Source of the DNA: Candidatus Obscuribacterales bacterium
GTDB taxonomy: Bacteria; Cyanobacteriota; Vampirovibrionia; Obscuribacterales; Obscuribacteraceae
Assembly: GCA_019744775.1 (NCBI GenBank)
Contig: JAIETZ010000002.1
Location: forward strand, 496,001-560,000
Length of the DNA stretch: 64,000 nt
Direction: 5' to 3'
Positions 1-64,000 of this stretch are shown piece after piece; the stretch's first letter is position 1; every line of letters starts with the position of its first letter. Made by a program: the position numbers and the translations under genes. The notes under the pieces were generated by a model. That model was not told where the DNA came from and made no database searches. It saw only the letters and a program-made list of their open reading frames with translations.

Positions 1-1079
1 GACGTCATTTTCAATTTAAGACAAGCAAGACCCCATATAAAAGGCAGCGAGTAGATATGACACGATCCTGGATTGAAATCCGAGCCCAAAGCAACTGCAA
101 CGCCTGAATCGATCATCCGGCGAGCTCTTGCGTGATCATTCAAGTTCAAAAAGAATGAGGTGCCCGGCAAAAGTACAGCCACTGTATTTGATTTTGCAAG
201 TAAATCAATTTCCGCATCACTTACATTCAATAAATGATCTGCGCTTTGCGCTTTTAAATTAACTGCCAACGTGGTGGCACCCAAATTAGCGAATTCATCG
301 GAATGAACTTTCGGCGTTAACCCATGTCTCACACCAGCTTCGAGAATTTTCTTGGTTTCATCGAGAGTGAAATATCCTTCGTCACAGAAGACATCATTAA
401 AGACGGTGGCTCTACCATTGGCGGAGCTTCGCGATACCCGTTCTGATACCAAAGGCAACATGCGTTCAGTGATATCTTCGATATATTTTTCGCGGTTTTG
501 ATCAGCTGGAAAAGCATGAGCGGCCATGAAAGTCGGCACCAACTCAACCGGCTGAATCTCATTGAGCTTCAGAATTGCCTCGAACATTCTCAATTCGGAA
601 TCAACGGACAAACCATAGCCAGTTTTGACTTCACATGACGTCGTGCCGGATTCGACCATGCGCTTTAATCGCTCTTTGCCCAAAGATACCAATTCATCTA
701 CTGATGCATTTCTAGTGGCCCGCATACTGGCCACTATGCCACCACCAGCTTCGGCAATCTCCTTATATGTCTTGCCCTGACAACGAAGTCCAAATTCATC
801 GGCCCTGTTGCCGGCAAAGATCAAATGCGTGTGCGGATCAACTAACCCTGGTGTAACCAGTCTGCCTTCAGCGTCAATTTTTTTTGTTGAGTCGGTGATA
901 CTGCATTTTGCCAGTACTTCCTTTTCAGATCCGCAAGCGACGATTTTGCCATCGGCAATTGCCACCGCTGCATTTTTTACGCGGTTAATCTTGCCCATCG
1001 CACTTCCATGTGCCGGCACGTTTTCCAAGTGAGGTGTTGCCAGCTCACCAATGGAATGAATAAGTAAATCGACAGCCAA
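1..1079 (-). CDS. hutI: Imidazolonepropionase, C-terminus cut by window edge
   Basis: HutI hydrolyses 4-imidazolone-5-propanoate to N-formimino-glutamate, the third step of histidine breakdown, in the cytoplasm. My translation is open for about 359 residues; the family is about 400-420 long, so the last 40-60 residues lie outside the window. The metal-binding motif DPHTHLIFAGNR and the family motifs CEVKTGYGLS and DVFCDEG are visible, as is a late HSDEFANLG metal-binding segment. The start is TTG at 1079, with AAGGAA six bases upstream; no in-frame ATG fits the conserved N-terminus better. Other hut genes are not seen in the window, so pathway context is missing. Identification is firm. Confidence 0.93.
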   Translation of the reverse strand, partial: MAVDLLIHSIGELATPHLENVPAHGSAMGKINRVKNAAVAIADGKIVACGSEKEVLAKCSITDSTKKIDAEGRLVTPGLVDPHTHLIFAGNRADEFGLRCQGKTYKEIAEAGGGIVASMRATRNASVDELVSLGKERLKRMVESGTTSCEVKTGYGLSVDSELRMFEAILKLNEIQPVELVPTFMAAHAFPADQNREKYIEDITERMLPLVSERVSRSSANGRATVFNDVFCDEGYFTLDETKKILEAGVRHGLTPKVHSDEFANLGATTLAVNLKAQSADHLLNVSDAEIDLLAKSNTVAVLLPGTSFFLNLNDHARARRMIDSGVAVALGSDFNPGSCHIYSLPFIWGLACLKLKMT

Positions 1080-1153
1080 GTTAGTTCCTTATATATAAGT
1101 ACGCAGCCAACACGTGGTCAGGGCGAATTATAGATACTTGGCTTCCGTCGCGC

Positions 1154-1927
1154 TTATGCCGTCTTGGATATTGGTCTTATTTGCTGACGACCTTGTGAAA
1201 ATTTAGCCTCCAAGAAATTACAGCGCTTGCAAGTTTGACGCGCGCAATCATAATGCTCAGGCTCTTTCATTTCAGAAAGTGTTTTCAAAAGATCCGGCCA
1301 GTGAAGACGGAAAGTCGACTCTTCCATTGGAATAGTTACCGTCTGTCTTTCCGGACTACCAATTTGCACAAAAGTCATTGAGACTTTGTCGAACGGCCAA
1401 CGACAACGCAGCTTTTCAGCAAGGTACTGCTTCACCAACATTGATGATGACGGCCAAGCCGGATCAAATGGCTTCAGTGGTTTTAAATGGAAGTCAACAA
1501 GCTCAAGACGTCTTTGACTTGGATAGTAGAGAATCAAATCAAAAGTATCTTCCAGATAAACACGCAAACTGCCAATGCGTGCTCTTACCTTTAAATTGAT
1601 ACCAACGATTTGTGCGCCGGCAGGCTTATATCCATTTAGAAGATATTGAGACAAAGTCTTGTGAGTATAGAGAAACGCTTTGGCTGCTCTGTCGTTGCTC
1701 ATCTCATCTGCTGGCCAATGTTGTCCCATGAACTTCAACAATTGATGCATATTGGCAACCTTGCCGCGATTTATTTCAGCAATTGCCCGCAAGAGAAAAC
1801 TCTTGACAGTTTTGTCGCCACTTGCCACTTTACGACCAGTAATGAGGCTCTCATACGCCATCCAGTAAGCCTTTCGGCATACTTTGAACGTTTCGATCAT
1901 GGCAGGTGTAAACAAGGTTCTTTCCAT
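1154..1927 (-). CDS. PD-(D/E)XK nuclease-fold protein, RecB/Cas4-like with Cys cluster
   Basis: A 257-residue protein with the layout of RecB-family/Cas4-like nucleases. An N-terminal helix carries a single Cys (FKVCRKAYW, about residue 17). An LEDTFDLI strand and an LELVDFHL strand match the two acidic positions of the fold, and a C-terminal C-x4-C-x2-C group (DCARQTCKRC) is in the position where related proteins bind a 4Fe-4S cluster with the N-terminal Cys. The Lys normally expected in the D/E-x-K motif appears to be His, so catalytic activity is uncertain. It is divergent from xseA, another DNA-degrading enzyme. The start has AGGGGG six bases upstream. Fold assignment is by motif reading only. 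Confidence 0.6.
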   Translation of the reverse strand: MERTLFTPAMIETFKVCRKAYWMAYESLITGRKVASGDKTVKSFLLRAIAEINRGKVANMHQLLKFMGQHWPADEMSNDRAAKAFLYTHKTLSQYLLNGYKPAGAQIVGINLKVRARIGSLRVYLEDTFDLILYYPSQRRLELVDFHLKPLKPFDPAWPSSSMLVKQYLAEKLRCRWPFDKVSMTFVQIGSPERQTVTIPMEESTFRLHWPDLLKTLSEMKEPEHYDCARQTCKRCNFLEAKFSQGRQQIRPISKTA

Positions 1928-1975
1928 TGGAACCCCCTTTCGAGTTGACTACCTTACTTTTGTATGTCATACCAA

Positions 1976-2003
1976 TATATAGGTGTCCTTAAACCAGCGT
2001 CAA
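1976..2003 (-). promoter_or_regulatory. Sigma-70-like promoter for the RecB/Cas4-like gene
   Basis: Read on the minus strand there is a TTGACG -35 box (1998-2003), a 16-base spacer and a TATATA -10 box (1976-1981). It lies about 50 bases upstream of the start at 1927, in the gap between divergent genes. Confidence 0.5.
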
Positions 2004-2049
2004 CTTAAATGTGGCGGATCCGGGATAATTAATCGAAAGGCAAAAAGAG

Positions 2050-3282
2050 ATGAGCGTACCGCAACCCCAATTCGGACAACTCAACCCTGTACTTACCGTT
2101 TCGGAATTTACAGGTTTAATTAAAGACGTCCTGGAAGAGACCTTCGACGCCGTAGCCATCGTTGGCGAAATAAGCAACGCCAAACTCTACCCATCCGGCC
2201 ACTGGTACTTCTCTTTAAAGGATAAGGACGCAACTATTTCCTGCGTCTGTTTTAGAAATGCCGCTCAATATTTGAAATTTGAATTAGAAGATGGCTTGCA
2301 AGTTGTCGCCAAAGGCAAGATTTCTGTCTATCCACCACGCGGCAACTATCAAATAGTAGTCACCGGACTTGAGCCTGTCGGCATCGGTCAATGGCAATTA
2401 GCTTTTGAACAACTGCGCGAAAAATTAGATAAAGAAGGATTGTTGGATCCTGAACGCAAAAGACCAATTCCGGCAACGCCACGTTGCGTCGGTGTCGTCA
2501 CCAGTATTGCCGGTGCTGCGCTGCGCGACATCTTGAGCGTTTTCAAAAGACGCAATCCGGGACTGCGCGTAATCATCAGTCCATCAAAAGTACAAGGCGA
2601 AGGCAGCGCAGAAGAAATTGCTCAGGCTATTGAAAGCCTCAACGAAGTGCCTGGAGTTGATGCCATCATTGTCGCCCGCGGTGGCGGCTCAATTGAAGAT
2701 CTCTGGTCATTCAATACAGAAATTGTTGCGCGTGCTGTTGCCGCATCGGGCGTGCCTACTATTTCCGGTGTCGGTCACGAAACAGACGTGACTATCTGCG
2801 ACCTGGTTGCCGACTTGCGCGCGCCGACGCCAACAGCTGCGGCCGAACTTGTCTCACGCGGTCACATGGAAATGGCCAGCGCCTGGACCAACTTGCACAG
2901 ACGCTTGCTCGACAGAATTACAGAAAAGCTAGCGACAGCAAGATATAGATTTGAAAAAGCCGATCCGTGGCCGGAACTTCTGCGCTATGCCGATCGCTTG
3001 CAGCATTTGCATCTAAAGCTGCAGAATCTGCGCCATAAATTATTGAATACCAGCGAAACCTTGCTTGCAGAAAACAAACATCGCTGGACTATGGCATATG
3101 AGAAGTTGATGGTCTTAGGACCCCTGAATGTCTTACAACGCGGCTTCGCCGTCATTCGAAATAAAGATGGTGAAATCATCACCAAAGCACACAAGGTAAA
3201 AGAAGGAGACACAGTAGAAGCATTGTTGGCCAAGGGCAAACTAAAACTCAAAGTCATCGAATGCGAATCTGACTGGTACTAG
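2050..3282 (+). CDS. xseA: Exodeoxyribonuclease VII large subunit
   Basis: Catalytic subunit of exonuclease VII, which degrades single-stranded DNA from both ends into oligonucleotides in the cytoplasm. The 410-residue length is normal. An N-terminal OB-fold with SGHWYFSLKD (residues 49-58) is followed by the catalytic domain with VTSIAGAALRDIL (150-162), ARGGGSIEDLW (209-219), GVGHETD (240-246) and DLRAPTPTAAA (255-265), then a helical coiled region and a C-terminal segment with LQRGFAV. The ATG at 2050 follows an AAAAGAG purine stretch. The small subunit gene starts 13 bases after the stop, so the two form an operon. Confidence 0.97.
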   Translation: MSVPQPQFGQLNPVLTVSEFTGLIKDVLEETFDAVAIVGEISNAKLYPSGHWYFSLKDKDATISCVCFRNAAQYLKFELEDGLQVVAKGKISVYPPRGNYQIVVTGLEPVGIGQWQLAFEQLREKLDKEGLLDPERKRPIPATPRCVGVVTSIAGAALRDILSVFKRRNPGLRVIISPSKVQGEGSAEEIAQAIESLNEVPGVDAIIVARGGGSIEDLWSFNTEIVARAVAASGVPTISGVGHETDVTICDLVADLRAPTPTAAAELVSRGHMEMASAWTNLHRRLLDRITEKLATARYRFEKADPWPELLRYADRLQHLHLKLQNLRHKLLNTSETLLAENKHRWTMAYEKLMVLGPLNVLQRGFAVIRNKDGEIITKAHKVKEGDTVEALLAKGKLKLKVIECESDWY

Positions 3283-3295
3283 AAAGGAGCAACTA

Positions 3296-3529
3296 ATGTC
3301 TAAAGAAAAAGATTTTGAATCAACATTGAAAGACCTCGAGAAAATCGTCGGTAAACTAGACGGTGAGATAAAACTCGAAGAAGCACTTGAGCTTTTTGAA
3401 GAAGGCATCAAGCTAAGCTCCGACTGCGAAAAATTCCTCACTACCGCCGAACAAAAGGTCGAGCTGCTAAAGCGCCAAGCTGACGGAACAGCAACGCTTG
3501 AAATGTTCGTCGAAGTCGCTGCGGAATAA
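3296..3529 (+). CDS. xseB: Exodeoxyribonuclease VII small subunit
   Basis: Small helical subunit that packs around XseA in exonuclease VII. The 77-residue protein has the family pattern: FESTLKDLEKIVGKLDGEI near the N-terminus, then LEEALELFEEGIKLS and a short helical tail. It has a clear AGGAG ribosome site (AAAGGAGCAACT) just before the ATG and follows xseA closely. A strong hairpin terminator (3551-3577) lies just downstream. Confidence 0.95.
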   Translation: MSKEKDFESTLKDLEKIVGKLDGEIKLEEALELFEEGIKLSSDCEKFLTTAEQKVELLKRQADGTATLEMFVEVAAE

Positions 3530-3550
3530 ATCAGTTCATATTACAAACAA

Positions 3551-3577
3551 AAAGACCTTGCAAAAAGCAAGGTCTTT
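3551..3577. terminator. Bidirectional intrinsic terminator between xseB and rplI
   Basis: A perfect 11-bp stem AAAGACCTTGC/GCAAGGTCTTT with an AAAAA loop, followed by a T run on the plus strand and preceded by A-rich sequence that gives T-rich RNA on the minus strand. It sits between convergent xseB and rplI and can serve both. Confidence 0.88.
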
Positions 3578-3594
3578 TTTAATTATGCGTAGAT

Positions 3595-3609
3595 GCGCAT
3601 TGCATGCGC
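3595..3609. repeat. REP-like palindrome, copy 1 (short form)
   Basis: The 15-mer GCGCATTGCATGCGC, found again at 15341-15355 and 32105-32119. It lies just 3' of the rplI stop. This copy lacks the longer GGG/CCCGTTC flanks shared by the other two. Confidence 0.6.
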
Positions 3610-3616
3610 GCACCAA

Positions 3617-4066
3617 TTACTCAGCGTGCACTTCAACCATGATTTCAGCTTGCACTTCCGGTGCGAGCTTTACTGTTGCCGGGAAGTTGCCGAGGAAGCT
3701 GATATCGTCAGCGGTCTTTACTGTGCGCTTGTCGATTTCAGTGTTCAATTCTTTGGACAACACTTGAGCAATTTCTTTGTTGGTTATCTTGCCGTAAAGC
3801 TTGCCGCCTTCGCCAGCTTTTGCTGCGAGTTTGACGGTACCAACTTCTTTGATCTTCTCAGCGAGATCAAGAAATGCCTGGTGCTGAATGTCTGCTTTCT
3901 TACGCAGAGCAGCCAAATCTTCTTCGCGTTTTTTCAATGTGCCGTCGGTTGCTACGACAGCCAAGTTTCTTGGTTGCAAAAAATTGCGGAAGTAACCGTC
4001 GCTTGATTCAACGACATCTCCAGCTTTGCCTAATTTGGCGACGTTTTGTTGCAGAATTATTTTCAT
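3617..4066 (-). CDS. rplI: 50S ribosomal protein L9
   Basis: L9 binds 23S rRNA at the base of the L1 stalk and helps hold the reading frame. The 149-residue length is standard. The N-terminal domain begins MKIILQQNVAKLGKAGD and holds the signature GYFRNFLQPRNLA; a long charged connecting helix and a C-terminal domain with GKLYGKITNKEIA follow. A GGAGAAG ribosome site precedes the ATG. A TATAAT hexamer at 4135-4140 (minus strand), about 70 bases upstream, may be its -10 box, but no good -35 is seen. The gene is isolated from the usual rpsF-ssb-rpsR partners. Confidence 0.96.
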   Translation of the reverse strand: MKIILQQNVAKLGKAGDVVESSDGYFRNFLQPRNLAVVATDGTLKKREEDLAALRKKADIQHQAFLDLAEKIKEVGTVKLAAKAGEGGKLYGKITNKEIAQVLSKELNTEIDKRTVKTADDISFLGNFPATVKLAPEVQAEIMVEVHAE

Positions 4067-4198
4067 GACTTCTCCGGAGGTAACGGCTCAAAAGCCAGCG
4101 AGTAGATAAGGTCTCGCGCCTGAACCAATTGACAATTATAAGACTTTACCATGAAGGCGCGGCAGATTTGCGGTCTATAAGCCTTCGTTCATGATCCT

Positions 4199-4657
4199 TT
4201 ATGAACGCTCACGAAACATGGCTCGAATGCCCGAGGGGTCGGAGTTGAAGCCAAGGCGCTTGTAGAAGCCGTCCCGACCTGGGTCGGCATAGAGCGTAAT
4301 CAGGGAAATCGGGTACTGGTCTAGCTGATTGATAATTTCTCGCATGATGCGCTTGCCCAGTCCCAAACGCTGGTAACTTGGGCGTACAGCCACGTCCCAG
4401 ATAGTTGCATTAAAAACTTTATCGCCTGTGGCGCGGGCAAAACCAACCAACAAATCGCCATCCCAGGCACTGACAACAGCGAGGCTGTTAGCTAAAGCGC
4501 GGTTAATCAAATCGGGGTCGCGTCGAGCCCAACCCACAGATGCGCATAAGTCCTGCAGCGCTTCCGGCACTAACGTCTTCTCAGTGCTAATAACTACGCT
4601 GGCAAGACGACTTTGCTTGTCGGTATCCAGTTTTCTGAAAAAGCCTGTGAAAACCAT
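4199..4657 (-). CDS. GNAT N-acetyltransferase, Ycf52-like
   Basis: A 152-residue GCN5-related acetyltransferase that uses acetyl-CoA. The pattern SVGWARRDPDLINRAL, then GFARATGDKVFNATIWDVAV, the acetyl-CoA loop RLGLGKR, and the end FYKRLGFNSDPSGI closely follow the Ycf52/plastid GNAT family known from cyanobacteria, red algae and plant plastids. The natural substrate is not known; plant relatives acetylate protein N-termini and lysines. It lies 20 bases downstream of rlmD on the same strand, so it may be co-transcribed. This is the best lineage marker in the window. Confidence 0.85.
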   Translation of the reverse strand: MVFTGFFRKLDTDKQSRLASVVISTEKTLVPEALQDLCASVGWARRDPDLINRALANSLAVVSAWDGDLLVGFARATGDKVFNATIWDVAVRPSYQRLGLGKRIMREIINQLDQYPISLITLYADPGRDGFYKRLGFNSDPSGIRAMFRERS

Positions 4658-4677
4658 TTCTGCCCTCGCGGCGGCCG

Positions 4678-6276
4678 TTATGACTGGCGCTCAATTGTGG
4701 TTACGCTTTCAACGTGATAGGTCTGAGGAAACATATCCACTGGTTGAACCCGTTTAGTTTTATACCCATTTTGCTCAATTATCTTCAGATCGCGAGCTAA
4801 TGTCGCCGGATTGCAACTTACATAGATAATTCGCTTCGGGTTTAGGGCAAAAACTGCGTTCAACGCATCAGGGCTGCAACCCTTGCGCGGCGGATCAAGA
4901 AGCACAACATCAGCATTACCGTGAATGCGCTCTGTTACTTCCGGCAGCATTTTCTCGACTGTACCCAAGCAAAACTCTACATTTGCCACGCCATTCAGTT
5001 CGAGATTTGTCCGGCCATCTTCAACAGCCGGCTCAATTTCTTCAATGGCAATAACTTTCTCTGCAAAAGGCGACAACCAAATGGACATCGTGCCCACGCC
5101 GGCATAAGCATCTACAAGTGTTTTGGGTTTACTGCCGAATTCCAACAACGCATCGGCAACAGCTTCCAAAAGCTTGCCTGCCTGCTCTGTGTTTATTTGG
5201 AAAAAGCTCGCCGGAGATAGGCGGAATTTTATGCCGCGAGTAAGCAATTCCGGAAAATCCGAGCGCGTGCTTTTCAATTCTTCGGTAATAAATGATTCGC
5301 CTGCCAGGCAAATTGTCGTGCCGCCAAGAATTCTGTTGCCTCTATCCGGATTGAGATTAATGCAAACGCCTACTGCCTGCGGCAACTCGCTCATCAGATC
5401 TTCGGCAATTCTTTCCAACATCTCCGGTTGTAGCCTACCCGGAATAATTTTTTTGCCGTGCGCGCTTCCGAATCTAGGCTTCTCGCGTTTCGGCTCAACA
5501 CTTGTCGGATCACCTTCCTCATCTTCATCGGAAGTCTCAAATGATTGAACCGATTGCAACAATTCCTCGCTAAATCCGCTTGAGCGCAAATGTTCAACAC
5601 TGGAATTCAACACCAGCGTAATCAGCAATTTATTGTTGGCAAAACTAAAGCGCCCTAGTATGTGACGCAAGAGTCCTTTATGCGAACGCTCATCATAGGC
5701 TGTCATCGCATGACGCTCGCAAACAGCTTTTACCGATTCAAGCATTTCATCCAAAGCTTGTGGTTGTACAGGACAAAACTTGACGTTGATTAGCTTGTGA
5801 CTGCCTTGCCCATAATAACCGGCAAGAATGCGCGTCGAATCATGGGGATGCCTTACAGGAAATTGCGCCTTATTACGATAGTGGAGATTGTTTTGAGCAC
5901 CGATGGCAGTCTGAACCAAATCCGGACTTAGTCCGCCTATATGTTTAATGGCTTGCCTGACGATATCCTCTTTTGCTTTTAGTTGATAGTCATAGCTAAT
6001 GTGCTGCCACTGACAGCCGCCGCAAACTTTGAATATTTTGCAGGGTGGTTCTTGCCTTTGAGCTGAAGGCTCAACTACTGATTCAACTATTCCGCGAGCA
6101 AAATTCTTGCGAACATCGACAAGTTGTACTTCCACAACATCTTCGGGCGCCACGCGCGATACAAATACAGGAATGCCTTCATGCCGGCTGACACCGTCGC
6201 CGCCGGGCGCCAAGGACTGGATGTTTAGCCGGACTATTTGTCCGCGGCTAAGTTGATGAGTGCGTTCGTTTACCAA
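4678..6276 (-). CDS. rlmD: 23S rRNA (uracil-C5)-methyltransferase, RlmD/RumA family
   Basis: SAM-dependent methylase that makes 5-methyluridine in 23S rRNA. The N-terminal TRAM domain (about residues 10-65) is followed by four iron-sulfur Cys (79, 85, 88 and 168, with CGGCQWQHI), the SAM motif VDAYAGVGTMSIW (388-400), VVLLDPPRKGCSPD, and the catalytic Cys 488 in SCNPATLARDL. At 532 residues it is longer than the usual 430-460. The excess is an acidic, Pro- and Lys-rich insertion at about residues 243-283 (TSDEDEEGDP and following). E. coli RlmD acts on U1939, but the exact target in this family varies (RlmCD-type enzymes modify two sites). Its start overlaps the end of the upstream gene by 7 bases. 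Confidence 0.92.
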   Translation of the reverse strand: MVNERTHQLSRGQIVRLNIQSLAPGGDGVSRHEGIPVFVSRVAPEDVVEVQLVDVRKNFARGIVESVVEPSAQRQEPPCKIFKVCGGCQWQHISYDYQLKAKEDIVRQAIKHIGGLSPDLVQTAIGAQNNLHYRNKAQFPVRHPHDSTRILAGYYGQGSHKLINVKFCPVQPQALDEMLESVKAVCERHAMTAYDERSHKGLLRHILGRFSFANNKLLITLVLNSSVEHLRSSGFSEELLQSVQSFETSDEDEEGDPTSVEPKREKPRFGSAHGKKIIPGRLQPEMLERIAEDLMSELPQAVGVCINLNPDRGNRILGGTTICLAGESFITEELKSTRSDFPELLTRGIKFRLSPASFFQINTEQAGKLLEAVADALLEFGSKPKTLVDAYAGVGTMSIWLSPFAEKVIAIEEIEPAVEDGRTNLELNGVANVEFCLGTVEKMLPEVTERIHGNADVVLLDPPRKGCSPDALNAVFALNPKRIIYVSCNPATLARDLKIIEQNGYKTKRVQPVDMFPQTYHVESVTTIERQS

Positions 6277-7400
6277 TGTCTTTCTCCGCCGGGACCCATA
6301 TCAGGAGGACCGTCAAATGGTTGTGCTCTGTCCATTCGCTTGGGGTTGTTTTGTTGTCTCGCCTGCACGACGTCTTCTATCTTATCGTTAAGAGGTTCCA
6401 TTTTCCTCGCCACATCATCAGCACTGCCGTGACGGGCAATGTAATCGACATCGCGATATGACCGCATCAGACGATCAACTTCGTCTTCCGGTACAACGAA
6501 TTTCTGCATTTGCTTGATGCGCTTCACTGCTCGCGCTCTCTCCATCAGCATTGGCCCTGGGCTCGGCGCGTCGCTTCCCAATTCATTTCGCAAAGAATCA
6601 ATCATTTGTTGTTGCTTGCGAGCGAAGTCAGGATGCTCTTGCATTTTTGCTGGTGTCATAGCTTCCGGTTTGGCGAAATTACCCGCGCGCGGTTGTGCAG
6701 TCATGCCGCCAGCTTGCGCGATTCTATCCTTCAATAAATTTATTTGTTGCCCTAGCCCATCACGCTGGTTGTAGCGAGCTAAATCTTCAATCAAAACAAA
6801 ATTTTCAGACAAAGTTTGCAGAAGTCTTTTGTCTACCTTCGTCCCATTAAGCTGCCTTATCTGATTGAGCAGTTGCGCTCTCTCAGAAGCCATCGGCCCT
6901 GCTACGACATCCGAGCGCTGCAAGATTTGTGTGTAACTTTGCTGCCTAAATTGTCCCAACGGATTTGCTTGCGCCTTAATTTGTCCTTTTGTGACATTAA
7001 CGGAAGCCATCAATTGCGTCTGACTTATCTTGCCGGAGCCAAAGCGATTTATGTCGTCGGCTGTCACCAGCATCTTGGTGTACTGCGTTGGATTCTTCGT
7101 TTCGTAAAAATAGACTTCCACTGTCTTGAATTTTTGTGGGTCTAGGGCAATTATCTTGCGGGTGATAAGGACGGCATCAACCTTGCAGTCTTTGTCCGAA
7201 GCCTGAGGGTTGCGAAAGCTGGTAATTAACGCCGAATCATTTGTCAGCACTGGCTTGATGTCATAGCCGGGCGTCAAAATGTGCGCATCTTTCAGCGTCT
7301 TTGTGATTTCTTCAGGGGTCACAGCCCAAACAGGCAAGGTTAGGACAGCAGACAAGAGCCAAGGACTCAGCCGGGTTAAATTCATCAAGCGAAAGAGCAT
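6270..7400 (-). CDS. Secreted protein of unknown function, helical and Gln/Met-rich
   Basis: I do not recognise this 376-residue protein. It begins with a signal peptide (residues 1-26, ending VWA) and has a compact mixed domain to about residue 130 with two Cys-poor strands (VDAVLITRKIIALDP). A long, probably helical region rich in Gln, Met and Arg follows, ending in a Pro/Gly-rich tail. The start has an AAGGGG ribosome site seven bases upstream. It overlaps rlmD by 7 bases, so it is likely the first gene of a minus-strand operon with rlmD and the Ycf52-like gene. It is divergent from sbcD. An envelope or periplasmic location is inferred from the signal peptide alone. Confidence 0.7.
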   Translation of the reverse strand: MLFRLMNLTRLSPWLLSAVLTLPVWAVTPEEITKTLKDAHILTPGYDIKPVLTNDSALITSFRNPQASDKDCKVDAVLITRKIIALDPQKFKTVEVYFYETKNPTQYTKMLVTADDINRFGSGKISQTQLMASVNVTKGQIKAQANPLGQFRQQSYTQILQRSDVVAGPMASERAQLLNQIRQLNGTKVDKRLLQTLSENFVLIEDLARYNQRDGLGQQINLLKDRIAQAGGMTAQPRAGNFAKPEAMTPAKMQEHPDFARKQQQMIDSLRNELGSDAPSPGPMLMERARAVKRIKQMQKFVVPEDEVDRLMRSYRDVDYIARHGSADDVARKMEPLNDKIEDVVQARQQNNPKRMDRAQPFDGPPDMGPGGERHW

Positions 7401-7458
7401 CGTTCACCCCTTTCCTCAATTTTAGCTCCATATTTGAACAAGGCGATACAATATCCAC

Positions 7459-8670
7459 ATGACTATTAACGTCATTCATGTCTCCGACATCCACCTTGGC
7501 TCCGGCGAAGGTCATGGGCGCGTAAATCCGCAAACAGGATTAAATTCGCGTTTTGAGGATTTCGTGCGGGCGCTGACGCAAGTTGTTGACTACACAATTG
7601 CTAACAAGGCGGATATTTTTCTCTTTTCCGGAGACGCCTATCGGACCTCATCGCCAGAGCCCATCTACCAAAAGGTTTTTGCCAAAGAATTAAAACGTTT
7701 ATCCGACGCATCGATTCAGACTATTCTTTTGACCGGCAATCATGATCTAATTTTGCGATCGACAGCCAGTCACTCGATGTCGGTTTTTCAAAGTCTTGAA
7801 GTGCCAAATGTCACTGTCATTGACAAACCAAAAGTTTTTACGCTTGATACCGCTCATGGTGCATGCCAGATTGTAGGCTTGCCTTATGTGACGCGTCACC
7901 ATTTGATGTCGTCGGAAGAGTTTTCCTCTATGGGACAAGTGCAAATTGACAAAGCAATTGTGGAAAAAGTATCAGCGGTGATGCGTGGACTTTATGACGA
8001 ATTAGATGACAAAATTCCCACGCTCGTTACGGCACACATGACTTTAGACAAGGCAATTGCCGGTATAGAAAAAGAATTGCTTGTCGGCTACACGCAGACT
8101 TTTCCATCGGATATTTTTGTTGATCCGCGTATTGATTTTGTCGCCTTGGGGCACGTGCACAAGCATCAAGTCATTCGAGACAATACACCACCAATTGTTT
8201 ACGCAGGCAGCCTCGATCGCATTGACTTCGGGGAAGAGAAAGAAGACAAAGGATTTCTGCACATTGAATTAAATCGCGGCTCAAGCAAATTTGAGTTTCA
8301 CTCAATCTCGCCACGCCCTTTTGTCACAGTCGACTGCGACGTAACAAATTCTGAGGATCCGACAAAACAACTTTTGCAGGCGATAAAAGAAAAGATAAAA
8401 GAAGGTTGTGTCTTGCGTGTTCGCTACAAGATAAAGCAAGAACAAACAGCAAAGTTGAATGTGCAAGAGCTGGAAGATTGCTTGAAGCAGGCAATGTCGG
8501 CACGTCTTATTCCTGAGATAGTTTTTGGACAACGCCTCGGACGCATACCCGAGTTAAATGAAACATCCGTTTCAACGCCTCTGTCGGCACTTGAGTCGTA
8601 CTTGGATCAAGTTGCTCCCGAACGCAAAGAAAAGCTCCTGGAGCGCGCTAAACAGCTCTTGGATGACTAG
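7459..8670 (+). CDS. sbcD: SbcD/Mre11-type DNA repair exonuclease subunit
   Basis: Calcineurin-type metallophosphoesterase that, with the SbcC ATPase, trims DNA ends and opens hairpins. The phosphoesterase motifs are complete: SDIHLG (residues 9-14), SGDAYR (from 57), TGNHD (92-96), TAHMTL and ALGHVHKH. A capping domain (about 280-350) and a helical C-terminus follow. The 403-residue length fits. No sbcC gene is adjacent, unlike the usual sbcDC operon; the partner must be elsewhere, or this is a stand-alone Mre11-like enzyme. Confidence 0.88.
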   Translation: MTINVIHVSDIHLGSGEGHGRVNPQTGLNSRFEDFVRALTQVVDYTIANKADIFLFSGDAYRTSSPEPIYQKVFAKELKRLSDASIQTILLTGNHDLILRSTASHSMSVFQSLEVPNVTVIDKPKVFTLDTAHGACQIVGLPYVTRHHLMSSEEFSSMGQVQIDKAIVEKVSAVMRGLYDELDDKIPTLVTAHMTLDKAIAGIEKELLVGYTQTFPSDIFVDPRIDFVALGHVHKHQVIRDNTPPIVYAGSLDRIDFGEEKEDKGFLHIELNRGSSKFEFHSISPRPFVTVDCDVTNSEDPTKQLLQAIKEKIKEGCVLRVRYKIKQEQTAKLNVQELEDCLKQAMSARLIPEIVFGQRLGRIPELNETSVSTPLSALESYLDQVAPERKEKLLERAKQLLDD

Positions 8671-8737
8671 AATTTCATGCCACAGCCTGTAACAACTCAC
8701 CCCTTGTAAACTCATTTGGGTTAGACTGACGGCACGT

Positions 8738-8760
8738 ATTACTAAATGACTTTTAGTAAT
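8738..8760. promoter_or_regulatory. Inverted repeat upstream of the lipoprotein gene
   Basis: Arms ATTACTAAA and TTTTAGTAAT around TGAC, 26 bases before the start of the gene at 8787. There is no clear T run, so an operator or a 5' UTR hairpin is as likely as a terminator for sbcD. Confidence 0.35.
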
Positions 8761-8786
8761 CGCTAAAACTTTGCGGGGAAAACACA

Positions 8787-9341
8787 ATGTTCAACTGGAA
8801 AAAGCAATACAAGAATTTGTCACTCATCGCTCTGGCAGCCATTTCGTGCGCCACGATGACGACCGCATGCTCCTCCAACAAGGAAACTGCCGCAGTGCCA
8901 ACTCCTCAAGGAACAATTGCCCTTGATGCAGTGCGTGTAGGCATGCCTGAAACAACTTTCAAAGATGCAATCTTGACCTTCGTACAAGATCCAAACGGCA
9001 GCGTAGCCGGCAAGGTGCAATACCTGAGCCGCGGTCGCGATGCCAACGGTGGTCAGTATATGGTCCAGTGCAAAGACGGCAGATGCTTTGGTCTTCTTGT
9101 TTATCAACAAGAGCAACCACTGAGCAAAGAGCAGGCTCTTGCCACATTGGAAAAGCTTTTCCCAACCGATAAGCCAACCCAATCCAAAGTGGATGACCAG
9201 CAGGTAAAAGCCGGCAATGTAGGCACACCAACAGAAACCATCTTCTTCGGTGACGACTATAAAGGTGAATTAATTTACACTGACAAGTCGGCTTCCAAAG
9301 TCAAAATAATCGCAGCCTGGGCACAAAAACTGCCTAGCTAA
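8787..9341 (+). CDS. Putative lipoprotein of unknown function
   Basis: A 184-residue protein with a basic N-terminus (NWKKQYKN), a hydrophobic core and a lipobox-like MTTAC ending at Cys 28, so it is probably lipid-anchored at the envelope. The mature part is about 155 residues with a VRVGMPETTFKDAIL stretch and two close Cys (QCKDGRC) that could form a disulfide. I recognise no family. Codon use is like its neighbours. It lies between sbcD and the exporter genes and is separated from the latter by a structured region (9365-9433). Confidence 0.75.
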   Translation: MFNWKKQYKNLSLIALAAISCATMTTACSSNKETAAVPTPQGTIALDAVRVGMPETTFKDAILTFVQDPNGSVAGKVQYLSRGRDANGGQYMVQCKDGRCFGLLVYQQEQPLSKEQALATLEKLFPTDKPTQSKVDDQQVKAGNVGTPTETIFFGDDYKGELIYTDKSASKVKIIAAWAQKLPS

Positions 9342-9364
9342 GAAGCTGTTGATTCTTCCTCCCC

Positions 9365-9433
9365 AAGAGGCTGTAGCGTGTTATCATCTTGTGAACCCGG
9401 CTGGGACGCGGATGATTCTGCCGACAGCCTCTT
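9365..9433 (+). ncRNA. Structured leader or small RNA element before the ABC exporter
   Basis: Outer arms AAGAGGCTGT (9365-9374) and ACAGCCTCTT (9424-9433) are perfectly complementary over 10 bp. Inside them ATCATC (9383-9388) pairs with GATGAT (9411-9416), and a CCC-GGCT-GGG hairpin sits at the tip. The stacked design over 69 bases is unlikely to be chance. It ends 31 bases before the exporter start codon. It does not match a riboswitch class I know and lacks a proper terminator T run. Confidence 0.5.
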
Positions 9434-9464
9434 TGAACTTCTATAGGGAACCGCGCTGGTTAAC

Positions 9465-10340
9465 ATGTCTGTTCAACTCGGACAACCGAAAACAGTAGAG
9501 ACAGCACGTGAGTCACGTGGTGTTTCAAGCTACTACAACCTGACACCCAAAGCAGGTATGCGCGGGCTCTGGCAGTTGCGCCCACTTATTGAACTTATGG
9601 TTCGCCGTGATTTGCAAGGAAGATTTCGCGGTTCTGTGATGGGCACATTCTGGTCGGTTATCAATCCGCTCGGGCACATGCTGCTTTATACGTTCGTGTT
9701 TTCCATCGTGCTCAAAGTAAGACTGGGTACTGATGCATCAACAGGCAGTTTTGCCATGTTCCTGATGGCCGGACTATTGCCCTGGCAGTCATTATCCGAA
9801 TCCTGCTTGCGTGCCACCACAACAATTTTGGAAAATCCCAATCTCGTTAAAAGAGTTGTTTTCCCGTTAGAAATTTTGCCTCTGGTATCAGTACTCTCAT
9901 CAATGGTTACTGAGGTTATCGCACTAACCGTGCTGATAGTAATTGCCGGCATTTCAATGCACGCTGTTCACTGGACGCTCGTCTATATTCCACTGCTTCT
10001 ACTTTCACAATTCTTATTTGTCGGTGGAATCGCCTGGTTGCTTTCCAGCATGGGAGTATTCCTGCAAGACATCCGTCACGCCATTTCGCTTTTCCTGTCC
10101 GCGTGGATGTATTCGACACCAATTGTTTATCCGGCATCGCAGCTTCCTGAATCATTGAAGTTCCTCTTGTGGATAAACCCCATGGCAGGACTTATCGGTG
10201 ACTTCCGCCGCTGCATGCTTGAAGGGTTGCCACCGGATTGGAATTCTTATTTCTCTTATACAGCAATCGGCTTAATCCTCTGGTTTGCCGGCTATTACTT
10301 CTTCTACAAAATCAAGAAATCCTTCGCGGATGTTATGTAG
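9465..10340 (+). CDS. ABC-2 polysaccharide exporter permease (Wzm/KpsM/TagG type)
   Basis: Inner-membrane subunit of a two-component ABC exporter for lipid-linked polysaccharide. The 291-residue protein has a cytoplasmic N-terminal stretch with the family motif LVRRDLQGRFRGS-like (here MVRRDLQGRFRGSVMGTFW) and about six membrane segments, with PIVYPASQLPE before the last pair, typical of ABC-2 permeases of O-antigen and teichoic acid export. The ATPase gene begins 11 bases after its stop. The exported glycan cannot be told from the sequence. Confidence 0.92.
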   Translation: MSVQLGQPKTVETARESRGVSSYYNLTPKAGMRGLWQLRPLIELMVRRDLQGRFRGSVMGTFWSVINPLGHMLLYTFVFSIVLKVRLGTDASTGSFAMFLMAGLLPWQSLSESCLRATTTILENPNLVKRVVFPLEILPLVSVLSSMVTEVIALTVLIVIAGISMHAVHWTLVYIPLLLLSQFLFVGGIAWLLSSMGVFLQDIRHAISLFLSAWMYSTPIVYPASQLPESLKFLLWINPMAGLIGDFRRCMLEGLPPDWNSYFSYTAIGLILWFAGYYFFYKIKKSFADVM

Positions 10341-10351
10341 GTTCCTAAGAC

Positions 10352-11122
10352 ATGATCGCAGTTGAACTAAAAGGAATATCAAAGCATTACTCGATCTACG
10401 ATCGTCCAGTCGATCGTTTGAAGGAAATACTTTGGCGTAATACGCGTTGCTTCCATAAAGAATTCTGGGCACTCAAAGACATCGACCTTACATTCGAGTT
10501 CGGCACAACTACAGCTCTGCTCGGTCCAAACGGCTCCGGCAAATCAACAATGCTGCAGATTATTGCCAATGTGCTGCAACCGACAGATGGCACCATCACC
10601 ATCAACGGTCGCCTGACAGCTATTTTGGAACTGGGGGCAGGTTTCCAGCCTGACTATACCGGTCGCGAAAATGTCCTATTAAACGGCATGATCTTGGGCA
10701 TTCCAAAAGAGGAAATGCTGAAAAAGATGGATGAAATTGCCGACTTTGCCGAGATTGGTGATTTCTTCGATCAGCCGGTCAAAACATATTCAAGTGGCAT
10801 GACTGTTCGTTTGGCATTTGCATCAGCGATAAGCGTTGATCCGCAAGTATTGCTCGTCGACGAAGCACTTGCTGTCGGCGACCACCGCTTCCAGCAAAAG
10901 TGTGTCGGCAAAATTGAGCAAATGCAGCAAGCAGGCAAGACAATTATCTTTGTCTCTCACGATATCCCGGCAGTTGAGCGTTTCTGCGACAAAGCAGTAT
11001 TGCTTAATGGCGGACAAATAGTGGCAACGGGAAATTCCGCCGACGTGATACCACAATTCAAACAAATGATGGATGAAGGGACAGTCGCTCCGAAGATTAT
11101 CTCGCAAGCCACAGTATCCTAA
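10352..11122 (+). CDS. ABC polysaccharide exporter ATPase (Wzt/KpsT/TagH type)
   Basis: ATPase partner of the permease at 9465. Walker A is GPNGSGKST (residues 58-66), the signature is YSSGMTVRLAF, Walker B is VLLVDEALAVGD, and SHDIPAVERFCD carries the switch His. The VDEALAVGDHRFQQKC stretch is typical of polysaccharide exporters. At 256 residues it has only the nucleotide-binding domain and lacks the C-terminal glycan-binding domain found in some Wzt proteins, so it resembles KpsT or short Wzt forms that do not recognise a modified chain end. Confidence 0.92.
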   Translation: MIAVELKGISKHYSIYDRPVDRLKEILWRNTRCFHKEFWALKDIDLTFEFGTTTALLGPNGSGKSTMLQIIANVLQPTDGTITINGRLTAILELGAGFQPDYTGRENVLLNGMILGIPKEEMLKKMDEIADFAEIGDFFDQPVKTYSSGMTVRLAFASAISVDPQVLLVDEALAVGDHRFQQKCVGKIEQMQQAGKTIIFVSHDIPAVERFCDKAVLLNGGQIVATGNSADVIPQFKQMMDEGTVAPKIISQATVS

Positions 11123-11127
11123 AAGTT

Positions 11128-12831
11128 ATGACAACAACAAGCAACCCAGTCACAAAGTCGCAAGACAAGAAACAATCACGCCTACCCTTCATCAACGATG
11201 GGCTGATTGCTTTGGCGGCATTTCTTCTATTGGAATTTCTGTGTTTCGGACTCATCCTAAATAGAATCGGCTTCTATATGGACGATTGGAGCATGTACTC
11301 CAATTTGCACTTTGGTCCAAAACCCTGGTGGGATTTGACCCTGGAATGCCTCAAGGATCCCAAAGTGATAATCAGACCTTTGGAAGGTCCATATTTTGCG
11401 GCGCTCTTTACTTGGTTCGGTGGCAGTCCCTTCGGACATCACCTGGTCAATGCCTTATTTGAAGCGTTTGGCGCCTGGTTCCTTTATTTAGGACTAGCTC
11501 GAGTTTCACACAACAAGAGACTGTCGTTTTTGGCTTCGGCACTATTTCTCATGTATCCAAATCATGATGCAACGCATTATTGGATAACAGCGAGTTCTGC
11601 CACAGTCAGCTTGACGCTCTACACATTATCTTTCTGGCAGGCAGTTAAAGGCTTCCAGGAAAAACGTATTGGACTTGTCTTCCTTTCCGCATTTTCATTC
11701 CTGTTGAGCGTATTCAATTACGAGTCCTTTTTACCGCTTTTCCCATTTACTTTTGTTTGTTGTCTCTTCATTGCCCTTGAAGGACACACCCAAAAGGCTA
11801 AAGCGGCTCTGCAAACAGCATTGTACTTTTCTCCCTATGTAGCAATCACTGTCATCACTTGGTGGTACAGACGCGTTTACTTACCCAAAGTCCTTCCGGA
11901 GTCCTGGACACCGGCGGCTGGTTTTGATATCAACCACATAATCACCGTCTACAAAGAGGGCTTCAACGATAACCTTTTGGCACCAGCAGCGCTGTTCTTT
12001 ATTGAACAAGCTAATAAGGCGCTCGCCACCGGTGTTACACCGATTGAATGGTTGTTCTTCGCAATAGCTGCAATTGCAGTTGCGACAACACCGTTTTTAT
12101 TGGCAAAGTCAGAGTCGGAAATCGAACCGGCAACCTTTGCTAAATTATTAGCGGCTGGATTTATCACAATTCTTTCCTCGTACTCGATTTACGGACTAGC
12201 ACTCACCTATGTGCCGCGTCTCGATACGATTATCAACCGCATCAATGCCGGAGCATCAATAGGATCAGCAATTATAATTACCTGCGCAATTTTCTTTATC
12301 GCGCAGGCAATTAACAAGCGCGCAACTGTAATTCCTGTTTTGCTTGGCACACTACTTGTCGGTCTATTTATTCTCTCCAATTGGGGCTTATCCAAGCCGT
12401 GGATAGCTTCGTGGGGTGTGCAAAAACATATTCGCACCATAATTGAAAAAAATCGAGATACATTCAAATCAGGCGATTCAATATTGCTCGCTAACGCGCC
12501 TCGTTACGTCATGTGGGCACCTTTATTTGACGGCGTCTGGGATTTCCAAACAATGGTGCGCTGGTGCCTAGACAATAAACATATCAATGCCGGAGTTGTC
12601 TCCGAGCGAATTGTGCTTTCCAAAGACGATGCTCGCGATGTATCTCGCGGCTACCTCTGTGGCACTTACCCTTATAAAACCATGCATCTTTTGACCCCTG
12701 GTCCTGAGACCTGGTACGCGGTGCCCAACGGCGAAACTTTTATTGCCATTATCGAAAAGAACGGCATGGCATTCGGATTGGACAAGTCTATGCCCGCCCA
12801 ATGGCGCGCCCAGCTTGGCATTCAGAAATAA
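11128..12831 (+). CDS. Polytopic GT-C-like membrane protein, DDW motif
   Basis: A 567-residue membrane protein with about 11-12 hydrophobic segments. After the first segment an acidic pair, YMDDWSMYS, lies where GT-C glycosyltransferases have their catalytic Asp in the first external loop. YPNHDATHYWITAS later resembles the HPxHxExVxW region of TMTC/PMT-like proteins. A soluble end of about 100 residues follows the last segment. It starts 5 bases after the ATPase stop, so it belongs to the exporter operon. It probably transfers a sugar from a polyprenyl-phosphate donor outside the membrane; the acceptor is unknown. Confidence 0.65.
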   Translation: MTTTSNPVTKSQDKKQSRLPFINDGLIALAAFLLLEFLCFGLILNRIGFYMDDWSMYSNLHFGPKPWWDLTLECLKDPKVIIRPLEGPYFAALFTWFGGSPFGHHLVNALFEAFGAWFLYLGLARVSHNKRLSFLASALFLMYPNHDATHYWITASSATVSLTLYTLSFWQAVKGFQEKRIGLVFLSAFSFLLSVFNYESFLPLFPFTFVCCLFIALEGHTQKAKAALQTALYFSPYVAITVITWWYRRVYLPKVLPESWTPAAGFDINHIITVYKEGFNDNLLAPAALFFIEQANKALATGVTPIEWLFFAIAAIAVATTPFLLAKSESEIEPATFAKLLAAGFITILSSYSIYGLALTYVPRLDTIINRINAGASIGSAIIITCAIFFIAQAINKRATVIPVLLGTLLVGLFILSNWGLSKPWIASWGVQKHIRTIIEKNRDTFKSGDSILLANAPRYVMWAPLFDGVWDFQTMVRWCLDNKHINAGVVSERIVLSKDDARDVSRGYLCGTYPYKTMHLLTPGPETWYAVPNGETFIAIIEKNGMAFGLDKSMPAQWRAQLGIQK

Positions 12832-12897
12832 TCTAACCGGTAGTTTTAATAATACATTTTTCGGGTAAATGCTATTCAGACAGCCGGAGGCAATGCT

Positions 12898-13359
12898 ATG
12901 ACGACACCGCACGCGTTTGATGGGGCAATGCAAAAGGCAAAAGCCGGCGACGTAATCACAAACGCCGTTGAACATGCTGTTGTACACGCACTTCTTCAAG
13001 AATTTATGGGTGGAGGCAAAGTAGCTTTTGAACTGGAGAAGCTGATTGATGATCAATTGTTGACGCCTCAGCTAAATGACTCGCTAAATGTCTGCAAAGC
13101 TATCGAAAGCGTAAGCAATGATCCTGCCGCAAGTCAGGATTTCCTAGAGGCGACTGTCGGCAAAAGCAAAATTCCGCAAGACTTCAGCACTTATGATCAG
13201 AAGCAACGCGCGGATTGTATGATTGCTCTGCTTGAAGCCAACAATACAAACTTAGACAGCCAAGAAATGAGTTCTCTTGTCGACGCAACATCAAACGGTG
13301 GAGCACCGAAGATTCAGCAAATTTGCAATGACATGAAAAAGAATCATCCTATCGCCTGA
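12898..13359 (+). CDS. Small hypothetical protein
   Basis: A 153-residue soluble protein I cannot place. It is largely helical by composition, with no signal peptide or membrane segment, and two or three scattered Cys. A GGAGG ribosome site lies seven bases before the ATG, and the reading frame has normal composition, so I take it as a real gene. It follows the GT-C-like gene after 66 bases and converges on galE. Confidence 0.6.
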   Translation: MTTPHAFDGAMQKAKAGDVITNAVEHAVVHALLQEFMGGGKVAFELEKLIDDQLLTPQLNDSLNVCKAIESVSNDPAASQDFLEATVGKSKIPQDFSTYDQKQRADCMIALLEANNTNLDSQEMSSLVDATSNGGAPKIQQICNDMKKNHPIA

Positions 13360-13377
13360 GATCAAAATTGATTGAGA

Positions 13378-14373
13378 TCAATACCGACGATTCTGCTCCC
13401 AATTCCAAGCAGTTTCAATAGTCTTTCTTAGATCATATTTCGGTTGCCAGCCAAGTAACTCTTTCGCCTTGCTGCAATTTGCAACAAGCTTAGCTACATC
13501 ACCTGGTCTACGCTTGGAATACTTCACCTTAATGTCTTTGCCGGTTACTTCTTTGCTTAGATCAATTACTCGTTTTACCGAGGCACCATCGGCGGTACCA
13601 AGATTAATCGCTTCAACACAAGTCTTCTTATTCAACAAATCCAAAGCGCGAATATGAGCATCGGCTAAATCATTGACGTGCACGTAGTCACGTATGCATG
13701 TGCCGTCGTCAGTTTCATAATCATCGCCAAAGACTTCCAAATGATCTATTTCGCCTTTAGCCGCTTTCAAAGCACGTGGTATCAAATGCGTTTCCGGCTC
13801 GTGACTCTCACCGATGAGTCCTGATTCGTCCGCTCCTGCTGCGTTGAAATACCTGAGACATACTGTCGACCAGTTTTTGGTTCTACCGTAAGACCAGAGT
13901 GCCTGTTCGATTAAGTACTTGGTTAAACCATAGACACTGACGGGGTTTTGCGGGTGCAACTCATCCAAAGGCGCATACTGGGGATCACCATAGGTGGCAC
14001 AGCTGGATGAAAAGACAAGTTTCTTTACGCCTAGAGCATCCATCACCTTAAATAATTTGAGACTACCGGCAACGTTGTTTTCGAAGTAGCGCGAGGGCTC
14101 AGCCTCTGAGTCTCCAACGTAGCAGAAGCCGGCAAAGTGCATTACCGAATCCACGTAATAACGCTCCATAGCGTCAGCTACGGTACGCTCGTCTGCGATG
14201 TCAGCCTCTATGAGGTGAATTCGCTTAGTCAATTCATCACCAAGTGAATGCAGCGCTCGGCGATGTCCCTCAATCAAGTTGTCAACAACAACCACTTCCG
14301 AGCCCGGCTTGGACAAGTAATTCTTGACAAAGTGGCTACCAATATAGCCAGCGCCACCGGTTACTAATAGCAT
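13378..14373 (-). CDS. galE: UDP-glucose 4-epimerase
   Basis: Extended short-chain dehydrogenase that interconverts UDP-glucose and UDP-galactose (or the N-acetyl forms). The NAD motif TGGAGYIGSHFV lies at the N-terminus, with SSSCATYGDP and the catalytic YGLTK (Tyr-x3-Lys), and NLGTADGASVKRVI near the end. I chose the ATG at 14373 (331 residues), because the nucleotide-binding strand starts directly there; an ATG at 14409 would add 12 residues of no known role. It supplies sugar nucleotide to the glycan locus. Confidence 0.93.
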   Translation of the reverse strand: MLLVTGGAGYIGSHFVKNYLSKPGSEVVVVDNLIEGHRRALHSLGDELTKRIHLIEADIADERTVADAMERYYVDSVMHFAGFCYVGDSEAEPSRYFENNVAGSLKLFKVMDALGVKKLVFSSSCATYGDPQYAPLDELHPQNPVSVYGLTKYLIEQALWSYGRTKNWSTVCLRYFNAAGADESGLIGESHEPETHLIPRALKAAKGEIDHLEVFGDDYETDDGTCIRDYVHVNDLADAHIRALDLLNKKTCVEAINLGTADGASVKRVIDLSKEVTGKDIKVKYSKRRPGDVAKLVANCSKAKELLGWQPKYDLRKTIETAWNWEQNRRY

Positions 14374-14527
14374 TAAGTACCATCCCAACAGGGGTTTGAA
14401 GAGTATCAATAACTAGTTTAGCTAAGCTGCTTTAGGGAGAACGACAGCAGCGAACAAATACTCGATGAGTCTTTGCTAAGAAAGCCTCAAAGGCTCGCCA
14501 GACGCAGCTCCAGATAAAAATATTCCT

Positions 14528-14557
14528 TTGACCGGCCTTGTCATTCCCTGCTATCTT
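14528..14557 (+). promoter_or_regulatory. Sigma-70-like promoter for the methyltransferase gene
   Basis: TTGACC (14528-14533) and TATCTT (14552-14557) with an 18-base spacer, 36 bases before the start codon at 14593. It is between divergent galE and the methyltransferase. Confidence 0.45.
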
Positions 14558-14592
14558 TTTTAGATGGTGAAAGCTCATTCCAGGAGTAACCA

Positions 14593-15309
14593 GTGTCCAC
14601 AGTCAAAGAAATGCCCAACACCGTGCGCGAGGGAAATCTCACTATTTCCACTCTGCCTATTGTTGAGCCGGAAACACCACCATCAAATATTTTGAGAAAG
14701 CTATGTCTTTTTCTCTCAAACGCCATTCTGCAATTTCCATTAATGTTTGAATTGCAACAGAAAGCGCTAGATCAACCAACACTTCTGCGTGCTGAAGTTG
14801 AACAAGAGTTGCAACCATTAGGTGATGACTTTATGGTCATCGATTACGGCTGCGGCTCGGGAACTTACACAGGGCTTTTCAATTCAAAAAACTATTTGGG
14901 CATTGACTGCAATTTGCCAATGCTGGAAAGAGCAGCGGCAAAACATCCGCAACATTCTTTTGTTCAAGCAAGCGACCTCACCGGCATCAAGTCCAAAATT
15001 GGTTCTGTTGGGCAAATTCTTTTAGTCGGTGTTATTCACCATTTGCCCGAAGAATTGCTTGTATCAATTTTGCAAAGCCTCCCTAAGGGCGAGCCAATAA
15101 AAATGCTGGCTATCGATACTCTCAAATGTACCTATGGTCCGGGCTGGTTTGTTCAATTGTTTGAACGCGGTGAATTCTTGCGCACTGAAATCGATCACAA
15201 GCGCTTATTAGATCGCGTGTCCATTGAAACAAGTTACAAGAAAGTGCCATATGGTCGCTTCTTTGAACTCGCCGTCTACCGCGGTGTAATTCGCCAAGAT
15301 ATTAAATAA
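14593..15309 (+). CDS. Class I SAM-dependent methyltransferase
   Basis: A 238-residue methylase. Motif I is IDYGCGSGTYTG (residues 83-94), with an acidic motif II (LGIDCN) and VGVIHHLPEE at the motif IV position. The first 75 residues hold an amphipathic stretch that may help bind substrate or membrane. It uses a GTG start with AGGAG eight bases upstream. It stands alone, divergent from galE and facing the large membrane protein genes. A lipid or sugar target is possible given the location, but the sequence does not show which. Confidence 0.8.
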   Translation: MSTVKEMPNTVREGNLTISTLPIVEPETPPSNILRKLCLFLSNAILQFPLMFELQQKALDQPTLLRAEVEQELQPLGDDFMVIDYGCGSGTYTGLFNSKNYLGIDCNLPMLERAAAKHPQHSFVQASDLTGIKSKIGSVGQILLVGVIHHLPEELLVSILQSLPKGEPIKMLAIDTLKCTYGPGWFVQLFERGEFLRTEIDHKRLLDRVSIETSYKKVPYGRFFELAVYRGVIRQDIK

Positions 15310-15334
15310 CGGTTCTGTGCTTAATTGAAGCATC

Positions 15335-15361
15335 GAACGGGCGCATTGCATGCGCCCGTTC
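15335..15361. repeat. REP-like palindrome, copy 2, acting as likely terminator
   Basis: A perfect 11-bp stem GAACGGGCGCA/TGCGCCCGTTC around TTGCA, placed exactly between the convergent stops of the methyltransferase and the 937-residue gene. It shares 23 bases (15339-15361) with 32103-32125 and a 15-base core with 3595-3609. Confidence 0.75.
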
Positions 15362-18174
15362 TAAAATATTGCGTTTACCTTGCCCGAGAAGGTCTTGCGA
15401 TAATTTGCTGTGAAGTTAACAGACAAGTCCTTCAGTAGCGTTTGTCCATATGAGCCGACAACTCCGTATTCCGACACTTGTTCCCAGGGTCCCGGGTAAA
15501 CTCCAAGCTGCAATTTTGTAACTGCACCTTGCATCGCAGCTATTGGAATTTCTTCGACAATTGCAAAGTCTTGCCAGTCCGTTGTTGCACTGATACTAGA
15601 CGGAGCATGTGGCAGAACCATGGTGAAGGCATTGTTTTTGCCACCGACAACTACGGGCAAAAGACTAAAGTGGGATTTTTTGTTACCCAAAGACTTCATC
15701 TTGCCACTGATATTTACAATAAGATGACTACCTTGAGTTACGTGCTGCGGCACGCTGACCTCAACCGTATTTCTAGCCACGCACTGAAATTGTGCCTTGC
15801 TTATGCCAATAACATTGGCGCCTTCACTTGGTACGCGCAACAAAGGATCAAAATCAGATGGGCGCAGGTCTCTAGTACAGGAAGCTCCTCTGCCGGCATC
15901 ACCGCCAGTTGCACTCGGATTGAACAAAGCAGCCAAGTAAATGTGATACTCGCCTGTCTGTTTGCCTTCTGCCGGTGACAGATCGTCATAGTTACCAAAA
16001 CCACCAGCTTCCAAACTCGATACAGAAGGCACAAAACGCTTGCTTATCGGTTGTTGCAATCTACCATCCAACAGTTCACCATCATTGCAGAACAATCCGG
16101 CACTGAAGCGATCCAAATCCTTGGGATATTGCCCTTCATGTCCGCGCGAATATTCACCATAGACAGTCAGAGGCTCCTTTTCGGCAGAGACAACAATTAC
16201 GTTGCCGCCCGATAGATGCAGGCAAGATACAGGAACAGACACCGCATACCACTGCTTCCAGTCGTCGAACTTGAACCCCATAGTTCCGGCATATTTGCGC
16301 ATGGTGTCCAACACCCAATAGGACTGCGGTCGAAACTGTTGAATAATTACCGGCTTATCGGAAAGAACTTGACCGTTAACAGTCACCTTAGCACCGGCCG
16401 TTGAACTATCGCCATCAATTAAAACAAGCGCACCACCCAAAGGCTGTCTCAAGGATTTCAATTGTGCATTGTCCAGATCAAGAGTGCGGCAAGCCGACTG
16501 ACCAGACTGAAGGCGGCACGACCAGGTTAATGGTTCCGCGTCAAAGGCGAACCCGGACAGAACCGCACCGGAGACCATACAAGTAAGCACAGTAAGCAAA
16601 ATTACAGTTGCGTGTTGTTTCTTCGGCGTCAGAGGCGCCGTGAGGCTAAACGCAGCAAGAATCAGCCAACAAGCTACAAGCCAGGTGGCAAACAACTCAA
16701 GTGAATGAGCTGTACTTGCATCACAACCAAACGCAACAAGACGCGACACGTAGTCATTTTTAATCAGATAGCAAAACGCAATTGCCGGAATTGCCAGTTT
16801 GATAATTGCTTGCGGTAATTTCCTCATTCTCACAAGCGCATGGGCAAAATATACAGCCAGCAAAACCATAAACGGCATCGCTGTAAAACCATAGCGATTG
16901 ATAGTTTCAAAAGGCAAATAAATCAAATGCGCTGAGACTAGTGCCAAACTGGCATAGCCGACAAAATTGACTGTTCTGTTTATCGGTTTTGGTGCGGTTA
17001 AAAGAACAAAAGCGCCACCCAAGGACAAGAAGCAGAAAAGCCAATGCCAGGCTCGTTGCACATCCATGGATAAGCCCAAAGGATGTTGGCGAAAATCATT
17101 CCAAGGCCAAGACCAAATACGAGTTACTTTACGTAGTGCCAGGTTCAACGACTCTTGAGGACGCGTTGTCCAAACTCCGGAAATAGCAGCCATCGGCGAT
17201 GCTTCATGAGCGAATATCTCTGTCAGAGGGGCGCTTGGTTGAGCGGACCAACCATCGACTTCAACATCGCAGCCCTTAGCCGTGTTGTAAGAAGGAACTC
17301 GCGACGGCAATAGTTGAAACGCACCGTTGACGACTTTTGTCGTGATAAGCCAGGGAATGAATGCAGCGACAATGCCGGCAATCACAAGCGCCGGCAATGC
17401 AACACGCTTTTTCCAGTTGCAGGCGAACCAGGCAATCAAATGCGCCAAGCCCCAGATAGGCAAAAGCACCGGCTTGAGAAGAAGCAAAAGTCCATCAACC
17501 ATGCCCAAGAACAATCCCGTCATACGGTCTGTTGTGTTTTGCTTGATGAATTTATCAAGCAACCAAATGCCGGCAAGTAATAAAGTCACAGCAGGCGTTT
17601 CGGTGAGAAAGCGGCTGGACGCAACTATGGCAGTCGGATAGAGAGCCCAGCTCAAGCCGGCAGCCAATCCCCAATTTGCACTATTGAGCCATCTTTTCGC
17701 AAGAAGGCAGACAAGCAACGAACTTGTCGCATGCATAAGGCTAAGAACAACAATAAGAACGCGCCAATCTGTCGGTTGCGGCACTTTGCCAATGGCGGCA
17801 AAAACAATTGCTGCAGTTGTCGGCAATACTGGGCCGTCTAGAATGAGATACTCGCCAAACCATTTTTGCGAACTGACCAAATTATTCAGTGCTGCAAACA
17901 TATCCCCTTTAGCCAAAGATTCCTGCCACCAGAGGACCATAAGACGAGCAGACTCAAGGTAATGTCTGGAATCAAATATCAAAACAATTTTCGACTCGGA
18001 GCTGAGGAGATTGTTTACCAGAGAGACAGCAAGGGCCACAAGAAAGCAAAGAGCAGGCACAATCATAGGCAAAAGCCACGCTTGACTGCTGAGTCGCGTT
18101 GCAACAGTAGTTGCGCTACTAGATGTAGCTACCTCACTTACTGCCAACTCTTCTAATTGCTCTTGTACGACCAT
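15361..18174 (-). CDS. Large GT39-like membrane protein with soluble C-terminal half, paralogue B
   Basis: A 937-residue protein. Residues to about 540 form some 12-13 membrane segments of GT-C (GT39/ArnT-like) type, with an acidic first-loop motif FDSRHYLES, then LDGPVLP, WALYPTAI, RFLTETPA, GCDVEVDG, PWNDFR and NRYGFTAMPF. The last 380 or so residues are soluble and presumably external: LIDGDSSTAGAKVTVNG, KQWYAVSVPV and LTVYGEY precede beta-rich sequence. The same motifs occur in the same order in the proteins at 18185 and 32196, so the three are paralogues. It is the last gene of a five-gene minus-strand operon. Likely role: transfer of a sugar from polyprenyl-phosphate to an unknown acceptor; the C-terminal half may bind glycan. 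Confidence 0.75.
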   Translation of the reverse strand: MVVQEQLEELAVSEVATSSSATTVATRLSSQAWLLPMIVPALCFLVALAVSLVNNLLSSESKIVLIFDSRHYLESARLMVLWWQESLAKGDMFAALNNLVSSQKWFGEYLILDGPVLPTTAAIVFAAIGKVPQPTDWRVLIVVLSLMHATSSLLVCLLAKRWLNSANWGLAAGLSWALYPTAIVASSRFLTETPAVTLLLAGIWLLDKFIKQNTTDRMTGLFLGMVDGLLLLLKPVLLPIWGLAHLIAWFACNWKKRVALPALVIAGIVAAFIPWLITTKVVNGAFQLLPSRVPSYNTAKGCDVEVDGWSAQPSAPLTEIFAHEASPMAAISGVWTTRPQESLNLALRKVTRIWSWPWNDFRQHPLGLSMDVQRAWHWLFCFLSLGGAFVLLTAPKPINRTVNFVGYASLALVSAHLIYLPFETINRYGFTAMPFMVLLAVYFAHALVRMRKLPQAIIKLAIPAIAFCYLIKNDYVSRLVAFGCDASTAHSLELFATWLVACWLILAAFSLTAPLTPKKQHATVILLTVLTCMVSGAVLSGFAFDAEPLTWSCRLQSGQSACRTLDLDNAQLKSLRQPLGGALVLIDGDSSTAGAKVTVNGQVLSDKPVIIQQFRPQSYWVLDTMRKYAGTMGFKFDDWKQWYAVSVPVSCLHLSGGNVIVVSAEKEPLTVYGEYSRGHEGQYPKDLDRFSAGLFCNDGELLDGRLQQPISKRFVPSVSSLEAGGFGNYDDLSPAEGKQTGEYHIYLAALFNPSATGGDAGRGASCTRDLRPSDFDPLLRVPSEGANVIGISKAQFQCVARNTVEVSVPQHVTQGSHLIVNISGKMKSLGNKKSHFSLLPVVVGGKNNAFTMVLPHAPSSISATTDWQDFAIVEEIPIAAMQGAVTKLQLGVYPGPWEQVSEYGVVGSYGQTLLKDLSVNFTANYRKTFSGKVNAIF

Positions 18175-18184
18175 CTTCAGATTC

Positions 18185-20902
18185 CTAATAGATTCCCATC
18201 CAATGCTTATTCAATGTTGGTTTATTCACCGAACTGACTGCTAACTTCAAATTATGCAAGAGAAGCTTGCCGCCCGTCACATATTGCCGTGGAACATACA
18301 TCTGCAGGCAAAGCTTACCGATACCACCTTCCACCGCCTCTGACGGCAATATTTCACGCACATTGAGCGGCGCCCAAGCCTTGTTTACATAAAGCACTTT
18401 TGGTGTACCCGGCAAAATAATCGGTGCCTTTTTGTCAATCGCTTCAGCGATAAGTACGGCTGTCGTTGGACAGGCTGTGCCTTCAGTCATGATGTCGCCT
18501 GTCAAATCAACTTGAATATGGCTCGAATTCGAAACCGTCTGAGGAATGTCCAAGCTTAATTCCTTCATTCCACCGGCATCTAGATCATTAGCTCCAATTG
18601 CCAATTGATCTACATACATATCCGCCACGTGCGTTTTCTTAGCCACATGATCGGCGGCAGTATCGCGACAGCGCCCAAGCGCAATGAATAGGCGATAGTC
18701 GCCAACCTGCACGCCGGACGATGGTGACAAATCATCGACTTTACCCACGCCGTATTTTGTAAGAGTGTTACGGCTCCTAACTTCCGCGCGAGCAAAAGGC
18801 GAAACGATTCGTCCCTCCAGACTATCTACAGAATTCCACAATTTGCCGTGGCTGAAAACTTCAAATGACGGCAAATAGCTTCTTTCGCCGTCTATTGCCG
18901 GATAGTCACCATAAAGTGTGGCTTGCTGTCCGGCAGCCGGCTTTACGGTCAGGGTATTTTTACCATCGAGATTGAGCCATTCAACAGGCACCGGCACTGC
19001 TCGCCATTGACGCAATTGTTCGGGCTTAATACCAAAAGTCACAGCCTGCAATTGAATTACATTTATCAATTGGTACTTTCTTGGATAAAACTGATAGAGC
19101 GATTCGAGCTTCTCAGTCACTTTGTGTCCGTTGACGGCAATCTGAGCTGAAGACAGATTAGTATCACCATCAACAAGAACAAGTGCCCAAGCCGGTTTTG
19201 TCTTAGGTTGATTGGCCAGCCACAATTCCCTGGTTGCCACCATGCCGTCTTTCAAAACAGTTTTCCATTCACGCACGGCAGCGCGATGGAATTGCTGGCT
19301 GAATAAAATCACACCGGATATTGCAATAAATGCCGCCAAACAAACGGCCAAACGAATCCGTGCCGGCTTTTCCGGCACCATGCGATGCGTTATTCGCCAT
19401 AGAAGCCAAATAGTCCAACCAATAATTAGCCAACGACCAATAAGTCCCAACCAAAGGGCATTGCTTATATCACCGGTAAGCATCATGGTGTAGGCGATCA
19501 CATCCGCATCAATTGATATAAGAATCATCAATAGAGAGACGCCTAGTATTGCTACTTCTTTCCACATAGTTTGTCTAGCAAAAATGCCATGCAAAAAATA
19601 AACAGCCAAGATCATGACGAAAGGCATGGCTGTAAACCCATAGCGAGGAATTGCTTCAAAAGCCAAATAAGCCAGGTGCCCTAAAATCACCAAACTGCAC
19701 GCCTCGCCAACAAATAAATTCTGTTTATCGACCTTCGTGCCGATTCTTGATTGAGCCTTAATGCCCGCACAAACGGCAAGGAATCCTAAAAGAGCAAAAA
19801 GCCAGATCAGGCGATGAGCTAGTGCTTGCACAGTTGCCGGCACTCCAAACACTTTTGTGCGATAGTCATTCCATGGCAATGAAAACAATCTAGTCGCCTT
19901 ACGCACGCACAAGCTAGCCAGTTCTACTGGCTTAGCCGAAACAATTGCAGAATAAATATTGAGGACGCCGTCAGCTTCCGTGTACATGTTGCAAGTAATG
20001 GTGTACGGGAAACCTCCAACACCGTCGGCTTCAATATCACAACCTTTGACAACATTTAAAACGGGCAAACGCTGCGGGGTCAAGTAGACCTGTCCAACAC
20101 AAGTCTTGGTGAATATCATCCAGGGAAGAACAGCCAACACCGTACCTAATCCAATAGCCAATAAGGCAAGGATGCGCTTGCGATTACCTTGGAGCTTGAA
20201 TACGCCCAACAAATCAACAACACCGGAAGCAGGAAATAAAGCTGGTTTGGTTAAAAGTATCAACCCACTAACAAAACCTGCTCCGATAGTTGCACCAATT
20301 TGCTTAGCCGCATGACTTCCTGCAACTAGCCGACAAAGCAAATAGACTTGTAAAAGCATGAGCACAATATTTGTTGTCTCGGACATCAGTGTGCGCGTAG
20401 CCAAAATAGCTGCCGGATAAAGCCCCCAGGAAAGCCCGGCCACAAAGGACCATCTTTTACTGCCGACAAGCTCGTGAGCAAGCATTGCCACCAGCGCAGC
20501 AGCGCAGCCCTGAAGAGCACATTGCAAACCGGAGAAAAGCCACCAGTCACCGGCACCAGGCATTTGACCAAAGCACAAGAAAGTAAAGCTGGCAATAATC
20601 GGCAAAACTGGACCATCAAGCATGATGTATTCAATTAACTTGTTCAGGTTACAAGTTGTCGGCGCACCAGTTAATCCATGAAAGAAGAGCACCAGCTGCC
20701 TGCATGTCTCCATGTAGTGTCCGGAATCATAGAGCTGTTCGATGGCTGTGCGCTGTCCAATATTTCCAGTTATCCAGCAAACTACAGCAGTTATTAGGAA
20801 ACATGCCAAAGGGGCAATGGCCGAAGATGGAAAGAAAAACTTCTTTTGATTCTCTAGTTGCTTTAGCTTTGTTACGTTAGCTTGTGATTTAACTTCTGCC
20901 AT
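18185..20902 (-). CDS. Large GT39-like membrane protein with soluble C-terminal half, paralogue A
   Basis: A 905-residue paralogue of its downstream neighbour (10-base gap). It has the same motif series: YDSGHYMET, LDGPVLP, WGLYPAAI, RTLMSETTN, GCDIEADG, PWNDYR and PRYGFTAMPF in the membrane half, then LVDGDTNLSSAQIAVNG, RQWRAVPVPVEWL and ATLYGDY in the soluble half. DDLSPSSG in the C-terminal part matches DDLSPAEG in paralogue B, so these two are closer to each other than to the third copy at 32196. The start overlaps the upstream gene by 14 bases. The Asp of YDSGHY is the probable catalytic base by analogy with GT39. Confidence 0.75.
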   Translation of the reverse strand: MAEVKSQANVTKLKQLENQKKFFFPSSAIAPLACFLITAVVCWITGNIGQRTAIEQLYDSGHYMETCRQLVLFFHGLTGAPTTCNLNKLIEYIMLDGPVLPIIASFTFLCFGQMPGAGDWWLFSGLQCALQGCAAALVAMLAHELVGSKRWSFVAGLSWGLYPAAILATRTLMSETTNIVLMLLQVYLLCRLVAGSHAAKQIGATIGAGFVSGLILLTKPALFPASGVVDLLGVFKLQGNRKRILALLAIGLGTVLAVLPWMIFTKTCVGQVYLTPQRLPVLNVVKGCDIEADGVGGFPYTITCNMYTEADGVLNIYSAIVSAKPVELASLCVRKATRLFSLPWNDYRTKVFGVPATVQALAHRLIWLFALLGFLAVCAGIKAQSRIGTKVDKQNLFVGEACSLVILGHLAYLAFEAIPRYGFTAMPFVMILAVYFLHGIFARQTMWKEVAILGVSLLMILISIDADVIAYTMMLTGDISNALWLGLIGRWLIIGWTIWLLWRITHRMVPEKPARIRLAVCLAAFIAISGVILFSQQFHRAAVREWKTVLKDGMVATRELWLANQPKTKPAWALVLVDGDTNLSSAQIAVNGHKVTEKLESLYQFYPRKYQLINVIQLQAVTFGIKPEQLRQWRAVPVPVEWLNLDGKNTLTVKPAAGQQATLYGDYPAIDGERSYLPSFEVFSHGKLWNSVDSLEGRIVSPFARAEVRSRNTLTKYGVGKVDDLSPSSGVQVGDYRLFIALGRCRDTAADHVAKKTHVADMYVDQLAIGANDLDAGGMKELSLDIPQTVSNSSHIQVDLTGDIMTEGTACPTTAVLIAEAIDKKAPIILPGTPKVLYVNKAWAPLNVREILPSEAVEGGIGKLCLQMYVPRQYVTGGKLLLHNLKLAVSSVNKPTLNKHWMGIY

Positions 20903-22733
20903 CGTTACCTCTTAGTGACTCCTCAGTTTCTGGAGGCGGAGTAACCAGTTTGTGTTTTTCCGGGTCGATAAACGGTTTATCCGGCACAACGCGCTTAAGA
21001 ATCAAAATAGACCGGTTGCTGAAGGTCAGCCCGCTAAAGTATTCCTTACGGTTAATTTCCAAATAGCCGGGCACCGGCGAGAAACTAACAATGTACTGAT
21101 CACCGTCTACACGCCACCAACGCCAGTAATCGCGCATTGACTTGCGCAAATCATTGCGCCAGGTTTGCAAAGCAAGGTCAGGGTTGTATGAAAATACATA
21201 TTCCGGACCACCATCAATTTGTTTGGGGTTTATGCCTTGCGCTTCCAATTCAGTAATACCTTGCCAGCGCGCGCGGTTCCAACTCATGTAGTCTTGTGTT
21301 GCCAGTGTTGAATAAAGAGCAATTACAGCTAAAAGCAAGCATGAAACAATACCTGGTCTGCCCACTTTCCAAAAGCGGCTGATCATTGCTAAAGCAATTA
21401 GACAAGGAGCAAAGGCGATTAGGTAGTGCCTATCGGCATCCATAATTATCGTCTCCATGCTCACGCAACCAAGAGATAACAATGCTGCAACAACAACGAA
21501 AGAAACCAATATGGCCCGCTTACGAGCAAAAGAATTATGTCCAGCCTTTCTAATTAGGACAATTGCCCGCTCCAATCCGGAAGTAATGATTGTCAGAAAA
21601 AGAAAAGCAAAAACACCAGATAAATGTGTCAGCCAAATGCGTGGCGACTTGGAAAGCGTCGGCAGATTGATACCCATCAAATTATGGGCGCCCACTTCCG
21701 GCACACGTAAAACATTCATACTAAAAGGCATGAGCCTTCCATCGGCAGCCACCAATTTTGTCAGCGTAGTGGCCATTGCCGCAGCGCTTATAGAAGTCCA
21801 AGCTACAAACAACGTCATGCGCTGTTGAGCAAAAGCGAAAAGCTTCGGCACGAAGAGAAGCAATAGAGGCAAACAAAAGATGGCGAAATAGCAAGATATT
21901 TGACCAAGCGCCACAGTCATTGAAAAAATCCACTTTGCCGGCGAATGCAGCAAATCACTGACAAATTTCAGATGTGCCTGTTTGAAAGTAGTGTACTCAG
22001 CACATTTAGTGGCACCATGCTCCAAAACGGACTCGAGACCAACCGTCCAGGCAACAGGCAAGACAATTAAGAGCAGAAATAAAAGAACTGTCTTTCCGAT
22101 ATTGCCCTTGCGCAGAGACAAACCAATAATGACTAAATTTGCCACTACATATAAAAGAGCACCTTGCCTTACTCCTGCTGCGGCAACGAGCATCACTGAA
22201 GAAAGCAGGTAATTCAGTGACGAATCCCGGCGAATACCGCGGAATAGAAAAAGCAAATATAGATTAGTAAAGGCAAACGACGGAATGTCGCTCATGAAGG
22301 AGAAGCACAAATTGACAATTAGCGGATTAGAGGCAAATAAAAAGGTTGTAAACCCGGCGATGCTCCGTTTAACTTGAACTTCTCTAAGCGCTAAATAGAG
22401 AGCCGCTACAGCGACAATGCCAAGAATTGTCGTAGACCAGTGCAAGACCGTGTAGGAAAAACCAAAAAGCTTACACGCCAGCGCACCGATTCCCACATGG
22501 ACAAAGGCTGTGGAAAAACTTGTGGGCATTTCAATTTTTCCGTGTTCAATAAGCGAGCGAACGCCATAGCCATATACCCAATCATCATTCAATGAGAAAT
22601 TGCCGTTAGGTGAAATGACCAAAAGATTCAAAGCTAAATAAGCGGCGATAACAGCCACCCAGGAAAGCATGCCTACTTTCGACGGTCCTTTGACAGTCGT
22701 CTTTTCAATTCTTTTTACGGCAGCAACTTGCAC
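20889..22733 (-). CDS. GT39-like polytopic glycosyltransferase
   Basis: A 614-residue membrane protein with about 12 hydrophobic segments. LNDDWVYGYGVRSL after the first segment gives the acidic pair typical of the catalytic loop in GT-C enzymes of the GT39 (PMT/ArnT) type. The HVGIGAL and LHWSTTILG stretches follow the usual loop-helix order. It has a soluble tail of about 120 residues but lacks the long C-terminal half of the 900-residue paralogues. The GTG start follows directly on the stop of the YfhO-like gene (TAG then GTG), indicating translational coupling. Donor is probably a polyprenyl-phosphate sugar; acceptor unknown. Confidence 0.72.
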   Translation of the reverse strand: MQVAAVKRIEKTTVKGPSKVGMLSWVAVIAAYLALNLLVISPNGNFSLNDDWVYGYGVRSLIEHGKIEMPTSFSTAFVHVGIGALACKLFGFSYTVLHWSTTILGIVAVAALYLALREVQVKRSIAGFTTFLFASNPLIVNLCFSFMSDIPSFAFTNLYLLFLFRGIRRDSSLNYLLSSVMLVAAAGVRQGALLYVVANLVIIGLSLRKGNIGKTVLLFLLLIVLPVAWTVGLESVLEHGATKCAEYTTFKQAHLKFVSDLLHSPAKWIFSMTVALGQISCYFAIFCLPLLLLFVPKLFAFAQQRMTLFVAWTSISAAAMATTLTKLVAADGRLMPFSMNVLRVPEVGAHNLMGINLPTLSKSPRIWLTHLSGVFAFLFLTIITSGLERAIVLIRKAGHNSFARKRAILVSFVVVAALLSLGCVSMETIIMDADRHYLIAFAPCLIALAMISRFWKVGRPGIVSCLLLAVIALYSTLATQDYMSWNRARWQGITELEAQGINPKQIDGGPEYVFSYNPDLALQTWRNDLRKSMRDYWRWWRVDGDQYIVSFSPVPGYLEINRKEYFSGLTFSNRSILILKRVVPDKPFIDPEKHKLVTPPPETEESLRGNDGRS

Positions 22734-25157
22734 CTACCCGACCTCACGAATGAAACGTTTGCCAACGGTCACCATTAACAACAGAAATGCAATTGCACCT
22801 ATTGCCAAAAGGATTCCCAGAATAAAAGAAAATGGTTGATATACGAATTTAACAACATGCTCTCCGGAAGGAACAACAACACCACGGAAAAGATAATTTG
22901 CTCTCAGGACTTCTGTTTCTTCTCCGTCGAGAAGAGCTTTCCACCCTGGGTAATACGTATCAGTCAGTACAAGAATGCCGCCGTGATCCGAGCCTGTCTT
23001 TATGGTTACGGAATTTACGTTGTCTCTTTTAACCGATGTCTTATCTTCAACACCGGCAGCACCCACAAAGGATAACTGTGGTGACGGCGACTCCAATACC
23101 ACCTTGTGATTGTAGTCAAATCCCGCATCGGAAATTAGATCAAGGGCTTTCTGAGAAGAATCAGCGAGCACGTAGTCGTGCACGATGTACGCTTTTGGCA
23201 GGGCTGTCGCATTCTCGTAGAGTTTGAACGAGGGATTTTCCCTAATCACTTGAAGTGACTGCCGGCTTTCTGTTTGCAAAGGTAACTGTGTAAGAACGTA
23301 CTTGACCGATGCCATATCAACCAAGTGATTCAATGACGAGTCAAATACTTCCGTAAACATCTCAAGCTTGGCTCCTGCTGCCTTAGCAAACTGCAAATAA
23401 CGCTTGGGGAAAAGCACATTGAAGTCACGCAAATCAGGAATGCCATAAACAGTATTGGTGTTGGCACGCAGCAAATGCGGTCCGATACTTATCATTCTGT
23501 CGTTCTGGGCTTTCAGGTAAGCCAGAGGCTCAACTTGAGGATAGTTAAACTTGTTTTCGATAGGCAACGATGTGCGAGCTAGAGCCGCCAATCCGACAAA
23601 GGCAAGAGTCAAAACAATTACAGATACAACTACGCGATAGCGATCTTTCAATCTATTGCCGATAAGAAGTACAGCTATAAGAGAAATTCCCAACAGACAA
23701 TCGCGGATCCAATTTATTTTGTCAAAGTACATGTGAGGCAAAATCAAATCAAAGTCGCCACTTCTCAAAGGAACATTGCAGATATTGAGGGCAAATGGAA
23801 TTAAGAGCGCTGCGGCGACGCAAACACTCACGAATGCTACTGACTTGTTGACACCGAATTTGTTTTCGCTATCACCAGCCAGCACTTTATCCAAGCCAAT
23901 ACCGGCCATGACGGATAAAGAAAGCAAATAAAGAGGCAAGCAGTAGACGGTGACCAACCACAACATCGGCGGATGTTGCAAGACAAAGTCCATTGGTCCC
24001 ACGCGGCTCATTAGTACAAAAGCAACAAGAGCAACTAGTCCCAAACACTTGGCTATAAGTCCCTTCTTGCCGTTAACAAACAAAGACAAAGGCCAAAGAC
24101 ATGTTGCCACCAATCCCAAGTAGGGGCTGGCTGCTCCAAACCCTGGCTGTAGTAAGTGATAGGTCACACACTGCCAGGGCACATATGCCGATATGCCGAC
24201 TCCGTATTTGTAGCAATCTGAATTTAGCAAGAATTCAGCAAAGGGCAAAAGCACAGGAGCTGAAAGCAGGAATGTAATTATTCCGGCAAAAGTCAAACCA
24301 AAAGCAAAAGCCGTCAGACGTTTATTTACAGTCTCTATTACGCCGTAGCGCGTAGCCGCACCGGAGACGATAAGTCCGCCCATGAGCAAACTGGCAAAGA
24401 AAATACCAAAGAAGGAAAGTTCCGGATGCCCGGAAATAATCAGGAGTGTTGAAATAAGTCCGCATCCGACAAAGCTGGAAAATGTTTTGCGCTGTGCGGC
24501 ATGCACAAAGGCGAAAAATGTCAGAGGGAAAAGACAATATGATGGTCCAGACAATAGTTCCAAATAGAACAATTGATACGGACAAAGCGCATATGCCATG
24601 GCGGCAAGTGCTGCAGCCCAACGGCTCAAGCCCAGCTTTCTCGACAGGGCGAAAGTGAAAGCAGCGGCGCCGACGACCAGCAATACCATAGATAAGTTAT
24701 ATGTATACATGGATGGGAAGAACGTAAACAACAGACGCATGGGTGAAAACACACATGCTTGAATATCGCCAATTAAAGGCGCACCACAAGCGCTGTAAGG
24801 ATTCCACAAAGGCAGGTTGCCGCTTTTCCACATTTGCGCTACGAGAAAATAATGCGGGATGAGCAAGTGAATGATTGAAGGATCACAAAGTGCGCTCTTG
24901 CCTGTTGCATACGCACTATAGATAGAATCCCATTCGGCCATCCGGCAAATCTTCGATATGGGCAAGCCGAGAAAAACCGTGCGAAAGAAAAAGAAAAGAA
25001 CTGTAAGACTAATGCCTAAGTAAGACAAAGCCTCAGCGAAGCTGCCTCTTGTCTTTCCGGAACCGATGGCGGTGCCGGAATAAGACGTCTTCTCCTGCCG
25101 AGCAGTTGAAGATACGGTCTTACTTGACTGCGACAGAACTTCTTTCATAAGAGCCAA
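22734..25157 (-). CDS. YfhO-family membrane protein, GT-C-like
   Basis: An 807-residue protein of the YfhO family, in which studied Gram-positive members help add sugars to lipoteichoic or wall polymers outside the membrane. The first-loop signature is clear: acidic AEWDSIYS, then GNLPLWNPYSACGAPLIGD. About 13 membrane segments follow, then an external beta-rich domain with TDTYYPGWKALLDG and VPSGEHVVKFVYQP, and a final membrane helix, which is the standard YfhO end. Its start overlaps the upstream methyltransferase gene by 38 bases; an ATG three codons later would shorten this to 29. It is second in the operon. Confidence 0.82.
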   Translation of the reverse strand: MALMKEVLSQSSKTVSSTARQEKTSYSGTAIGSGKTRGSFAEALSYLGISLTVLFFFFRTVFLGLPISKICRMAEWDSIYSAYATGKSALCDPSIIHLLIPHYFLVAQMWKSGNLPLWNPYSACGAPLIGDIQACVFSPMRLLFTFFPSMYTYNLSMVLLVVGAAAFTFALSRKLGLSRWAAALAAMAYALCPYQLFYLELLSGPSYCLFPLTFFAFVHAAQRKTFSSFVGCGLISTLLIISGHPELSFFGIFFASLLMGGLIVSGAATRYGVIETVNKRLTAFAFGLTFAGIITFLLSAPVLLPFAEFLLNSDCYKYGVGISAYVPWQCVTYHLLQPGFGAASPYLGLVATCLWPLSLFVNGKKGLIAKCLGLVALVAFVLMSRVGPMDFVLQHPPMLWLVTVYCLPLYLLSLSVMAGIGLDKVLAGDSENKFGVNKSVAFVSVCVAAALLIPFALNICNVPLRSGDFDLILPHMYFDKINWIRDCLLGISLIAVLLIGNRLKDRYRVVVSVIVLTLAFVGLAALARTSLPIENKFNYPQVEPLAYLKAQNDRMISIGPHLLRANTNTVYGIPDLRDFNVLFPKRYLQFAKAAGAKLEMFTEVFDSSLNHLVDMASVKYVLTQLPLQTESRQSLQVIRENPSFKLYENATALPKAYIVHDYVLADSSQKALDLISDAGFDYNHKVVLESPSPQLSFVGAAGVEDKTSVKRDNVNSVTIKTGSDHGGILVLTDTYYPGWKALLDGEETEVLRANYLFRGVVVPSGEHVVKFVYQPFSFILGILLAIGAIAFLLLMVTVGKRFIREVG

Positions 25158-26157
25158 AACCCGTCCAGCTGTTGCGGTTGTGCCAACGCATTACAGGATG
25201 AGCAATTCCTACTTTCTTAAACCAGGATTCCACTTCTTCCCGCTTCAGGTATTCAGCAACTGGAGCTACCAGGTGATCAAAAACAATGTTATGGATTTCC
25301 TGGAAATCAAATTGAGAAATGTAGCTCATATAGTCTTCGTAGAATACTCGCGGCAACCACTCAGCGTTTTCACGCAAAGCATGCCACGGGCGAGCAATAA
25401 GCTTGGAGTAGAAAACCACAGCCACGGTCAAAAGCGCCGTTATCGTTTTCAAAACGTATGTCGGCAACTTAGAAGTCACTGCCGTTCTAAATGGGGTTAC
25501 GATATTTCTAATCCACCAGTTGTTTTCATAGCCATAAACCCAAACGCAGATGCTGCCGTCCGGCTTAACTTTACTGGCTAGTGACTTAAAACCACCTTCC
25601 GGTGAATCCATATGGTGCAAAACGCCAACCGAATAACCGAAATCAAACACGGGGCGCAAAGGCATATTGGCGATATCAGCTTGCACGATATGTACATTGG
25701 GCATTTTGCCAACTTGGGCGTAGGCAATTTCAATGGCATCGCCGATATCTACAGCCACAACATTTTTGGCCATTGACTCAGCGACAACGCGCGTATGGCG
25801 TCCCTTACCACAACCGCATTCAAGAACTGTTTTGTTTCTCAGGAATGCAGGAGTAACGGGATTCACCCAATCAAAAAATTGGTTGCGATATTTTTCGTTT
25901 TCGCGGCTGAACTGCTGCCATGAAATACCGAATTTGTGACCACTTAAAATGTCTTTCCCGCTGCTCAAGTCCGACAAGACAAAGCGTGGAATGCCACGAA
26001 CGATGGGATAGCGTTGCGGGCAAGACTTGCAGACAACTTCTCCGGTAATAATTTCAGGCTCGTAAGCGCCGGCGATGTCTTCGGCTTCTTTGACAATCAG
26101 CTCAAGGCTCGACTCACATTTGAGACACATCAAAAATTGCAACGCCGAGTGCTTCAT
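25120..26157 (-). CDS. SAM methyltransferase with N-terminal zinc-ribbon-like domain
   Basis: A 345-residue class I methylase. A Trm112-like domain with two Cys pairs (Cys 11, 14, 43 and 46) and the end YPIVRGIPRF precedes the catalytic domain with VLECGCGKGRHTRVV (motif I, from residue 111), VDIGDA and YSVGVLHHM. A hydrophobic stretch near residues 225-250 may touch the membrane. It heads the five-gene minus-strand operon with YfhO-like and GT39-like genes, so a sugar, lipid-linked intermediate or amino-sugar substrate is a reasonable guess. The architecture is common in polysaccharide clusters. Confidence 0.8.
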   Translation of the reverse strand: MKHSALQFLMCLKCESSLELIVKEAEDIAGAYEPEIITGEVVCKSCPQRYPIVRGIPRFVLSDLSSGKDILSGHKFGISWQQFSRENEKYRNQFFDWVNPVTPAFLRNKTVLECGCGKGRHTRVVAESMAKNVVAVDIGDAIEIAYAQVGKMPNVHIVQADIANMPLRPVFDFGYSVGVLHHMDSPEGGFKSLASKVKPDGSICVWVYGYENNWWIRNIVTPFRTAVTSKLPTYVLKTITALLTVAVVFYSKLIARPWHALRENAEWLPRVFYEDYMSYISQFDFQEIHNIVFDHLVAPVAEYLKREEVESWFKKVGIAHPVMRWHNRNSWTGFGSYERSSVAVK

Positions 26158-26183
26158 GACACCGCCTATATAATGCCGGGGCG

Positions 26184-26221
26184 CTCTTTACAACTAGCAT
26201 ATTTGTTATAAGCGTAAAGAG
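26184..26221. promoter_or_regulatory. Inverted repeat upstream of the five-gene glycan operon
   Basis: Arms CTCTTTAC (26184-26191) and GTAAAGAG (26214-26221), perfect over 8 bp with 22 bases between, starting 26 bases upstream of the methyltransferase start at 26157. TATAAT-like hexamers lie beside it. It may be an operator for a dimeric regulator or a hairpin in the 5' UTR. Confidence 0.4.
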
Positions 26222-26371
26222 ACTTGCATATTATAGCTCGGTCCACTTGGCAAAATAGCGGTATGAGAGGCACCTAACATCAAGCAACTCTCAGGTTCAA
26301 AATTCAGGAATTCATAGCAACTTTGGGCTACTATCTAACTTTGCCCCGGAAGAGGGGCAGGATTGTGAGCA

Positions 26372-27187
26372 ATGACTCAAGTACTGGACAAATCGGCGCC
26401 TGATATTGAACACGCGATTGCCCAAGGGCACTTCGCGTATGATGCCGTATCGAAAATAGATAGACTTCATTTCTGGTACGTAGCTCGCAACGAACGAATT
26501 TTTCGCCTGTTCAAAGAGTCGTTTCCTGACTGGCAAAACAAGTCATTTTTAGAAATCGGCTCCGGTGCCTGCAATGTGCTTGGTTATCTCTACGAGCACG
26601 GCGTCAAAGACGCTACCGGCTGTGAACAAAACAAATATGGAATTAAAAAAAGCAAGGAACGTTATCCGCAAATACCTGTCTATCCTTGCGATTTGCTCAG
26701 CTTAAAAGACAAAACCAGCAAGCGCTTTGACGCCATAGGACTTTTCGATTGCGTCGAGCATATTGATGATGACAAAGAAGCGCTCATACAAGTACGCGAA
26801 TATTTAAATCCCGGCGGCAAAATTTTTATAACAGTGCCGGCACATAGTTGGCTCTGGTCGCGCATGGATGAAATGTATGGTCATTACAGGCGTTACACGC
26901 GCGAGTCATTGACCGACGTGTTGATCGAAGCCGGTTTTAAAAACCCGCAAGTTACGTATTTTTTCGCTCCACTTTTGCCTCTACTCCTGCTACGCATGTT
27001 AATGACTTCAGGAATTCCTCAAAACTTGACGGCAACAGAAGCAGCACAGATCTTGTCTGATGAGGTCAAGCTGCCGCCCATGCTGCTCAATCAAATACTT
27101 CTAGTAGCGGTGCGCTTAGAACACAACCTTCTGCAAGATCACGACCTGAATTTCGGCGGATCTATCGTCGCTGTTGCGAGTACCTAA
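26372..27187 (+). CDS. Class I SAM-dependent methyltransferase
   Basis: A 271-residue methylase with motif I FLEIGSGACNVLG (59-71), the post-I acidic CEQNKYG, and DAIGLFDCVEHIDDD at motif IV; VPAHSWLWSRMDE and HYRRYTRESL are typical of methyltransferases found in glycan and O-antigen clusters, where WSRMDExxGHYRRYT is a recurring pattern. No zinc domain is present. Two weakly hydrophobic helices occur near residues 195-215. It is transcribed away from the five-gene operon and converges with the GT2 gene. Target unknown. Confidence 0.82.
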   Translation: MTQVLDKSAPDIEHAIAQGHFAYDAVSKIDRLHFWYVARNERIFRLFKESFPDWQNKSFLEIGSGACNVLGYLYEHGVKDATGCEQNKYGIKKSKERYPQIPVYPCDLLSLKDKTSKRFDAIGLFDCVEHIDDDKEALIQVREYLNPGGKIFITVPAHSWLWSRMDEMYGHYRRYTRESLTDVLIEAGFKNPQVTYFFAPLLPLLLLRMLMTSGIPQNLTATEAAQILSDEVKLPPMLLNQILLVAVRLEHNLLQDHDLNFGGSIVAVAST

Positions 27188-27191
27188 TTCG

Positions 27192-28226
27192 TTATTTGAC
27201 TAAATGTCCGGACTTTGGCTGCACGACTGCTGCAGTTGTTTCTTCCACTGCATCTTGCGCAAATGGCTCACCAAGCCGTTCAGCGACCAAGTAAGTTGGG
27301 CGCGCACGAACTTCATCCAGCACTTTGCCCAAGTAAACGGCAACGATACCCGAACACAAAATTTGCAATCCGGCAAAAGTCATAAGAGCCAATGTGACAA
27401 AAGCAGGATCCAGGACAGCGCTCTTAGTCATCCCCGCCAAGGCCAACCAGAGCACTAAACCTAGAAAACCAATACCTAATATGACAGCGCCAATCATCGA
27501 CACCAGATATAGTGGTGCGGACGAGAAGGACAAAATGCCGTCCATGGCCAATATCAAAAGCTTTTTGATGGTGTAGGTACTTTCACCAACTTCACGCGCG
27601 TCGCGATCGATAGGAATGCCGACTTGTTTAAAGCCAAGCCAAGGAATCATGCCGCGCAAAAAGCGTGTTCTTTCCGGCATGGATTTAAGAGCGTCCACAA
27701 CTTTGCGATCAAGCAAACGAAAATCGCCTGTGTCCCACGGAATATCCACGCTGGACATAGCACCAAGAAGACGATAGAAAAGAAATGCGGGAAGACGCTT
27801 GCCGAAACGATCGCGTCTTGTCGAGCGTGTAGCGTAGACAACATCAAAGCCTTCACGCCACTTTTGCAGCATCTGTGGAATTAGTTCCGGCGGGTCTTGC
27901 AAGTCAGAATCAATGTTGACCACAGCTTGACCAACAGCATGATCAAAGCCGGCAGTAATTGCAGCTTGCTGCCCGAAATTACGCGACAGCATAACCAACT
28001 TCACGTAATCAACTTCGCCGGCAATCTGCTTCAATGCAGCAGATGTTTTTACGCCGCTGCCGTCGTTTACAAAAACAACTTCATAGGACATGCCTGTAGG
28101 CGAAATAGCCTTCCAGAGTCGTTCCAACAAATGCAGCAAATTGCGTGGATCTTCGTTGTAGACCGCGACAACAATTGACAGTTCAGCAGGCGTGGCAGGC
28201 ATAGAAATGAATTGTTTCCCTAACAC
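27192..28226 (-). CDS. GT2 polyprenyl-phosphate glycosyltransferase (DPM1/GtrB/ArnC type)
   Basis: A 344-residue membrane enzyme that probably links a sugar to polyprenyl phosphate on the cytoplasmic face. The GT-A domain starts LSIVVAVYNE, with VNDGSG (53-58) and the DxD-containing DSDLQDPPELI (106-116), then WDTGDFRLLDRK and RGMIPWLGF. Two long membrane helices (about 240-265 and 275-305) follow, as in GtrB and ArnC. GTG start with AAGGTGA upstream. Such lipid-linked sugars are the donors for GT-C enzymes, so this one gene may feed many neighbours. The sugar is not readable from the sequence. Confidence 0.88.
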   Translation of the reverse strand: MLGKQFISMPATPAELSIVVAVYNEDPRNLLHLLERLWKAISPTGMSYEVVFVNDGSGVKTSAALKQIAGEVDYVKLVMLSRNFGQQAAITAGFDHAVGQAVVNIDSDLQDPPELIPQMLQKWREGFDVVYATRSTRRDRFGKRLPAFLFYRLLGAMSSVDIPWDTGDFRLLDRKVVDALKSMPERTRFLRGMIPWLGFKQVGIPIDRDAREVGESTYTIKKLLILAMDGILSFSSAPLYLVSMIGAVILGIGFLGLVLWLALAGMTKSAVLDPAFVTLALMTFAGLQILCSGIVAVYLGKVLDEVRARPTYLVAERLGEPFAQDAVEETTAAVVQPKSGHLVK

Positions 28227-28316
28227 CGGATCACCTTTCTTACTTCCAGCAACGCAAAATTGTCCACCGTTGGGATATTCCTGGTCAACGTTACTCGTGT
28301 AAGCTTTGCATACTAC

Positions 28317-28339
28317 TTTAGAACAAGAATAGTTCTAAA
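28317..28339. promoter_or_regulatory. Operator-like inverted repeat between divergent genes
   Basis: TTTAGAAC (28317-28324) and GTTCTAAA (28332-28339) with a 7-base centre, in the 186-base gap between the GT2 gene (minus) and the SGNH-like gene (plus). There is no T run; a regulator site shared by both promoters is plausible. Confidence 0.4.
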
Positions 28340-28412
28340 ACATTAGGAGTAGTCAAGGATAGGTTGGGAATTCCAAACTATACTTGCCTGGACATAAGAG
28401 TAAAGCCCAGCC

Positions 28413-29630
28413 GTGCCTATCGCAACAGCCAAATTAAAACCATCCAAGCCCAAGCAATTGAAGCCCTGGCACTACATCGGCTCGAGCGTCCTTGTTTGGC
28501 TCTTGATTGCCTTATTGACTATTGACTATGCCATCTACACACTGCGCCCCTTAAAACATGTTAAGGCAACCCAATATTTACCGCTCGACCAAAATCCTGT
28601 CGTAAGCAAAATCCCAGAATTCTTTGAGTCCTCCATAAAACCCGATGCACTGGTTTTGGGATCCTCTTTGCCGATGACAGCCATCGCCTATTGCGATTAT
28701 CAATACAAAGGCGAACCGGATGCCACCAAAATTGGGCAAGTACGCGTCTACACAAAAGCGCGTTATTTGCAGGACAACTTAACGAGAATCATTGAGCCGC
28801 TGAATATTTTCAATCTTAGTTGTTACGGCTGCATGGCATCAGAAGCTTATTTACTCTTGTCGCGCGCCATTGATGACGGACGCAAACCCAAGTATGTTTT
28901 TTATGGGATTGCCCCGCGCGACTTTGTCGACAATACGGTTCCTGCAGTTGGAAAGACTCCTGTTTACGAAGTCCTGTCCGACTGGCGTTGCGTCAACGAC
29001 ATTTTCACACGCAACCTGCAATTACCGCAGATTGGCGATTTATTTGCAGGCTACATCTGGTACTACTATCGCGTAAAAGCGGATTACAGAACATTTTTAA
29101 CGGCCGCCTCGTGTGATTTCTTCAACCGTCCGGCAACTTTATTTGAAGCAACCACACGAAAGGCAGCGCCCAAAGAAGAAATTGCTACGCCAATTCCAAC
29201 CAAAGAGAATGGTTCCATTTGCACTGCGCTTGAGTCCCAAGTGTCTGCCGCAAAACCGAAATGGGACGACAACTCCGCTGAGTACAAAAGCCGCTACAAT
29301 CCAGCTAATTTCCAGCGTTACGCGCAAGAACTTTCTTACTTTGAAAGACTGGCAAAGTTGTGCCAAGAAAAACAAATAAAGCTGGTTGTGTTCAACATGC
29401 CTCTAATGGATAAGAACAAAAACTTGCTCGACAAAAAACTCTACGACAATTATCTCACCGACACGCGCAACTTCACGCAAAAGTCCGGTGGAACGTATTT
29501 GAATTTGGACACACCTGGCACTTACAGCCAGAGCGATTATTTGGATTCCGCCCACTTAAATGCCGTAGGCGGTAAAAAGCTTCAAGACAATTTGATATCC
29601 GGACTTGGCGAACTAAACAAGACTAAGTGA
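28413..29630 (+). CDS. Membrane-anchored SGNH/GDSL-like esterase or acyltransferase
   Basis: A 405-residue protein with one membrane segment (about 25-48) and an external domain. The GSSLP loop near residue 79 fits the nucleophile Ser of SGNH hydrolases, and DSAHLN near residue 381 fits the catalytic Asp-x-x-His. KLVVFNMPLM before it lies in the expected strand. DltD-, AlgX- and OatA-like relatives move acyl groups on surface polymers, so it may add or remove acetyl groups on the glycan made here. The family call rests on these two motifs and overall layout. Confidence 0.6.
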   Translation: MPIATAKLKPSKPKQLKPWHYIGSSVLVWLLIALLTIDYAIYTLRPLKHVKATQYLPLDQNPVVSKIPEFFESSIKPDALVLGSSLPMTAIAYCDYQYKGEPDATKIGQVRVYTKARYLQDNLTRIIEPLNIFNLSCYGCMASEAYLLLSRAIDDGRKPKYVFYGIAPRDFVDNTVPAVGKTPVYEVLSDWRCVNDIFTRNLQLPQIGDLFAGYIWYYYRVKADYRTFLTAASCDFFNRPATLFEATTRKAAPKEEIATPIPTKENGSICTALESQVSAAKPKWDDNSAEYKSRYNPANFQRYAQELSYFERLAKLCQEKQIKLVVFNMPLMDKNKNLLDKKLYDNYLTDTRNFTQKSGGTYLNLDTPGTYSQSDYLDSAHLNAVGGKKLQDNLISGLGELNKTK

Positions 29631-30545
29631 GTTTACCCACTTCCAACTGCGTCTCAGTCCTTCTTTGAGATCCATTTCCGGCGCCCACTTGAGACATTTC
29701 TTGGCTCTTTCAATATCGAGCACATTGGCCGGCACATCGACTGCACGCGCAGGTGTATAAACAACTTCAACAGGCTTATCGACGACTTCCTTCAACGCAT
29801 CAATTAGTTGATTGAGTGAGCAGCCTTTTCCTTCGCCAATATTAAACACGCGGTGATCGTTTGGTCCAGGATTGTACTTTGCGCAGGCAATAAGAGCCTT
29901 GGTCACATCACCAATGTAAATATAGTCACGCACAACAGAGCCGTCGCCCCAGATTGTTATGGGCTTACCCTGCTGAATATTACCGAGGAAGACGCCTACT
30001 GCGCCTTGCTTGGAATTTGGATTTTGCTGTTCGCCATAGGGATTAGACAGACGGGCAACAACATACTCTAGTCCCCACAAATGGTGGAACAATTTCAAGT
30101 ATTTCTCGATAGCCAACTTGCTTATGCCATAGGAGCAAATCGGTTCTGTTGGATGTTCTTCCGGAATTGGTGTTTGTTGAGGTACACCATATATGGTGCC
30201 ACCAGACGAGATGAATATTACTTTCTTGACGTTGGCAGCTCGACACTCTTGCAAAAGTTGCACCGTGTCTGCAATGTTTGATCGAACGTCATAAACAGGA
30301 TCGTCATTAGATGTTTGCGGCAAAGTCGTGTAAGCCAGATGAAAAACTTGATCGACGCCTTTCACAGCGGCAATGACATCGCCATGATTGCCCAGGTCAC
30401 CAACTACATACTCGACGCCGGCAAATGGCTCGCGATAGCGGCTGGGATAACGGTCTAAAACGCGCACCTGATAACCATCAGCAAGCAGACCCTCAACGAG
30501 GTTCGTGCCAATAAAACCGTTGCCACCGATAACAAGTGCTTTCAT
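29613..30545 (-). CDS. NAD-dependent sugar-nucleotide epimerase
   Basis: A 310-residue extended SDR enzyme: IGGNGFIGTNLVEGL (NAD-binding), SSGGTIYGVP, the catalytic YGISK, and RDYIYIGDV, which is typical of UDP-hexose 4-epimerases and related dTDP-sugar enzymes. It is distinct from the GalE at 13378 and closer to the epimerases common in O-antigen clusters. Its 3' end overlaps the SGNH-like gene (convergent) by 18 bases and its start touches the GT4 stop by one base, so it is coupled to the GT4 gene. Confidence 0.87.
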   Translation of the reverse strand: MKALVIGGNGFIGTNLVEGLLADGYQVRVLDRYPSRYREPFAGVEYVVGDLGNHGDVIAAVKGVDQVFHLAYTTLPQTSNDDPVYDVRSNIADTVQLLQECRAANVKKVIFISSGGTIYGVPQQTPIPEEHPTEPICSYGISKLAIEKYLKLFHHLWGLEYVVARLSNPYGEQQNPNSKQGAVGVFLGNIQQGKPITIWGDGSVVRDYIYIGDVTKALIACAKYNPGPNDHRVFNIGEGKGCSLNQLIDALKEVVDKPVEVVYTPARAVDVPANVLDIERAKKCLKWAPEMDLKEGLRRSWKWVNSLSLV

Positions 30546-31978
30546 CAGTCCGCCACTATAGCATATTTAGACTTTTCGCTTTGAGCAGCGGAAGCCTCGT
30601 ATATCCGCTCAATATCATCGACCATATCGCTAACTGTGCGCTCTGGAGCAATGTTGTCACGGAATGTTTTCAACTTCATTGGGTCAGTTATCACTGACTC
30701 TAATTTCTCTTTGAGTGAATGCATGTTGTTAAGGTCAAAAAGCAGACCATTTTGTTCATGTTTAATGAGTTCAGACATACCGCCCAAATCAGTGGCAATT
30801 AAAGGTGTTTTAGTGGCAAGCGCCGACTGTATAACAAGCGGAGTATTTTCATACCACCGTGAAGGCACAACCAATGCGTCAATATTGCTCAACACTTGTC
30901 CTAATTCAGAGTTCGGGAATGTTCCAGCCAATGTAATTTTGCCGGCATTGACGCCTGACTTAGCCTTTTGCTCAATGACTTTCCCGTATTCGGGAAATTG
31001 CTTAAGGTCGCCGTAAATAGTGAGAGTTGCAGCCACATCGGAAGGCAAAGCTTGAAACGCATCAACCAATAAATCAACACCTTTGTGTTCAAAAATTGTG
31101 CCGATATAACCAATGCGCACAACATCGCTAGGTGTCTTGTTCACATATGGTGTCAAAAGTTTGGTATCAATACCAAACGGCACCAAATGCAGTCTATCTT
31201 TGCTAATACCGTTTTCCGCAAAGATGTCCGCCATGAGTTTTGTCGGCACCATAATTGCTTGCAATTTGTTGGCGGCTTCAATAAGCGCGCCACTTCGCTG
31301 GCAAGTCGACAAAGCGGCCGGTACTGCCTTGCCGGAGAGATAAAGCGCATAGAGAGCGGAAAAACCAAGATCATCCAGACCTTTAGGAATAAGTCCCTCT
31401 AGTACCGGATATTTCTGCAGTACCGCTTCCTTAAATTCACTGACTGGGGGAAACAATTTCGGCGTATAGCAAGTTAAGCAATTGGCACCTGGTGATTTTG
31501 GTCCACGACAAACCTCACCGTCTTGTCTTTTCAATTGAACAAGCGGGCAGACAAACCAAAAGTCTGTTGTCGACGCAATAACTGGAATATTTCTTGCTCT
31601 GGCTTTATCAATAATGCTCGCTGACAAATTCTGCGCATGAAAAATATGCACAAGATCGGGAGCGAAGCATTCAAGAATGCCGTCAAAATGCTCAGCGATA
31701 TGAGGATGATTGAACTCGAAAGAAAATTCGTAGTCCTTCAGGCGCAATGGTTCTTCAATAACATGAACAGGCACACCGTCGTGGACATAGTCACTTACTG
31801 CCGAACTGACTTTGGCAGCCGCGCGATTATTAGCGTCCAAATCCGGCGGATTGGCAGTAACGACAAGTACTTCATAGCCGCGCCGCTGTAATTCCTGAGC
31901 AGCCTTGAGCGTCAGCACTTCAGTGCCGGCCCGGTGCTCCGGGAAAAACTTGTGAACGGTAAGTAAAACTTTTTTCAC
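30545..31978 (-). CDS. GT4 glycosyltransferase with Cys-rich insert
   Basis: A 477-residue cytoplasmic GT-B enzyme. The N-terminal domain starts with FFPEHRAGTEV, a usual acceptor-side loop. The C-terminal donor domain has GTIFEHKGVDLLVDAF and the E-x7-E motif in SRWYENTPLVIQSALA. Between them lies a Cys-rich stretch (VCPLVQL, VCRGP, NCLTCY) seen in a subgroup of GT4 enzymes and possibly binding a metal. GTG start. It is followed directly by the epimerase, which may make its donor sugar. Confidence 0.87.
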   Translation of the reverse strand: MKKVLLTVHKFFPEHRAGTEVLTLKAAQELQRRGYEVLVVTANPPDLDANNRAAAKVSSAVSDYVHDGVPVHVIEEPLRLKDYEFSFEFNHPHIAEHFDGILECFAPDLVHIFHAQNLSASIIDKARARNIPVIASTTDFWFVCPLVQLKRQDGEVCRGPKSPGANCLTCYTPKLFPPVSEFKEAVLQKYPVLEGLIPKGLDDLGFSALYALYLSGKAVPAALSTCQRSGALIEAANKLQAIMVPTKLMADIFAENGISKDRLHLVPFGIDTKLLTPYVNKTPSDVVRIGYIGTIFEHKGVDLLVDAFQALPSDVAATLTIYGDLKQFPEYGKVIEQKAKSGVNAGKITLAGTFPNSELGQVLSNIDALVVPSRWYENTPLVIQSALATKTPLIATDLGGMSELIKHEQNGLLFDLNNMHSLKEKLESVITDPMKLKTFRDNIAPERTVSDMVDDIERIYEASAAQSEKSKYAIVAD

Positions 31979-32102
31979 GCCAAAGCGCTCCCAAAGCTTT
32001 CAACGGAATCCAATCCGGTCACTAATAATACCCCATTTCTCACCCGGCCACTTTGCAGCCAAGCCGGTCTTAGGTACTTTTCACCCGCCCCTCGCACTGC
32101 AG

Positions 32103-32125
32103 GGGCGCATTGCATGCGCCCGTTC
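32103..32125. repeat. REP-like palindrome, copy 3
   Basis: The 23-mer GGGCGCATTGCATGCGCCC plus GTTC, identical to 15339-15361, with core GCGCATTGCATGCGC shared with 3595-3609. Here it lies in a 217-base gap between divergent genes, not between convergent ones, so it is not simply a terminator. Confidence 0.7.
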
Positions 32126-32195
32126 CCGGAAACAACCGCCTATAAGAAAGCTTTCAAATAGATTACAAGTAGTACTTGGTAAAATACTGCCAATT

Positions 32196-34922
32196 ATGTT
32201 CTCCGGGCAACAGTACAAGACGCCACGCGCCGATCAAGCGGCCGGTCAAGTCACATCCAAGCCTCCGGCAAAGCCGACAGGTTATTTCAATTCGCCTGCT
32301 ATCTGGGTGACTATCTACGTTCTGGCATTAACCATTCGCTTCTGGTTCAACTTTGATGCACCTCATATGAACGCCTATGGCGCCTGCGACGCATCCGAAT
32401 ATTTACGCAATGCCATTGTCTTGCACTCACTCAAAGATCTTCCCGCTTCTTTCTGGCAGGACGCATTTGCCTGCCTCACGGGACAAGCAAATGAAGCCAC
32501 GCAACATTCAGTGCAAACAACGCTAAGTTACTTGAACGAACTAAAAATATCCAGTCCCGTCTTCCCTACATTTCTAATTGCCGGTTTCTTGTTAACAGGC
32601 ACAGAGTTTGATACCAGCAACTGGATGCTGATGTTGGGACTGCAGTCTTTTATTAGCGCATTCACAGCTGTGCTAATTGCTCACACAGCCTATTTAGTTT
32701 GGAATCGCAAAGTTGGTTATGCCGCCGGCATTTTAACCGCCATCTATCCAGGATTCATCATCAACAGCGGACGTCTTTATTCCGAAACATTCGCCGTATT
32801 TCTCATGAGCCTTTTGGTTTGGCTTGTCGTTAAGGATTTCATGGCAGCCAATAAAGAAACCCCGCAAAACAAATTCGGCTGGGTAGTTTCACAATTACTC
32901 AAAGGCTTTACTGCCATTTGTTTGCAATTGACTCGCTCAATAATGGTTGCGATGACTGCCGCACTTGTGCCGATTACAGTACTCACTTATTGGCACAATA
33001 AATCCAAAGCGAAAATAATTACGTCTATTGCTTTAATGACAATCGGCTATCTAGCTGTGGCAATGCCCTGGATTGCCTTGCAAAAAGTAGCCTTTGGCAC
33101 GAGCACACTACTTGTAGATAGAGTTGGGCACTACAACTTCTTCGTCGGCAACAATGCAGAAACTCAAGGTTGGCTTTCGGTACCTTATCCTGACGGACGC
33201 GGCATCGAGAACAGAAGTCTTCTCACCTTGTGGCAAGCAGAAGTGAAGAAAAGCCCATCTGCCTGGATGCGGCTAATGCAAGACAAACTGCCTCGCCTGC
33301 TTAAGTTCCCCTGGAACGATTTTAGAACTCCAATCGGGCTTCTAGGCGTCTGCCAACAAATAACCATTCACCAAATGATTCTCTTGCTGGGAGTTGTAGG
33401 GATTGCACTCAGCCTTTTCGGCAATGTGTTGCAGAGATCGAATAGATCTCAACTGTTTTGCCGACTGATGATCTTCTCCATCGCTGCTTTCCAACTCGTC
33501 TATTGCTTCTTCATTACCGTGCCGCGCTATAACATAGGCATCATGCCCTTCATTATCATGTTTGCAGCAGCAGGCATAATTAGCCTTTGGCGCATGGTCA
33601 AAAACGGGCGTTCAAACAAAACAGCTATCGCCGTTGTAGCGATAGCAACAGCGCTCTTTTCTATTAGCCGCTTAGACTCTGCTTCTTTGTTAGTTCCGCA
33701 ACTGATCGTCTTGTTGTCTAAAGCAATCGTGCTATTGGCACTGGCGGTGGCATTATGGCAAGCAAGTAATTATCTTGATGGCAACAAAAAGAAAACAAGA
33801 ATACTAATTCTTGCATTGCTTGCGCTTGTCTTTGTACCGTTCGCCATGCCGGTTAGAGCACATGGGCGCGCTAACGAGTGGCAACAAACAATAAGCAATA
33901 ATTCAATCACGCAAACAATTGCCCTAAGTGATCAGCAGTTGTCGCGCGCACGACAAAAGAATTCGTATCTATTAATAGACGCTGAAAGTCAGACTGCACT
34001 AGCCAATGATGTTGTAGTTACCGTGAACGGACAACAACTTTCAGGACCTTTTATCCCGAGCCTTTCTTTCGCCAATGATCTAAGCCACGTGGTCCCTATA
34101 AGCAAAGGCGCGGTTGCCTTTGAGCAGGAATACATTTTTGATTGTCTGACACAAGATGCCGCCACATCAAATGCCGACTTACGTCAATGGTATCTTTTGC
34201 CGATTCCAAAAGAAGCGCTAAGCTCAAATACACTCATTAGGGTTACGGCAAAAGAGAAGCCCTTCACTGTTTTCGGCACAAGCTCCAGTGAGAAGAACCT
34301 GATTATTCCTAGCTTAACGCGCTACTCGTGGGAAAAATCTTTTTACGGTGTGGAAAACACACATGGACTAACAGACACCCGTTATGACCAGAGAGTAAAA
34401 TTGGAAAAGCCGACAGGTAAAGTACCGAATGTTTTCGTCCTTGCTGACGATACGGAAAGTCCAACCGACAAACTGGTCACGATTGTTTCTGCTACAAGTG
34501 ACAATAACGAATGTGCTTTAGACCTGCCGGAATACGATAATGAGGAGACCTGGCTTATTCGCCTGACTGGTCAAGCACGTGGCGAAAATGCCTTAGCCGG
34601 CACCAAACTTTCAATAACCTGCCGGGACAATAAAAAGCAAACTGAATACCAATCACCATGGTGCCAAAAGTCCATTGCCACTGACACACCTTGGCGCAAC
34701 TTCGATTGTGCATTTCCTCTTAAGCCTTCAACATTACCCGGCACGGCGCTCAATCTGAGAGCACAGTTTTTGCCTGTAAGTGAACTCTCCAATCACAGGA
34801 ACAACCACAAGCAAGCATTGCCGCCTGCGGCAGTGCGCAATCTAAAAGTTGAAGTCATGCATTTACCGGCAGTACCATTTACCGGCAACTATCAGCTTTA
34901 CCTTGGGCAGGGCCAAAAATGA
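32196..34922 (+). CDS. Large GT39-like membrane protein with soluble C-terminal half, paralogue C
   Basis: A 908-residue protein, third member of the family at 15361 and 18185. The membrane half shows ACDASEYLRN, SSPVFPTF, TAIYPGFI, RLYSETFA, GNNAETQG, FPWNDFR and PRYNIGIMPF; the soluble half shows LIDAESQTALANDV...VNGQQL, LRQWYLLPIP and FTVFGTS. It is more diverged than the other two and lacks their DDLSP block. It is separated from them by 11 kb and lies on the opposite strand. Its stop overlaps the next gene's start (ATGA), so the two are translationally coupled. Predicted external glycosyl transfer from a polyprenyl carrier. Confidence 0.72.
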   Translation: MFSGQQYKTPRADQAAGQVTSKPPAKPTGYFNSPAIWVTIYVLALTIRFWFNFDAPHMNAYGACDASEYLRNAIVLHSLKDLPASFWQDAFACLTGQANEATQHSVQTTLSYLNELKISSPVFPTFLIAGFLLTGTEFDTSNWMLMLGLQSFISAFTAVLIAHTAYLVWNRKVGYAAGILTAIYPGFIINSGRLYSETFAVFLMSLLVWLVVKDFMAANKETPQNKFGWVVSQLLKGFTAICLQLTRSIMVAMTAALVPITVLTYWHNKSKAKIITSIALMTIGYLAVAMPWIALQKVAFGTSTLLVDRVGHYNFFVGNNAETQGWLSVPYPDGRGIENRSLLTLWQAEVKKSPSAWMRLMQDKLPRLLKFPWNDFRTPIGLLGVCQQITIHQMILLLGVVGIALSLFGNVLQRSNRSQLFCRLMIFSIAAFQLVYCFFITVPRYNIGIMPFIIMFAAAGIISLWRMVKNGRSNKTAIAVVAIATALFSISRLDSASLLVPQLIVLLSKAIVLLALAVALWQASNYLDGNKKKTRILILALLALVFVPFAMPVRAHGRANEWQQTISNNSITQTIALSDQQLSRARQKNSYLLIDAESQTALANDVVVTVNGQQLSGPFIPSLSFANDLSHVVPISKGAVAFEQEYIFDCLTQDAATSNADLRQWYLLPIPKEALSSNTLIRVTAKEKPFTVFGTSSSEKNLIIPSLTRYSWEKSFYGVENTHGLTDTRYDQRVKLEKPTGKVPNVFVLADDTESPTDKLVTIVSATSDNNECALDLPEYDNEETWLIRLTGQARGENALAGTKLSITCRDNKKQTEYQSPWCQKSIATDTPWRNFDCAFPLKPSTLPGTALNLRAQFLPVSELSNHRNNHKQALPPAAVRNLKVEVMHLPAVPFTGNYQLYLGQGQK

Positions 34923-37180
34923 CGACGCAAGAACTTCTTAAACCAAAGACAATGCCTATCTCTAACAAACCGCAGAGCAAACTTATTGATGTGCTCTGCC
35001 TTGTCGCCTTGCTTACTCTTGTAGCACTTACTTTTGGACGCACACTCGAGAGCTTTTTCATCGCTGACGATTTTGGCGAAGTGAGCTATGTGCACAAGAT
35101 ATTCAATGGCGAGCCTAATTTATTTTGGTCAAACTTTACGGGCAACTATATGCAGATACCATCCATGGCTGTCTGGCGTCCGTGGCTTTTAGCCACACTT
35201 GTTTTTGACTACGCCATCTGGAAAGCCAATGCATTTGGTTATTACCTAACCAACATCCTATATTACGCCGGCAACTCAATTCTTCTATATGCGCTCTTGC
35301 GAAAGCTGACCAAGTCTTTTGCGACCTGGCGCAGTCAGGCTATAAGCTTTTTCACTGCAGCACTTTTCACTGTCAGCCCGCTCCATTGTGAAAGTGTCAC
35401 GTGGGTAGTTGGGCGCGTAGACATAGCTTGCTGCTTCTACTATCTCTTGAGCTTCTATTTGCTTTTGAACAACGGCAAATGGCAAAAGCTAACTACAACA
35501 ATAGCTACAATTTCCTTCTGGCTTGCCCTCTGGACCAAAGAAATGGCGATTGGTTTACCCGTGATGATAACGGCCGCCAGCTTCCTTCTTGCAGACGATC
35601 AACTAAAGCCAATAGCCAGACTTAAGCAGGCCGTTTTGAAAGCATCACCTTTATGGCTTTCTACGCTTATCTACTTCCCACTGCGTTACGCCTTCCTCGG
35701 CACTTTAACCGGAGGCTACACAGGTTCAATTGGCGCGTCACAATTTGCCGGACTCATTAAACGCTGGCTTGATCCCGATACACTTCATCGAATTGCCTAC
35801 CCGCTGAATTACACGCTCTTTCAAGACCAAAGCATTTACGGGCCCATTTTATTTGCGGTGTATTTAATTGCCGGTGCAATTGCCGTGACTCGTTTGTTCA
35901 ATCGTGAATTGTCACTCAAGTGGTTGGCTTTCTTACTTCTCTGGACAGCCACCTGCGCAGCCCCTATTTATCAACTCTGGGGCTTAGGCTATGACCTAGA
36001 AGGCAGCCGCTTCTATTACTTCTTGACCATGCCTCTAAGCTTCGCTTTGCCACTATTGCTCTTTTTGCCTTCAGCATCGACTTCCGGCAGCACGAGAAAA
36101 TGGCCAATTGCTCTTTCCGTTGCAAACCTTACCTTGCTGGTTTTTGCCTATGGCAAAATCGCCTATGCCACCAATATGACATGGGTGCATGCCGGCAAAG
36201 AAGCAAAAGCGGTATTTAATGAAAGCAAAACATTGGCTCAAACTTCGAATAAACAATTCATCGTCCTGGCATTGCCCAAGCGCAATAGCGCCGCGCACAT
36301 AATCTTAAACGGCGAAACATTCCGCCTCATGCTCAAGCCGCCTTTCACAACGAGCAATATCGGCAATCGATTCAATACATTTGAACCTATTCTTTTCGGA
36401 CCGGCAGAATTCATAAACACATCTCGGTTCAAAGATACGCTTGCTGCGGCAAAGCCACTTGTCTGGGACAGAACCGACAAGCACTTCAAACAATTGCAAC
36501 TGAATGTGTCCTCCTCTGCAAAACCCTTGCCGCTGCCTACATCGCAGACAGCTCAAAGCAATTACAATTTTTCGGATTTGAACATCAATCCGCTAGCTTA
36601 TGATTTCCTTGCATTTGATATCCAGACAAATAATCCCCAAGAAATTAGAGCAACCTGGAATACCAATTCCCCATTTAAAGGCGAGGCATCGATCACAACC
36701 GTCTCCGGACAACAGACTGTCTACATTCCATTATCACGCCATTGGCGCTGGTTTACCGAAACAAAAGTGAGCGATGTAAATCTAACTCTGCCCGAAGCTC
36801 AAAAACTTTCCACTGTGCGTTTGCTGCCGGCATCAGCCGTCGCTCCACAATTAAAGCTTCTTGGACAAACCGACAATACAGGCGTGCACAATTGCAATTC
36901 TGCCGACAGACTAGACTTTGTCCTCACACGGCCAAGCCAATTCAATCAAAATCAAGTCACAATTCAAATAGGTAAGGCGGACTTCTTTTTCGAAAACTTT
37001 CTCCCACAGGAACAGTCAACAGTTGTAGGTAAGAGCCTACCGTTGTCCACCAAAGAGAACTCCTTTACACTGGATAAGTCCAATTTCGACAAGCCTGGCT
37101 TCTATCAAATCCGCGCGGTAATGGCAAGCAAGGATAGCTTCGTTACATCCGATGCGATAACAATTCAACGCCTGCCGTAG
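34919..37180 (+). CDS. TMTC/PMT-like GT-C membrane protein with external beta-rich C-terminus
   Basis: A 753-residue protein. The first loop after membrane segment 1 has FIADDFGEVSYV, the acidic pair of GT-C enzymes. FTVSPLHCESVTWVVGRVD closely follows the HPxHxExVxxxxGRxD region of TMTC-type O-mannosyltransferases, but the TPR repeats typical of TMTC are absent; instead about 300 external residues with beta-sandwich-like sequence follow the last membrane segment. It overlaps the 908-residue gene by 4 bases. The stop is one base from the end of the convergent DUF192 gene. Confidence 0.72.
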   Translation: MTTQELLKPKTMPISNKPQSKLIDVLCLVALLTLVALTFGRTLESFFIADDFGEVSYVHKIFNGEPNLFWSNFTGNYMQIPSMAVWRPWLLATLVFDYAIWKANAFGYYLTNILYYAGNSILLYALLRKLTKSFATWRSQAISFFTAALFTVSPLHCESVTWVVGRVDIACCFYYLLSFYLLLNNGKWQKLTTTIATISFWLALWTKEMAIGLPVMITAASFLLADDQLKPIARLKQAVLKASPLWLSTLIYFPLRYAFLGTLTGGYTGSIGASQFAGLIKRWLDPDTLHRIAYPLNYTLFQDQSIYGPILFAVYLIAGAIAVTRLFNRELSLKWLAFLLLWTATCAAPIYQLWGLGYDLEGSRFYYFLTMPLSFALPLLLFLPSASTSGSTRKWPIALSVANLTLLVFAYGKIAYATNMTWVHAGKEAKAVFNESKTLAQTSNKQFIVLALPKRNSAAHIILNGETFRLMLKPPFTTSNIGNRFNTFEPILFGPAEFINTSRFKDTLAAAKPLVWDRTDKHFKQLQLNVSSSAKPLPLPTSQTAQSNYNFSDLNINPLAYDFLAFDIQTNNPQEIRATWNTNSPFKGEASITTVSGQQTVYIPLSRHWRWFTETKVSDVNLTLPEAQKLSTVRLLPASAVAPQLKLLGQTDNTGVHNCNSADRLDFVLTRPSQFNQNQVTIQIGKADFFFENFLPQEQSTVVGKSLPLSTKENSFTLDKSNFDKPGFYQIRAVMASKDSFVTSDAITIQRLP

Positions 37181-37181
37181 C

Positions 37182-37538
37182 CTAGTTCTCCAGTTCCACT
37201 AAATCACCAATCTCCGTCTTCGAAGAAGTAATTGTTCCAGCAGGCAGTTCAATACAACCTTTGGCTGATTTAAAAAATGGCGAAAGAGCAAATGGCTTAA
37301 CCGACTCTGCCAGACCAACAACGACATTGTCCTTGTCGATGAACACACAGTCGATTGCATAGACCATGCCCATCATATGAATAGCCTGGCAGGGAGTAAT
37401 GTACAGTCCATGTCCCTGCGACAGGCTTGCCGTGAACAAAAGTCCTTTTAAGCGCAACAGGAAGTTGTCGGCAATGCGAAGCTTATCGGCCAGCATCGTA
37501 CTTCTTGTGCGATTGAATGCCTTAGCCACAGCCAGCAC
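37182..37538 (-). CDS. DUF192 family protein
   Basis: A 118-residue small beta protein of the DUF192 family, whose function is not established. The family hallmarks are there: RLKGLLFTASLSQGHGLYITPCQAIHMMGM, of which the G-L-x-F and CxxIHMxxM parts are most telling, then AIDCVFIDKDNVVVG and CIELPAGTI at the end. Many members have a signal peptide; this one does not. It follows tadC by 3 bases and is probably the last gene of the Tad operon. Confidence 0.85.
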   Translation of the reverse strand: MLAVAKAFNRTRSTMLADKLRIADNFLLRLKGLLFTASLSQGHGLYITPCQAIHMMGMVYAIDCVFIDKDNVVVGLAESVKPFALSPFFKSAKGCIELPAGTITSSKTEIGDLVELEN

Positions 37539-37541
37539 GCC

Positions 37542-38471
37542 TTATTTGGCGCCACCCATGAATGGTCCCATTGCCGACATGATTGTGATGATGGCTGGTC
37601 CAAGTAGTGGACAGAGAATAAGTGGCATAACAAAGACTACAATGACAGGCACCATTTTTACAGGCACTTTGGCTGCTTCTTCTTCCTTCTTACGCTTCAA
37701 GCGATCACGCAGGGCTTCGGCTTGCTGTCTTAATGGGTAACTTATGTCAGAACCTTTCGCTTCAGCGGCAATAAGTGAGCTGACAATACCGTTTATTTCT
37801 TCACTGCCGCAACGATTAGCCATGTCCTGCAAAGCGTTGGTGGTTGCCTTGGCGAAGATTTTTACGTCATTCATCATCTGCTGCAATTCAGACGCTAATA
37901 CAGGGCAGCTATCGGCAGACTCTTTAGCAACCTTTTCAATACACATGAGCAAACCAAGACCGGCTTGCGCACAGACAATCAAAAGATCAACGACTGTTGG
38001 GAGTTCGCGTAAGATTTCCGCCTTGCGCTTTTTCACTCGACCAATGAGCGTAAAGTTCGGGAAAATCCAGGCCATTGGTGCGGCAATAAGCGCCACAAAA
38101 ATAAGTCCTGGGTTGGTTGTAGCCATCAGGAGTAAAAAGCCTGATACGACAATTACACAGAGAGTTTTGCAGCCAATGAAAATTGCCAGGTGTTCAGGAG
38201 TTCTGTAATTGGCTTCAATAAGGTTTTGAATGCTGCTTTTATCGGCAAGCGCAGGCAACATGCTCAAGACAAGTTCACCGAGTGTTTTACACAAAAGAAG
38301 GATTTGGCTGTCCTTAGGAGCCTCGGGAGCGGAGCTGCCGGTCTTTTCCTTAAGAGGTTTCGTGCGCAAATAGTAGTCGTGCGTGTATTGAGTGATGACC
38401 GGACGCAAAATTATATACGCCGTCAGGATGACGATTATCGGAATGAAGATAGCTATAGCAAATGTCGTCAT
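37542..38471 (-). CDS. tadC: Tad pilus inner-membrane platform protein TadC
   Basis: A 309-residue type II secretion F-domain protein, one of two platform subunits on which the TadA ATPase acts. One N-terminal membrane helix is followed by a pair of helices (about 95-140), the cytoplasmic helical F domain with RELPTVVDLLIVCAQAGLGL and GSDISYPLRQQAEALRDRLKRK, and a C-terminal hydrophobic pair. VDLLxxCxxAGL is the usual TadC pattern. It sits directly downstream of tadB. Confidence 0.92.
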   Translation of the reverse strand: MTTFAIAIFIPIIVILTAYIILRPVITQYTHDYYLRTKPLKEKTGSSAPEAPKDSQILLLCKTLGELVLSMLPALADKSSIQNLIEANYRTPEHLAIFIGCKTLCVIVVSGFLLLMATTNPGLIFVALIAAPMAWIFPNFTLIGRVKKRKAEILRELPTVVDLLIVCAQAGLGLLMCIEKVAKESADSCPVLASELQQMMNDVKIFAKATTNALQDMANRCGSEEINGIVSSLIAAEAKGSDISYPLRQQAEALRDRLKRKKEEEAAKVPVKMVPVIVVFVMPLILCPLLGPAIITIMSAMGPFMGGAK

Positions 38472-38478
38472 GCTATCC

Positions 38479-39417
38479 CTATACCTCGAACGTCGTCAGT
38501 TTCATGAGTATCCAGAAGCCGATAAGCTCCCAACAAATCATGCCACCCATAACAATTCTCGCCCAGAAATTATTGAAGAAGCCTGTCAGATAGGCAGGGC
38601 TTATCGCATAAATCAAACCGGTGATCACAAATGGCAGACTGCCAATAAAAAGCGCCGTCATTTTTCCTTGTGCGGTCAAGCTGTTTAAGTAGTCGCGCAA
38701 TTTGAATCTTTCACGAATAGCTTCTGAGATAGTCGCCACAACATCAGCTAAGTTGCCCCCTACGTCCTGGCTGATAAAAATAGCCTGGGTGAGAAGACGA
38801 AAGTCCGGCGTACGGATACGACCGCACATCTCGTTTAAAACATCTCGGAAAGACTTGCCTAATTGCAGTGATACCAGCGCGCGTTTAAATTCACCGCGAA
38901 TTGGCTCAGGCGCCGTATCGGAAAGTGTCTTGAACACTTCCAAAATTGGCGAGCCTGATTTTAGCGAGCTAACCATAGTTTCAAGCACAGGCGGCAATTG
39001 CTCGGTGAGTTTCTTCTGCCGTTGCGAGACTTTTAGTTTAAGGAATTGGACGAAGCCTACAGCACCGGCTGCTGCTCCGAAAATTGCACCGACAATGGCA
39101 AACTCGGGACCGACCGTGAGTGCTCCAGCACCTAACAGCACGGCACCACCAACGCCCCACATTATCCATTGTGTGCGCATTTCCTGATAGCGAGCTTCAA
39201 GTCCGGCAAGGGCTAATATTTGGCCCAAGTAGTCTTGTTGTTGCTCCAAGAATATATTGCCGTCTTGTGAAGACAGCGGCTCATTCTCGAGCAACTTGCG
39301 TTGATGCTTGGATAAGCGGTATCGCTCGGCTTCGTGCTCACGACGCATGTAGGCATAAACCATGAGCCCGGCCATGAGTACGACAAGCAGAACAAGCGCG
39401 CCTATAAAGGTAGTCAT
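38479..39417 (-). CDS. tadB: Tad pilus inner-membrane platform protein TadB
   Basis: A 312-residue F-domain protein that pairs with TadC. An N-terminal helix, a cytoplasmic stretch, two helices (about 90-130), then QLPPVLETMVSSLKSGSPI and SQDVGGNLADVVATISEAIRER, typical of TadB, and C-terminal hydrophobic helices. Seven bases separate its stop from the tadC start. Confidence 0.92.
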   Translation of the reverse strand: MTTFIGALVLLVVLMAGLMVYAYMRREHEAERYRLSKHQRKLLENEPLSSQDGNIFLEQQQDYLGQILALAGLEARYQEMRTQWIMWGVGGAVLLGAGALTVGPEFAIVGAIFGAAAGAVGFVQFLKLKVSQRQKKLTEQLPPVLETMVSSLKSGSPILEVFKTLSDTAPEPIRGEFKRALVSLQLGKSFRDVLNEMCGRIRTPDFRLLTQAIFISQDVGGNLADVVATISEAIRERFKLRDYLNSLTAQGKMTALFIGSLPFVITGLIYAISPAYLTGFFNNFWARIVMGGMICWELIGFWILMKLTTFEV

Positions 39418-39448
39418 TTAGCCTGTCCTTTCCTTGCTAACGCTCAGA

Positions 39449-41020
39449 TTACCGCAACCATTCGAGTTTGAACGGTACAGCTTCTTGTTCCAACTGCTCG
39501 AGGAACTTCGGCGGCAATCCGGAACCAACGTGTTTACATTTGAAGAATCCGCGAGCATCACGACCTTCACGCTCAAGGTGAAAGAGTGTGTTAATAGCAA
39601 TAACATCACCTTCCATACCTGTTATCTCAGCTACTTCAGTTACTCGACGCGTACCATCTTCCAAACGGCGAATCTGCACGATCATTTGCAGAGCGCCTGA
39701 TACCAGTTCGCGCACCGCTTTAGCCGGCATATCAACGCCGCCCATCATGACCATGTTCTCCAGACGTTTTGTACAGTCACGCGGTGAGTTCGCGTGGATT
39801 GTGGTCATGGATCCACCGTGACCGGTGTTCATGGCTTGCAACATGTCGAACGCCTCTTCACCACGGCACTCCCCGAGGATTATTCGGTCAGGACGCATAC
39901 GGAGAGCGTTGATAACAAGCATGCGCTGTGTTATTTGACCTTTGCCTTCCACGTTGGGCGGGCGAGTTTCCATGCGCACCCAGTGGTCGTGCTGTAAGCG
40001 CAATTCAGCCGCGTCCTCAATCGTAATGATGCGTTCGCGGTGACCGATGTGCGCAGACAAAGCATTCAGCAAAGTTGTTTTACCGGAACCTGTACCACCG
40101 GAGATGATTGTGTTGATTCTTCCTTTAACGGTAGCTTTCAGCACTTCAGCCATCTGCACGGACATGGCGCCTTTTTCCACCAGCTGACCCAGCGACATAA
40201 TTGTGGTGCCAAAACAACGAATTGTTAGTGTCGGACCGTCGATGGATACCGGAGGAATGGTGGCATTAACACGAGAACCGTTAGGCAAACGTGCATCCAC
40301 CATTGGCGAAGAATCATCGAGACGTCTTCCCAGAGGCTGAATGATCTTGTCGATCGTTTGTCTCAAGTGACGCTCATTCTCAAATACAATTGGAGTTTTT
40401 TCCAACTTACCGTGACGTTCTACATATACCGAAAATGGTCCATTGACGCAGATATCACCTACGCCCGGATCTCTCAGTAGTGGACCAAGAGGTCCAAAAC
40501 CAAAGACTTCGTCCAAGACGTTCTGCAGCAAATTGCCCTTTTCCATCATTGTCAATGGAGCAGGATCTGAATTGACCATTTCTCTAATGCGGTTACGCAC
40601 TTGAGCTTGCGTGTCTTCACTAATTTGCGTCAAACGAGAAGTATCAAGTTCACGTCTCAGTTGATCAATGATGACCTTTTCGCGTTCTCTGATTAGGGCT
40701 TGGTTAGCGCTGACTTTAGCATCACCAACCGGAGCAGCTTCTTGAATTTGTCCAGTGTAATCAGCTTCGGGACGATCGATGCGCTCGATATCAGCTCGTG
40801 TCGGCTGCTGGCTGACGCCACTACCAGCGGCACCACCTGCAACCCCACTACCTGCCTGTCCGGATGCTACGCCTGTTCCGCCACCAGGAGCAGCGGGAGC
40901 GCCACCTTGTTGCGCGGTCGAAGCCAACTCACCGGAAGCCTGACGTTGCCTTACCAGTTGTCCCATTAAAGAGGACGCTGGACGGGCCGGCAAATTTTCA
41001 TCTTTTTTCTCTTCAGACAT
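39449..41020 (-). CDS. tadA: Tad pilus assembly ATPase TadA/CpaF
   Basis: Secretion ATPase that powers Flp pilus assembly. Walker A is GGTGSGKTT (308-316), Walker B region [10 protein letters not shown] (381-390), and the His box [10 protein letters not shown] (401-410). The 523 residues include an unusual N-terminal low-complexity linker rich in Gly and Ala (about 38-72), which is likely disordered. The rest matches the CpaF subgroup, with [20 protein letters not shown] and [17 protein letters not shown]. Confidence 0.95.
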
Positions 41021-41037
41021 TTAAGTCACCACCTTAG

Positions 41038-42219
41038 TTACTTGCGCTTGGCAAAAATGCCCGGCAATTTGAAGCCGGCTGCTTTGTCACCTTCAGCAGT
41101 AAGCAACAGCTTTTCTGCTCCGGCAAAGCGCCGTGCAATAGTATCCATAGCTTTACCAAGAGCTGTGTGTCCGGGTGCAATTTGCCCCTGGTTGTTAACC
41201 CACTTAGCAGTTTTGGCATCGCTCGGAATTTCGGCAAAAACAGGATAGTTCAAGTTAGCTCTACACTCACTTAGTACATCGTGAGGCAACCATTCCGCAC
41301 GGTTGATAACGAGCAACAATTTTTCCTGATTGTAGTGCGCCTTGAATGTATCAAGACACTTACGAGCATTCAAAATCGCCGACCAATTGTATTCGGTCAG
41401 CACGATTACGTGATCAGCGAAGTCAAGGCTGGCAATTGCTCTTTCATCCAGCAAGTTTTTCGGCAAATCAACAACAACATACTTGAATTCGCTCTTGGCA
41501 GTATTCAGTATTTCTTGAATCTGAGCAGCATAGATATCACCAATGTCTTCCAGTTCCGGGGGTGCTGCCAGAATCGACAACTTATCATCGTACTTGGTCA
41601 TCAAGTTGCGCAGATAAGTAGCATCGAAGTTAGTATGCGAAAAATCGATTGTGCTTAAACTGAATGACGGCTCAAGATTCAGATAATGTGCGACCATACC
41701 AAATTGCAAGTCGAGGTCGACAATAGCTGTTTCGCCATGTTTAGACAGATAACCTGCAAGGTTTGTCGTAATAGTTGTTGCGCCGATGCCACCTGTTGGG
41801 CTGAAGACAGCTATTACTTTACCTTGAGCGACTGATACTGATTCAGACTGGTGCTTCAGCATAATGCTCTGGACAGCTGCCGGCAGGTCAGTACGCCAGC
41901 GCTCGGCATCCAAAAAGTCCGAAGCCCCAAGTCGATACGCGGTGCGAATCAACTCAGGGTCTGGAACTTCGTAGCTCACGAAGAAGTAGAGCTGCGGGTA
42001 GGCTTCTCTCAGTTCGGCTAATAAGGACAGACCACGTACAGGAGCTGGGGAAAGCTCAATCCAGACAAGCTTGGGGTGCAAGCTGGCTATCTGTTCACGT
42101 GCCATTCCGCCGGCGACCGTCCCAATTAGGGCCAGGTTGTTTTGGCTATGGATAAGATCCTCAATGGTTTGACGCTTATCCAGACCGGCATCACAAACGA
42201 GCAGGGTGGTCAGTTTCAT
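41038..42219 (-). CDS. cpaE: CpaE/TadZ pilus localisation protein
   Basis: A 393-residue protein with an N-terminal receiver-like domain (about 1-120) and a MinD/ParA-like domain. The nucleotide loop reads FSPTGGIGATTIT (139-151); the usual P-loop Lys is Ala, as is common in CpaE proteins, so ATP hydrolysis may be weak or absent. VDLDLQFGMVAHYLNLEP and VVVDLPKNLLDE follow as in the family. TadZ/CpaE marks the cell position where the Tad machine assembles. Confidence 0.9.
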   Translation of the reverse strand: MKLTTLLVCDAGLDKRQTIEDLIHSQNNLALIGTVAGGMAREQIASLHPKLVWIELSPAPVRGLSLLAELREAYPQLYFFVSYEVPDPELIRTAYRLGASDFLDAERWRTDLPAAVQSIMLKHQSESVSVAQGKVIAVFSPTGGIGATTITTNLAGYLSKHGETAIVDLDLQFGMVAHYLNLEPSFSLSTIDFSHTNFDATYLRNLMTKYDDKLSILAAPPELEDIGDIYAAQIQEILNTAKSEFKYVVVDLPKNLLDERAIASLDFADHVIVLTEYNWSAILNARKCLDTFKAHYNQEKLLLVINRAEWLPHDVLSECRANLNYPVFAEIPSDAKTAKWVNNQGQIAPGHTALGKAMDTIARRFAGAEKLLLTAEGDKAAGFKLPGIFAKRK

Positions 42220-42300
42220 ATGAGTTTTAGCCTCCTAGGCACCGCAGATACAAGAGTTCTTATCTATTTGTACCCAGGCAGGCATATATCCTCACAAACC

Positions 42301-43218
42301 TTAATTTCTCGGAACGGAGATGACCTCCTTCTTGCTGCCACTCCAGGACTCGATTTCATGTTCAGCCGGGGCCAAGGTCGAACCACCCATATCGCCACCC
42401 ATTGGAGGAGGCGGTGCAAGCGGCGCCGGCGGCGGCGGCAAGGATGCCATATCGGAATGATCCATTGGCTTTTCAAACATTGATGTAACGTCAACAACCG
42501 CTACAGGGGTATGGTCTTTGTCGTTTCTCAGAGTCAGATAAAGCTTACCGGCCATTACAGCTTTGATTAGTTTCGCGGCATCAGCTGGTGGTACTTCAAC
42601 AGTCACGGAGTTAGCTTGAATTGCTCCAGCCGAACTCGAGCGCTGATAAGTGGTACCAACTGCGATGACTTTCACATCCGACAATATCGGATTAGCTTTT
42701 GTCTCACGACCGGAGCCAACCGAGCCGATAATATCAACGTGACTATCAGGACCAACAAATCCGGACACTCCGGAGTTGCTATCGATAGCGAATGTTACCG
42801 CACGCATGCCGGCTTTGATTTTGGATTCAAATCCGACTGATATTCCTTCTGGTACCAGATCGTGTGAACCAACTATTTGACCGGCCGGAATTGTTGCTTT
42901 TGCAATTCTGCCGACTGCCAAACTTTGCGATGTTAAAGCATCGATTGGTGCGCGACCCGATTCAACTTCTTTTTCTTCTAAACCATCAGAAGCAATTGTT
43001 GCTCCCTCCGGGATGTCCTTGGTGGCAAAAACCACCATGACTTTTTGTTCGTACTTAGCCTTTAAGGCCGCTTCCTGTTCTTTTGCTTTCTTCTCGGACT
43101 CGCCTAACTGACCCATAACCATCATGGTGACAACAACTGCCAAACCAAGGATGATTATCAGCATTACAGCCGGATGCATCCGCGAAAGACTTAGAAATAA
43201 CGCACGTAATGGATTCAT
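42301..43218 (-). CDS. cpaB: Flp pilus assembly protein CpaB/RcpC
   Basis: A 305-residue protein with one N-terminal membrane helix (about 13-35) and an external part with a SAF domain (VFATKDIPEGATIAS) and GMRAVTFAIDSNSGVSGFVGPDSHVDI, the CpaB signature, then PADAAKLIKAVMAGKLYLTLR. The C-terminal tail is Pro/Gly-rich (PPPPAPLAPPPPMGGD), an unusual addition that may reach through the wall or bind a partner. In other systems it works with the RcpA secretin, which is not in the window. Confidence 0.92.
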   Translation of the reverse strand: MNPLRALFLSLSRMHPAVMLIIILGLAVVVTMMVMGQLGESEKKAKEQEAALKAKYEQKVMVVFATKDIPEGATIASDGLEEKEVESGRAPIDALTSQSLAVGRIAKATIPAGQIVGSHDLVPEGISVGFESKIKAGMRAVTFAIDSNSGVSGFVGPDSHVDIIGSVGSGRETKANPILSDVKVIAVGTTYQRSSSAGAIQANSVTVEVPPADAAKLIKAVMAGKLYLTLRNDKDHTPVAVVDVTSMFEKPMDHSDMASLPPPPAPLAPPPPMGGDMGGSTLAPAEHEIESWSGSKKEVISVPRN

Positions 43219-43566
43219 TACGGTTCCCCCTTCAGAGCCGAGAAAGATTAACCATTTACTATTAACGCATATTAATGCCGCAAGGACAATGTTTTTTTCA
43301 CTGGACTTTATCCCTTGATGACCGAATAACTGATCACAAGCAACAGCGAGAACGAAGCGTTGCGGGTAGCGAAATAGCGACGAAGGCGCTATGGAGCGGA
43401 CTTGTGAGAATCAAATGCGGAGTGGAGCGTGGCATGGCAGCTGCCTAGCGAAGGCGAAACGAAGTGCAGCCGGAGCGTTACATATATAAAATTCAACGCT
43501 GTCCCATGAAGATTGGCTCCAATACTGACTATTTATCAGACTGGAATTGTCCTTCGAGCAACTTTT
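43219..43566. other. Intergenic region between cpaB and the pilin gene, GCGAAG-rich tract
   Basis: A 348-base gap with no gene. It includes a tract at about 43345-43480 full of GCGAAG/GAGCG words, a TAGCG/CGCTA hairpin (43375-43391), and a perfect GGCAGCTGCC palindrome (43436-43445). The texture resembles 46425-46554. Sequence at 43513-43546 repeats the flank after the second pilin gene. Promoters for cpaB were not clearly seen. Confidence 0.5.
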
Positions 43567-43755
43567 TTACGTCGAAACTGCGTTCAACTGAGTGGCCATT
43601 TCGTTATAGGCCTTGTTGATTGCTTGCTGCAAGGCGGTGCTTTGTGTAAACGCCACGGCAATGAGCAGGGCCACAAAGGCCAATATGGCGCCGTACTCAG
43701 TAATGCCTTGGCCGGACTCGTCGTAAATAAACTGGTTTGCAATCTTCATATTCAT
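43567..43755 (-). CDS. flp: Flp-type pilin 1
   Basis: A small class IVb prepilin of 62 residues from the ATG at 43755. The MNMKIANQF leader region runs into YDESGQGITEYGAILAFVALLIAVAF, the Flp signature with the Glu-Tyr pair (shown by TEYGAIL) and one hydrophobic helix. I prefer the ATG at 43755, not one 6 codons earlier, because it aligns with the neighbour pilin and follows AGGGG. The cleavage site is not a classic Gly; the QG before ITEYG is the likely processing point. It is a tandem duplicate of the next gene. Confidence 0.88.
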   Translation of the reverse strand: MNMKIANQFIYDESGQGITEYGAILAFVALLIAVAFTQSTALQQAINKAYNEMATQLNAVST

Positions 43756-43781
43756 AGTACCCCTTGCTCGCATCTAAGCAG

Positions 43782-43809
43782 AGGGGAGGGTAAAAATTTA
43801 CCCTCCCCT
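43782..43809. promoter_or_regulatory. Strong hairpin between the two pilin genes
   Basis: A 13-bp perfect stem (AGGGGAGGGTAAA with its complement) and a 2-base centre, so the loop must open a little. On the pilin strand no T run follows, so it is more likely an RNA-stability or processing hairpin than a terminator. Confidence 0.6.
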
Positions 43810-43873
43810 TCAAAAATTGGCTCTTGTACTGACTGTTTATCAGACGAGCCGCAATTTGTTTTATCAGCTTGCT

Positions 43874-44056
43874 CTATGTGCTGATAGCGTTGAGCTGAGT
43901 AACTACAGCTGTAAATGCTTTGTTGATAGCGCCGTTGAGAGCACTCTGTTGAGTAAAGAGCATGGCGATTAGCAACGCAACGAAGGCCAAGATCGCACCA
44001 TATTCTGTAATGCCTTGTCCGGACTCATCGTTGATAAATTGGTTCATTGTATTCAT
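43874..44056 (-). CDS. flp: Flp-type pilin 2
   Basis: A 60-residue Flp prepilin, MNTMNQF then DESGQGITEYGAILAFVALLIAMLF and a short tail ending ATAV-like NAIST. It has a strong AGGAGG ribosome site. The mature start, helix and C-terminal NA(V/I)ST match pilin 1; the middle differs, so both copies appear to be under selection. It is the first gene of the Tad operon, with 320 bases of upstream sequence to the divergent toroid gene. Confidence 0.92.
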   Translation of the reverse strand: MNTMNQFINDESGQGITEYGAILAFVALLIAMLFTQQSALNGAINKAFTAVVTQLNAIST

Positions 44057-44376
44057 AGTAAACCTCCTGATAGCACCTACAGCAGTTCATCTAGAAGCGT
44101 ATGCTTTTAGACGAGCGTGTGCTCGTGAGCTCTGTGGTGCTAGCAATAAAAATAGTTAGTTAACCTAGTAAAAAAATCAAAAGTCGAATTTGCTAGCTAT
44201 GTTGGGCATGGGTAACGGATTTAGCTTTTCACCTCCAGATTTACCCAGTAGTCTACATCAGGATAATGCCCAGTCTAGTCTTATAAGTAACGGGTACCCG
44301 GCTTTATTAATGTTAAGCTACCAATGTTCAGTGCTAACGAAAACCCGGAATCAAGCCAGGGGCATAACTTACCAAC
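44057..44376. other. Upstream region of the Tad operon and the toroid gene
   Basis: A 320-base gap between divergent genes. Near the pilin start are two hairpins, TCTAGAAGC/GCTTTTAGA (44090-44111, one mismatch) and GAGC-GTGT-GCTC. A CGGGTACCCG palindrome lies at 44291-44300. I could not fix promoter boxes and saw no cyclic di-GMP riboswitch core. Confidence 0.4.
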
Positions 44377-45339
44377 ATGCTTACCTCGAACACCAATGCC
44401 GCGAGCCTTAAACGGGCGGAATCTTTTTTACTAAAACACCGGCAGCCTTATTGGCCGTACAGACCCGGTGGCGACGCTTCATTAGAATCCACCGCTTGGT
44501 GTGCAATTGCCCTCCGCTCCCACAAGGAAATTGCTGAGCAAACCTGGCAATACTTTCAAAAGTGCCAATTAGCCGATGGTGGTTGGGCAACCGGTATAAA
44601 TGATAAGCAGTCTGATTGGACATCCAATTTGGTGGTTCTATCCCTCAAGCTAATGGCTGAAAAGATGGAACTCGATAGCCGGAAGCAGGCTTTTCTACAT
44701 AGCGGCTATGAATACCTAATTAATAGTCGCCGGCAAGCCTATATTGAATTCCTGCGTTGGATTTTTTGGCTGCTCAAACTGCCATCCAATTTTCCAGCCG
44801 GGCGTGGATGGCCATTCTTACCGGGTACGGTTATGTTGGTTGAGCCGACGACGTATGCGCTGATGGCAATCAAAAGCACAAAGCGAACAAATGAAGAACC
44901 TCTAAAGTCGGTAATTTCTTTGGCCGAAGAATATCTTTATAGTAGGTATTGCAAACGTGGTGGTTGGAATTACGGAGAAAATGTCCGCCTAACTGAACAA
45001 CTTCCTGCTTATGCGGTCACTACCGCACAGGCAGTTATTGCATTGCAAGACAGACCAGATGATGAGCGCGTAAAGACCGGTCTAAATTTTCTAACGCAAA
45101 CCTCCAAGGAAAACAATACGACCATGGCACTTGCTTGGGCGGCGCTGGCTCGCAATTGCTTTGGTCACGACGCAAAAGAAGAGTTGCAAATGCTTGCCCA
45201 GCATCAAAATGGCGACGGATCATTTGGTGGCAGCATTTACCTTACAGCAATTGCTGCCTGTGCTTTGCAGATAGAAGAAGAAAATCCATTGAAGTTCCCC
45301 ATGCCGGTAAAGCTCGATATCAAGCTGCCAAACAAATGA
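44377..45339 (+). CDS. Alpha/alpha-toroid (prenyltransferase/terpene-cyclase-like) protein
   Basis: A 320-residue protein with repeats of the terpenoid cyclase/prenyltransferase toroid fold: QLADGGWATG, RGGWNYGEN and QNGDGSFGGS mark three repeat ends. It is about half the length of squalene-hopene cyclase and lacks a visible DxDD acid motif, so it is probably not a cyclase of that kind. No signal peptide. Its stop overlaps the start of the DUF362 gene (ATGA), so the two products are made together and may act together. Function unknown. Confidence 0.72.
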   Translation: MLTSNTNAASLKRAESFLLKHRQPYWPYRPGGDASLESTAWCAIALRSHKEIAEQTWQYFQKCQLADGGWATGINDKQSDWTSNLVVLSLKLMAEKMELDSRKQAFLHSGYEYLINSRRQAYIEFLRWIFWLLKLPSNFPAGRGWPFLPGTVMLVEPTTYALMAIKSTKRTNEEPLKSVISLAEEYLYSRYCKRGGWNYGENVRLTEQLPAYAVTTAQAVIALQDRPDDERVKTGLNFLTQTSKENNTTMALAWAALARNCFGHDAKEELQMLAQHQNGDGSFGGSIYLTAIAACALQIEEENPLKFPMPVKLDIKLPNK

Positions 45340-46382
45340 AAAAAGACGATTCAAAACGAGTTTCGCGAAGAAAATTCCTGCAAGCCGGCATTGCAGCTTC
45401 TACCCTGTCCGGCTGCACAAGTAATGAACCACCAAAAGATCCGGAACCAAATGCTGAGCAAATTTCCAGACGTAGAGTCGACCCTTCGACGGTAGCTATA
45501 ATTCCATGTCCATCCTATGAACATGATCCGCTGCCTGAATTGAAAAAATATGCCGGTGAACTCGGACTCCCGGATCTCAAAAACAAGAGTGTCCTGTTGA
45601 AGCCTAATATGGTGGAATACAGAGACGGCAAACCATTAACGACAGAGCCTGCCATTATCAAAGTTGCCGTTGAGCTTTTAAGTTTTCTAGGCGCGAAGAA
45701 AGTTGTAGTTGCCGACGGACCGGCAGAATTTCGCGATACAGAATATCTCTTGAAAGCGACAGGCATTGGCCCTATGTGCGCCAAACTGGGAGTGCCATTT
45801 GTCGATCTAAATATGGATTCCCTGGTGAGTGTCGATAATACACATGGATTCACACCAATCAAAACATTCTTGATGCCCAAGTCTGTCATGGAAGCAGATT
45901 GTGTTGTCAGTTTGCCAAAGCTAAAAACGCATCAATGGGCAGGGATGACTTGCTCAATGAAGAATCTATTTGGCACCGTGCCGGGACGCAAGTACGGCTG
46001 GCCGAAAAATATTTTGCATACGACAGGTGTTGACATTTGCATCATGGATATTATTCATATGGTGAAGCCTAGATTTGCCCTTGTGGATGCCGTCGTGTCC
46101 ATGGAGGGCAACGGCCCATTAAGCGGTTACGCCAAGGAAACTGGCTTTATCGTCGCGGGCTCAGACGTCGCGGCGGTGGATGCAACGTGCGCAAGAACAA
46201 TGGAATTCGATCCGCAGAAGATGCTCTACATGCGTCTGGCAAACAAAATAGTCGGCAATACAAATATAGAGAGCATCAAGATTCTTGGTGCACCAATTCA
46301 ACAAGTTGCACAGAAGTTTGTAATGGCTGACACTTGGAAATCAGGCAAATTCAGCTTAACCGGTCTCGGCGAAGGGACTTAA
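45336..46382 (+). CDS. DUF362 protein with Tat lipoprotein signal
   Basis: A 348-residue protein. The N-terminus has the twin-Arg motif SRRKFLQAG and a lipobox-like TLSGC, so it is probably exported folded and lipid-anchored. The body is a DUF362 domain: LLKPNMVEYRDGKP, GAKKVVVADGPAEF, VSLPKLKTHQWAGMTCSMKNLFG and VDAVVSMEGNGP. No ferredoxin-like Cys cluster, which some DUF362 proteins carry, is present. I place the start at 45336 where it overlaps the toroid stop; the frame is open 67 codons earlier but that part lies inside the toroid gene. Confidence 0.85.
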   Translation: MKKDDSKRVSRRKFLQAGIAASTLSGCTSNEPPKDPEPNAEQISRRRVDPSTVAIIPCPSYEHDPLPELKKYAGELGLPDLKNKSVLLKPNMVEYRDGKPLTTEPAIIKVAVELLSFLGAKKVVVADGPAEFRDTEYLLKATGIGPMCAKLGVPFVDLNMDSLVSVDNTHGFTPIKTFLMPKSVMEADCVVSLPKLKTHQWAGMTCSMKNLFGTVPGRKYGWPKNILHTTGVDICIMDIIHMVKPRFALVDAVVSMEGNGPLSGYAKETGFIVAGSDVAAVDATCARTMEFDPQKMLYMRLANKIVGNTNIESIKILGAPIQQVAQKFVMADTWKSGKFSLTGLGEGT

Positions 46383-46403
46383 TTTAGCGCTCCGGAAGAG
46401 CCC

Positions 46404-46424
46404 GACGAGACATTTAGTCTCGTC
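46404..46424. terminator. Hairpin between convergent DUF362 and guaA genes
   Basis: GACGAGAC/GTCTCGTC, perfect 8 bp with an ATTTA loop, just after the DUF362 stop. No clear T run, so terminator strength is uncertain. Confidence 0.5.
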
Positions 46425-46453
46425 TCCTTGCCTTCGCTTAGCCGTCCGGCATT

Positions 46454-46487
46454 GCGATGAGCGCTTCGCTAACGCACGGCTCATCGC
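46454..46487. repeat. Second hairpin in the GCGAAG-rich convergent gap
   Basis: GCGATGAGC (46454-46462) and GCTCATCGC (46479-46487), perfect 9 bp with a 16-base loop, within a tract at 46425-46554 rich in GCTTCG words on this strand, so GCGAAG on the other, like 43345-43480. Confidence 0.5.
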
Positions 46488-46554
46488 CGCGCTTGCTCAG
46501 CTTCGAGTTCCTTAGCCAGGCTTGGCTTCGCTCGATCTGCTTCTACGATCCGAT

Positions 46555-48159
46555 TTACTCCCACTCGATGGTGGCTGGTGGTTTAGATGTGATGTCGTAG
46601 ACAACGCGGTTGATGCCGGGGACTTCGTTGACTATGCGGCGGCTTATGACTTCTAGAAGATCGTAAGGCAGACGGGCCCAGTCGGCGGTCATGCCGTCTT
46701 CGGATGTTACTGCACGTATAACGATTTGGTTTTGATAGGTTCGTTGGTCGCCCATAACGCCAACAGATTTTGTCGGCAAAAGCACACCGAACACTTGCCA
46801 GATTTGGCGATATAGACCATGAGCTTTTACTTCTTCGCGAATAATCCAATCTGCCTCGCGCAGCGTTTTCAATCTTTCTTTGGTTACTTCACCGAGAACA
46901 CGGATGGCCAGACCAGGACCTGGAAACGGGTGGCGGACGCGTATGCCTTCAGGGACGTCTAGTTCCATTGCCACTTTGCGCACTTCGTCTTTAAACAGTT
47001 TGGCAAATGGTTCAATAAGCTTGAATTGCAAGTCTTCCGGCAATCCACCCACGTTGTGATGGGATTTGATCTTTACGGCCACGCGTTCGCCTGTCTTGGG
47101 ATCTATCTTTGTGCCGGCTGATTCAATCACGTCCGGGTAAAGAGTTCCTTGAGCCAAATAATCAAATGGTCCAAGCTTTCTCGATTCCGATTCAAATACG
47201 CGAATAAATTCAGCACCAATGGCTTTACGCTTTGCCTCCGGATCAGTTACGCCCTCTAGCTTTTCCAAAAAGCGATCGCGAGCCTTGATGAAATGAACGT
47301 GAATTTTGAAATCGCGCTCAAAAGTTTCCACCAACCATTCCGGCTCATTTTTACGCATAAAGCCCTGGTCGATAAACATACAGGTCAAATTATCGCCAAT
47401 AGCCTTATGCAGGAGAAACGCCAGGGTAGAGCTGTCTACACCGCCGGATAAAGCAAGCAAGACCTTCTTGTCGCCGGCTTTTTCACGAACATCAGCAATA
47501 GCCTCATCAATGAATTTCTTCATCGTCCAGCTACCTTTGACTTTGCAGACACCAACAACAAAATTACGAATGATGTCTTGTCCGCCAATTGTATGCACTA
47601 CTTCCGGGTGGAATTGCACACCGTAAAAATATCTTTCTTCGTCAGCAATGGCTGCCACAGGCGTTGCCATCGTACGTCCTGTAATTTCAAAGCCTGCCGG
47701 CAGTTTAGTTACGCTGTCACCGTGACTCATCCAGCTTTCAACTGTCGAATCCATGTCTTTGAACAAATTGCCATGATGGACAACCGTCAAAGTAGCTCGT
47801 CCAAATTCTTTCACTTCAGCAGGCTTAACAGTGCCACCTAATTGATGCGCCATAAGCTGCATACCGTAGCAAACACCTAACACGGGCACGCCCAATTTCC
47901 AGATATTGGGATCACAGAGCGGAGCTCCTTCTTCATAAACACTATTGGGACCGCCCGAGAGGATTATTCCTTTCGGATTCAGTCGTTTCAGTTCTTCAGC
48001 AGTTATGTGGAAAGGTAAAAGTTCAGAATAAGTATTCAGTTCGCGGACTCTTCGTGCTATCAATTGCGAATATTGTGAGCCAAAGTCCAGAATAGCGATG
48101 CTGTCAGTCAGCACATTGTCCTTCAGTTGATCCATTGACCTTGCCGCTTGTGTGCTCAC
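46555..48159 (-). CDS. guaA: GMP synthase (glutamine-hydrolysing)
   Basis: Makes GMP from XMP with glutamine and ATP. The N-terminal glutaminase domain has the nucleophile in [12 protein letters not shown] and the His/Glu of VQFHPEV; the ATP pyrophosphatase domain has LSGGVDSST; the dimerisation domain has [13 protein letters not shown] and ends in the usual [10 protein letters not shown] chose the GTG at 48159 (534 residues), with AAGGAGA before it; an upstream start at 48198 would add 13 odd residues. It is 60 bases downstream of the GT87-like gene. Confidence 0.97.
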
Positions 48160-48219
48160 AGGCTGTCTCCTTCTGAAGTATGAATATGTGTAGCACATTA
48201 CGTTAGAGACGCATGAATG

Positions 48220-49476
48220 TCAATGAAATGTAACCGTTTCATTCGCATCACTCTTGCGCCAGACTAATAGCCACATGACCAAACCGTAGACAAACAAGAT
48301 CATGGTTCTTACAGTTATGGGCACCGGCAAGAAAAGAACAAGCCAACCAAATATAGGATAAAAGCGAAGCAGCAAAAGGCTCAACCGCTGTCCAACAGGC
48401 AGTATTAGAATAGATGGCAAGTCCGCTGGCTCAAGCATTAATACGGCCGGCAAAGCCAAAAGAACCCACTCATACAAATGAGTATGCAAGCTAAACAGCA
48501 AAGCGCTCAGCACGCTAAGTACTATCAAATTATTTGAGCCGGCATCAGATTTAGCACTGTTTCTAGCCCGCAAATAGCTGACCGCCAAAACAGCCAACAT
48601 CACAGCGGCGCTTAGATATAGTGCCGGCGTAGTGGGCAGTATATTGCTGAGCAAACCTCGAAGGTTTACCATTTCCCCAGGGAATACACCGTCTACGCCT
48701 ACATTGTTCTCGGCTCCGTGCAGCACTCCTAAATAACCAACGATGTTCGGCCAACCCAACACAATACCGGCTACAGCAAGCATTAGACACTCGGCAAGAA
48801 CAAACGATAGTAGAGTTTTCTTGCGAAAGCCAACCAATGCCGGAATAAGCAAGAACGGAGTGTACTGGAACTTAATAGTGCTCAAAGCCAGTGCAATGCC
48901 TTCGGCAATTTGATTCTTTTTCAAAAGAGACCAACACCACAAACAAACTATAGACAAATACAACCAACTGGTTTGCCCCAAACACATAGTGCGAAATCCA
49001 CACAATGAAGCAATCATAGAAAAAACCACCAGCGCAAAGACCATGCCGGACAACTTGTTTGTTTTCAACCAAACTACCCTGAGCGCAACTATCGACAGCA
49101 AAAGCCCACCAAAATTCCATATAAGGTAAGCAATATTGAGAGAAAACAATGGCAGCCACGTAAGCATGACCATAAAATGCGGTGGATATTGAGAATAGCT
49201 TACGCTGTCCACATGCATCGGCTCAATTAGCGCATTGTAGAAGTCCAACTGAACACTTGGGCTGTAGATGCCACTGGTTTGACCGGCCCAAATAATTTTG
49301 CCCAACACATAATATTTGACGAAATCGATAAAGAACGTTCCGTGAGCGCGGACTTGCTCAAAAAACTCCGCGCTTAATGCAAGTTTGAAGACATACAGAA
49401 TAAGTCCGACTGACCAGACTATGGCAAGGGCAGCATAAAGGATATCTAGAGACTTAAGTACTTTGAGCCGCATCAA
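48220..49476 (-). CDS. GT87-family (DUF2029) polyprenyl-linked mannosyltransferase-like protein
   Basis: A 418-residue membrane protein with about 10-11 hydrophobic segments. TFFIDFVKYYVLGKIIWAG gives the D-F-x-x-Y-Y of the first external loop of GT87 enzymes, and SQYPPHFMVMLTWLP is the following family block (YPP). GT87 members such as PimE move mannose from polyprenyl-phosphate-mannose. It lies upstream of guaA on the same strand and divergent from the gene at 49517, with only 40 bases between the starts. Confidence 0.78.
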   Translation of the reverse strand: MMRLKVLKSLDILYAALAIVWSVGLILYVFKLALSAEFFEQVRAHGTFFIDFVKYYVLGKIIWAGQTSGIYSPSVQLDFYNALIEPMHVDSVSYSQYPPHFMVMLTWLPLFSLNIAYLIWNFGGLLLSIVALRVVWLKTNKLSGMVFALVVFSMIASLCGFRTMCLGQTSWLYLSIVCLWCWSLLKKNQIAEGIALALSTIKFQYTPFLLIPALVGFRKKTLLSFVLAECLMLAVAGIVLGWPNIVGYLGVLHGAENNVGVDGVFPGEMVNLRGLLSNILPTTPALYLSAAVMLAVLAVSYLRARNSAKSDAGSNNLIVLSVLSALLFSLHTHLYEWVLLALPAVLMLEPADLPSILILPVGQRLSLLLLRFYPIFGWLVLFLPVPITVRTMILFVYGLVMWLLVWRKSDANETVTFH

Positions 49477-49516
49477 ACCCTCTTCCTCGATCCCAGCCGA
49501 TTGACAAGCAGCAACT

Positions 49517-51025
49517 GTGCCTATAGAGTCAGAACTAGGTATCGCCTTACTATTTTACGCTTTTGTTTTCATGATTTTCTTCTTTGTCCTTCTTCTCTCT
49601 TTTATAGCCGGCTGCTTCGTAGCCGGCGTTTCCCTGCATGACCCTGATACATGTTGGCAGTTGGCTCTGGGCAAACTCATTTTTGAAACAGGCGCAATTG
49701 TGCGCAGTGATCCTTTTTCTTACACCTTCAATGCAACTCAAGCAGGACATGGCTTTGTCATGTATCAGTGGCTGTCAAATCTTATCTTCTATGCGACTTA
49801 TAAAACTGGCGGCATATTTGCGTTGCTTTGCCTAACAGCAGAAGTTCTATCGCTGGCATTCATTGTCTTGCCCATCTGCCGCGCGTACTTCTTAGGCAAA
49901 TTATCCTGGCTGTCCTATGTTTCCGTACTACTTGCTACCCTCGCCGCAAGTTTCCATTTTCTTGCGCGCCCGGAAATCTGGTCGTACTTGTTTATGTCCA
50001 TGTATTTGGCAATCTCCTTTGATGTTGCCGCGCTCAACAAATCAACCATCAGCCGTAAACACGTGCTGGCTATATTCTTGCTTATGGTTTTGTGGTGCAA
50101 TTTGCACAGCGGATTTGTTTTAGGCATTGTACTCTTATTAGTACAGGCAATTTGCATTGCCATTTCTCTGCCAAAATCTGCACCCAATCAAGCTGCCCCT
50201 ACCGTGTTCACATGCTTGGCGGCATCTATTATGGCCAGTCTTGTTAATCCGTATGGTGTCAATCTGTGGCGCTATCTACCCGATTTATTCTTCCCTAACT
50301 TCAACAAACACATAGTAGAGTTGCAACCGCTAACCATTTCCGAACTAGCGACACCAACATTTTTACCTTACATAGCACTTGCCGTACTAGGCATATTTGC
50401 ACTTGCACAGTCAATGAAAACCGACAAGAGAGCTATAGGTGTTTTCCCAGTTGCCTTGTTTGTTCTGTCCGTCGCTGCCGGTATTTTTTGCCGCAGACTC
50501 ATACCGTTTTCAGCAATCATTGAATGCATGACGATTATTCAGTTTTTTGCAAGCACAAAACCAATCAAATCGACAGTAAATTTCCTCGTTTACACAATGT
50601 TGATGATCTTAAGTGTGGTAGCAGGAGTCTATTGGACAAGCACACGAGACACAATAAAAATCGCCATCCCCCAGCGAAGTGCCGCCTTTCATCCACCAAT
50701 GAAAGCCCTAGATTATTTACAATCAAATCTACCAGCAGGCAATCTGCTCAATGACCCACAATTCGGCAATGTAATGATTCTGCACATGAATCCGGCTCCG
50801 AAAGTGTTCATTGATACACGATTCGATATGTATGGCAGTAAGCTGGTCGACGAATACTATCGACTAGCAAAATGTGAAAACGATTTTGCAAACAAGCTAA
50901 ATGAGAGAAACATCGGTTGGGTATTCATGCGCCCCCAGGAAAAACTGGTCGCCCAACTGAGACAAGATCCACACTGGAAAGTCGTCTTTGAAGATGACCA
51001 CTCTGTCATTCTCGTGCGCCAGTAG
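49517..51025 (+). CDS. Polytopic membrane protein, DPDTCW family, GT-C-like
   Basis: A 502-residue protein with about 11 membrane segments and a C-terminal external domain of about 130 residues (YLQSNLPAGNLLND, VFIDTRFDMYG, VVFEDDHSVIL). The first loop reads DPDTCWQLALGKLI then DPFSYTFN, acidic residues placed as in GT-C enzymes. The protein at 52898 shares this plan (DPDLWGHVRFG, DPYSYVN, SLDGRRETVYP, LVYEDDQYGLF), so they are paralogues. The GTG start at 49517 has no good ribosome site; translation may begin at ATG 49571, still before the first helix. Confidence 0.65.
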   Translation: MPIESELGIALLFYAFVFMIFFFVLLLSFIAGCFVAGVSLHDPDTCWQLALGKLIFETGAIVRSDPFSYTFNATQAGHGFVMYQWLSNLIFYATYKTGGIFALLCLTAEVLSLAFIVLPICRAYFLGKLSWLSYVSVLLATLAASFHFLARPEIWSYLFMSMYLAISFDVAALNKSTISRKHVLAIFLLMVLWCNLHSGFVLGIVLLLVQAICIAISLPKSAPNQAAPTVFTCLAASIMASLVNPYGVNLWRYLPDLFFPNFNKHIVELQPLTISELATPTFLPYIALAVLGIFALAQSMKTDKRAIGVFPVALFVLSVAAGIFCRRLIPFSAIIECMTIIQFFASTKPIKSTVNFLVYTMLMILSVVAGVYWTSTRDTIKIAIPQRSAAFHPPMKALDYLQSNLPAGNLLNDPQFGNVMILHMNPAPKVFIDTRFDMYGSKLVDEYYRLAKCENDFANKLNERNIGWVFMRPQEKLVAQLRQDPHWKVVFEDDHSVILVRQ

Positions 51026-51306
51026 ACACAGTCGATTCGCAGAGCTGCGCTAGAGCCTCGGAACTGTCATATAGCCCGGCTTTGCAGCGACGTCTGCTAG
51101 AGGAATTTCCTATAACCTAGGGCGAAATACCTGTAATTTACCTATGTCAATTTGCTACTTTGGACATAGATATTCATATCACCACTAGCAATTGAAATAG
51201 CTCAAAAGCGGCACTAATCAACGACTACAAGAAAAACCCCGGAGGCGCGAAGCCTTTGGGATTTTTCTCGTTGCAATTTGGAATCTTAGTCCTACTGGAG
51301 GTCATT
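51026..51306. other. Gap with an inverted repeat and a terminator
   Basis: No gene is seen. CTATGTC (51142-51148) and GACATAG (51163-51169) form a 7-bp inverted repeat with 14 bases between; it may be an operator or a promoter-region site for the repeat protein gene. A strong hairpin follows at 51230-51267. Confidence 0.4.
51230..51267 (+). terminator. Strong hairpin upstream of the repeat protein gene
   Basis: Left arm starts AGAAAAACCCC (51230-51240), right arm ends GGGATTTTTCT; about 17 paired bases with few mismatches around GCGA. The A and T tracts are part of the stem, so it can stop transcription both ways. It lies 200 bases after the gene ending at 51025 and 40 bases before the next start, so it could also be an attenuator. 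Confidence 0.7.
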
Positions 51307-52764
51307 ATGCACTCTTCATCCAATTTCAAGAAAGACCTGTTGATATTTTTTGGTCTCCTCGGTCTCCTTTTTTACCTAAACTCAATACCAATAGAGCCGA
51401 CCATGACTCCGGCACAATTGCAAATGGCCACCGATGGACTTGAGCCTGGCTCCAGTCTCCTGGACAACCACGACAACCTTCTGGCGCTCAAACGCCCCGA
51501 CGGACAATTGTGGGAATTCGGTTACACAAGAAAAGAAACCGGGGTAATTTGGAAAAGCTATTACTTCATCATGAGCAAAGTTGTTGAACCACAAGGAAAG
51601 ACATGGACTCTCACTGATGAGAAAAAGCATCAATGGACAGCCTCAACAGGTGAAACATGGACAGGCGATTACGATCTAGCCAAGGATATTTACGGAGACT
51701 ATCGCTTTGAGACAGTACTCAAACGACTTCGTGACGACACCATTGTCATGCTCATTCATCCGTCGGGCTATGTTGTCTACGCAAATAATAACGGCTCGGT
51801 TAGCCAAATTAGCACAGCTACCGGCGAAAGCTGGAAATTCAGTTACGACAAAAGTGATGCAAACAAAACAGGTGGTCCTCATAAGCACAAGCCCATCGCT
51901 TTGACCGATCCTTCAGGCAGAAATTGGCAGAAGGGATCAGACGGCTGGACATCGGATGACGGCAAAGAATTCAAAGGTGATTACTCGTTTACAGAATACG
52001 AGATCAACTCCGGCTTAAACTTTGCCACAATCAAGCGTTCAGCAAACGAAGCAAATCTTTCCGATGCAGTCAGTCCAACCAACAATACGGTCACTTACGA
52101 CACCAAGGCACATAAGGCATTGATATCTGAACGACCGAATAACTCACTCAGCCAATTCGATTACAGCTACTCCAACTTCCGGTCATCGTTAAAATGGTGC
52201 CAAGAGCCAACCGGTCAGGAATATAGAAAAGACGGCGACAATTGGGTCACTTCAGACAACCAAAAGACCGACGCCAAATTCTACGACTACTCTGAACTTT
52301 CCTCATCAGTAGGTTATGGCGCTCTTGAGAAAGAACAAGCCAAGGTGAGTTACATCTGGCACGCTACCGGCTGTGACCTTGAATGTGGCAGCGACGCGAC
52401 TGTCACAGCGATACATTATTCGAACGGCACATCGCGCAGGTTTTGGTATCAGAAAGACGACAGCCCGTTTACTGATGACAAACTTGTTAAAGTGCTGGAC
52501 CGCGATGGCACGCTCTGGTTGCGCGAATCAGATAAGTCCTGGAAATCGGACAAAGGGGAAACTTTCAACGGTGACTTCTTTGTCGACTCCGATCTATCGC
52601 ACAACGTCTGGGGGTTCGGTACCTTCAAGAAGATATCCGGTTCCAATACGGAAATTACTTTCTCCGGTTGCCCATCTCACGTCGTCAGGCGAGAATGCCG
52701 TAACGGAGGAGGTCCGCGAGGCGGAGGACAACAATGCGAAGACAAGTATTACGTCGTGCCGTAA
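51307..52764 (+). CDS. Membrane-anchored tandem-repeat surface protein
   Basis: A 485-residue protein from ATG 51307 (GGAGG seven bases upstream; an earlier in-frame start at 51256 lies inside the terminator hairpin). One N-terminal membrane segment or uncleaved signal (about 10-28) is followed by four repeats of about 100 residues, each with a W-x-x-D/T-x-G-x-x-x-x-G-D-Y/F core: GETWTGDY, GKEFKGDY, a degenerate KTDAKFYDY, and GETFNGDF. DPSG/DRDG turns precede each core, as in YD/RHS-like beta repeats. The C-terminus has six Cys in the last 60 or so residues of the frame. Probably an external, beta-rich protein of unknown role. Confidence 0.65.
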   Translation: MHSSSNFKKDLLIFFGLLGLLFYLNSIPIEPTMTPAQLQMATDGLEPGSSLLDNHDNLLALKRPDGQLWEFGYTRKETGVIWKSYYFIMSKVVEPQGKTWTLTDEKKHQWTASTGETWTGDYDLAKDIYGDYRFETVLKRLRDDTIVMLIHPSGYVVYANNNGSVSQISTATGESWKFSYDKSDANKTGGPHKHKPIALTDPSGRNWQKGSDGWTSDDGKEFKGDYSFTEYEINSGLNFATIKRSANEANLSDAVSPTNNTVTYDTKAHKALISERPNNSLSQFDYSYSNFRSSLKWCQEPTGQEYRKDGDNWVTSDNQKTDAKFYDYSELSSSVGYGALEKEQAKVSYIWHATGCDLECGSDATVTAIHYSNGTSRRFWYQKDDSPFTDDKLVKVLDRDGTLWLRESDKSWKSDKGETFNGDFFVDSDLSHNVWGFGTFKKISGSNTEITFSGCPSHVVRRECRNGGGPRGGGQQCEDKYYVVP

Positions 52765-52778
52765 ACAAATCAATCAGA

Positions 52779-52815
52779 TGGCTTAGGCGAAGGACTTTGT
52801 CTTTCGTCTTAAGCC
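52779..52815 (+). terminator. Intrinsic terminator after the repeat protein gene
   Basis: TGGCTTAGGCGAAGGAC with TTT loop and a near-perfect complement ending TTAAGCCA, followed eight bases later by a T run. Confidence 0.75.
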
Positions 52816-52897
52816 ACCTGCATGTTTTTTGAAACAGGTTTAACTATACCTTTTAGTATTTTGTGGACATTTTCCACGAATGGCAGAGTCGATTATC

Positions 52898-54442
52898 TTA
52901 AGGGAAAAATTTCTTGCGAGCTGGAAGTTCTTTTTTTGACGCCAAAAGCTTCGCCTCTTGCTCGGAGTCTGCCTTGGCGAATAAGCCATACTGATCGTCT
53001 TCGTATACTAAATGCCAATTCGGATATAGCCTCATCAAATTAAAAACAGCTGCGTCTTTTCCGGCAAGCACCAAATCTGTTGGATAGCCTGTCAACAAAA
53101 CGTCCCATTGACCAATTCCCTCTTGAAACGCTAAGTTTTCCAAATATACTTTGTCCGGATAAACCGTTTCCCGTCTTCCATCCAGCGAAACTTTGCATTT
53201 GGGTCCCAAGTGAAAAATTATGTATTCGCCGTCATTGTAGCCAGTGGCAATATTGCCTCGGATATTGGCCTTTTTAATAAGCTCAACTGCTATTTGAGGG
53301 TATACCGGAGGTATTTCTATTGATCCTCTAGTAACTGTTTTGACGACACAATAACTAGCGGCACCAAGAAACATTAGTATCAGGACGGTCTTGAATTTGC
53401 TGGAATAAGAAGGATAGCCGCTTTGCGCAAATGTTGGGTCATGCTGTCGAAACCAATTTGCAATTTGCTGCGGAAGAAATACAAATGTGGCGATCACAAA
53501 CAGCGGCAAATGCCTACTGGCGATCACTGGAGCGATAACAGTGATTACCCAGATCAATGAGAGTGGCGGACTCGCTTTTACTTTGCTGAAAATCACACTC
53601 AGAGCTGTAATGATCACTGTTGCCAGGTAAAACAATCCAGAAACACTTGCGATTTTGATAGGCACCCACTCAACGATTTCAGGTCGTTGCGTGGTGGCAG
53701 TTTTAAGCAAAAACGTAATTAGCTCATAGCCATAGGGATTGACCAGGACGGCGGCTATACATAAAAGCACCGATGTAAGTATCAGAAAAATCTGTTTTCT
53801 ACTTAATTGCCTGTAGTTCAAGGACAGGTGTGCAAAACTCCAAGCAAAGAATATTGCCAATCCAGCAAGAAAACCACCATGCATGTTTACCCAAACAGCA
53901 AAAATTGGCGGCAGAAAAAATAGATATCCATACTTACGCCCCTCAGACTGTTTAAGAATCAAGCAAGTCAGGGTAAAAAATATATATGTCGACAATTGCG
54001 GGCGTACCGTTTGCAAATAAGGCAACATCATAGTTACAGCAAACGTTAACGCAATTAGTGCGTGCAACATACGAAAGCCATGCTGTTTCAAGCAAAGATA
54101 GAAAATAGAAAGAATCACTAGGGCAACAGACAACTTAATACTAATCAGCCCAAACCCACCAAACTGGTTAAACATAAATCCCATAAGCGTTTCGTATAAC
54201 CATTCATGATTTATCCACTTGAAGCCTGCATTGACATACGAGTAGGGATCTATTTCCGTCAGCCTGCCGAGCCGCAGCACATCTTGTCCGAAGCGCACGT
54301 GTCCCCACAAATCCGGATCGGCCTCGGTCCAAGACAGGCGGAAAATGAGGACGCTTAGAGCAAGCACCAAAATACTGGCGTTTAGCCAACGGTCAAGGCA
54401 TGACTGTGAGACGGCGTTTTTTTCTTTGCTTACCGAGTCCAC
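52898..54442 (-). CDS. Polytopic membrane protein, DPDLWGH family, GT-C-like
   Basis: A 514-residue paralogue of the protein at 49517. After one membrane helix it has EADPDLWGHVRFG and ITEIDPYSYVN-like TEIDPYSYV, then NHEWLYETLMGF. About 11 membrane segments and a C-terminal external domain follow (GYNDGEYIIFHLGP, SLDGRRETVYP, LVYEDDQYGLF). The acidic residues of the first loop suggest a GT-C fold, but the family has no assigned activity that I know. It is transcribed toward the repeat protein gene and lies upstream of nothing on its strand except gdhA. Confidence 0.68.
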   Translation of the reverse strand: MDSVSKEKNAVSQSCLDRWLNASILVLALSVLIFRLSWTEADPDLWGHVRFGQDVLRLGRLTEIDPYSYVNAGFKWINHEWLYETLMGFMFNQFGGFGLISIKLSVALVILSIFYLCLKQHGFRMLHALIALTFAVTMMLPYLQTVRPQLSTYIFFTLTCLILKQSEGRKYGYLFFLPPIFAVWVNMHGGFLAGLAIFFAWSFAHLSLNYRQLSRKQIFLILTSVLLCIAAVLVNPYGYELITFLLKTATTQRPEIVEWVPIKIASVSGLFYLATVIITALSVIFSKVKASPPLSLIWVITVIAPVIASRHLPLFVIATFVFLPQQIANWFRQHDPTFAQSGYPSYSSKFKTVLILMFLGAASYCVVKTVTRGSIEIPPVYPQIAVELIKKANIRGNIATGYNDGEYIIFHLGPKCKVSLDGRRETVYPDKVYLENLAFQEGIGQWDVLLTGYPTDLVLAGKDAAVFNLMRLYPNWHLVYEDDQYGLFAKADSEQEAKLLASKKELPARKKFFP

Positions 54443-54467
54443 TTTGTTGTTTTTACCCTAGTCAAAG

Positions 54468-55724
54468 CTAGTAACCGCGCAGGATCATCGCCTTAGCCAC
54501 ACGTTCAATAGCGACAATGTAGGATGCCTCGCGCATAGTCAACTGGCGCTCTTTAGCCACAGCTGACACCTGGTTGTATGCTGCCACCATAATTCTTTCC
54601 AATTCAGTACGCACTTCGTCCACCGACCAGTAGTGATTGTTGAGATTTTGCACCCATTCGAAATAGGACACAATTACACCGCCAGCGTTCGCCAAGATAT
54701 CCGGCACAACAAAAACTCCACGCTTTGCAAGAATGTCATCGGCTGCAGCGTCCGTACAATCATTTGCACCTTCAACAACAATTTGTGCTTTTATTTGTTT
54801 GGCATTTTTGAGAGTAATGGCATTGCCCAAAGCAGCCGGAATCAAAATGTCACACTCTTGCTCTAGTAATTCTTCGTTGGTCATCCACTGAACTTCAGCA
54901 AAACCTTTCAAGCCGCGATTTTGTCTGTAATGAGCTTCTGCACTGAGCAAATCAAACCCACGCGGGCTGTAAATTGCGCCTTGCGACGTAGAGACGCCGA
55001 TGATTTTTGCGCCCAATTCTTGTTCAATTAAACGTGCGCCATAAGAGGCTACATTGCCGAAACCTTGAAAAACAACGCGGCACTTGGTTAAATCCAGTCC
55101 TTTTTCACGCGCAGCCTCACGTACCGCGTACATGACACCGCGCCCTGTTGCTTCGTCACGTCCTAGCGAGCCGCCTATTTCCAATGGCTTGCCTGTTACA
55201 ACGCCCCAGGATTGCCCATGCGTTTTTGAGTATTCATCAACAATCCAAGCCATCACCTGCGAATTTGTGTTCACGTCAGGTGCAGGAATATCGATACGTG
55301 GTCCGATATTTTCACCGAGCAAATTAGTAAAATTGCGCGTCAATCTTTCCAATTCGCGAGGGCTCAATTGCTTAGGATCGCAAGCAATTCCGCCTTTGCC
55401 GCCACCGAATGGAATGTTTACTACAGCTGTTTTTAACGTCATCAAATGCGCCAGTGTTCGCGCCTCGAGCATATCCACATCCGGGTGATATCTCAATCCA
55501 CCCTTAAACGGGCCACGCGCATCGTTGTGCTGCACACGATAACCCTGAAACGTGACAAACTTGCCGCTGTCCAGTCGTAATGGAATTTCGACAACAATCA
55601 CCCGTTTGGGTCTATTTATTGCCTGCAAAACATCCGGATCTATCAGCTTGTTGAGTCCACTTAATTGTTCAATTGCCGATAACGAAAACGTGGTAACCGC
55701 GTCGTGAGCAATGGTGGTACTCAT
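54468..55724 (-). CDS. gdhA: Glutamate dehydrogenase
   Basis: Oxidises glutamate to 2-oxoglutarate and ammonia, or the reverse, with NAD(P). The 418-residue size fits the hexameric 45-50 kDa class. GYRVQHNDARGPFKGGLRYH and PFGGGKGGI hold substrate-binding and catalytic Lys residues, PAPDVNTNSQVMAWI follows, and the dinucleotide domain has FQGFGNVASYGA. I use the ATG at 55724 after GGAGA; an upstream start would add 11 residues. Cofactor choice cannot be decided by eye. Confidence 0.95.
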   Translation of the reverse strand: MSTTIAHDAVTTFSLSAIEQLSGLNKLIDPDVLQAINRPKRVIVVEIPLRLDSGKFVTFQGYRVQHNDARGPFKGGLRYHPDVDMLEARTLAHLMTLKTAVVNIPFGGGKGGIACDPKQLSPRELERLTRNFTNLLGENIGPRIDIPAPDVNTNSQVMAWIVDEYSKTHGQSWGVVTGKPLEIGGSLGRDEATGRGVMYAVREAAREKGLDLTKCRVVFQGFGNVASYGARLIEQELGAKIIGVSTSQGAIYSPRGFDLLSAEAHYRQNRGLKGFAEVQWMTNEELLEQECDILIPAALGNAITLKNAKQIKAQIVVEGANDCTDAAADDILAKRGVFVVPDILANAGGVIVSYFEWVQNLNNHYWSVDEVRTELERIMVAAYNQVSAVAKERQLTMREASYIVAIERVAKAMILRGY

Positions 55725-55760
55725 AGACAATCTCCGGTTAGGGATTCCATATTGCAAACA

Positions 55761-56925
55761 CTATCTAGTAGCCAGTATAGCGATTTCTGATAGTGCCTGA
55801 CAAAAATATTCCACGTCGGCGACTGTATTGAACCAACCAAAACTTACCCGCACCAAACCGGCATCAATTGTCCCCAATGTCCGATGCGCCGCTGCAGCGC
55901 AATGCAAGCCAGGACGGACGGCAATGCCGTAGCGACTGTCTAAAATATCTGCCACTTTATCGGGCGTCATGCCGTCCATAGAAAAAGAAACTACCGCCAG
56001 TCTGCCGGTAATAGATTTCGGTCCATATATTCGGTCCATATATATGGATATGCGGTTGCGTCTCAGCCCAATCTAGGAATTTTGCGGCTAGCCTCAGTTC
56101 ATGCTCGGCAATTTTGGCAATGCCACTATCTGCCAAAAACTTAACGCCGGCAGCTAATCCAAGAATTGCCGGTCCCGGAAGCGTTCCTGCCTCCAAGTGA
56201 TCCGGATAATCCGAAGGCATAGCGAAGTTTTCAGAATTCGAACCGGTACCGCCGGAAATCAAAGGCTCAATTTCAATAGATGATTTGACATACAACAAAC
56301 CAACGCCGGGCGGCCCCATTAGTCCTTTATGTCCGGATGCGCACCAGATGCTAATTCCTAAATCGTCAATATTTTGCTCAATGACACCGGCAGATTGCGC
56401 TGCATCAACGAGCAATGGAACTCTGTGTTGCGCGCACAATTGAGCTACATCGGCCAAATTTACCGTTTCGCCAGTTACATTGCTTGCAGCACTTATCGCA
56501 CAGAGTCGAATCTTGTTACTAGAGAGCGCACTTCGTAAATCATCAGCACTAATAACGTTAGACTTCGCATACGGCAATTGAACAACATCAACACCTTGGT
56601 TTTTTAGTTGTTCAAGCGGGCGCATCATCGCATTGTGCTCAAGCGCCGATGTCAAGACAGCGTCTCCCGGCTGCCAGGATAAGCCTTTGAGAGCCATGTT
56701 TAACGATTGTGTGCAGCCGCCTGTAAACACCAATCGGCGAGCATCTCGTATACCAAGAAACTCGGAAACTGCCAGCCTAGAATCAAAAATTTGCCTTTCA
56801 GCATTAAGAGCAAATTGATGCGCACCCCGCCCAGGATTTGCCGCTGAACGCAAAAATGCATCCTGCGCCCGATAAACTTCCTCGGGCTTCGGGTAAGTAG
56901 TAGATGCGTTGTCGAAATATCTCAT
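55761..56925 (-). pseudogene. Cysteine desulfurase (class V aminotransferase), frameshifted
   Basis: A NifS-like PLP enzyme that would give sulfur from cysteine. The first frame (56925 down to about 56030) has FDNASTTYPKPEEVYRA, DAAQSAGVIE and the PLP Lys in SGHKGLMGPPG. The second frame (to 55761) has the catalytic Cys in RPGLHCAAAAHRTLGT. They are split by an exact 13-bp tandem duplication (56018-56030 and 56031-56043). With one copy removed the reading runs HIHIYGPKSITGRLA without a break and gives about 383 residues, the normal length of the am_tr_V family. As it stands, the product would lose the catalytic Cys. Confidence 0.85.
56018..56043. repeat. Exact 13-bp tandem duplication inside the cysteine desulfurase gene
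   Basis: TCGGTCCATATAT occurs twice in direct succession. The extra copy shifts the frame by one base and separates the PLP-Lys half from the catalytic-Cys half of the gene. Confidence 0.95.
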
Positions 56926-56964
56926 GACAGCGCGGTCACATTACCTTCTAATTACTATTTCCCT

Positions 56965-59148
56965 ATGCTAGCATCTTTACCAGCAAAACTTAACTTCGGG
57001 CAGTACATGCTGGCAATAAAGAGAATCATGGCATCAGCTTCCATGGTGGCAATTTTTTCCACCGGTTGCGCCGCGTCGTCTGACTCATCAACAACGCCTC
57101 CACAATTAACCGACGTCTTAGCTCAACAAAAAACACTTTCCAAAGAAGAGTTTCGCAATCAACTCGAATCGATATATAACTTCCACGGCACTCCGGAGCA
57201 AACCAAACAAGAAGCAGGTTATGTGTTGGCACGCTTGCTTGAGACAAGTGCCAACAAAGAAGATCAACAACGAGCAATTGAATTATTTGAAAAATCGAGC
57301 AATCACGAAGGACTCTGGCAACGCAGTCAATGGCACATCTCCGAATGTGCAGCGACATTGGGACTGGAAAACATAGTTCGCAAATCCCTTGATGCCATCA
57401 AACAAAAAAGTGACAGCGCAGAAGTGCAAGCCAATGCCGACTACAATTTGGCTCAGTCTTATTTACGCGCAAGCGAACAACAAAAAGCTAAAGAAGCATT
57501 CGAGTATGTAAACAAGCATTTTAGCCAGACGCAATTCGCGCTTGGTGCAACATATTACTTAGGCGAAATGCTCATTGATTCGTCAATTACTCGCGATCAA
57601 GGACTTGCCTTATTCCGCTACTATCTAAAAGAAAGTCCCAACGGAAAATTCGCCATAACGATCATTAACAGATTGCAAGCTCTGCCTGACTATACGGCAA
57701 CTGAAGCTGATCATGATCTATTTGGACTCGTTTATTACAAAGCAGCCAATTGGAACAAGGCTCTAGCTGAATGGAAAGACTCCGATACGCGCTGGTTTGA
57801 AAAAGACAACTGTCTCTATAGACTAGGACGCAAAGCTGAAGCTGCCGAGGCATTAAAAGCCGACATAATGAAACATGCAACCTCCACTCATGTGCCGGAT
57901 GCTGCCACTTTGCTTTGCCAGATGCAGACGAAACAAGAAGCAATCGGAACATGGCAAATGGTGCTTGGTCTCAACGATCGCTTTGCCGATGCTGCGCAAT
58001 GGAATTTGGCGCTTCGAGCAGCAACTCCAGATATTGCCGACGGATATTACAAACAAATCCTAGCAACACATCCCACTTCAGCCTTTGCACCCGAATCATC
58101 TTGGTGGCTCATGTGGCACCAAGCAAAAGCAGGGAAAACTGCTGCAGCACTGGCATCTGCTCATGCTGCCATAACTAAATATCCACAGGCCAAGTCGGCG
58201 CCAAGACTTTCCTTCTGGATAGGCAAACTCAATGAGCGCCTCAAACAGAACACGCAAGCGATTGCAGCTTACAAAGCAACACATGAACAGTATGCGTCCA
58301 ACTACTATGGCTACAGAGCCAGCCAGCGCCTGGCGGCTCTAAGCGGTTCACATGATCGTGGCTGGACTACACAACCGGGACGCAAACATCCCAATGAACA
58401 ATGGTCTTGGCCGGAGCCACCACAACTAATAAGCTATACGGATATCGCCAAAAACTTTGGTCTTACAATATCTATCTTGTCACACTTGCGTCAATTCCAA
58501 GAATGTATTGATCTCTTGCCGCCGGCAACACCTCAAGCCAAGACAGCGCATGCAAAATTGCAGTCTTGGTTATTGTCAGCTGTAAACTTGCCTCTTGAAG
58601 CAATCAACACAGCCAGTCGTGCACTGGTCGGCAAACCACAGGCATCTGGACTGTGGCTGCTTTCATATCCACTGCTTCATGCCAAAGCAATTGCTTCTGA
58701 AGCAAAAGCAAAAGATGTTGATCCTCTTCTTGTCCATGCTCTCGTCAGAGAAGAATCCAGATACAACCACATGGCTATTAGTCGCTCGCACGCTCTTGGT
58801 CTGATGCAATTACTGCCAGGAACCGCATACGGAGTTGCCAAACGCTTGGGCGTACCGATATCAGCCGAAAGTGATATTCATTTACCGCAAAACAATATCA
58901 AACTCGGCACCGATTATTTGTCATACGTCATCCATCGCTTTGACGGCAATGCACTCTGCGGTGTTGCAAGTTATAACGGCGGACCAAACGCCTTGAAGAC
59001 TCTCTTCAATAAATTCCGTGACTCCGGGCAAACAGACTTTGATGTATTCGTCGAAGATATTCCCATGACAGAGACTCGCGACTATGTGCGTAAAGTCTTC
59101 GGAAGCTTCTGGAACTACGAGTCCATCTACGGCAAAGCAGGATCCTGA
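56965..59148 (+). CDS. slt: Soluble lytic transglycosylase, Slt70-like, probable lipoprotein
   Basis: Cleaves peptidoglycan with formation of 1,6-anhydro ends. The 727 residues have an N-terminal signal with a lipobox-like FSTGC (Cys 35 from this start), a long helical TPR-like superhelix with repeats such as NADYNLAQSYLRASEQQKAKE, and the C-terminal SLT domain with catalytic Glu in VREESRYNH, SHALGLMQLLPGTA, LGTDYLSYV and GVASYNGGPNAL. A start at 57007 would give a more usual 21-residue lipoprotein signal; neither start has a strong ribosome site. It is divergent from the broken desulfurase. Confidence 0.9.
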   Translation: MLASLPAKLNFGQYMLAIKRIMASASMVAIFSTGCAASSDSSTTPPQLTDVLAQQKTLSKEEFRNQLESIYNFHGTPEQTKQEAGYVLARLLETSANKEDQQRAIELFEKSSNHEGLWQRSQWHISECAATLGLENIVRKSLDAIKQKSDSAEVQANADYNLAQSYLRASEQQKAKEAFEYVNKHFSQTQFALGATYYLGEMLIDSSITRDQGLALFRYYLKESPNGKFAITIINRLQALPDYTATEADHDLFGLVYYKAANWNKALAEWKDSDTRWFEKDNCLYRLGRKAEAAEALKADIMKHATSTHVPDAATLLCQMQTKQEAIGTWQMVLGLNDRFADAAQWNLALRAATPDIADGYYKQILATHPTSAFAPESSWWLMWHQAKAGKTAAALASAHAAITKYPQAKSAPRLSFWIGKLNERLKQNTQAIAAYKATHEQYASNYYGYRASQRLAALSGSHDRGWTTQPGRKHPNEQWSWPEPPQLISYTDIAKNFGLTISILSHLRQFQECIDLLPPATPQAKTAHAKLQSWLLSAVNLPLEAINTASRALVGKPQASGLWLLSYPLLHAKAIASEAKAKDVDPLLVHALVREESRYNHMAISRSHALGLMQLLPGTAYGVAKRLGVPISAESDIHLPQNNIKLGTDYLSYVIHRFDGNALCGVASYNGGPNALKTLFNKFRDSGQTDFDVFVEDIPMTETRDYVRKVFGSFWNYESIYGKAGS

Positions 59149-59222
59149 ACCAGCTTAGAACGACTGCCTCGGCAAACGGTGTCGTTATGCTACATGCACT
59201 AGTAGACTGTTAACAACAAAAA

Positions 59223-59253
59223 AAGGACAGTGCAAATTTCAAGCACTGTCCTT
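59223..59253 (-). terminator. Intrinsic terminator for the pYEATS-like gene
   Basis: AAGGACAGTGC/GCACTGTCCTT, perfect 11 bp with a 9-base loop; on the minus strand it is followed by a T-rich run ending in GTTGTTAAC. Confidence 0.88.
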
Positions 59254-59268
59254 GAATCTAGTGTCTGT

Positions 59269-59811
59269 CTACGCACCGTCTGACTTCGGAGTTGCGTTTT
59301 TATCGCATCCGCCTCGCTCACGCCAGGCGGCTATTTTCTTCTTGATGCCATCTACCTTCTGTTGCAAGTCCGCAAGCTCCTGTTCAGCCTTTTGCTTGCC
59401 TTCCAAGAGTGCTACATGTTCGAAGTCGATCCATCTTGGAACCAGCTCTATTACTGCGCCATCCTTCAGTGTCGCTTCGCCTGTACAGAGCATAGGACCG
59501 TATGCCTTAGTTGCGATTCGCAAATTGGGCGCCTCGACTTTCAGCACCTTATCACCGAACATCGGCCCAAGGAAAAATCTTGCTTCAACGACTTCCTCAA
59601 GGCTATTGCGTTTCGGATTTGCCGAAAGTTGTATTGCAATATCGTAAAACCTGGTGCCGTCACGTTCGGACGAGCCGGTAATTTGGTGGGTGATAAAGAG
59701 CCCTGCTTGCTCCTTATAGATGTTGTTTCGTCCGTCGTTGGTCAGCAACGATATTTTCGTCGCTTCACTCCGAATCGCTTTCTTGCGTGTTTTTCTCGTT
59801 GTCATTTTCAT
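59269..59811 (-). CDS. pYEATS-like domain protein with C-terminal coiled coil
   Basis: A 180-residue cytoplasmic protein. After a basic N-terminus (TRKTRKKAIR), residues about 45-130 read as a beta-sandwich: RFYDIAIQLSANP, LEEVVEARFFLGPMFGD, LRIATKAYGPMLCTGEA and KDGAVIELVPRWIDF. This matches the pattern of prokaryotic YEATS-like (pYEATS) domains, which are proposed ligand sensors. A helical coiled coil (LEGKQKAEQELADLQQKVDG) and a short tail follow. Its start overlaps the upstream small gene by 47 bases. The domain call is from pattern reading and could be wrong. Confidence 0.5.
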   Translation of the reverse strand: MKMTTRKTRKKAIRSEATKISLLTNDGRNNIYKEQAGLFITHQITGSSERDGTRFYDIAIQLSANPKRNSLEEVVEARFFLGPMFGDKVLKVEAPNLRIATKAYGPMLCTGEATLKDGAVIELVPRWIDFEHVALLEGKQKAEQELADLQQKVDGIKKKIAAWRERGGCDKNATPKSDGA

Positions 59812-60079
59812 CTCTCCAATTCAATGCATCCTTCAACTGATCGCGTTCACGGTCGTCGGCGATCAAGTCGTTTACAGATGGCTCAGAAAACCGCTTGTGT
59901 CCAGAACAAAGACCACAACGAGGCTTACCGCAGTCTTGCGGATGGAGCTTACGAAAACGATTAGGAGTCATTTCCTTGCTGCGAACGATTGTTCCGATTT
60001 CGATATCTTTATCGCGCTGTTCCTTCCAGAACTTAAAACGCTTTTTCATCTTGCTTATCTCTTTGGGTCTACGTTTCAT
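59765..60079 (-). CDS. Small basic protein with C-x5-C-x2-C motif
   Basis: A 104-residue protein with a strongly basic first half (MKRRPKEISKMKKRFKFWK) and HPQDCGKPRCGLCSGHKRF, a short Cys/His cluster that may hold zinc. Related short proteins with an H-P-x-D-C-G...C..C....K core occur in many bacteria and phages without known role. The last 40 residues are acidic. A GGAG-like site precedes the ATG. It overlaps the pYEATS-like gene by 47 bases, so the two are coupled. Confidence 0.65.
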   Translation of the reverse strand: MKRRPKEISKMKKRFKFWKEQRDKDIEIGTIVRSKEMTPNRFRKLHPQDCGKPRCGLCSGHKRFSEPSVNDLIADDRERDQLKDALNWRDENDNEKNTQESDSE

Positions 60080-60115
60080 TGAGTTCTCCTAAAACTGCTT
60101 TTGTACGAGTAAATA

Positions 60116-60150
60116 GAAAGAGAGGCACGCGTTATGCGTACCTCTCTTTC
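60116..60150 (-). terminator. Hairpin between the DUF4139-like and small Cys-rich genes
   Basis: GAAAGAGAGGCACGC pairs with GCGTACCTCTCTTTC (one mismatch) around GTTAT. T content after the stem on the minus strand is moderate, so it may attenuate but not fully end transcription. Confidence 0.65.
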
Positions 60151-60170
60151 TTTCGAACTACGTGTTGATC

Positions 60171-61706
60171 CTATTTGTTGTCCACGTCTCCCACGTGATA
60201 GCCTTGCTTAAATCGGGTCTCTTTGACATAAGTCAGTTTCAGTTCACCGCCGCCTTTCTTAGTGCGAGCAGGTACCTTAACTGTCGTCGAAACCCGTTTG
60301 CCCGATTCTTCGGACTTGAAGGATGACGGCTTGAGAATGCTTTGTCCGAGACCCAGAACTTCCCTAACTGCAACCAACACCTGCTCATCTTTGAAGTTTT
60401 TGATGGAAACTTCAAAAGTTTCGCTCCGAACTATATTTTGCTGAACGATTCTTCGATTAGTCTGCGAAGCTTGAGCCCTTTGGAATTTTTCCAAAGCTTC
60501 TTTAGTTAGAGGCTTGCCATTGTCATCAACAAACTTGTCCTCCTGACTCGTCACTCGTCGAGTCGCCTTGATATCAGCTACATCTCCAAGCTCAAGAGGG
60601 ACGGGTTCACCAACAGAAACATCAGGCATTTGTAATTGCTTGTGCGTCAGCTGTAAGTTACCGGCCTTATCCCTTTGATACAACTTTATGGAGCCGGCCG
60701 CAATTGGCTTGCCCATTCCGGTTGACTTGTCGCAAGCGAGGTTCTTAAAGGTGATCTTTTGTTGGGCAGGCAAATTATCATACTCCCCTACATTCAGGTA
60801 GTATTCACACAAAGTGGGTACGTCTGTCGCCAGGTTTGATTGAATCAGCTTGCTATCGCCATTCTTGAGATTTATACCAGGGGGAAGTTCTAGGAGTTTC
60901 CTTTCACCCACAGACTCAACTTCTGCACCGCCGGCGGATTCAAGCGAGTATGAATCAGCAGCAAAGGACGCAGCGGCCATCATGGGACGCATCGATCTGG
61001 CACTTCCACCGAGTCCATCCTCTTCTTGCTGTCCTGTCATTACCTTCATCGTCACATCCGACCAGTCACAACCACTGTTATTCGACAGCAAAACGTTGCT
61101 TTCCAAGCTCGTTATGACTTTGTTTTTGTCATCGAAAATTATATTGTGAGAAATAGGACATTGCAGCGACTGATGCGCATGGAAAAGGATTGCGATATCT
61201 ACTTCTTGATCTTCGCTGGACTCAATCTCAAATTCCAATGCGGGCATCTCCCTTACATCACGAAGCGTCTTAGTGGCACTAATTGCCTCCGGTCGCTTAG
61301 CGATCATAGTTACACCGTTGGGACGGGCGAGAACAAGTTCCTCACTGTTACCGGCAACAACGATACCGTTATAAGTTTGCAGCTTGAATGGCGTCGTGTA
61401 ATGAACCAACACCTCACAGCCTTTCAATTCATCCAAGGCTCTCTGCGCCGTCATTCTTTCTGCTGGACGGAAGGACTTCGATTTGATGGTGCCTTGTTTA
61501 GCCGAGCGCGTAAGACACATAATGGATGATTTATCTACGTTGTTGGGCACGCCTTCTGCCTGGATAATGTTGCACCCTTTCTTGAGTTGAACAATACGTA
61601 CTTCTTGCACGACCATCATGCTGCCGTCAACAGTGATTTGACGATTTTGTGCGTCGCCGGCTTTGGTGTTATTCGGTTGAGATTTTTGTTCTTGATTTTC
61701 TGACAT
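60171..61706 (-). CDS. DUF4139-like protein without signal peptide
   Basis: A 511-residue protein from ATG 61706 (TAGGAGA eight bases upstream). The pattern follows DUF4139 proteins: SMMVVQEVRIVQLKKGCNIIQAEGVP near the start, then VLVHYTTPFKLQTYNGIVV, and in the second half AAGSIKLYQRDKAGNLQL, PVPLELGDVADIKATR and FEVSIKNFKDEQVLVAV. Family members are usually secreted; here the first residues (MSENQEQKSQPNNTKAGD) are polar, so it looks cytoplasmic. A short low-complexity segment with Met and Ala occurs near residue 245. Role unknown. Confidence 0.7.
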   Translation of the reverse strand: MSENQEQKSQPNNTKAGDAQNRQITVDGSMMVVQEVRIVQLKKGCNIIQAEGVPNNVDKSSIMCLTRSAKQGTIKSKSFRPAERMTAQRALDELKGCEVLVHYTTPFKLQTYNGIVVAGNSEELVLARPNGVTMIAKRPEAISATKTLRDVREMPALEFEIESSEDQEVDIAILFHAHQSLQCPISHNIIFDDKNKVITSLESNVLLSNNSGCDWSDVTMKVMTGQQEEDGLGGSARSMRPMMAAASFAADSYSLESAGGAEVESVGERKLLELPPGINLKNGDSKLIQSNLATDVPTLCEYYLNVGEYDNLPAQQKITFKNLACDKSTGMGKPIAAGSIKLYQRDKAGNLQLTHKQLQMPDVSVGEPVPLELGDVADIKATRRVTSQEDKFVDDNGKPLTKEALEKFQRAQASQTNRRIVQQNIVRSETFEVSIKNFKDEQVLVAVREVLGLGQSILKPSSFKSEESGKRVSTTVKVPARTKKGGGELKLTYVKETRFKQGYHVGDVDNK

Positions 61707-61789
61707 ATTCTTATCTCCTAAGATAGGTAAATAGCAGCCAGCGCTAAACAACACCGGCTGCCACGTTCAATTCGCTGTAAGTGACTGGC

Positions 61790-62164
61790 TTACTTCAGTC
61801 CACCGACGCGAATTTCTCGATCCTTAATCTTCTTCATGGTGATGAAGCAGAATGGCTGAGTAAAAGATTGGATTGTAAGACCTTCCGGTCCTGTCGTCTT
61901 TGTGTAGATGAGCAGGTCATAACCTGTATCTTCGATGCGGTCAACTTCTATGCTGTATCCGCCTGTGCGCTGTTGTCCAAGAAAAATGCCTACGACTAGA
62001 TTTCTTCTGAAATCGACTTTAGGTGCGTCTTGGCGGTTGAGAGAATGTCGTTCCCAGAATTTTTGCCAGTCGGCTTTGTTGCGAATGGTGTGTGCACCCG
62101 TCTCCGTAATCTGACTGCGAGAACCTTGTTGAAGGTTGGAGAAGCTAACTTCTTTGTTGTTCAT
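61790..62164 (-). CDS. PrcB C-terminal-like domain protein
   Basis: A 124-residue single-domain protein. VDFRRNLVVGIFLGQQRTGGYSIEVDRIED is the hallmark core of the PrcB C-terminal domain, named from a subunit of the dentilisin protease complex of Treponema (the F-L-G-x-x-x-T-G-G-Y part is the clearest), with NKADWQKFWERH before it. No signal peptide or membrane segment, unlike the lipoprotein PrcB. I use ATG 62164 after GAGGAA. It is 83 bases upstream of the DUF4139-like gene on the same strand, so probably in one transcript. Confidence 0.75.
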   Translation of the reverse strand: MNNKEVSFSNLQQGSRSQITETGAHTIRNKADWQKFWERHSLNRQDAPKVDFRRNLVVGIFLGQQRTGGYSIEVDRIEDTGYDLLIYTKTTGPEGLTIQSFTQPFCFITMKKIKDREIRVGGLK

Positions 62165-62759
62165 GGTTGTATTCCTCAATGGGAGTTAATAGCAGCTCAG
62201 CAGTTGACAGAGATCTCTATCACCTCGCCTCTCTTCGTTCGCCTGCATGGCGAACTTTTATCGTTTGAGTCTGGCGCGTACTTTGGTAGAAACGGATCTC
62301 TTTGCTGAACTTAGGTCAAATGGAAATTCAACCTACAAAATTTGCTTCTACTAAATCAATAAAGTTCTATTGGATATTTATGACTTATAGAAATTCTGAA
62401 TCATCGCTTGCGCTAACCGCTCGAGAGGCAACCGAACGACAACAAACACTTGCCAAGGGGCACTAGCTTCGCTAGGTTTCAAAAAGCCCTGAAAGCCAGT
62501 CTGTACTAGCTTGCGCAGGCTTTCAAAGAGGACTTTACTTGTAATTAACCAGTCTGTAGAAGCTTTATTTGAAATTACCCTTTTTGTTACTGTGAAATTA
62601 GATTGAAACATAGTTTCTTTTATTCAGGTATTTCAAACCAGAAAACCTCATCTAATGAGTATTTCTAATTCCCACTAGGAGCTTTAGCGCTCTGCAGGTG
62701 GTGCCAGTTTTCTTCAGCCGACTCCCCGTGAGTCGGCATTTTTGTTTTGGAGTCAAATC
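62165..62759. other. Long intergenic region before the 181-residue gene
   Basis: About 595 bases between divergent genes. GTTCGCC-TGCAT-GGCGAAC (62237-62255) is a perfect 7-bp hairpin in the likely 5' UTR of the PrcB-like gene. A 77-codon frame on the minus strand (62378-62611) has no good ribosome site and I do not call it, though its composition is not absurd. CTCAT-CTA-ATGAG is near 62650. Confidence 0.4.
62717..62745 (+). terminator. Terminator-like hairpin directly upstream of a start codon
   Basis: GCCGACTC (62717-62724), CCCGT loop, GAGTCGGC (62730-62737), then ATTTTTGTTTT. The T run ends about 13 bases before the ATG at 62760, so this looks like an attenuator in the leader of the next gene or the end of a short upstream RNA. 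Confidence 0.7.
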
Positions 62760-63305
62760 ATGATTAACAACAACCACGACGGAGGTAAGAGCAGGTATCA
62801 ACACAACATGGCTCTACTTTCGGAACTGCATAGCATATGCAGAAACATGACCTTTTACGTAAAACACGAAGCTCGTCCTGAAAGTGCCGACGAACTTGAC
62901 CCGCAAATAATTCGTTTCACTTTCCGAATCGAGAAAAACAAACGCCAGAGATTTCACACAATTCTGGAAGACCTGCAAAACAACGGCGTCTCTTTCGGAA
63001 TGGGTGTCCGTGAAATCGACCAGGATGAACTCAAAACGAAATGGGTTCAACAATTGACCGGCGACGGTCTTGAATCTTCAAGCCCAATGTGGCGCAAAGA
63101 ATTCTATAATCACTTACGCAGAGCAACCAGAGACTCAAGCGCTCGCCTGGAGTTCACACCACCAAATCGTGAAAATGAGGCAGGTCAAATAAATCTCGTG
63201 GTAATTCTCAATCCCGGACTTCTGGAAAAATTCGAATATGCAATCGACGCATTATCGACTCTAGGAGCAAGCGGTAGCGTAAAAATCGTCGAACAGTCCA
63301 ATTAA
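62760..63305 (+). CDS. Hypothetical soluble protein
   Basis: A 181-residue protein I do not recognise, from ATG 62760 (GGAG eight bases before). It has no signal or membrane segment. Two similar-length alpha/beta stretches (IIRFTFRIEKNKRQRFHTIL and LVVILNPGLLEKFEYAID) suggest ferredoxin-like halves, but this is only an impression. GVSFGMGVREID lies between them. The next gene starts 17 bases later, so co-transcription with the dehydrogenase is likely. Confidence 0.6.
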   Translation: MINNNHDGGKSRYQHNMALLSELHSICRNMTFYVKHEARPESADELDPQIIRFTFRIEKNKRQRFHTILEDLQNNGVSFGMGVREIDQDELKTKWVQQLTGDGLESSSPMWRKEFYNHLRRATRDSSARLEFTPPNRENEAGQINLVVILNPGLLEKFEYAIDALSTLGASGSVKIVEQSN

Positions 63306-63322
63306 TTAAGAGGCATCTCATT

Positions 63323-64000
63323 ATGACCAGCGTGGCATATCTAGGACTCGGAATTATGGGTGGTGCAATGGCGGCCAATTTGGCTACCAAAGGACACTCT
63401 GTTTTCGGCTGGAATCGAACACCCGGTAGACCCGGAGCGAGAGTAGCATCAGAAGCAGGCGCCAATATAATCGGCTCGGCTTCTGATGCAGTCAGCCAAG
63501 CTGATGTTGTTTTTCTTTGTCTCTCGGATGTTAGCGATATTGAGGAAATGCTGCTTGGCGCAAATGCTGTGACCAAAGCAGCAAAGAAAGGCACGCTGTT
63601 TATAGACATGAGCACGACTGGTCCTCAATGCGCACAACATCTGGCTCAAGAATTGGACAAGCTCGGCATGCGCTTTCTTGATGCGCCGGTATCAGGTGGT
63701 GATATCGGCGCTCAAAATGGCACACTGACCATCATGGTTGGTGGAGCTGAATCCGACTTTGAAAAAGCCAAACCACTCTTTGCATGCATTGGCAAAAGCA
63801 TCACCTACTGCGGTCCAACAGGATCCGGACAAGCAGTCAAACTCTGCAATCAAATTCTCTGCGCAGTCAACATGGTTGCCGTCACAGAAGCAATTCGATT
63901 TGCCGAATTAACAGGTATTGATTCGCAACTGGTAATTGATGTGTGCAGCACCGGAGCCGGCGGCTCCTGGGCGCTGAGCAATCTTGGACCGAAAATTCTT
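63323..64000 (+). CDS. NAD(P)-dependent beta-hydroxyacid dehydrogenase, C-terminus cut by window edge
   Basis: Member of the 3-hydroxyisobutyrate/tartronate-semialdehyde reductase family. It starts VAYLGLGIMGGAMAANLA, the NAD(P) motif and family signature, with WNRTPGR after the second strand (Arg often means NADP). FLDAPVSGGDIGAQNGTL is the substrate-binding block, and GSGQAVKLCNQIL holds the catalytic Lys. 226 residues are visible of about 290. GLYR-type succinic-semialdehyde reductases fit equally well, so I give no symbol. Confidence 0.92.
   Translation, partial: MTSVAYLGLGIMGGAMAANLATKGHSVFGWNRTPGRPGARVASEAGANIIGSASDAVSQADVVFLCLSDVSDIEEMLLGANAVTKAAKKGTLFIDMSTTGPQCAQHLAQELDKLGMRFLDAPVSGGDIGAQNGTLTIMVGGAESDFEKAKPLFACIGKSITYCGPTGSGQAVKLCNQILCAVNMVAVTEAIRFAELTGIDSQLVIDVCSTGAGGSWALSNLGPKIL

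Follow-up and report, generated by a model that had tools for sequence, protein, structure and literature searches.

Predicted GT-C glycosyltransferases with a two-domain, carbohydrate-binding-like tail in Candidatus Obscuribacterales

Three collinear paralogs in a glycan gene cluster

The stretch of DNA analysed here (64,000 nt, hereafter the window, to whose positions all coordinates refer) comes from Candidatus Obscuribacterales bacterium (Vampirovibrionia, Obscuribacteraceae; GCA_019744775.1, contig JAIETZ010000002.1, positions 496,001-560,000 of the forward strand). It encodes three large membrane proteins, named A, B and C, and a neighbouring membrane protein, named E (Table 1). An earlier note on this DNA had described the first three as related proteins of about 900 residues, and they are indeed open reading frames of 937, 905 and 908 aa that are collinear by BLASTP: A and B share 30% identity over 936 aa (E 2e-128), C and A 26% over 673 aa (E 2e-32), and C and B 22% over 649 aa (E 1e-27). 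This similarity is far above chance, and the three are end-to-end collinear paralogs with a single two-part architecture. A and B are both adjacent, with a gap of 10 bp, and closest in sequence, while C lies 11.3 kb from B, as the note had it; the gene for C overlaps that for E by 4 bp, and the tandem A-B pair is present also in two further genomes (G001 and G002). The motifs that had been listed for the three proteins recur in the order given (DSRHY/DSGHY/DASEY, PV-x-P, YP, GCD/GNN-x-E, PWND(F/Y)R, RY(G/N)...MPF, (V/A)NG, QW and YG/FG), with two corrections of spacing: the supposed R-x4-ET is R-x3-ET, and the proline of QW-x4-P stands anywhere from three to five residues on. When A and B were compared with their orthologs in a sister species, dN/dS fell between 0.04 and 0.17 for each domain, so that both halves of the proteins are under purifying selection.

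Table 1. Features of the locus in window coordinates, with the evidence for each assignment
Feature	Position	Strand	Evidence or remark
Wzm/KpsM-like ABC-2 exporter permease	9465-10340	+	PF01061 E 2e-18; NF050053 KpsM E 6e-13, under cut-off
Wzt/TagH-like exporter ATPase	10352-11122	+	TagH E 7e-60, Wzt/RfbE E 3e-53, both under cut-off
Membrane protein, GT-C-like by eye	11128-12831	+	DD after TM1 (MDDWSMY); no Pfam match
UDP-glucose 4-epimerase GalE	13378-14409	-	TIGR01179, 406.6 bits (cut-off 262.3)
Protein A, 937 aa	15361-18174	-	Predicted GT-C membrane half (aa 33-547) and two-domain beta tail (aa 548-937)
Protein A, membrane half, predicted GT-C fold	16534-18174	-	Predicted fold; conservation among 31 members
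Protein A, tail domain 1 (aa 548-735), beta-rich	15970-16533	-	Model secondary structure; conservation
Protein A, tail domain 2 (aa 736-937), predicted CBM-kind jelly-roll, sequence-variable	15361-15969	-	VIA fold match
Protein B, 905 aa	18185-20902	-	Architecture as A; tail from aa 542 (18185-19279)
PMT_2 GT-C protein, 614 aa, without tail	20889-22733	-	PF13231 E 5e-8
YfhO-type membrane protein, 807 aa	22734-25157	-	PF09586 E 1e-10
Methyltransferase, Trm112-like N-terminal stretch fused to class I domain	25120-26157	-	NF038101 E 7e-10, under cut-off
GtrB-like polyprenyl-phosphate-hexose synthase, GT2 with C-terminal TM helices	27192-28226	-	phmmer
DUF1574 protein	28413-29630	+	In cluster
Sugar epimerase/dehydratase and GT4 glycosyltransferase	29613-31978	-	Conserved neighbours of C
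Protein C, 908 aa	32196-34922	+	Architecture as A; D-x-x-E-Y main clade; tail from aa 559 (33870-34922)
Protein E, 753 aa, TMTC-like by eye	34919-37180	+	DD after TM1 (ADDFGEV); no Pfam match, one chance-level NCBIfam hit
Tad/Flp pilus genes (two T2SSF, T2SSE ATPase, ParA-like, RcpC/CpaB)	37542-43218	-	Directly past glycan cluster

The setting of the three genes is that of polysaccharide synthesis and export, and the window also encodes methyltransferases. By phmmer the GT2 enzyme of the cluster matches GtrB of Synechocystis (sll0501, 5ekp; E 3e-81) and, less closely, ArnC (E 5e-47). Among characterised enzymes GtrB is its nearest relative, and it uses UDP-glucose to form UndP-glucose (PMC4728340). 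Orthologs of this synthase (57-100% identity) occur in 14 of the 15 genomes of the bacterial family in which they were sought, and in 13 of these 14 the contig that bears the ortholog also has a member of the A/B/C family no more than about 9 kb away; by our own estimate, from some five members in some 5 Mb, chance would place one so near in about 2% of genomes. Wzm orthologs of at least 48% identity were found in 12 genomes, nine of which have a member within about 14 kb, and the gene order GT4 - C - E, with the epimerase and GtrB nearby, recurs across genera. Protein E, which ends in a soluble stretch of about 330 residues, likewise adjoins C-type members across genera. The proximity of GtrB and Wzm and the synteny at C thus link the family both with the supply of a lipid-linked sugar donor and with the export of polysaccharide. 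Despite the GtrB-type synthase, a GtrA-type flippase (PF04138) was not found in the source genome. Taken as a whole the cluster suggests extensive periplasmic modification of a surface polysaccharide that Obscuribacteria would make and export by an ABC transporter.

A predicted GT-C membrane half and a two-domain tail

An AlphaFold2 model of protein A, built from 31 family members, has a mean pLDDT of 84.7 and a pTM of 0.85, and confidently predicts for the membrane half a GT-C glycosyltransferase fold whose first periplasmic loop is large. Compared with solved structures (VIA-align 2), it matches AglB best (3waj; Z 25.3, 312 residues aligned, rmsd 4.3), followed by Pmt1-Pmt2 (Z 23.6), ArnT (Z 22.5-23.1) and PglB (Z about 22), and the alignments to AglB, OST, PMT, ArnT and PglB span 300-350 residues at rmsd 3.5-5.5. 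These Z values are well over the level of which the tool warns for helical proteins, and the GT-C call holds. EmbB and EmbC align across nearly the whole of A (residues ~28-926), but at an rmsd of 14-16 Å. PDB searches with whole-protein and tail profiles gave no significant sequence match to a solved GT-C structure, and PF13231 (PMT_2) reaches nine of the 31 members at E up to 1 (best 4e-8), A, B and C themselves being unmatched.

Among the residues invariant in all 31 members (A numbering) are D68, P118, Y179-P180, R292, N297, G301, G308, P313, R352, R427 and P434, while Y72, E192, W358, N359, D360 and Y428 are nearly so. In GT-C enzymes the catalytic acid stands right behind TM1, and this is the place of D68, which in the model of A follows TM1 (residues 35-56) and immediately precedes the helix at 69-89. 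The proteins had previously been called GT39-like. The alignment of the membrane half to GT-C structures (Z 22-25 for the model of protein A) bears out the GT-C part of that description, whereas GT39 membership itself was rejected: only the aspartate of the GT39 DE pair is present, being followed by S, A or G in 31 of 31 members, and PF02366 finds a single one of the 31, weakly (E 8e-4).

The tail of A, modelled separately (390 residues, pLDDT 87.6), is folded into two domains rich in beta strands. That at the distal end (A residues ~759-926) is predicted to be a beta-jelly-roll of the kind found in carbohydrate-binding modules (CBMs), its nearest match by VIA being CBM36 (1w0n; Z 10.1, 113 residues aligned, rmsd 2.9), followed by CBM22 (4xup/4xuo; Z 9.5-9.6), a porphyran-binding CBM (Z 9.5) and CBM16 (2zew; Z 9.3); the CBM36, CBM22 and CBM16 alignments cover about 113-139 residues at rmsd 2.9-4.2. 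Non-lectin jelly-rolls, namely a birnavirus capsid and the iota toxin component Ib, reach equal Z against the same domain, and since they score alike the fold is clear and does not of itself prove the function. Kinship with capsid or toxin was not adopted, the resemblance being read as common jelly-roll topology only. At the sequence level, Pfam gave only chance-level hits in 31 tails, with no hit to a CBM model at E up to 1, and a PDB sequence search with the tail profile gave no significant CBM match. Nor was an internal duplication that would relate tail domains 1 and 2 detected by profile comparison (E 0.12).

The two tail domains differ in their conservation. The most conserved residues of the tail, all near-invariant, fall in the proximal domain (D587, N600-G601, R/K640-Q641-W642, S691 and R705 in A numbering), and 6.8% of the columns of this domain have an identity of at least 80%, against 8.5% in the membrane half and 1.9% in the distal domain, the least conserved part of the protein. 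Such distal variability is as expected if the domain reads differing acceptors, and equally if it is merely less constrained. The latter possibility leads to the alternative that the tail is a structural or protein-interaction domain that binds no sugar, the enzyme acting like a tail-less GT-C protein. This alternative concerns the tail only and is compatible with the catalytic part of the scheme favoured below. It draws on the variability just described, on the use of jelly-rolls by viral capsids, toxins and other non-lectins, and on the GT136 enzyme ORF12, whose CBM bound its O-polysaccharide, although the enzyme remained active without it in the assays used (PMC11127046). We nevertheless regard it as rather unlikely, because the tail is present in essentially every complete member, because tail domain 1 falls little short of the membrane half in conservation, and because in protein A this domain is under stronger purifying selection than the membrane half, with a dN/dS of 0.04. 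From the fold, the gene context and the precedents of EmbC and the ORF12 CBM we infer instead that the tail may bind a glycan or other acceptor.

Distribution, copy number and motif classes

The three proteins had been taken for a three-member family, which proves to be an undercount: the source genome (4.1 Mb) holds five members, the further two lying on other contigs (C13 and C3), and there are more than 200 in the bacterial family. A profile search with the tail, which the earlier note had proposed as a way to map the distribution, gave 205 matches among 50 genomes of the same bacterial family of Candidatus Obscuribacterales, and the membrane half gave 222. Both parts are found in 48 of these genomes, including all 21 that are near-complete, and the two genomes devoid of members are about 65% complete. 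Copy number ranges from one to ten per genome. Nearly all listed tail matches are open frames of 750-1,100 residues that include the membrane half; shorter tail-bearing frames are few, and several of these are contig-end fragments.

In the searches made here the family has so far been found restricted to this one lineage. No member was detected in three genomes of the sister family within the order, in 13 sampled genomes of other members of the class, or in the plasmid collection, and 291 further genomes of the phylum yielded nothing convincing. The one additional tail match among the latter (in genome G112) is partial, has an E of 0.003 and contains a stop codon, and was discarded as chance. 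A contig scan for named relatives, which used two short patterns from a three-row alignment and so detects close relatives only, returned mostly metagenome-assembled genomes (MAGs) of Candidatus Obscuribacterales or Melainabacteria. Two SBAT01 contigs (L037 and L048) from a MAG labelled Chloroflexi carry the cluster at 62-94% protein identity and in full synteny, and the public label looks wrong. At a further locus (L003, 48-857) a small protein whose ending resembles that of the DUF1574 protein by eye adjoins the C13 member, and is a possible partner of it.

A tree of 31 members resolves two main groups, one of 15 rows that includes A and B (SH-aLRT 99) and one of 14 rows that includes C (SH-aLRT 100); the C13 and C3 members of the source genome form long branches of unsure placement. 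The division is mirrored in the residue preceding Y72: of the 16 rows of the A/B side 13 have histidine there (D-x-x-H-Y), and of the 15 rows of the C side 14 have glutamate (D-x-x-E-Y), a split that may mark differing substrates. It is tempting, if speculative and on present evidence unlikely, to extend this to the whole lineage-specific, multi-copy set, such that the variable jelly-rolls of the several copies would each recognise their own site along a single exported polysaccharide and the enzymes would jointly write a complex periplasmic decoration after polymerisation.

Proposed role and comparison with known enzymes

Collectively these results make it probable that A, B and C are inner-membrane GT-C enzymes that add a polyprenyl-phosphate-borne sugar to an exported surface polysaccharide in the periplasm, the tail holding the acceptor. 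In the scheme that we infer, the GtrB-like enzyme of the cluster would charge undecaprenyl phosphate with a hexose to give the probable donor, and some flippase would turn the product to the periplasmic side, where A, B and C would pass the sugar to the polysaccharide made and exported by the same cluster. D68 would be the likely catalytic base, and H/E71-Y72 and R427-Y428 may line the donor/acceptor site. The tail would project into the periplasm with its distal jelly-roll binding the acceptor glycan, and the conserved proximal domain would probably keep the acceptor above the active site. The steps are not equally secure. As judged from the model, the GT-C step is close to certain; a polyprenyl-phosphate donor, suggested by the enzyme family and by the GtrB neighbour, is likely, even though the GtrB product may serve another enzyme, since the cluster encodes further GT-C proteins; and an exported polysaccharide is favoured as acceptor with less assurance.

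Proteins and lipids are the other acceptors to be weighed. The enzymes might be protein O-glycosyltransferases of the GT39 PMT or Pgf kind that act on exported proteins, with the tail binding the protein or its attached glycan. The membrane half fits the Pmt1-Pmt2 fold as well as it does that of OST (Z 23-25), and two neighbours recall the Pgf system, the YfhO-type protein resembling PgfM1 weakly and the GtrB-like synthase resembling PgfS well, both under cut-off. However, a cluster with Wzm/Wzt, GalE, GT4 and GT2 is typical of polysaccharide synthesis, the GT39 DE motif is absent and the distal tail domain is predicted to fold like a glycan-binding module, all of which makes a protein acceptor unlikely. 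Still less probable, to the point that we give it little weight, is an ArnT-like reaction in which an envelope lipid such as lipid A would receive the sugar and the tail would serve as a structural cap. In its favour are the high rank of ArnT in the fold search and the relation of ArnC-like enzymes to the GtrB-like neighbour. Against it, ArnT has no comparable two-domain tail, and the presence of one to ten copies per genome in two motif classes suggests numerous acceptor sites and not a single lipid.

GT-C enzymes with a C-terminal glycan-binding tail of their own are represented by EmbA/B/C, AftD and GT136. The earlier suggestion of a new GT-C subfamily carrying its own glycan-binding domain accordingly holds in part: the family has no dedicated Pfam or NCBIfam model, and its tail contains a domain predicted to have a CBM fold, whereas the principle of such a tail was known beforehand. 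What is new is the family itself, its restriction to one lineage in the searches made, its copy number, its two motif classes and the second tail domain.

GT136 ORF12 of Citrobacter youngae O1 (PMC11127046) resembles the present proteins in having a GT-C part followed by a C-terminal beta-rich domain of CBM fold, in an RY motif and a D-x-x-E-Y motif close to TM1 (by motif only, and with H in place of E in most rows of the A/B side), and in belonging to an ABC-transporter-dependent O-polysaccharide cluster that includes a polyprenyl-phosphate-sugar synthase. It differs in its size, with 652 residues and one CBM of about 150 residues against some 900 residues and two tail domains here, and in its donor synthase, which is of the DPPRS type (undP-ribofuranose) rather than GtrB-like. 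Alanine mutants of ORF12 at D31, E34 and R349 were dead and those at Y35 and Y350 strongly reduced (PMC11127046); D68, residue 71, Y72, R427 and Y428 correspond to these residues by motif, not by alignment. Membership of the A/B/C family in GT136 is possible.

The Emb arabinosyltransferases of mycobacteria, tuberculosis bacteria included (EmbA, EmbB and EmbC; PMC3044687), are likewise GT-C enzymes that use a polyprenyl-phosphate donor and end in a tail of two subdomains, one of them a CBM36/CBM6-like jelly-roll. In EmbC, CBM36 was among the nearest folds of subdomain II, and mutation of the CBM impaired both activity and acceptor binding (PMC3044687). Unlike A, B and C the Emb proteins exceed 1,030 residues, and the subdomain order differs, the CBM of EmbC being inserted within subdomain I and the jelly-roll here coming last. 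Membership in the Emb family (GT53) was rejected at the sequence level, PF17689 matching a single tail at a chance-level E of 0.07 and no Emb protein being matched in the PDB searches.

ArnT, a GT83-type aminoarabinose transferase, shares the fold, an undecaprenyl-phosphate sugar donor and a periplasmic site of action; however, its chain in the PDB has about 540 residues and lacks a CBM tail, and it acts on lipid A. The GT39 protein O-mannosyltransferases (PMTs) share the fold and the aspartate after TM1, whereas the present proteins lack the DE pair and any PF02366 match above cut-off, and have a C-terminal beta tail instead. The proteins are most aptly described as an unnamed family of GT-C enzymes with a CBM-like tail of two domains, and would work like GT136 and Emb. 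As such they add a lineage-restricted GT-C family from uncultured and little-studied relatives of the cyanobacteria and lengthen the list of GT-C enzymes with a carbohydrate-binding-like tail, on which Emb/AftD and GT136 already stood. Their up to ten copies per genome constitute natural variants with which to probe the role of such tails, a question raised by GT136, whose CBM binds polysaccharide and is yet dispensable.
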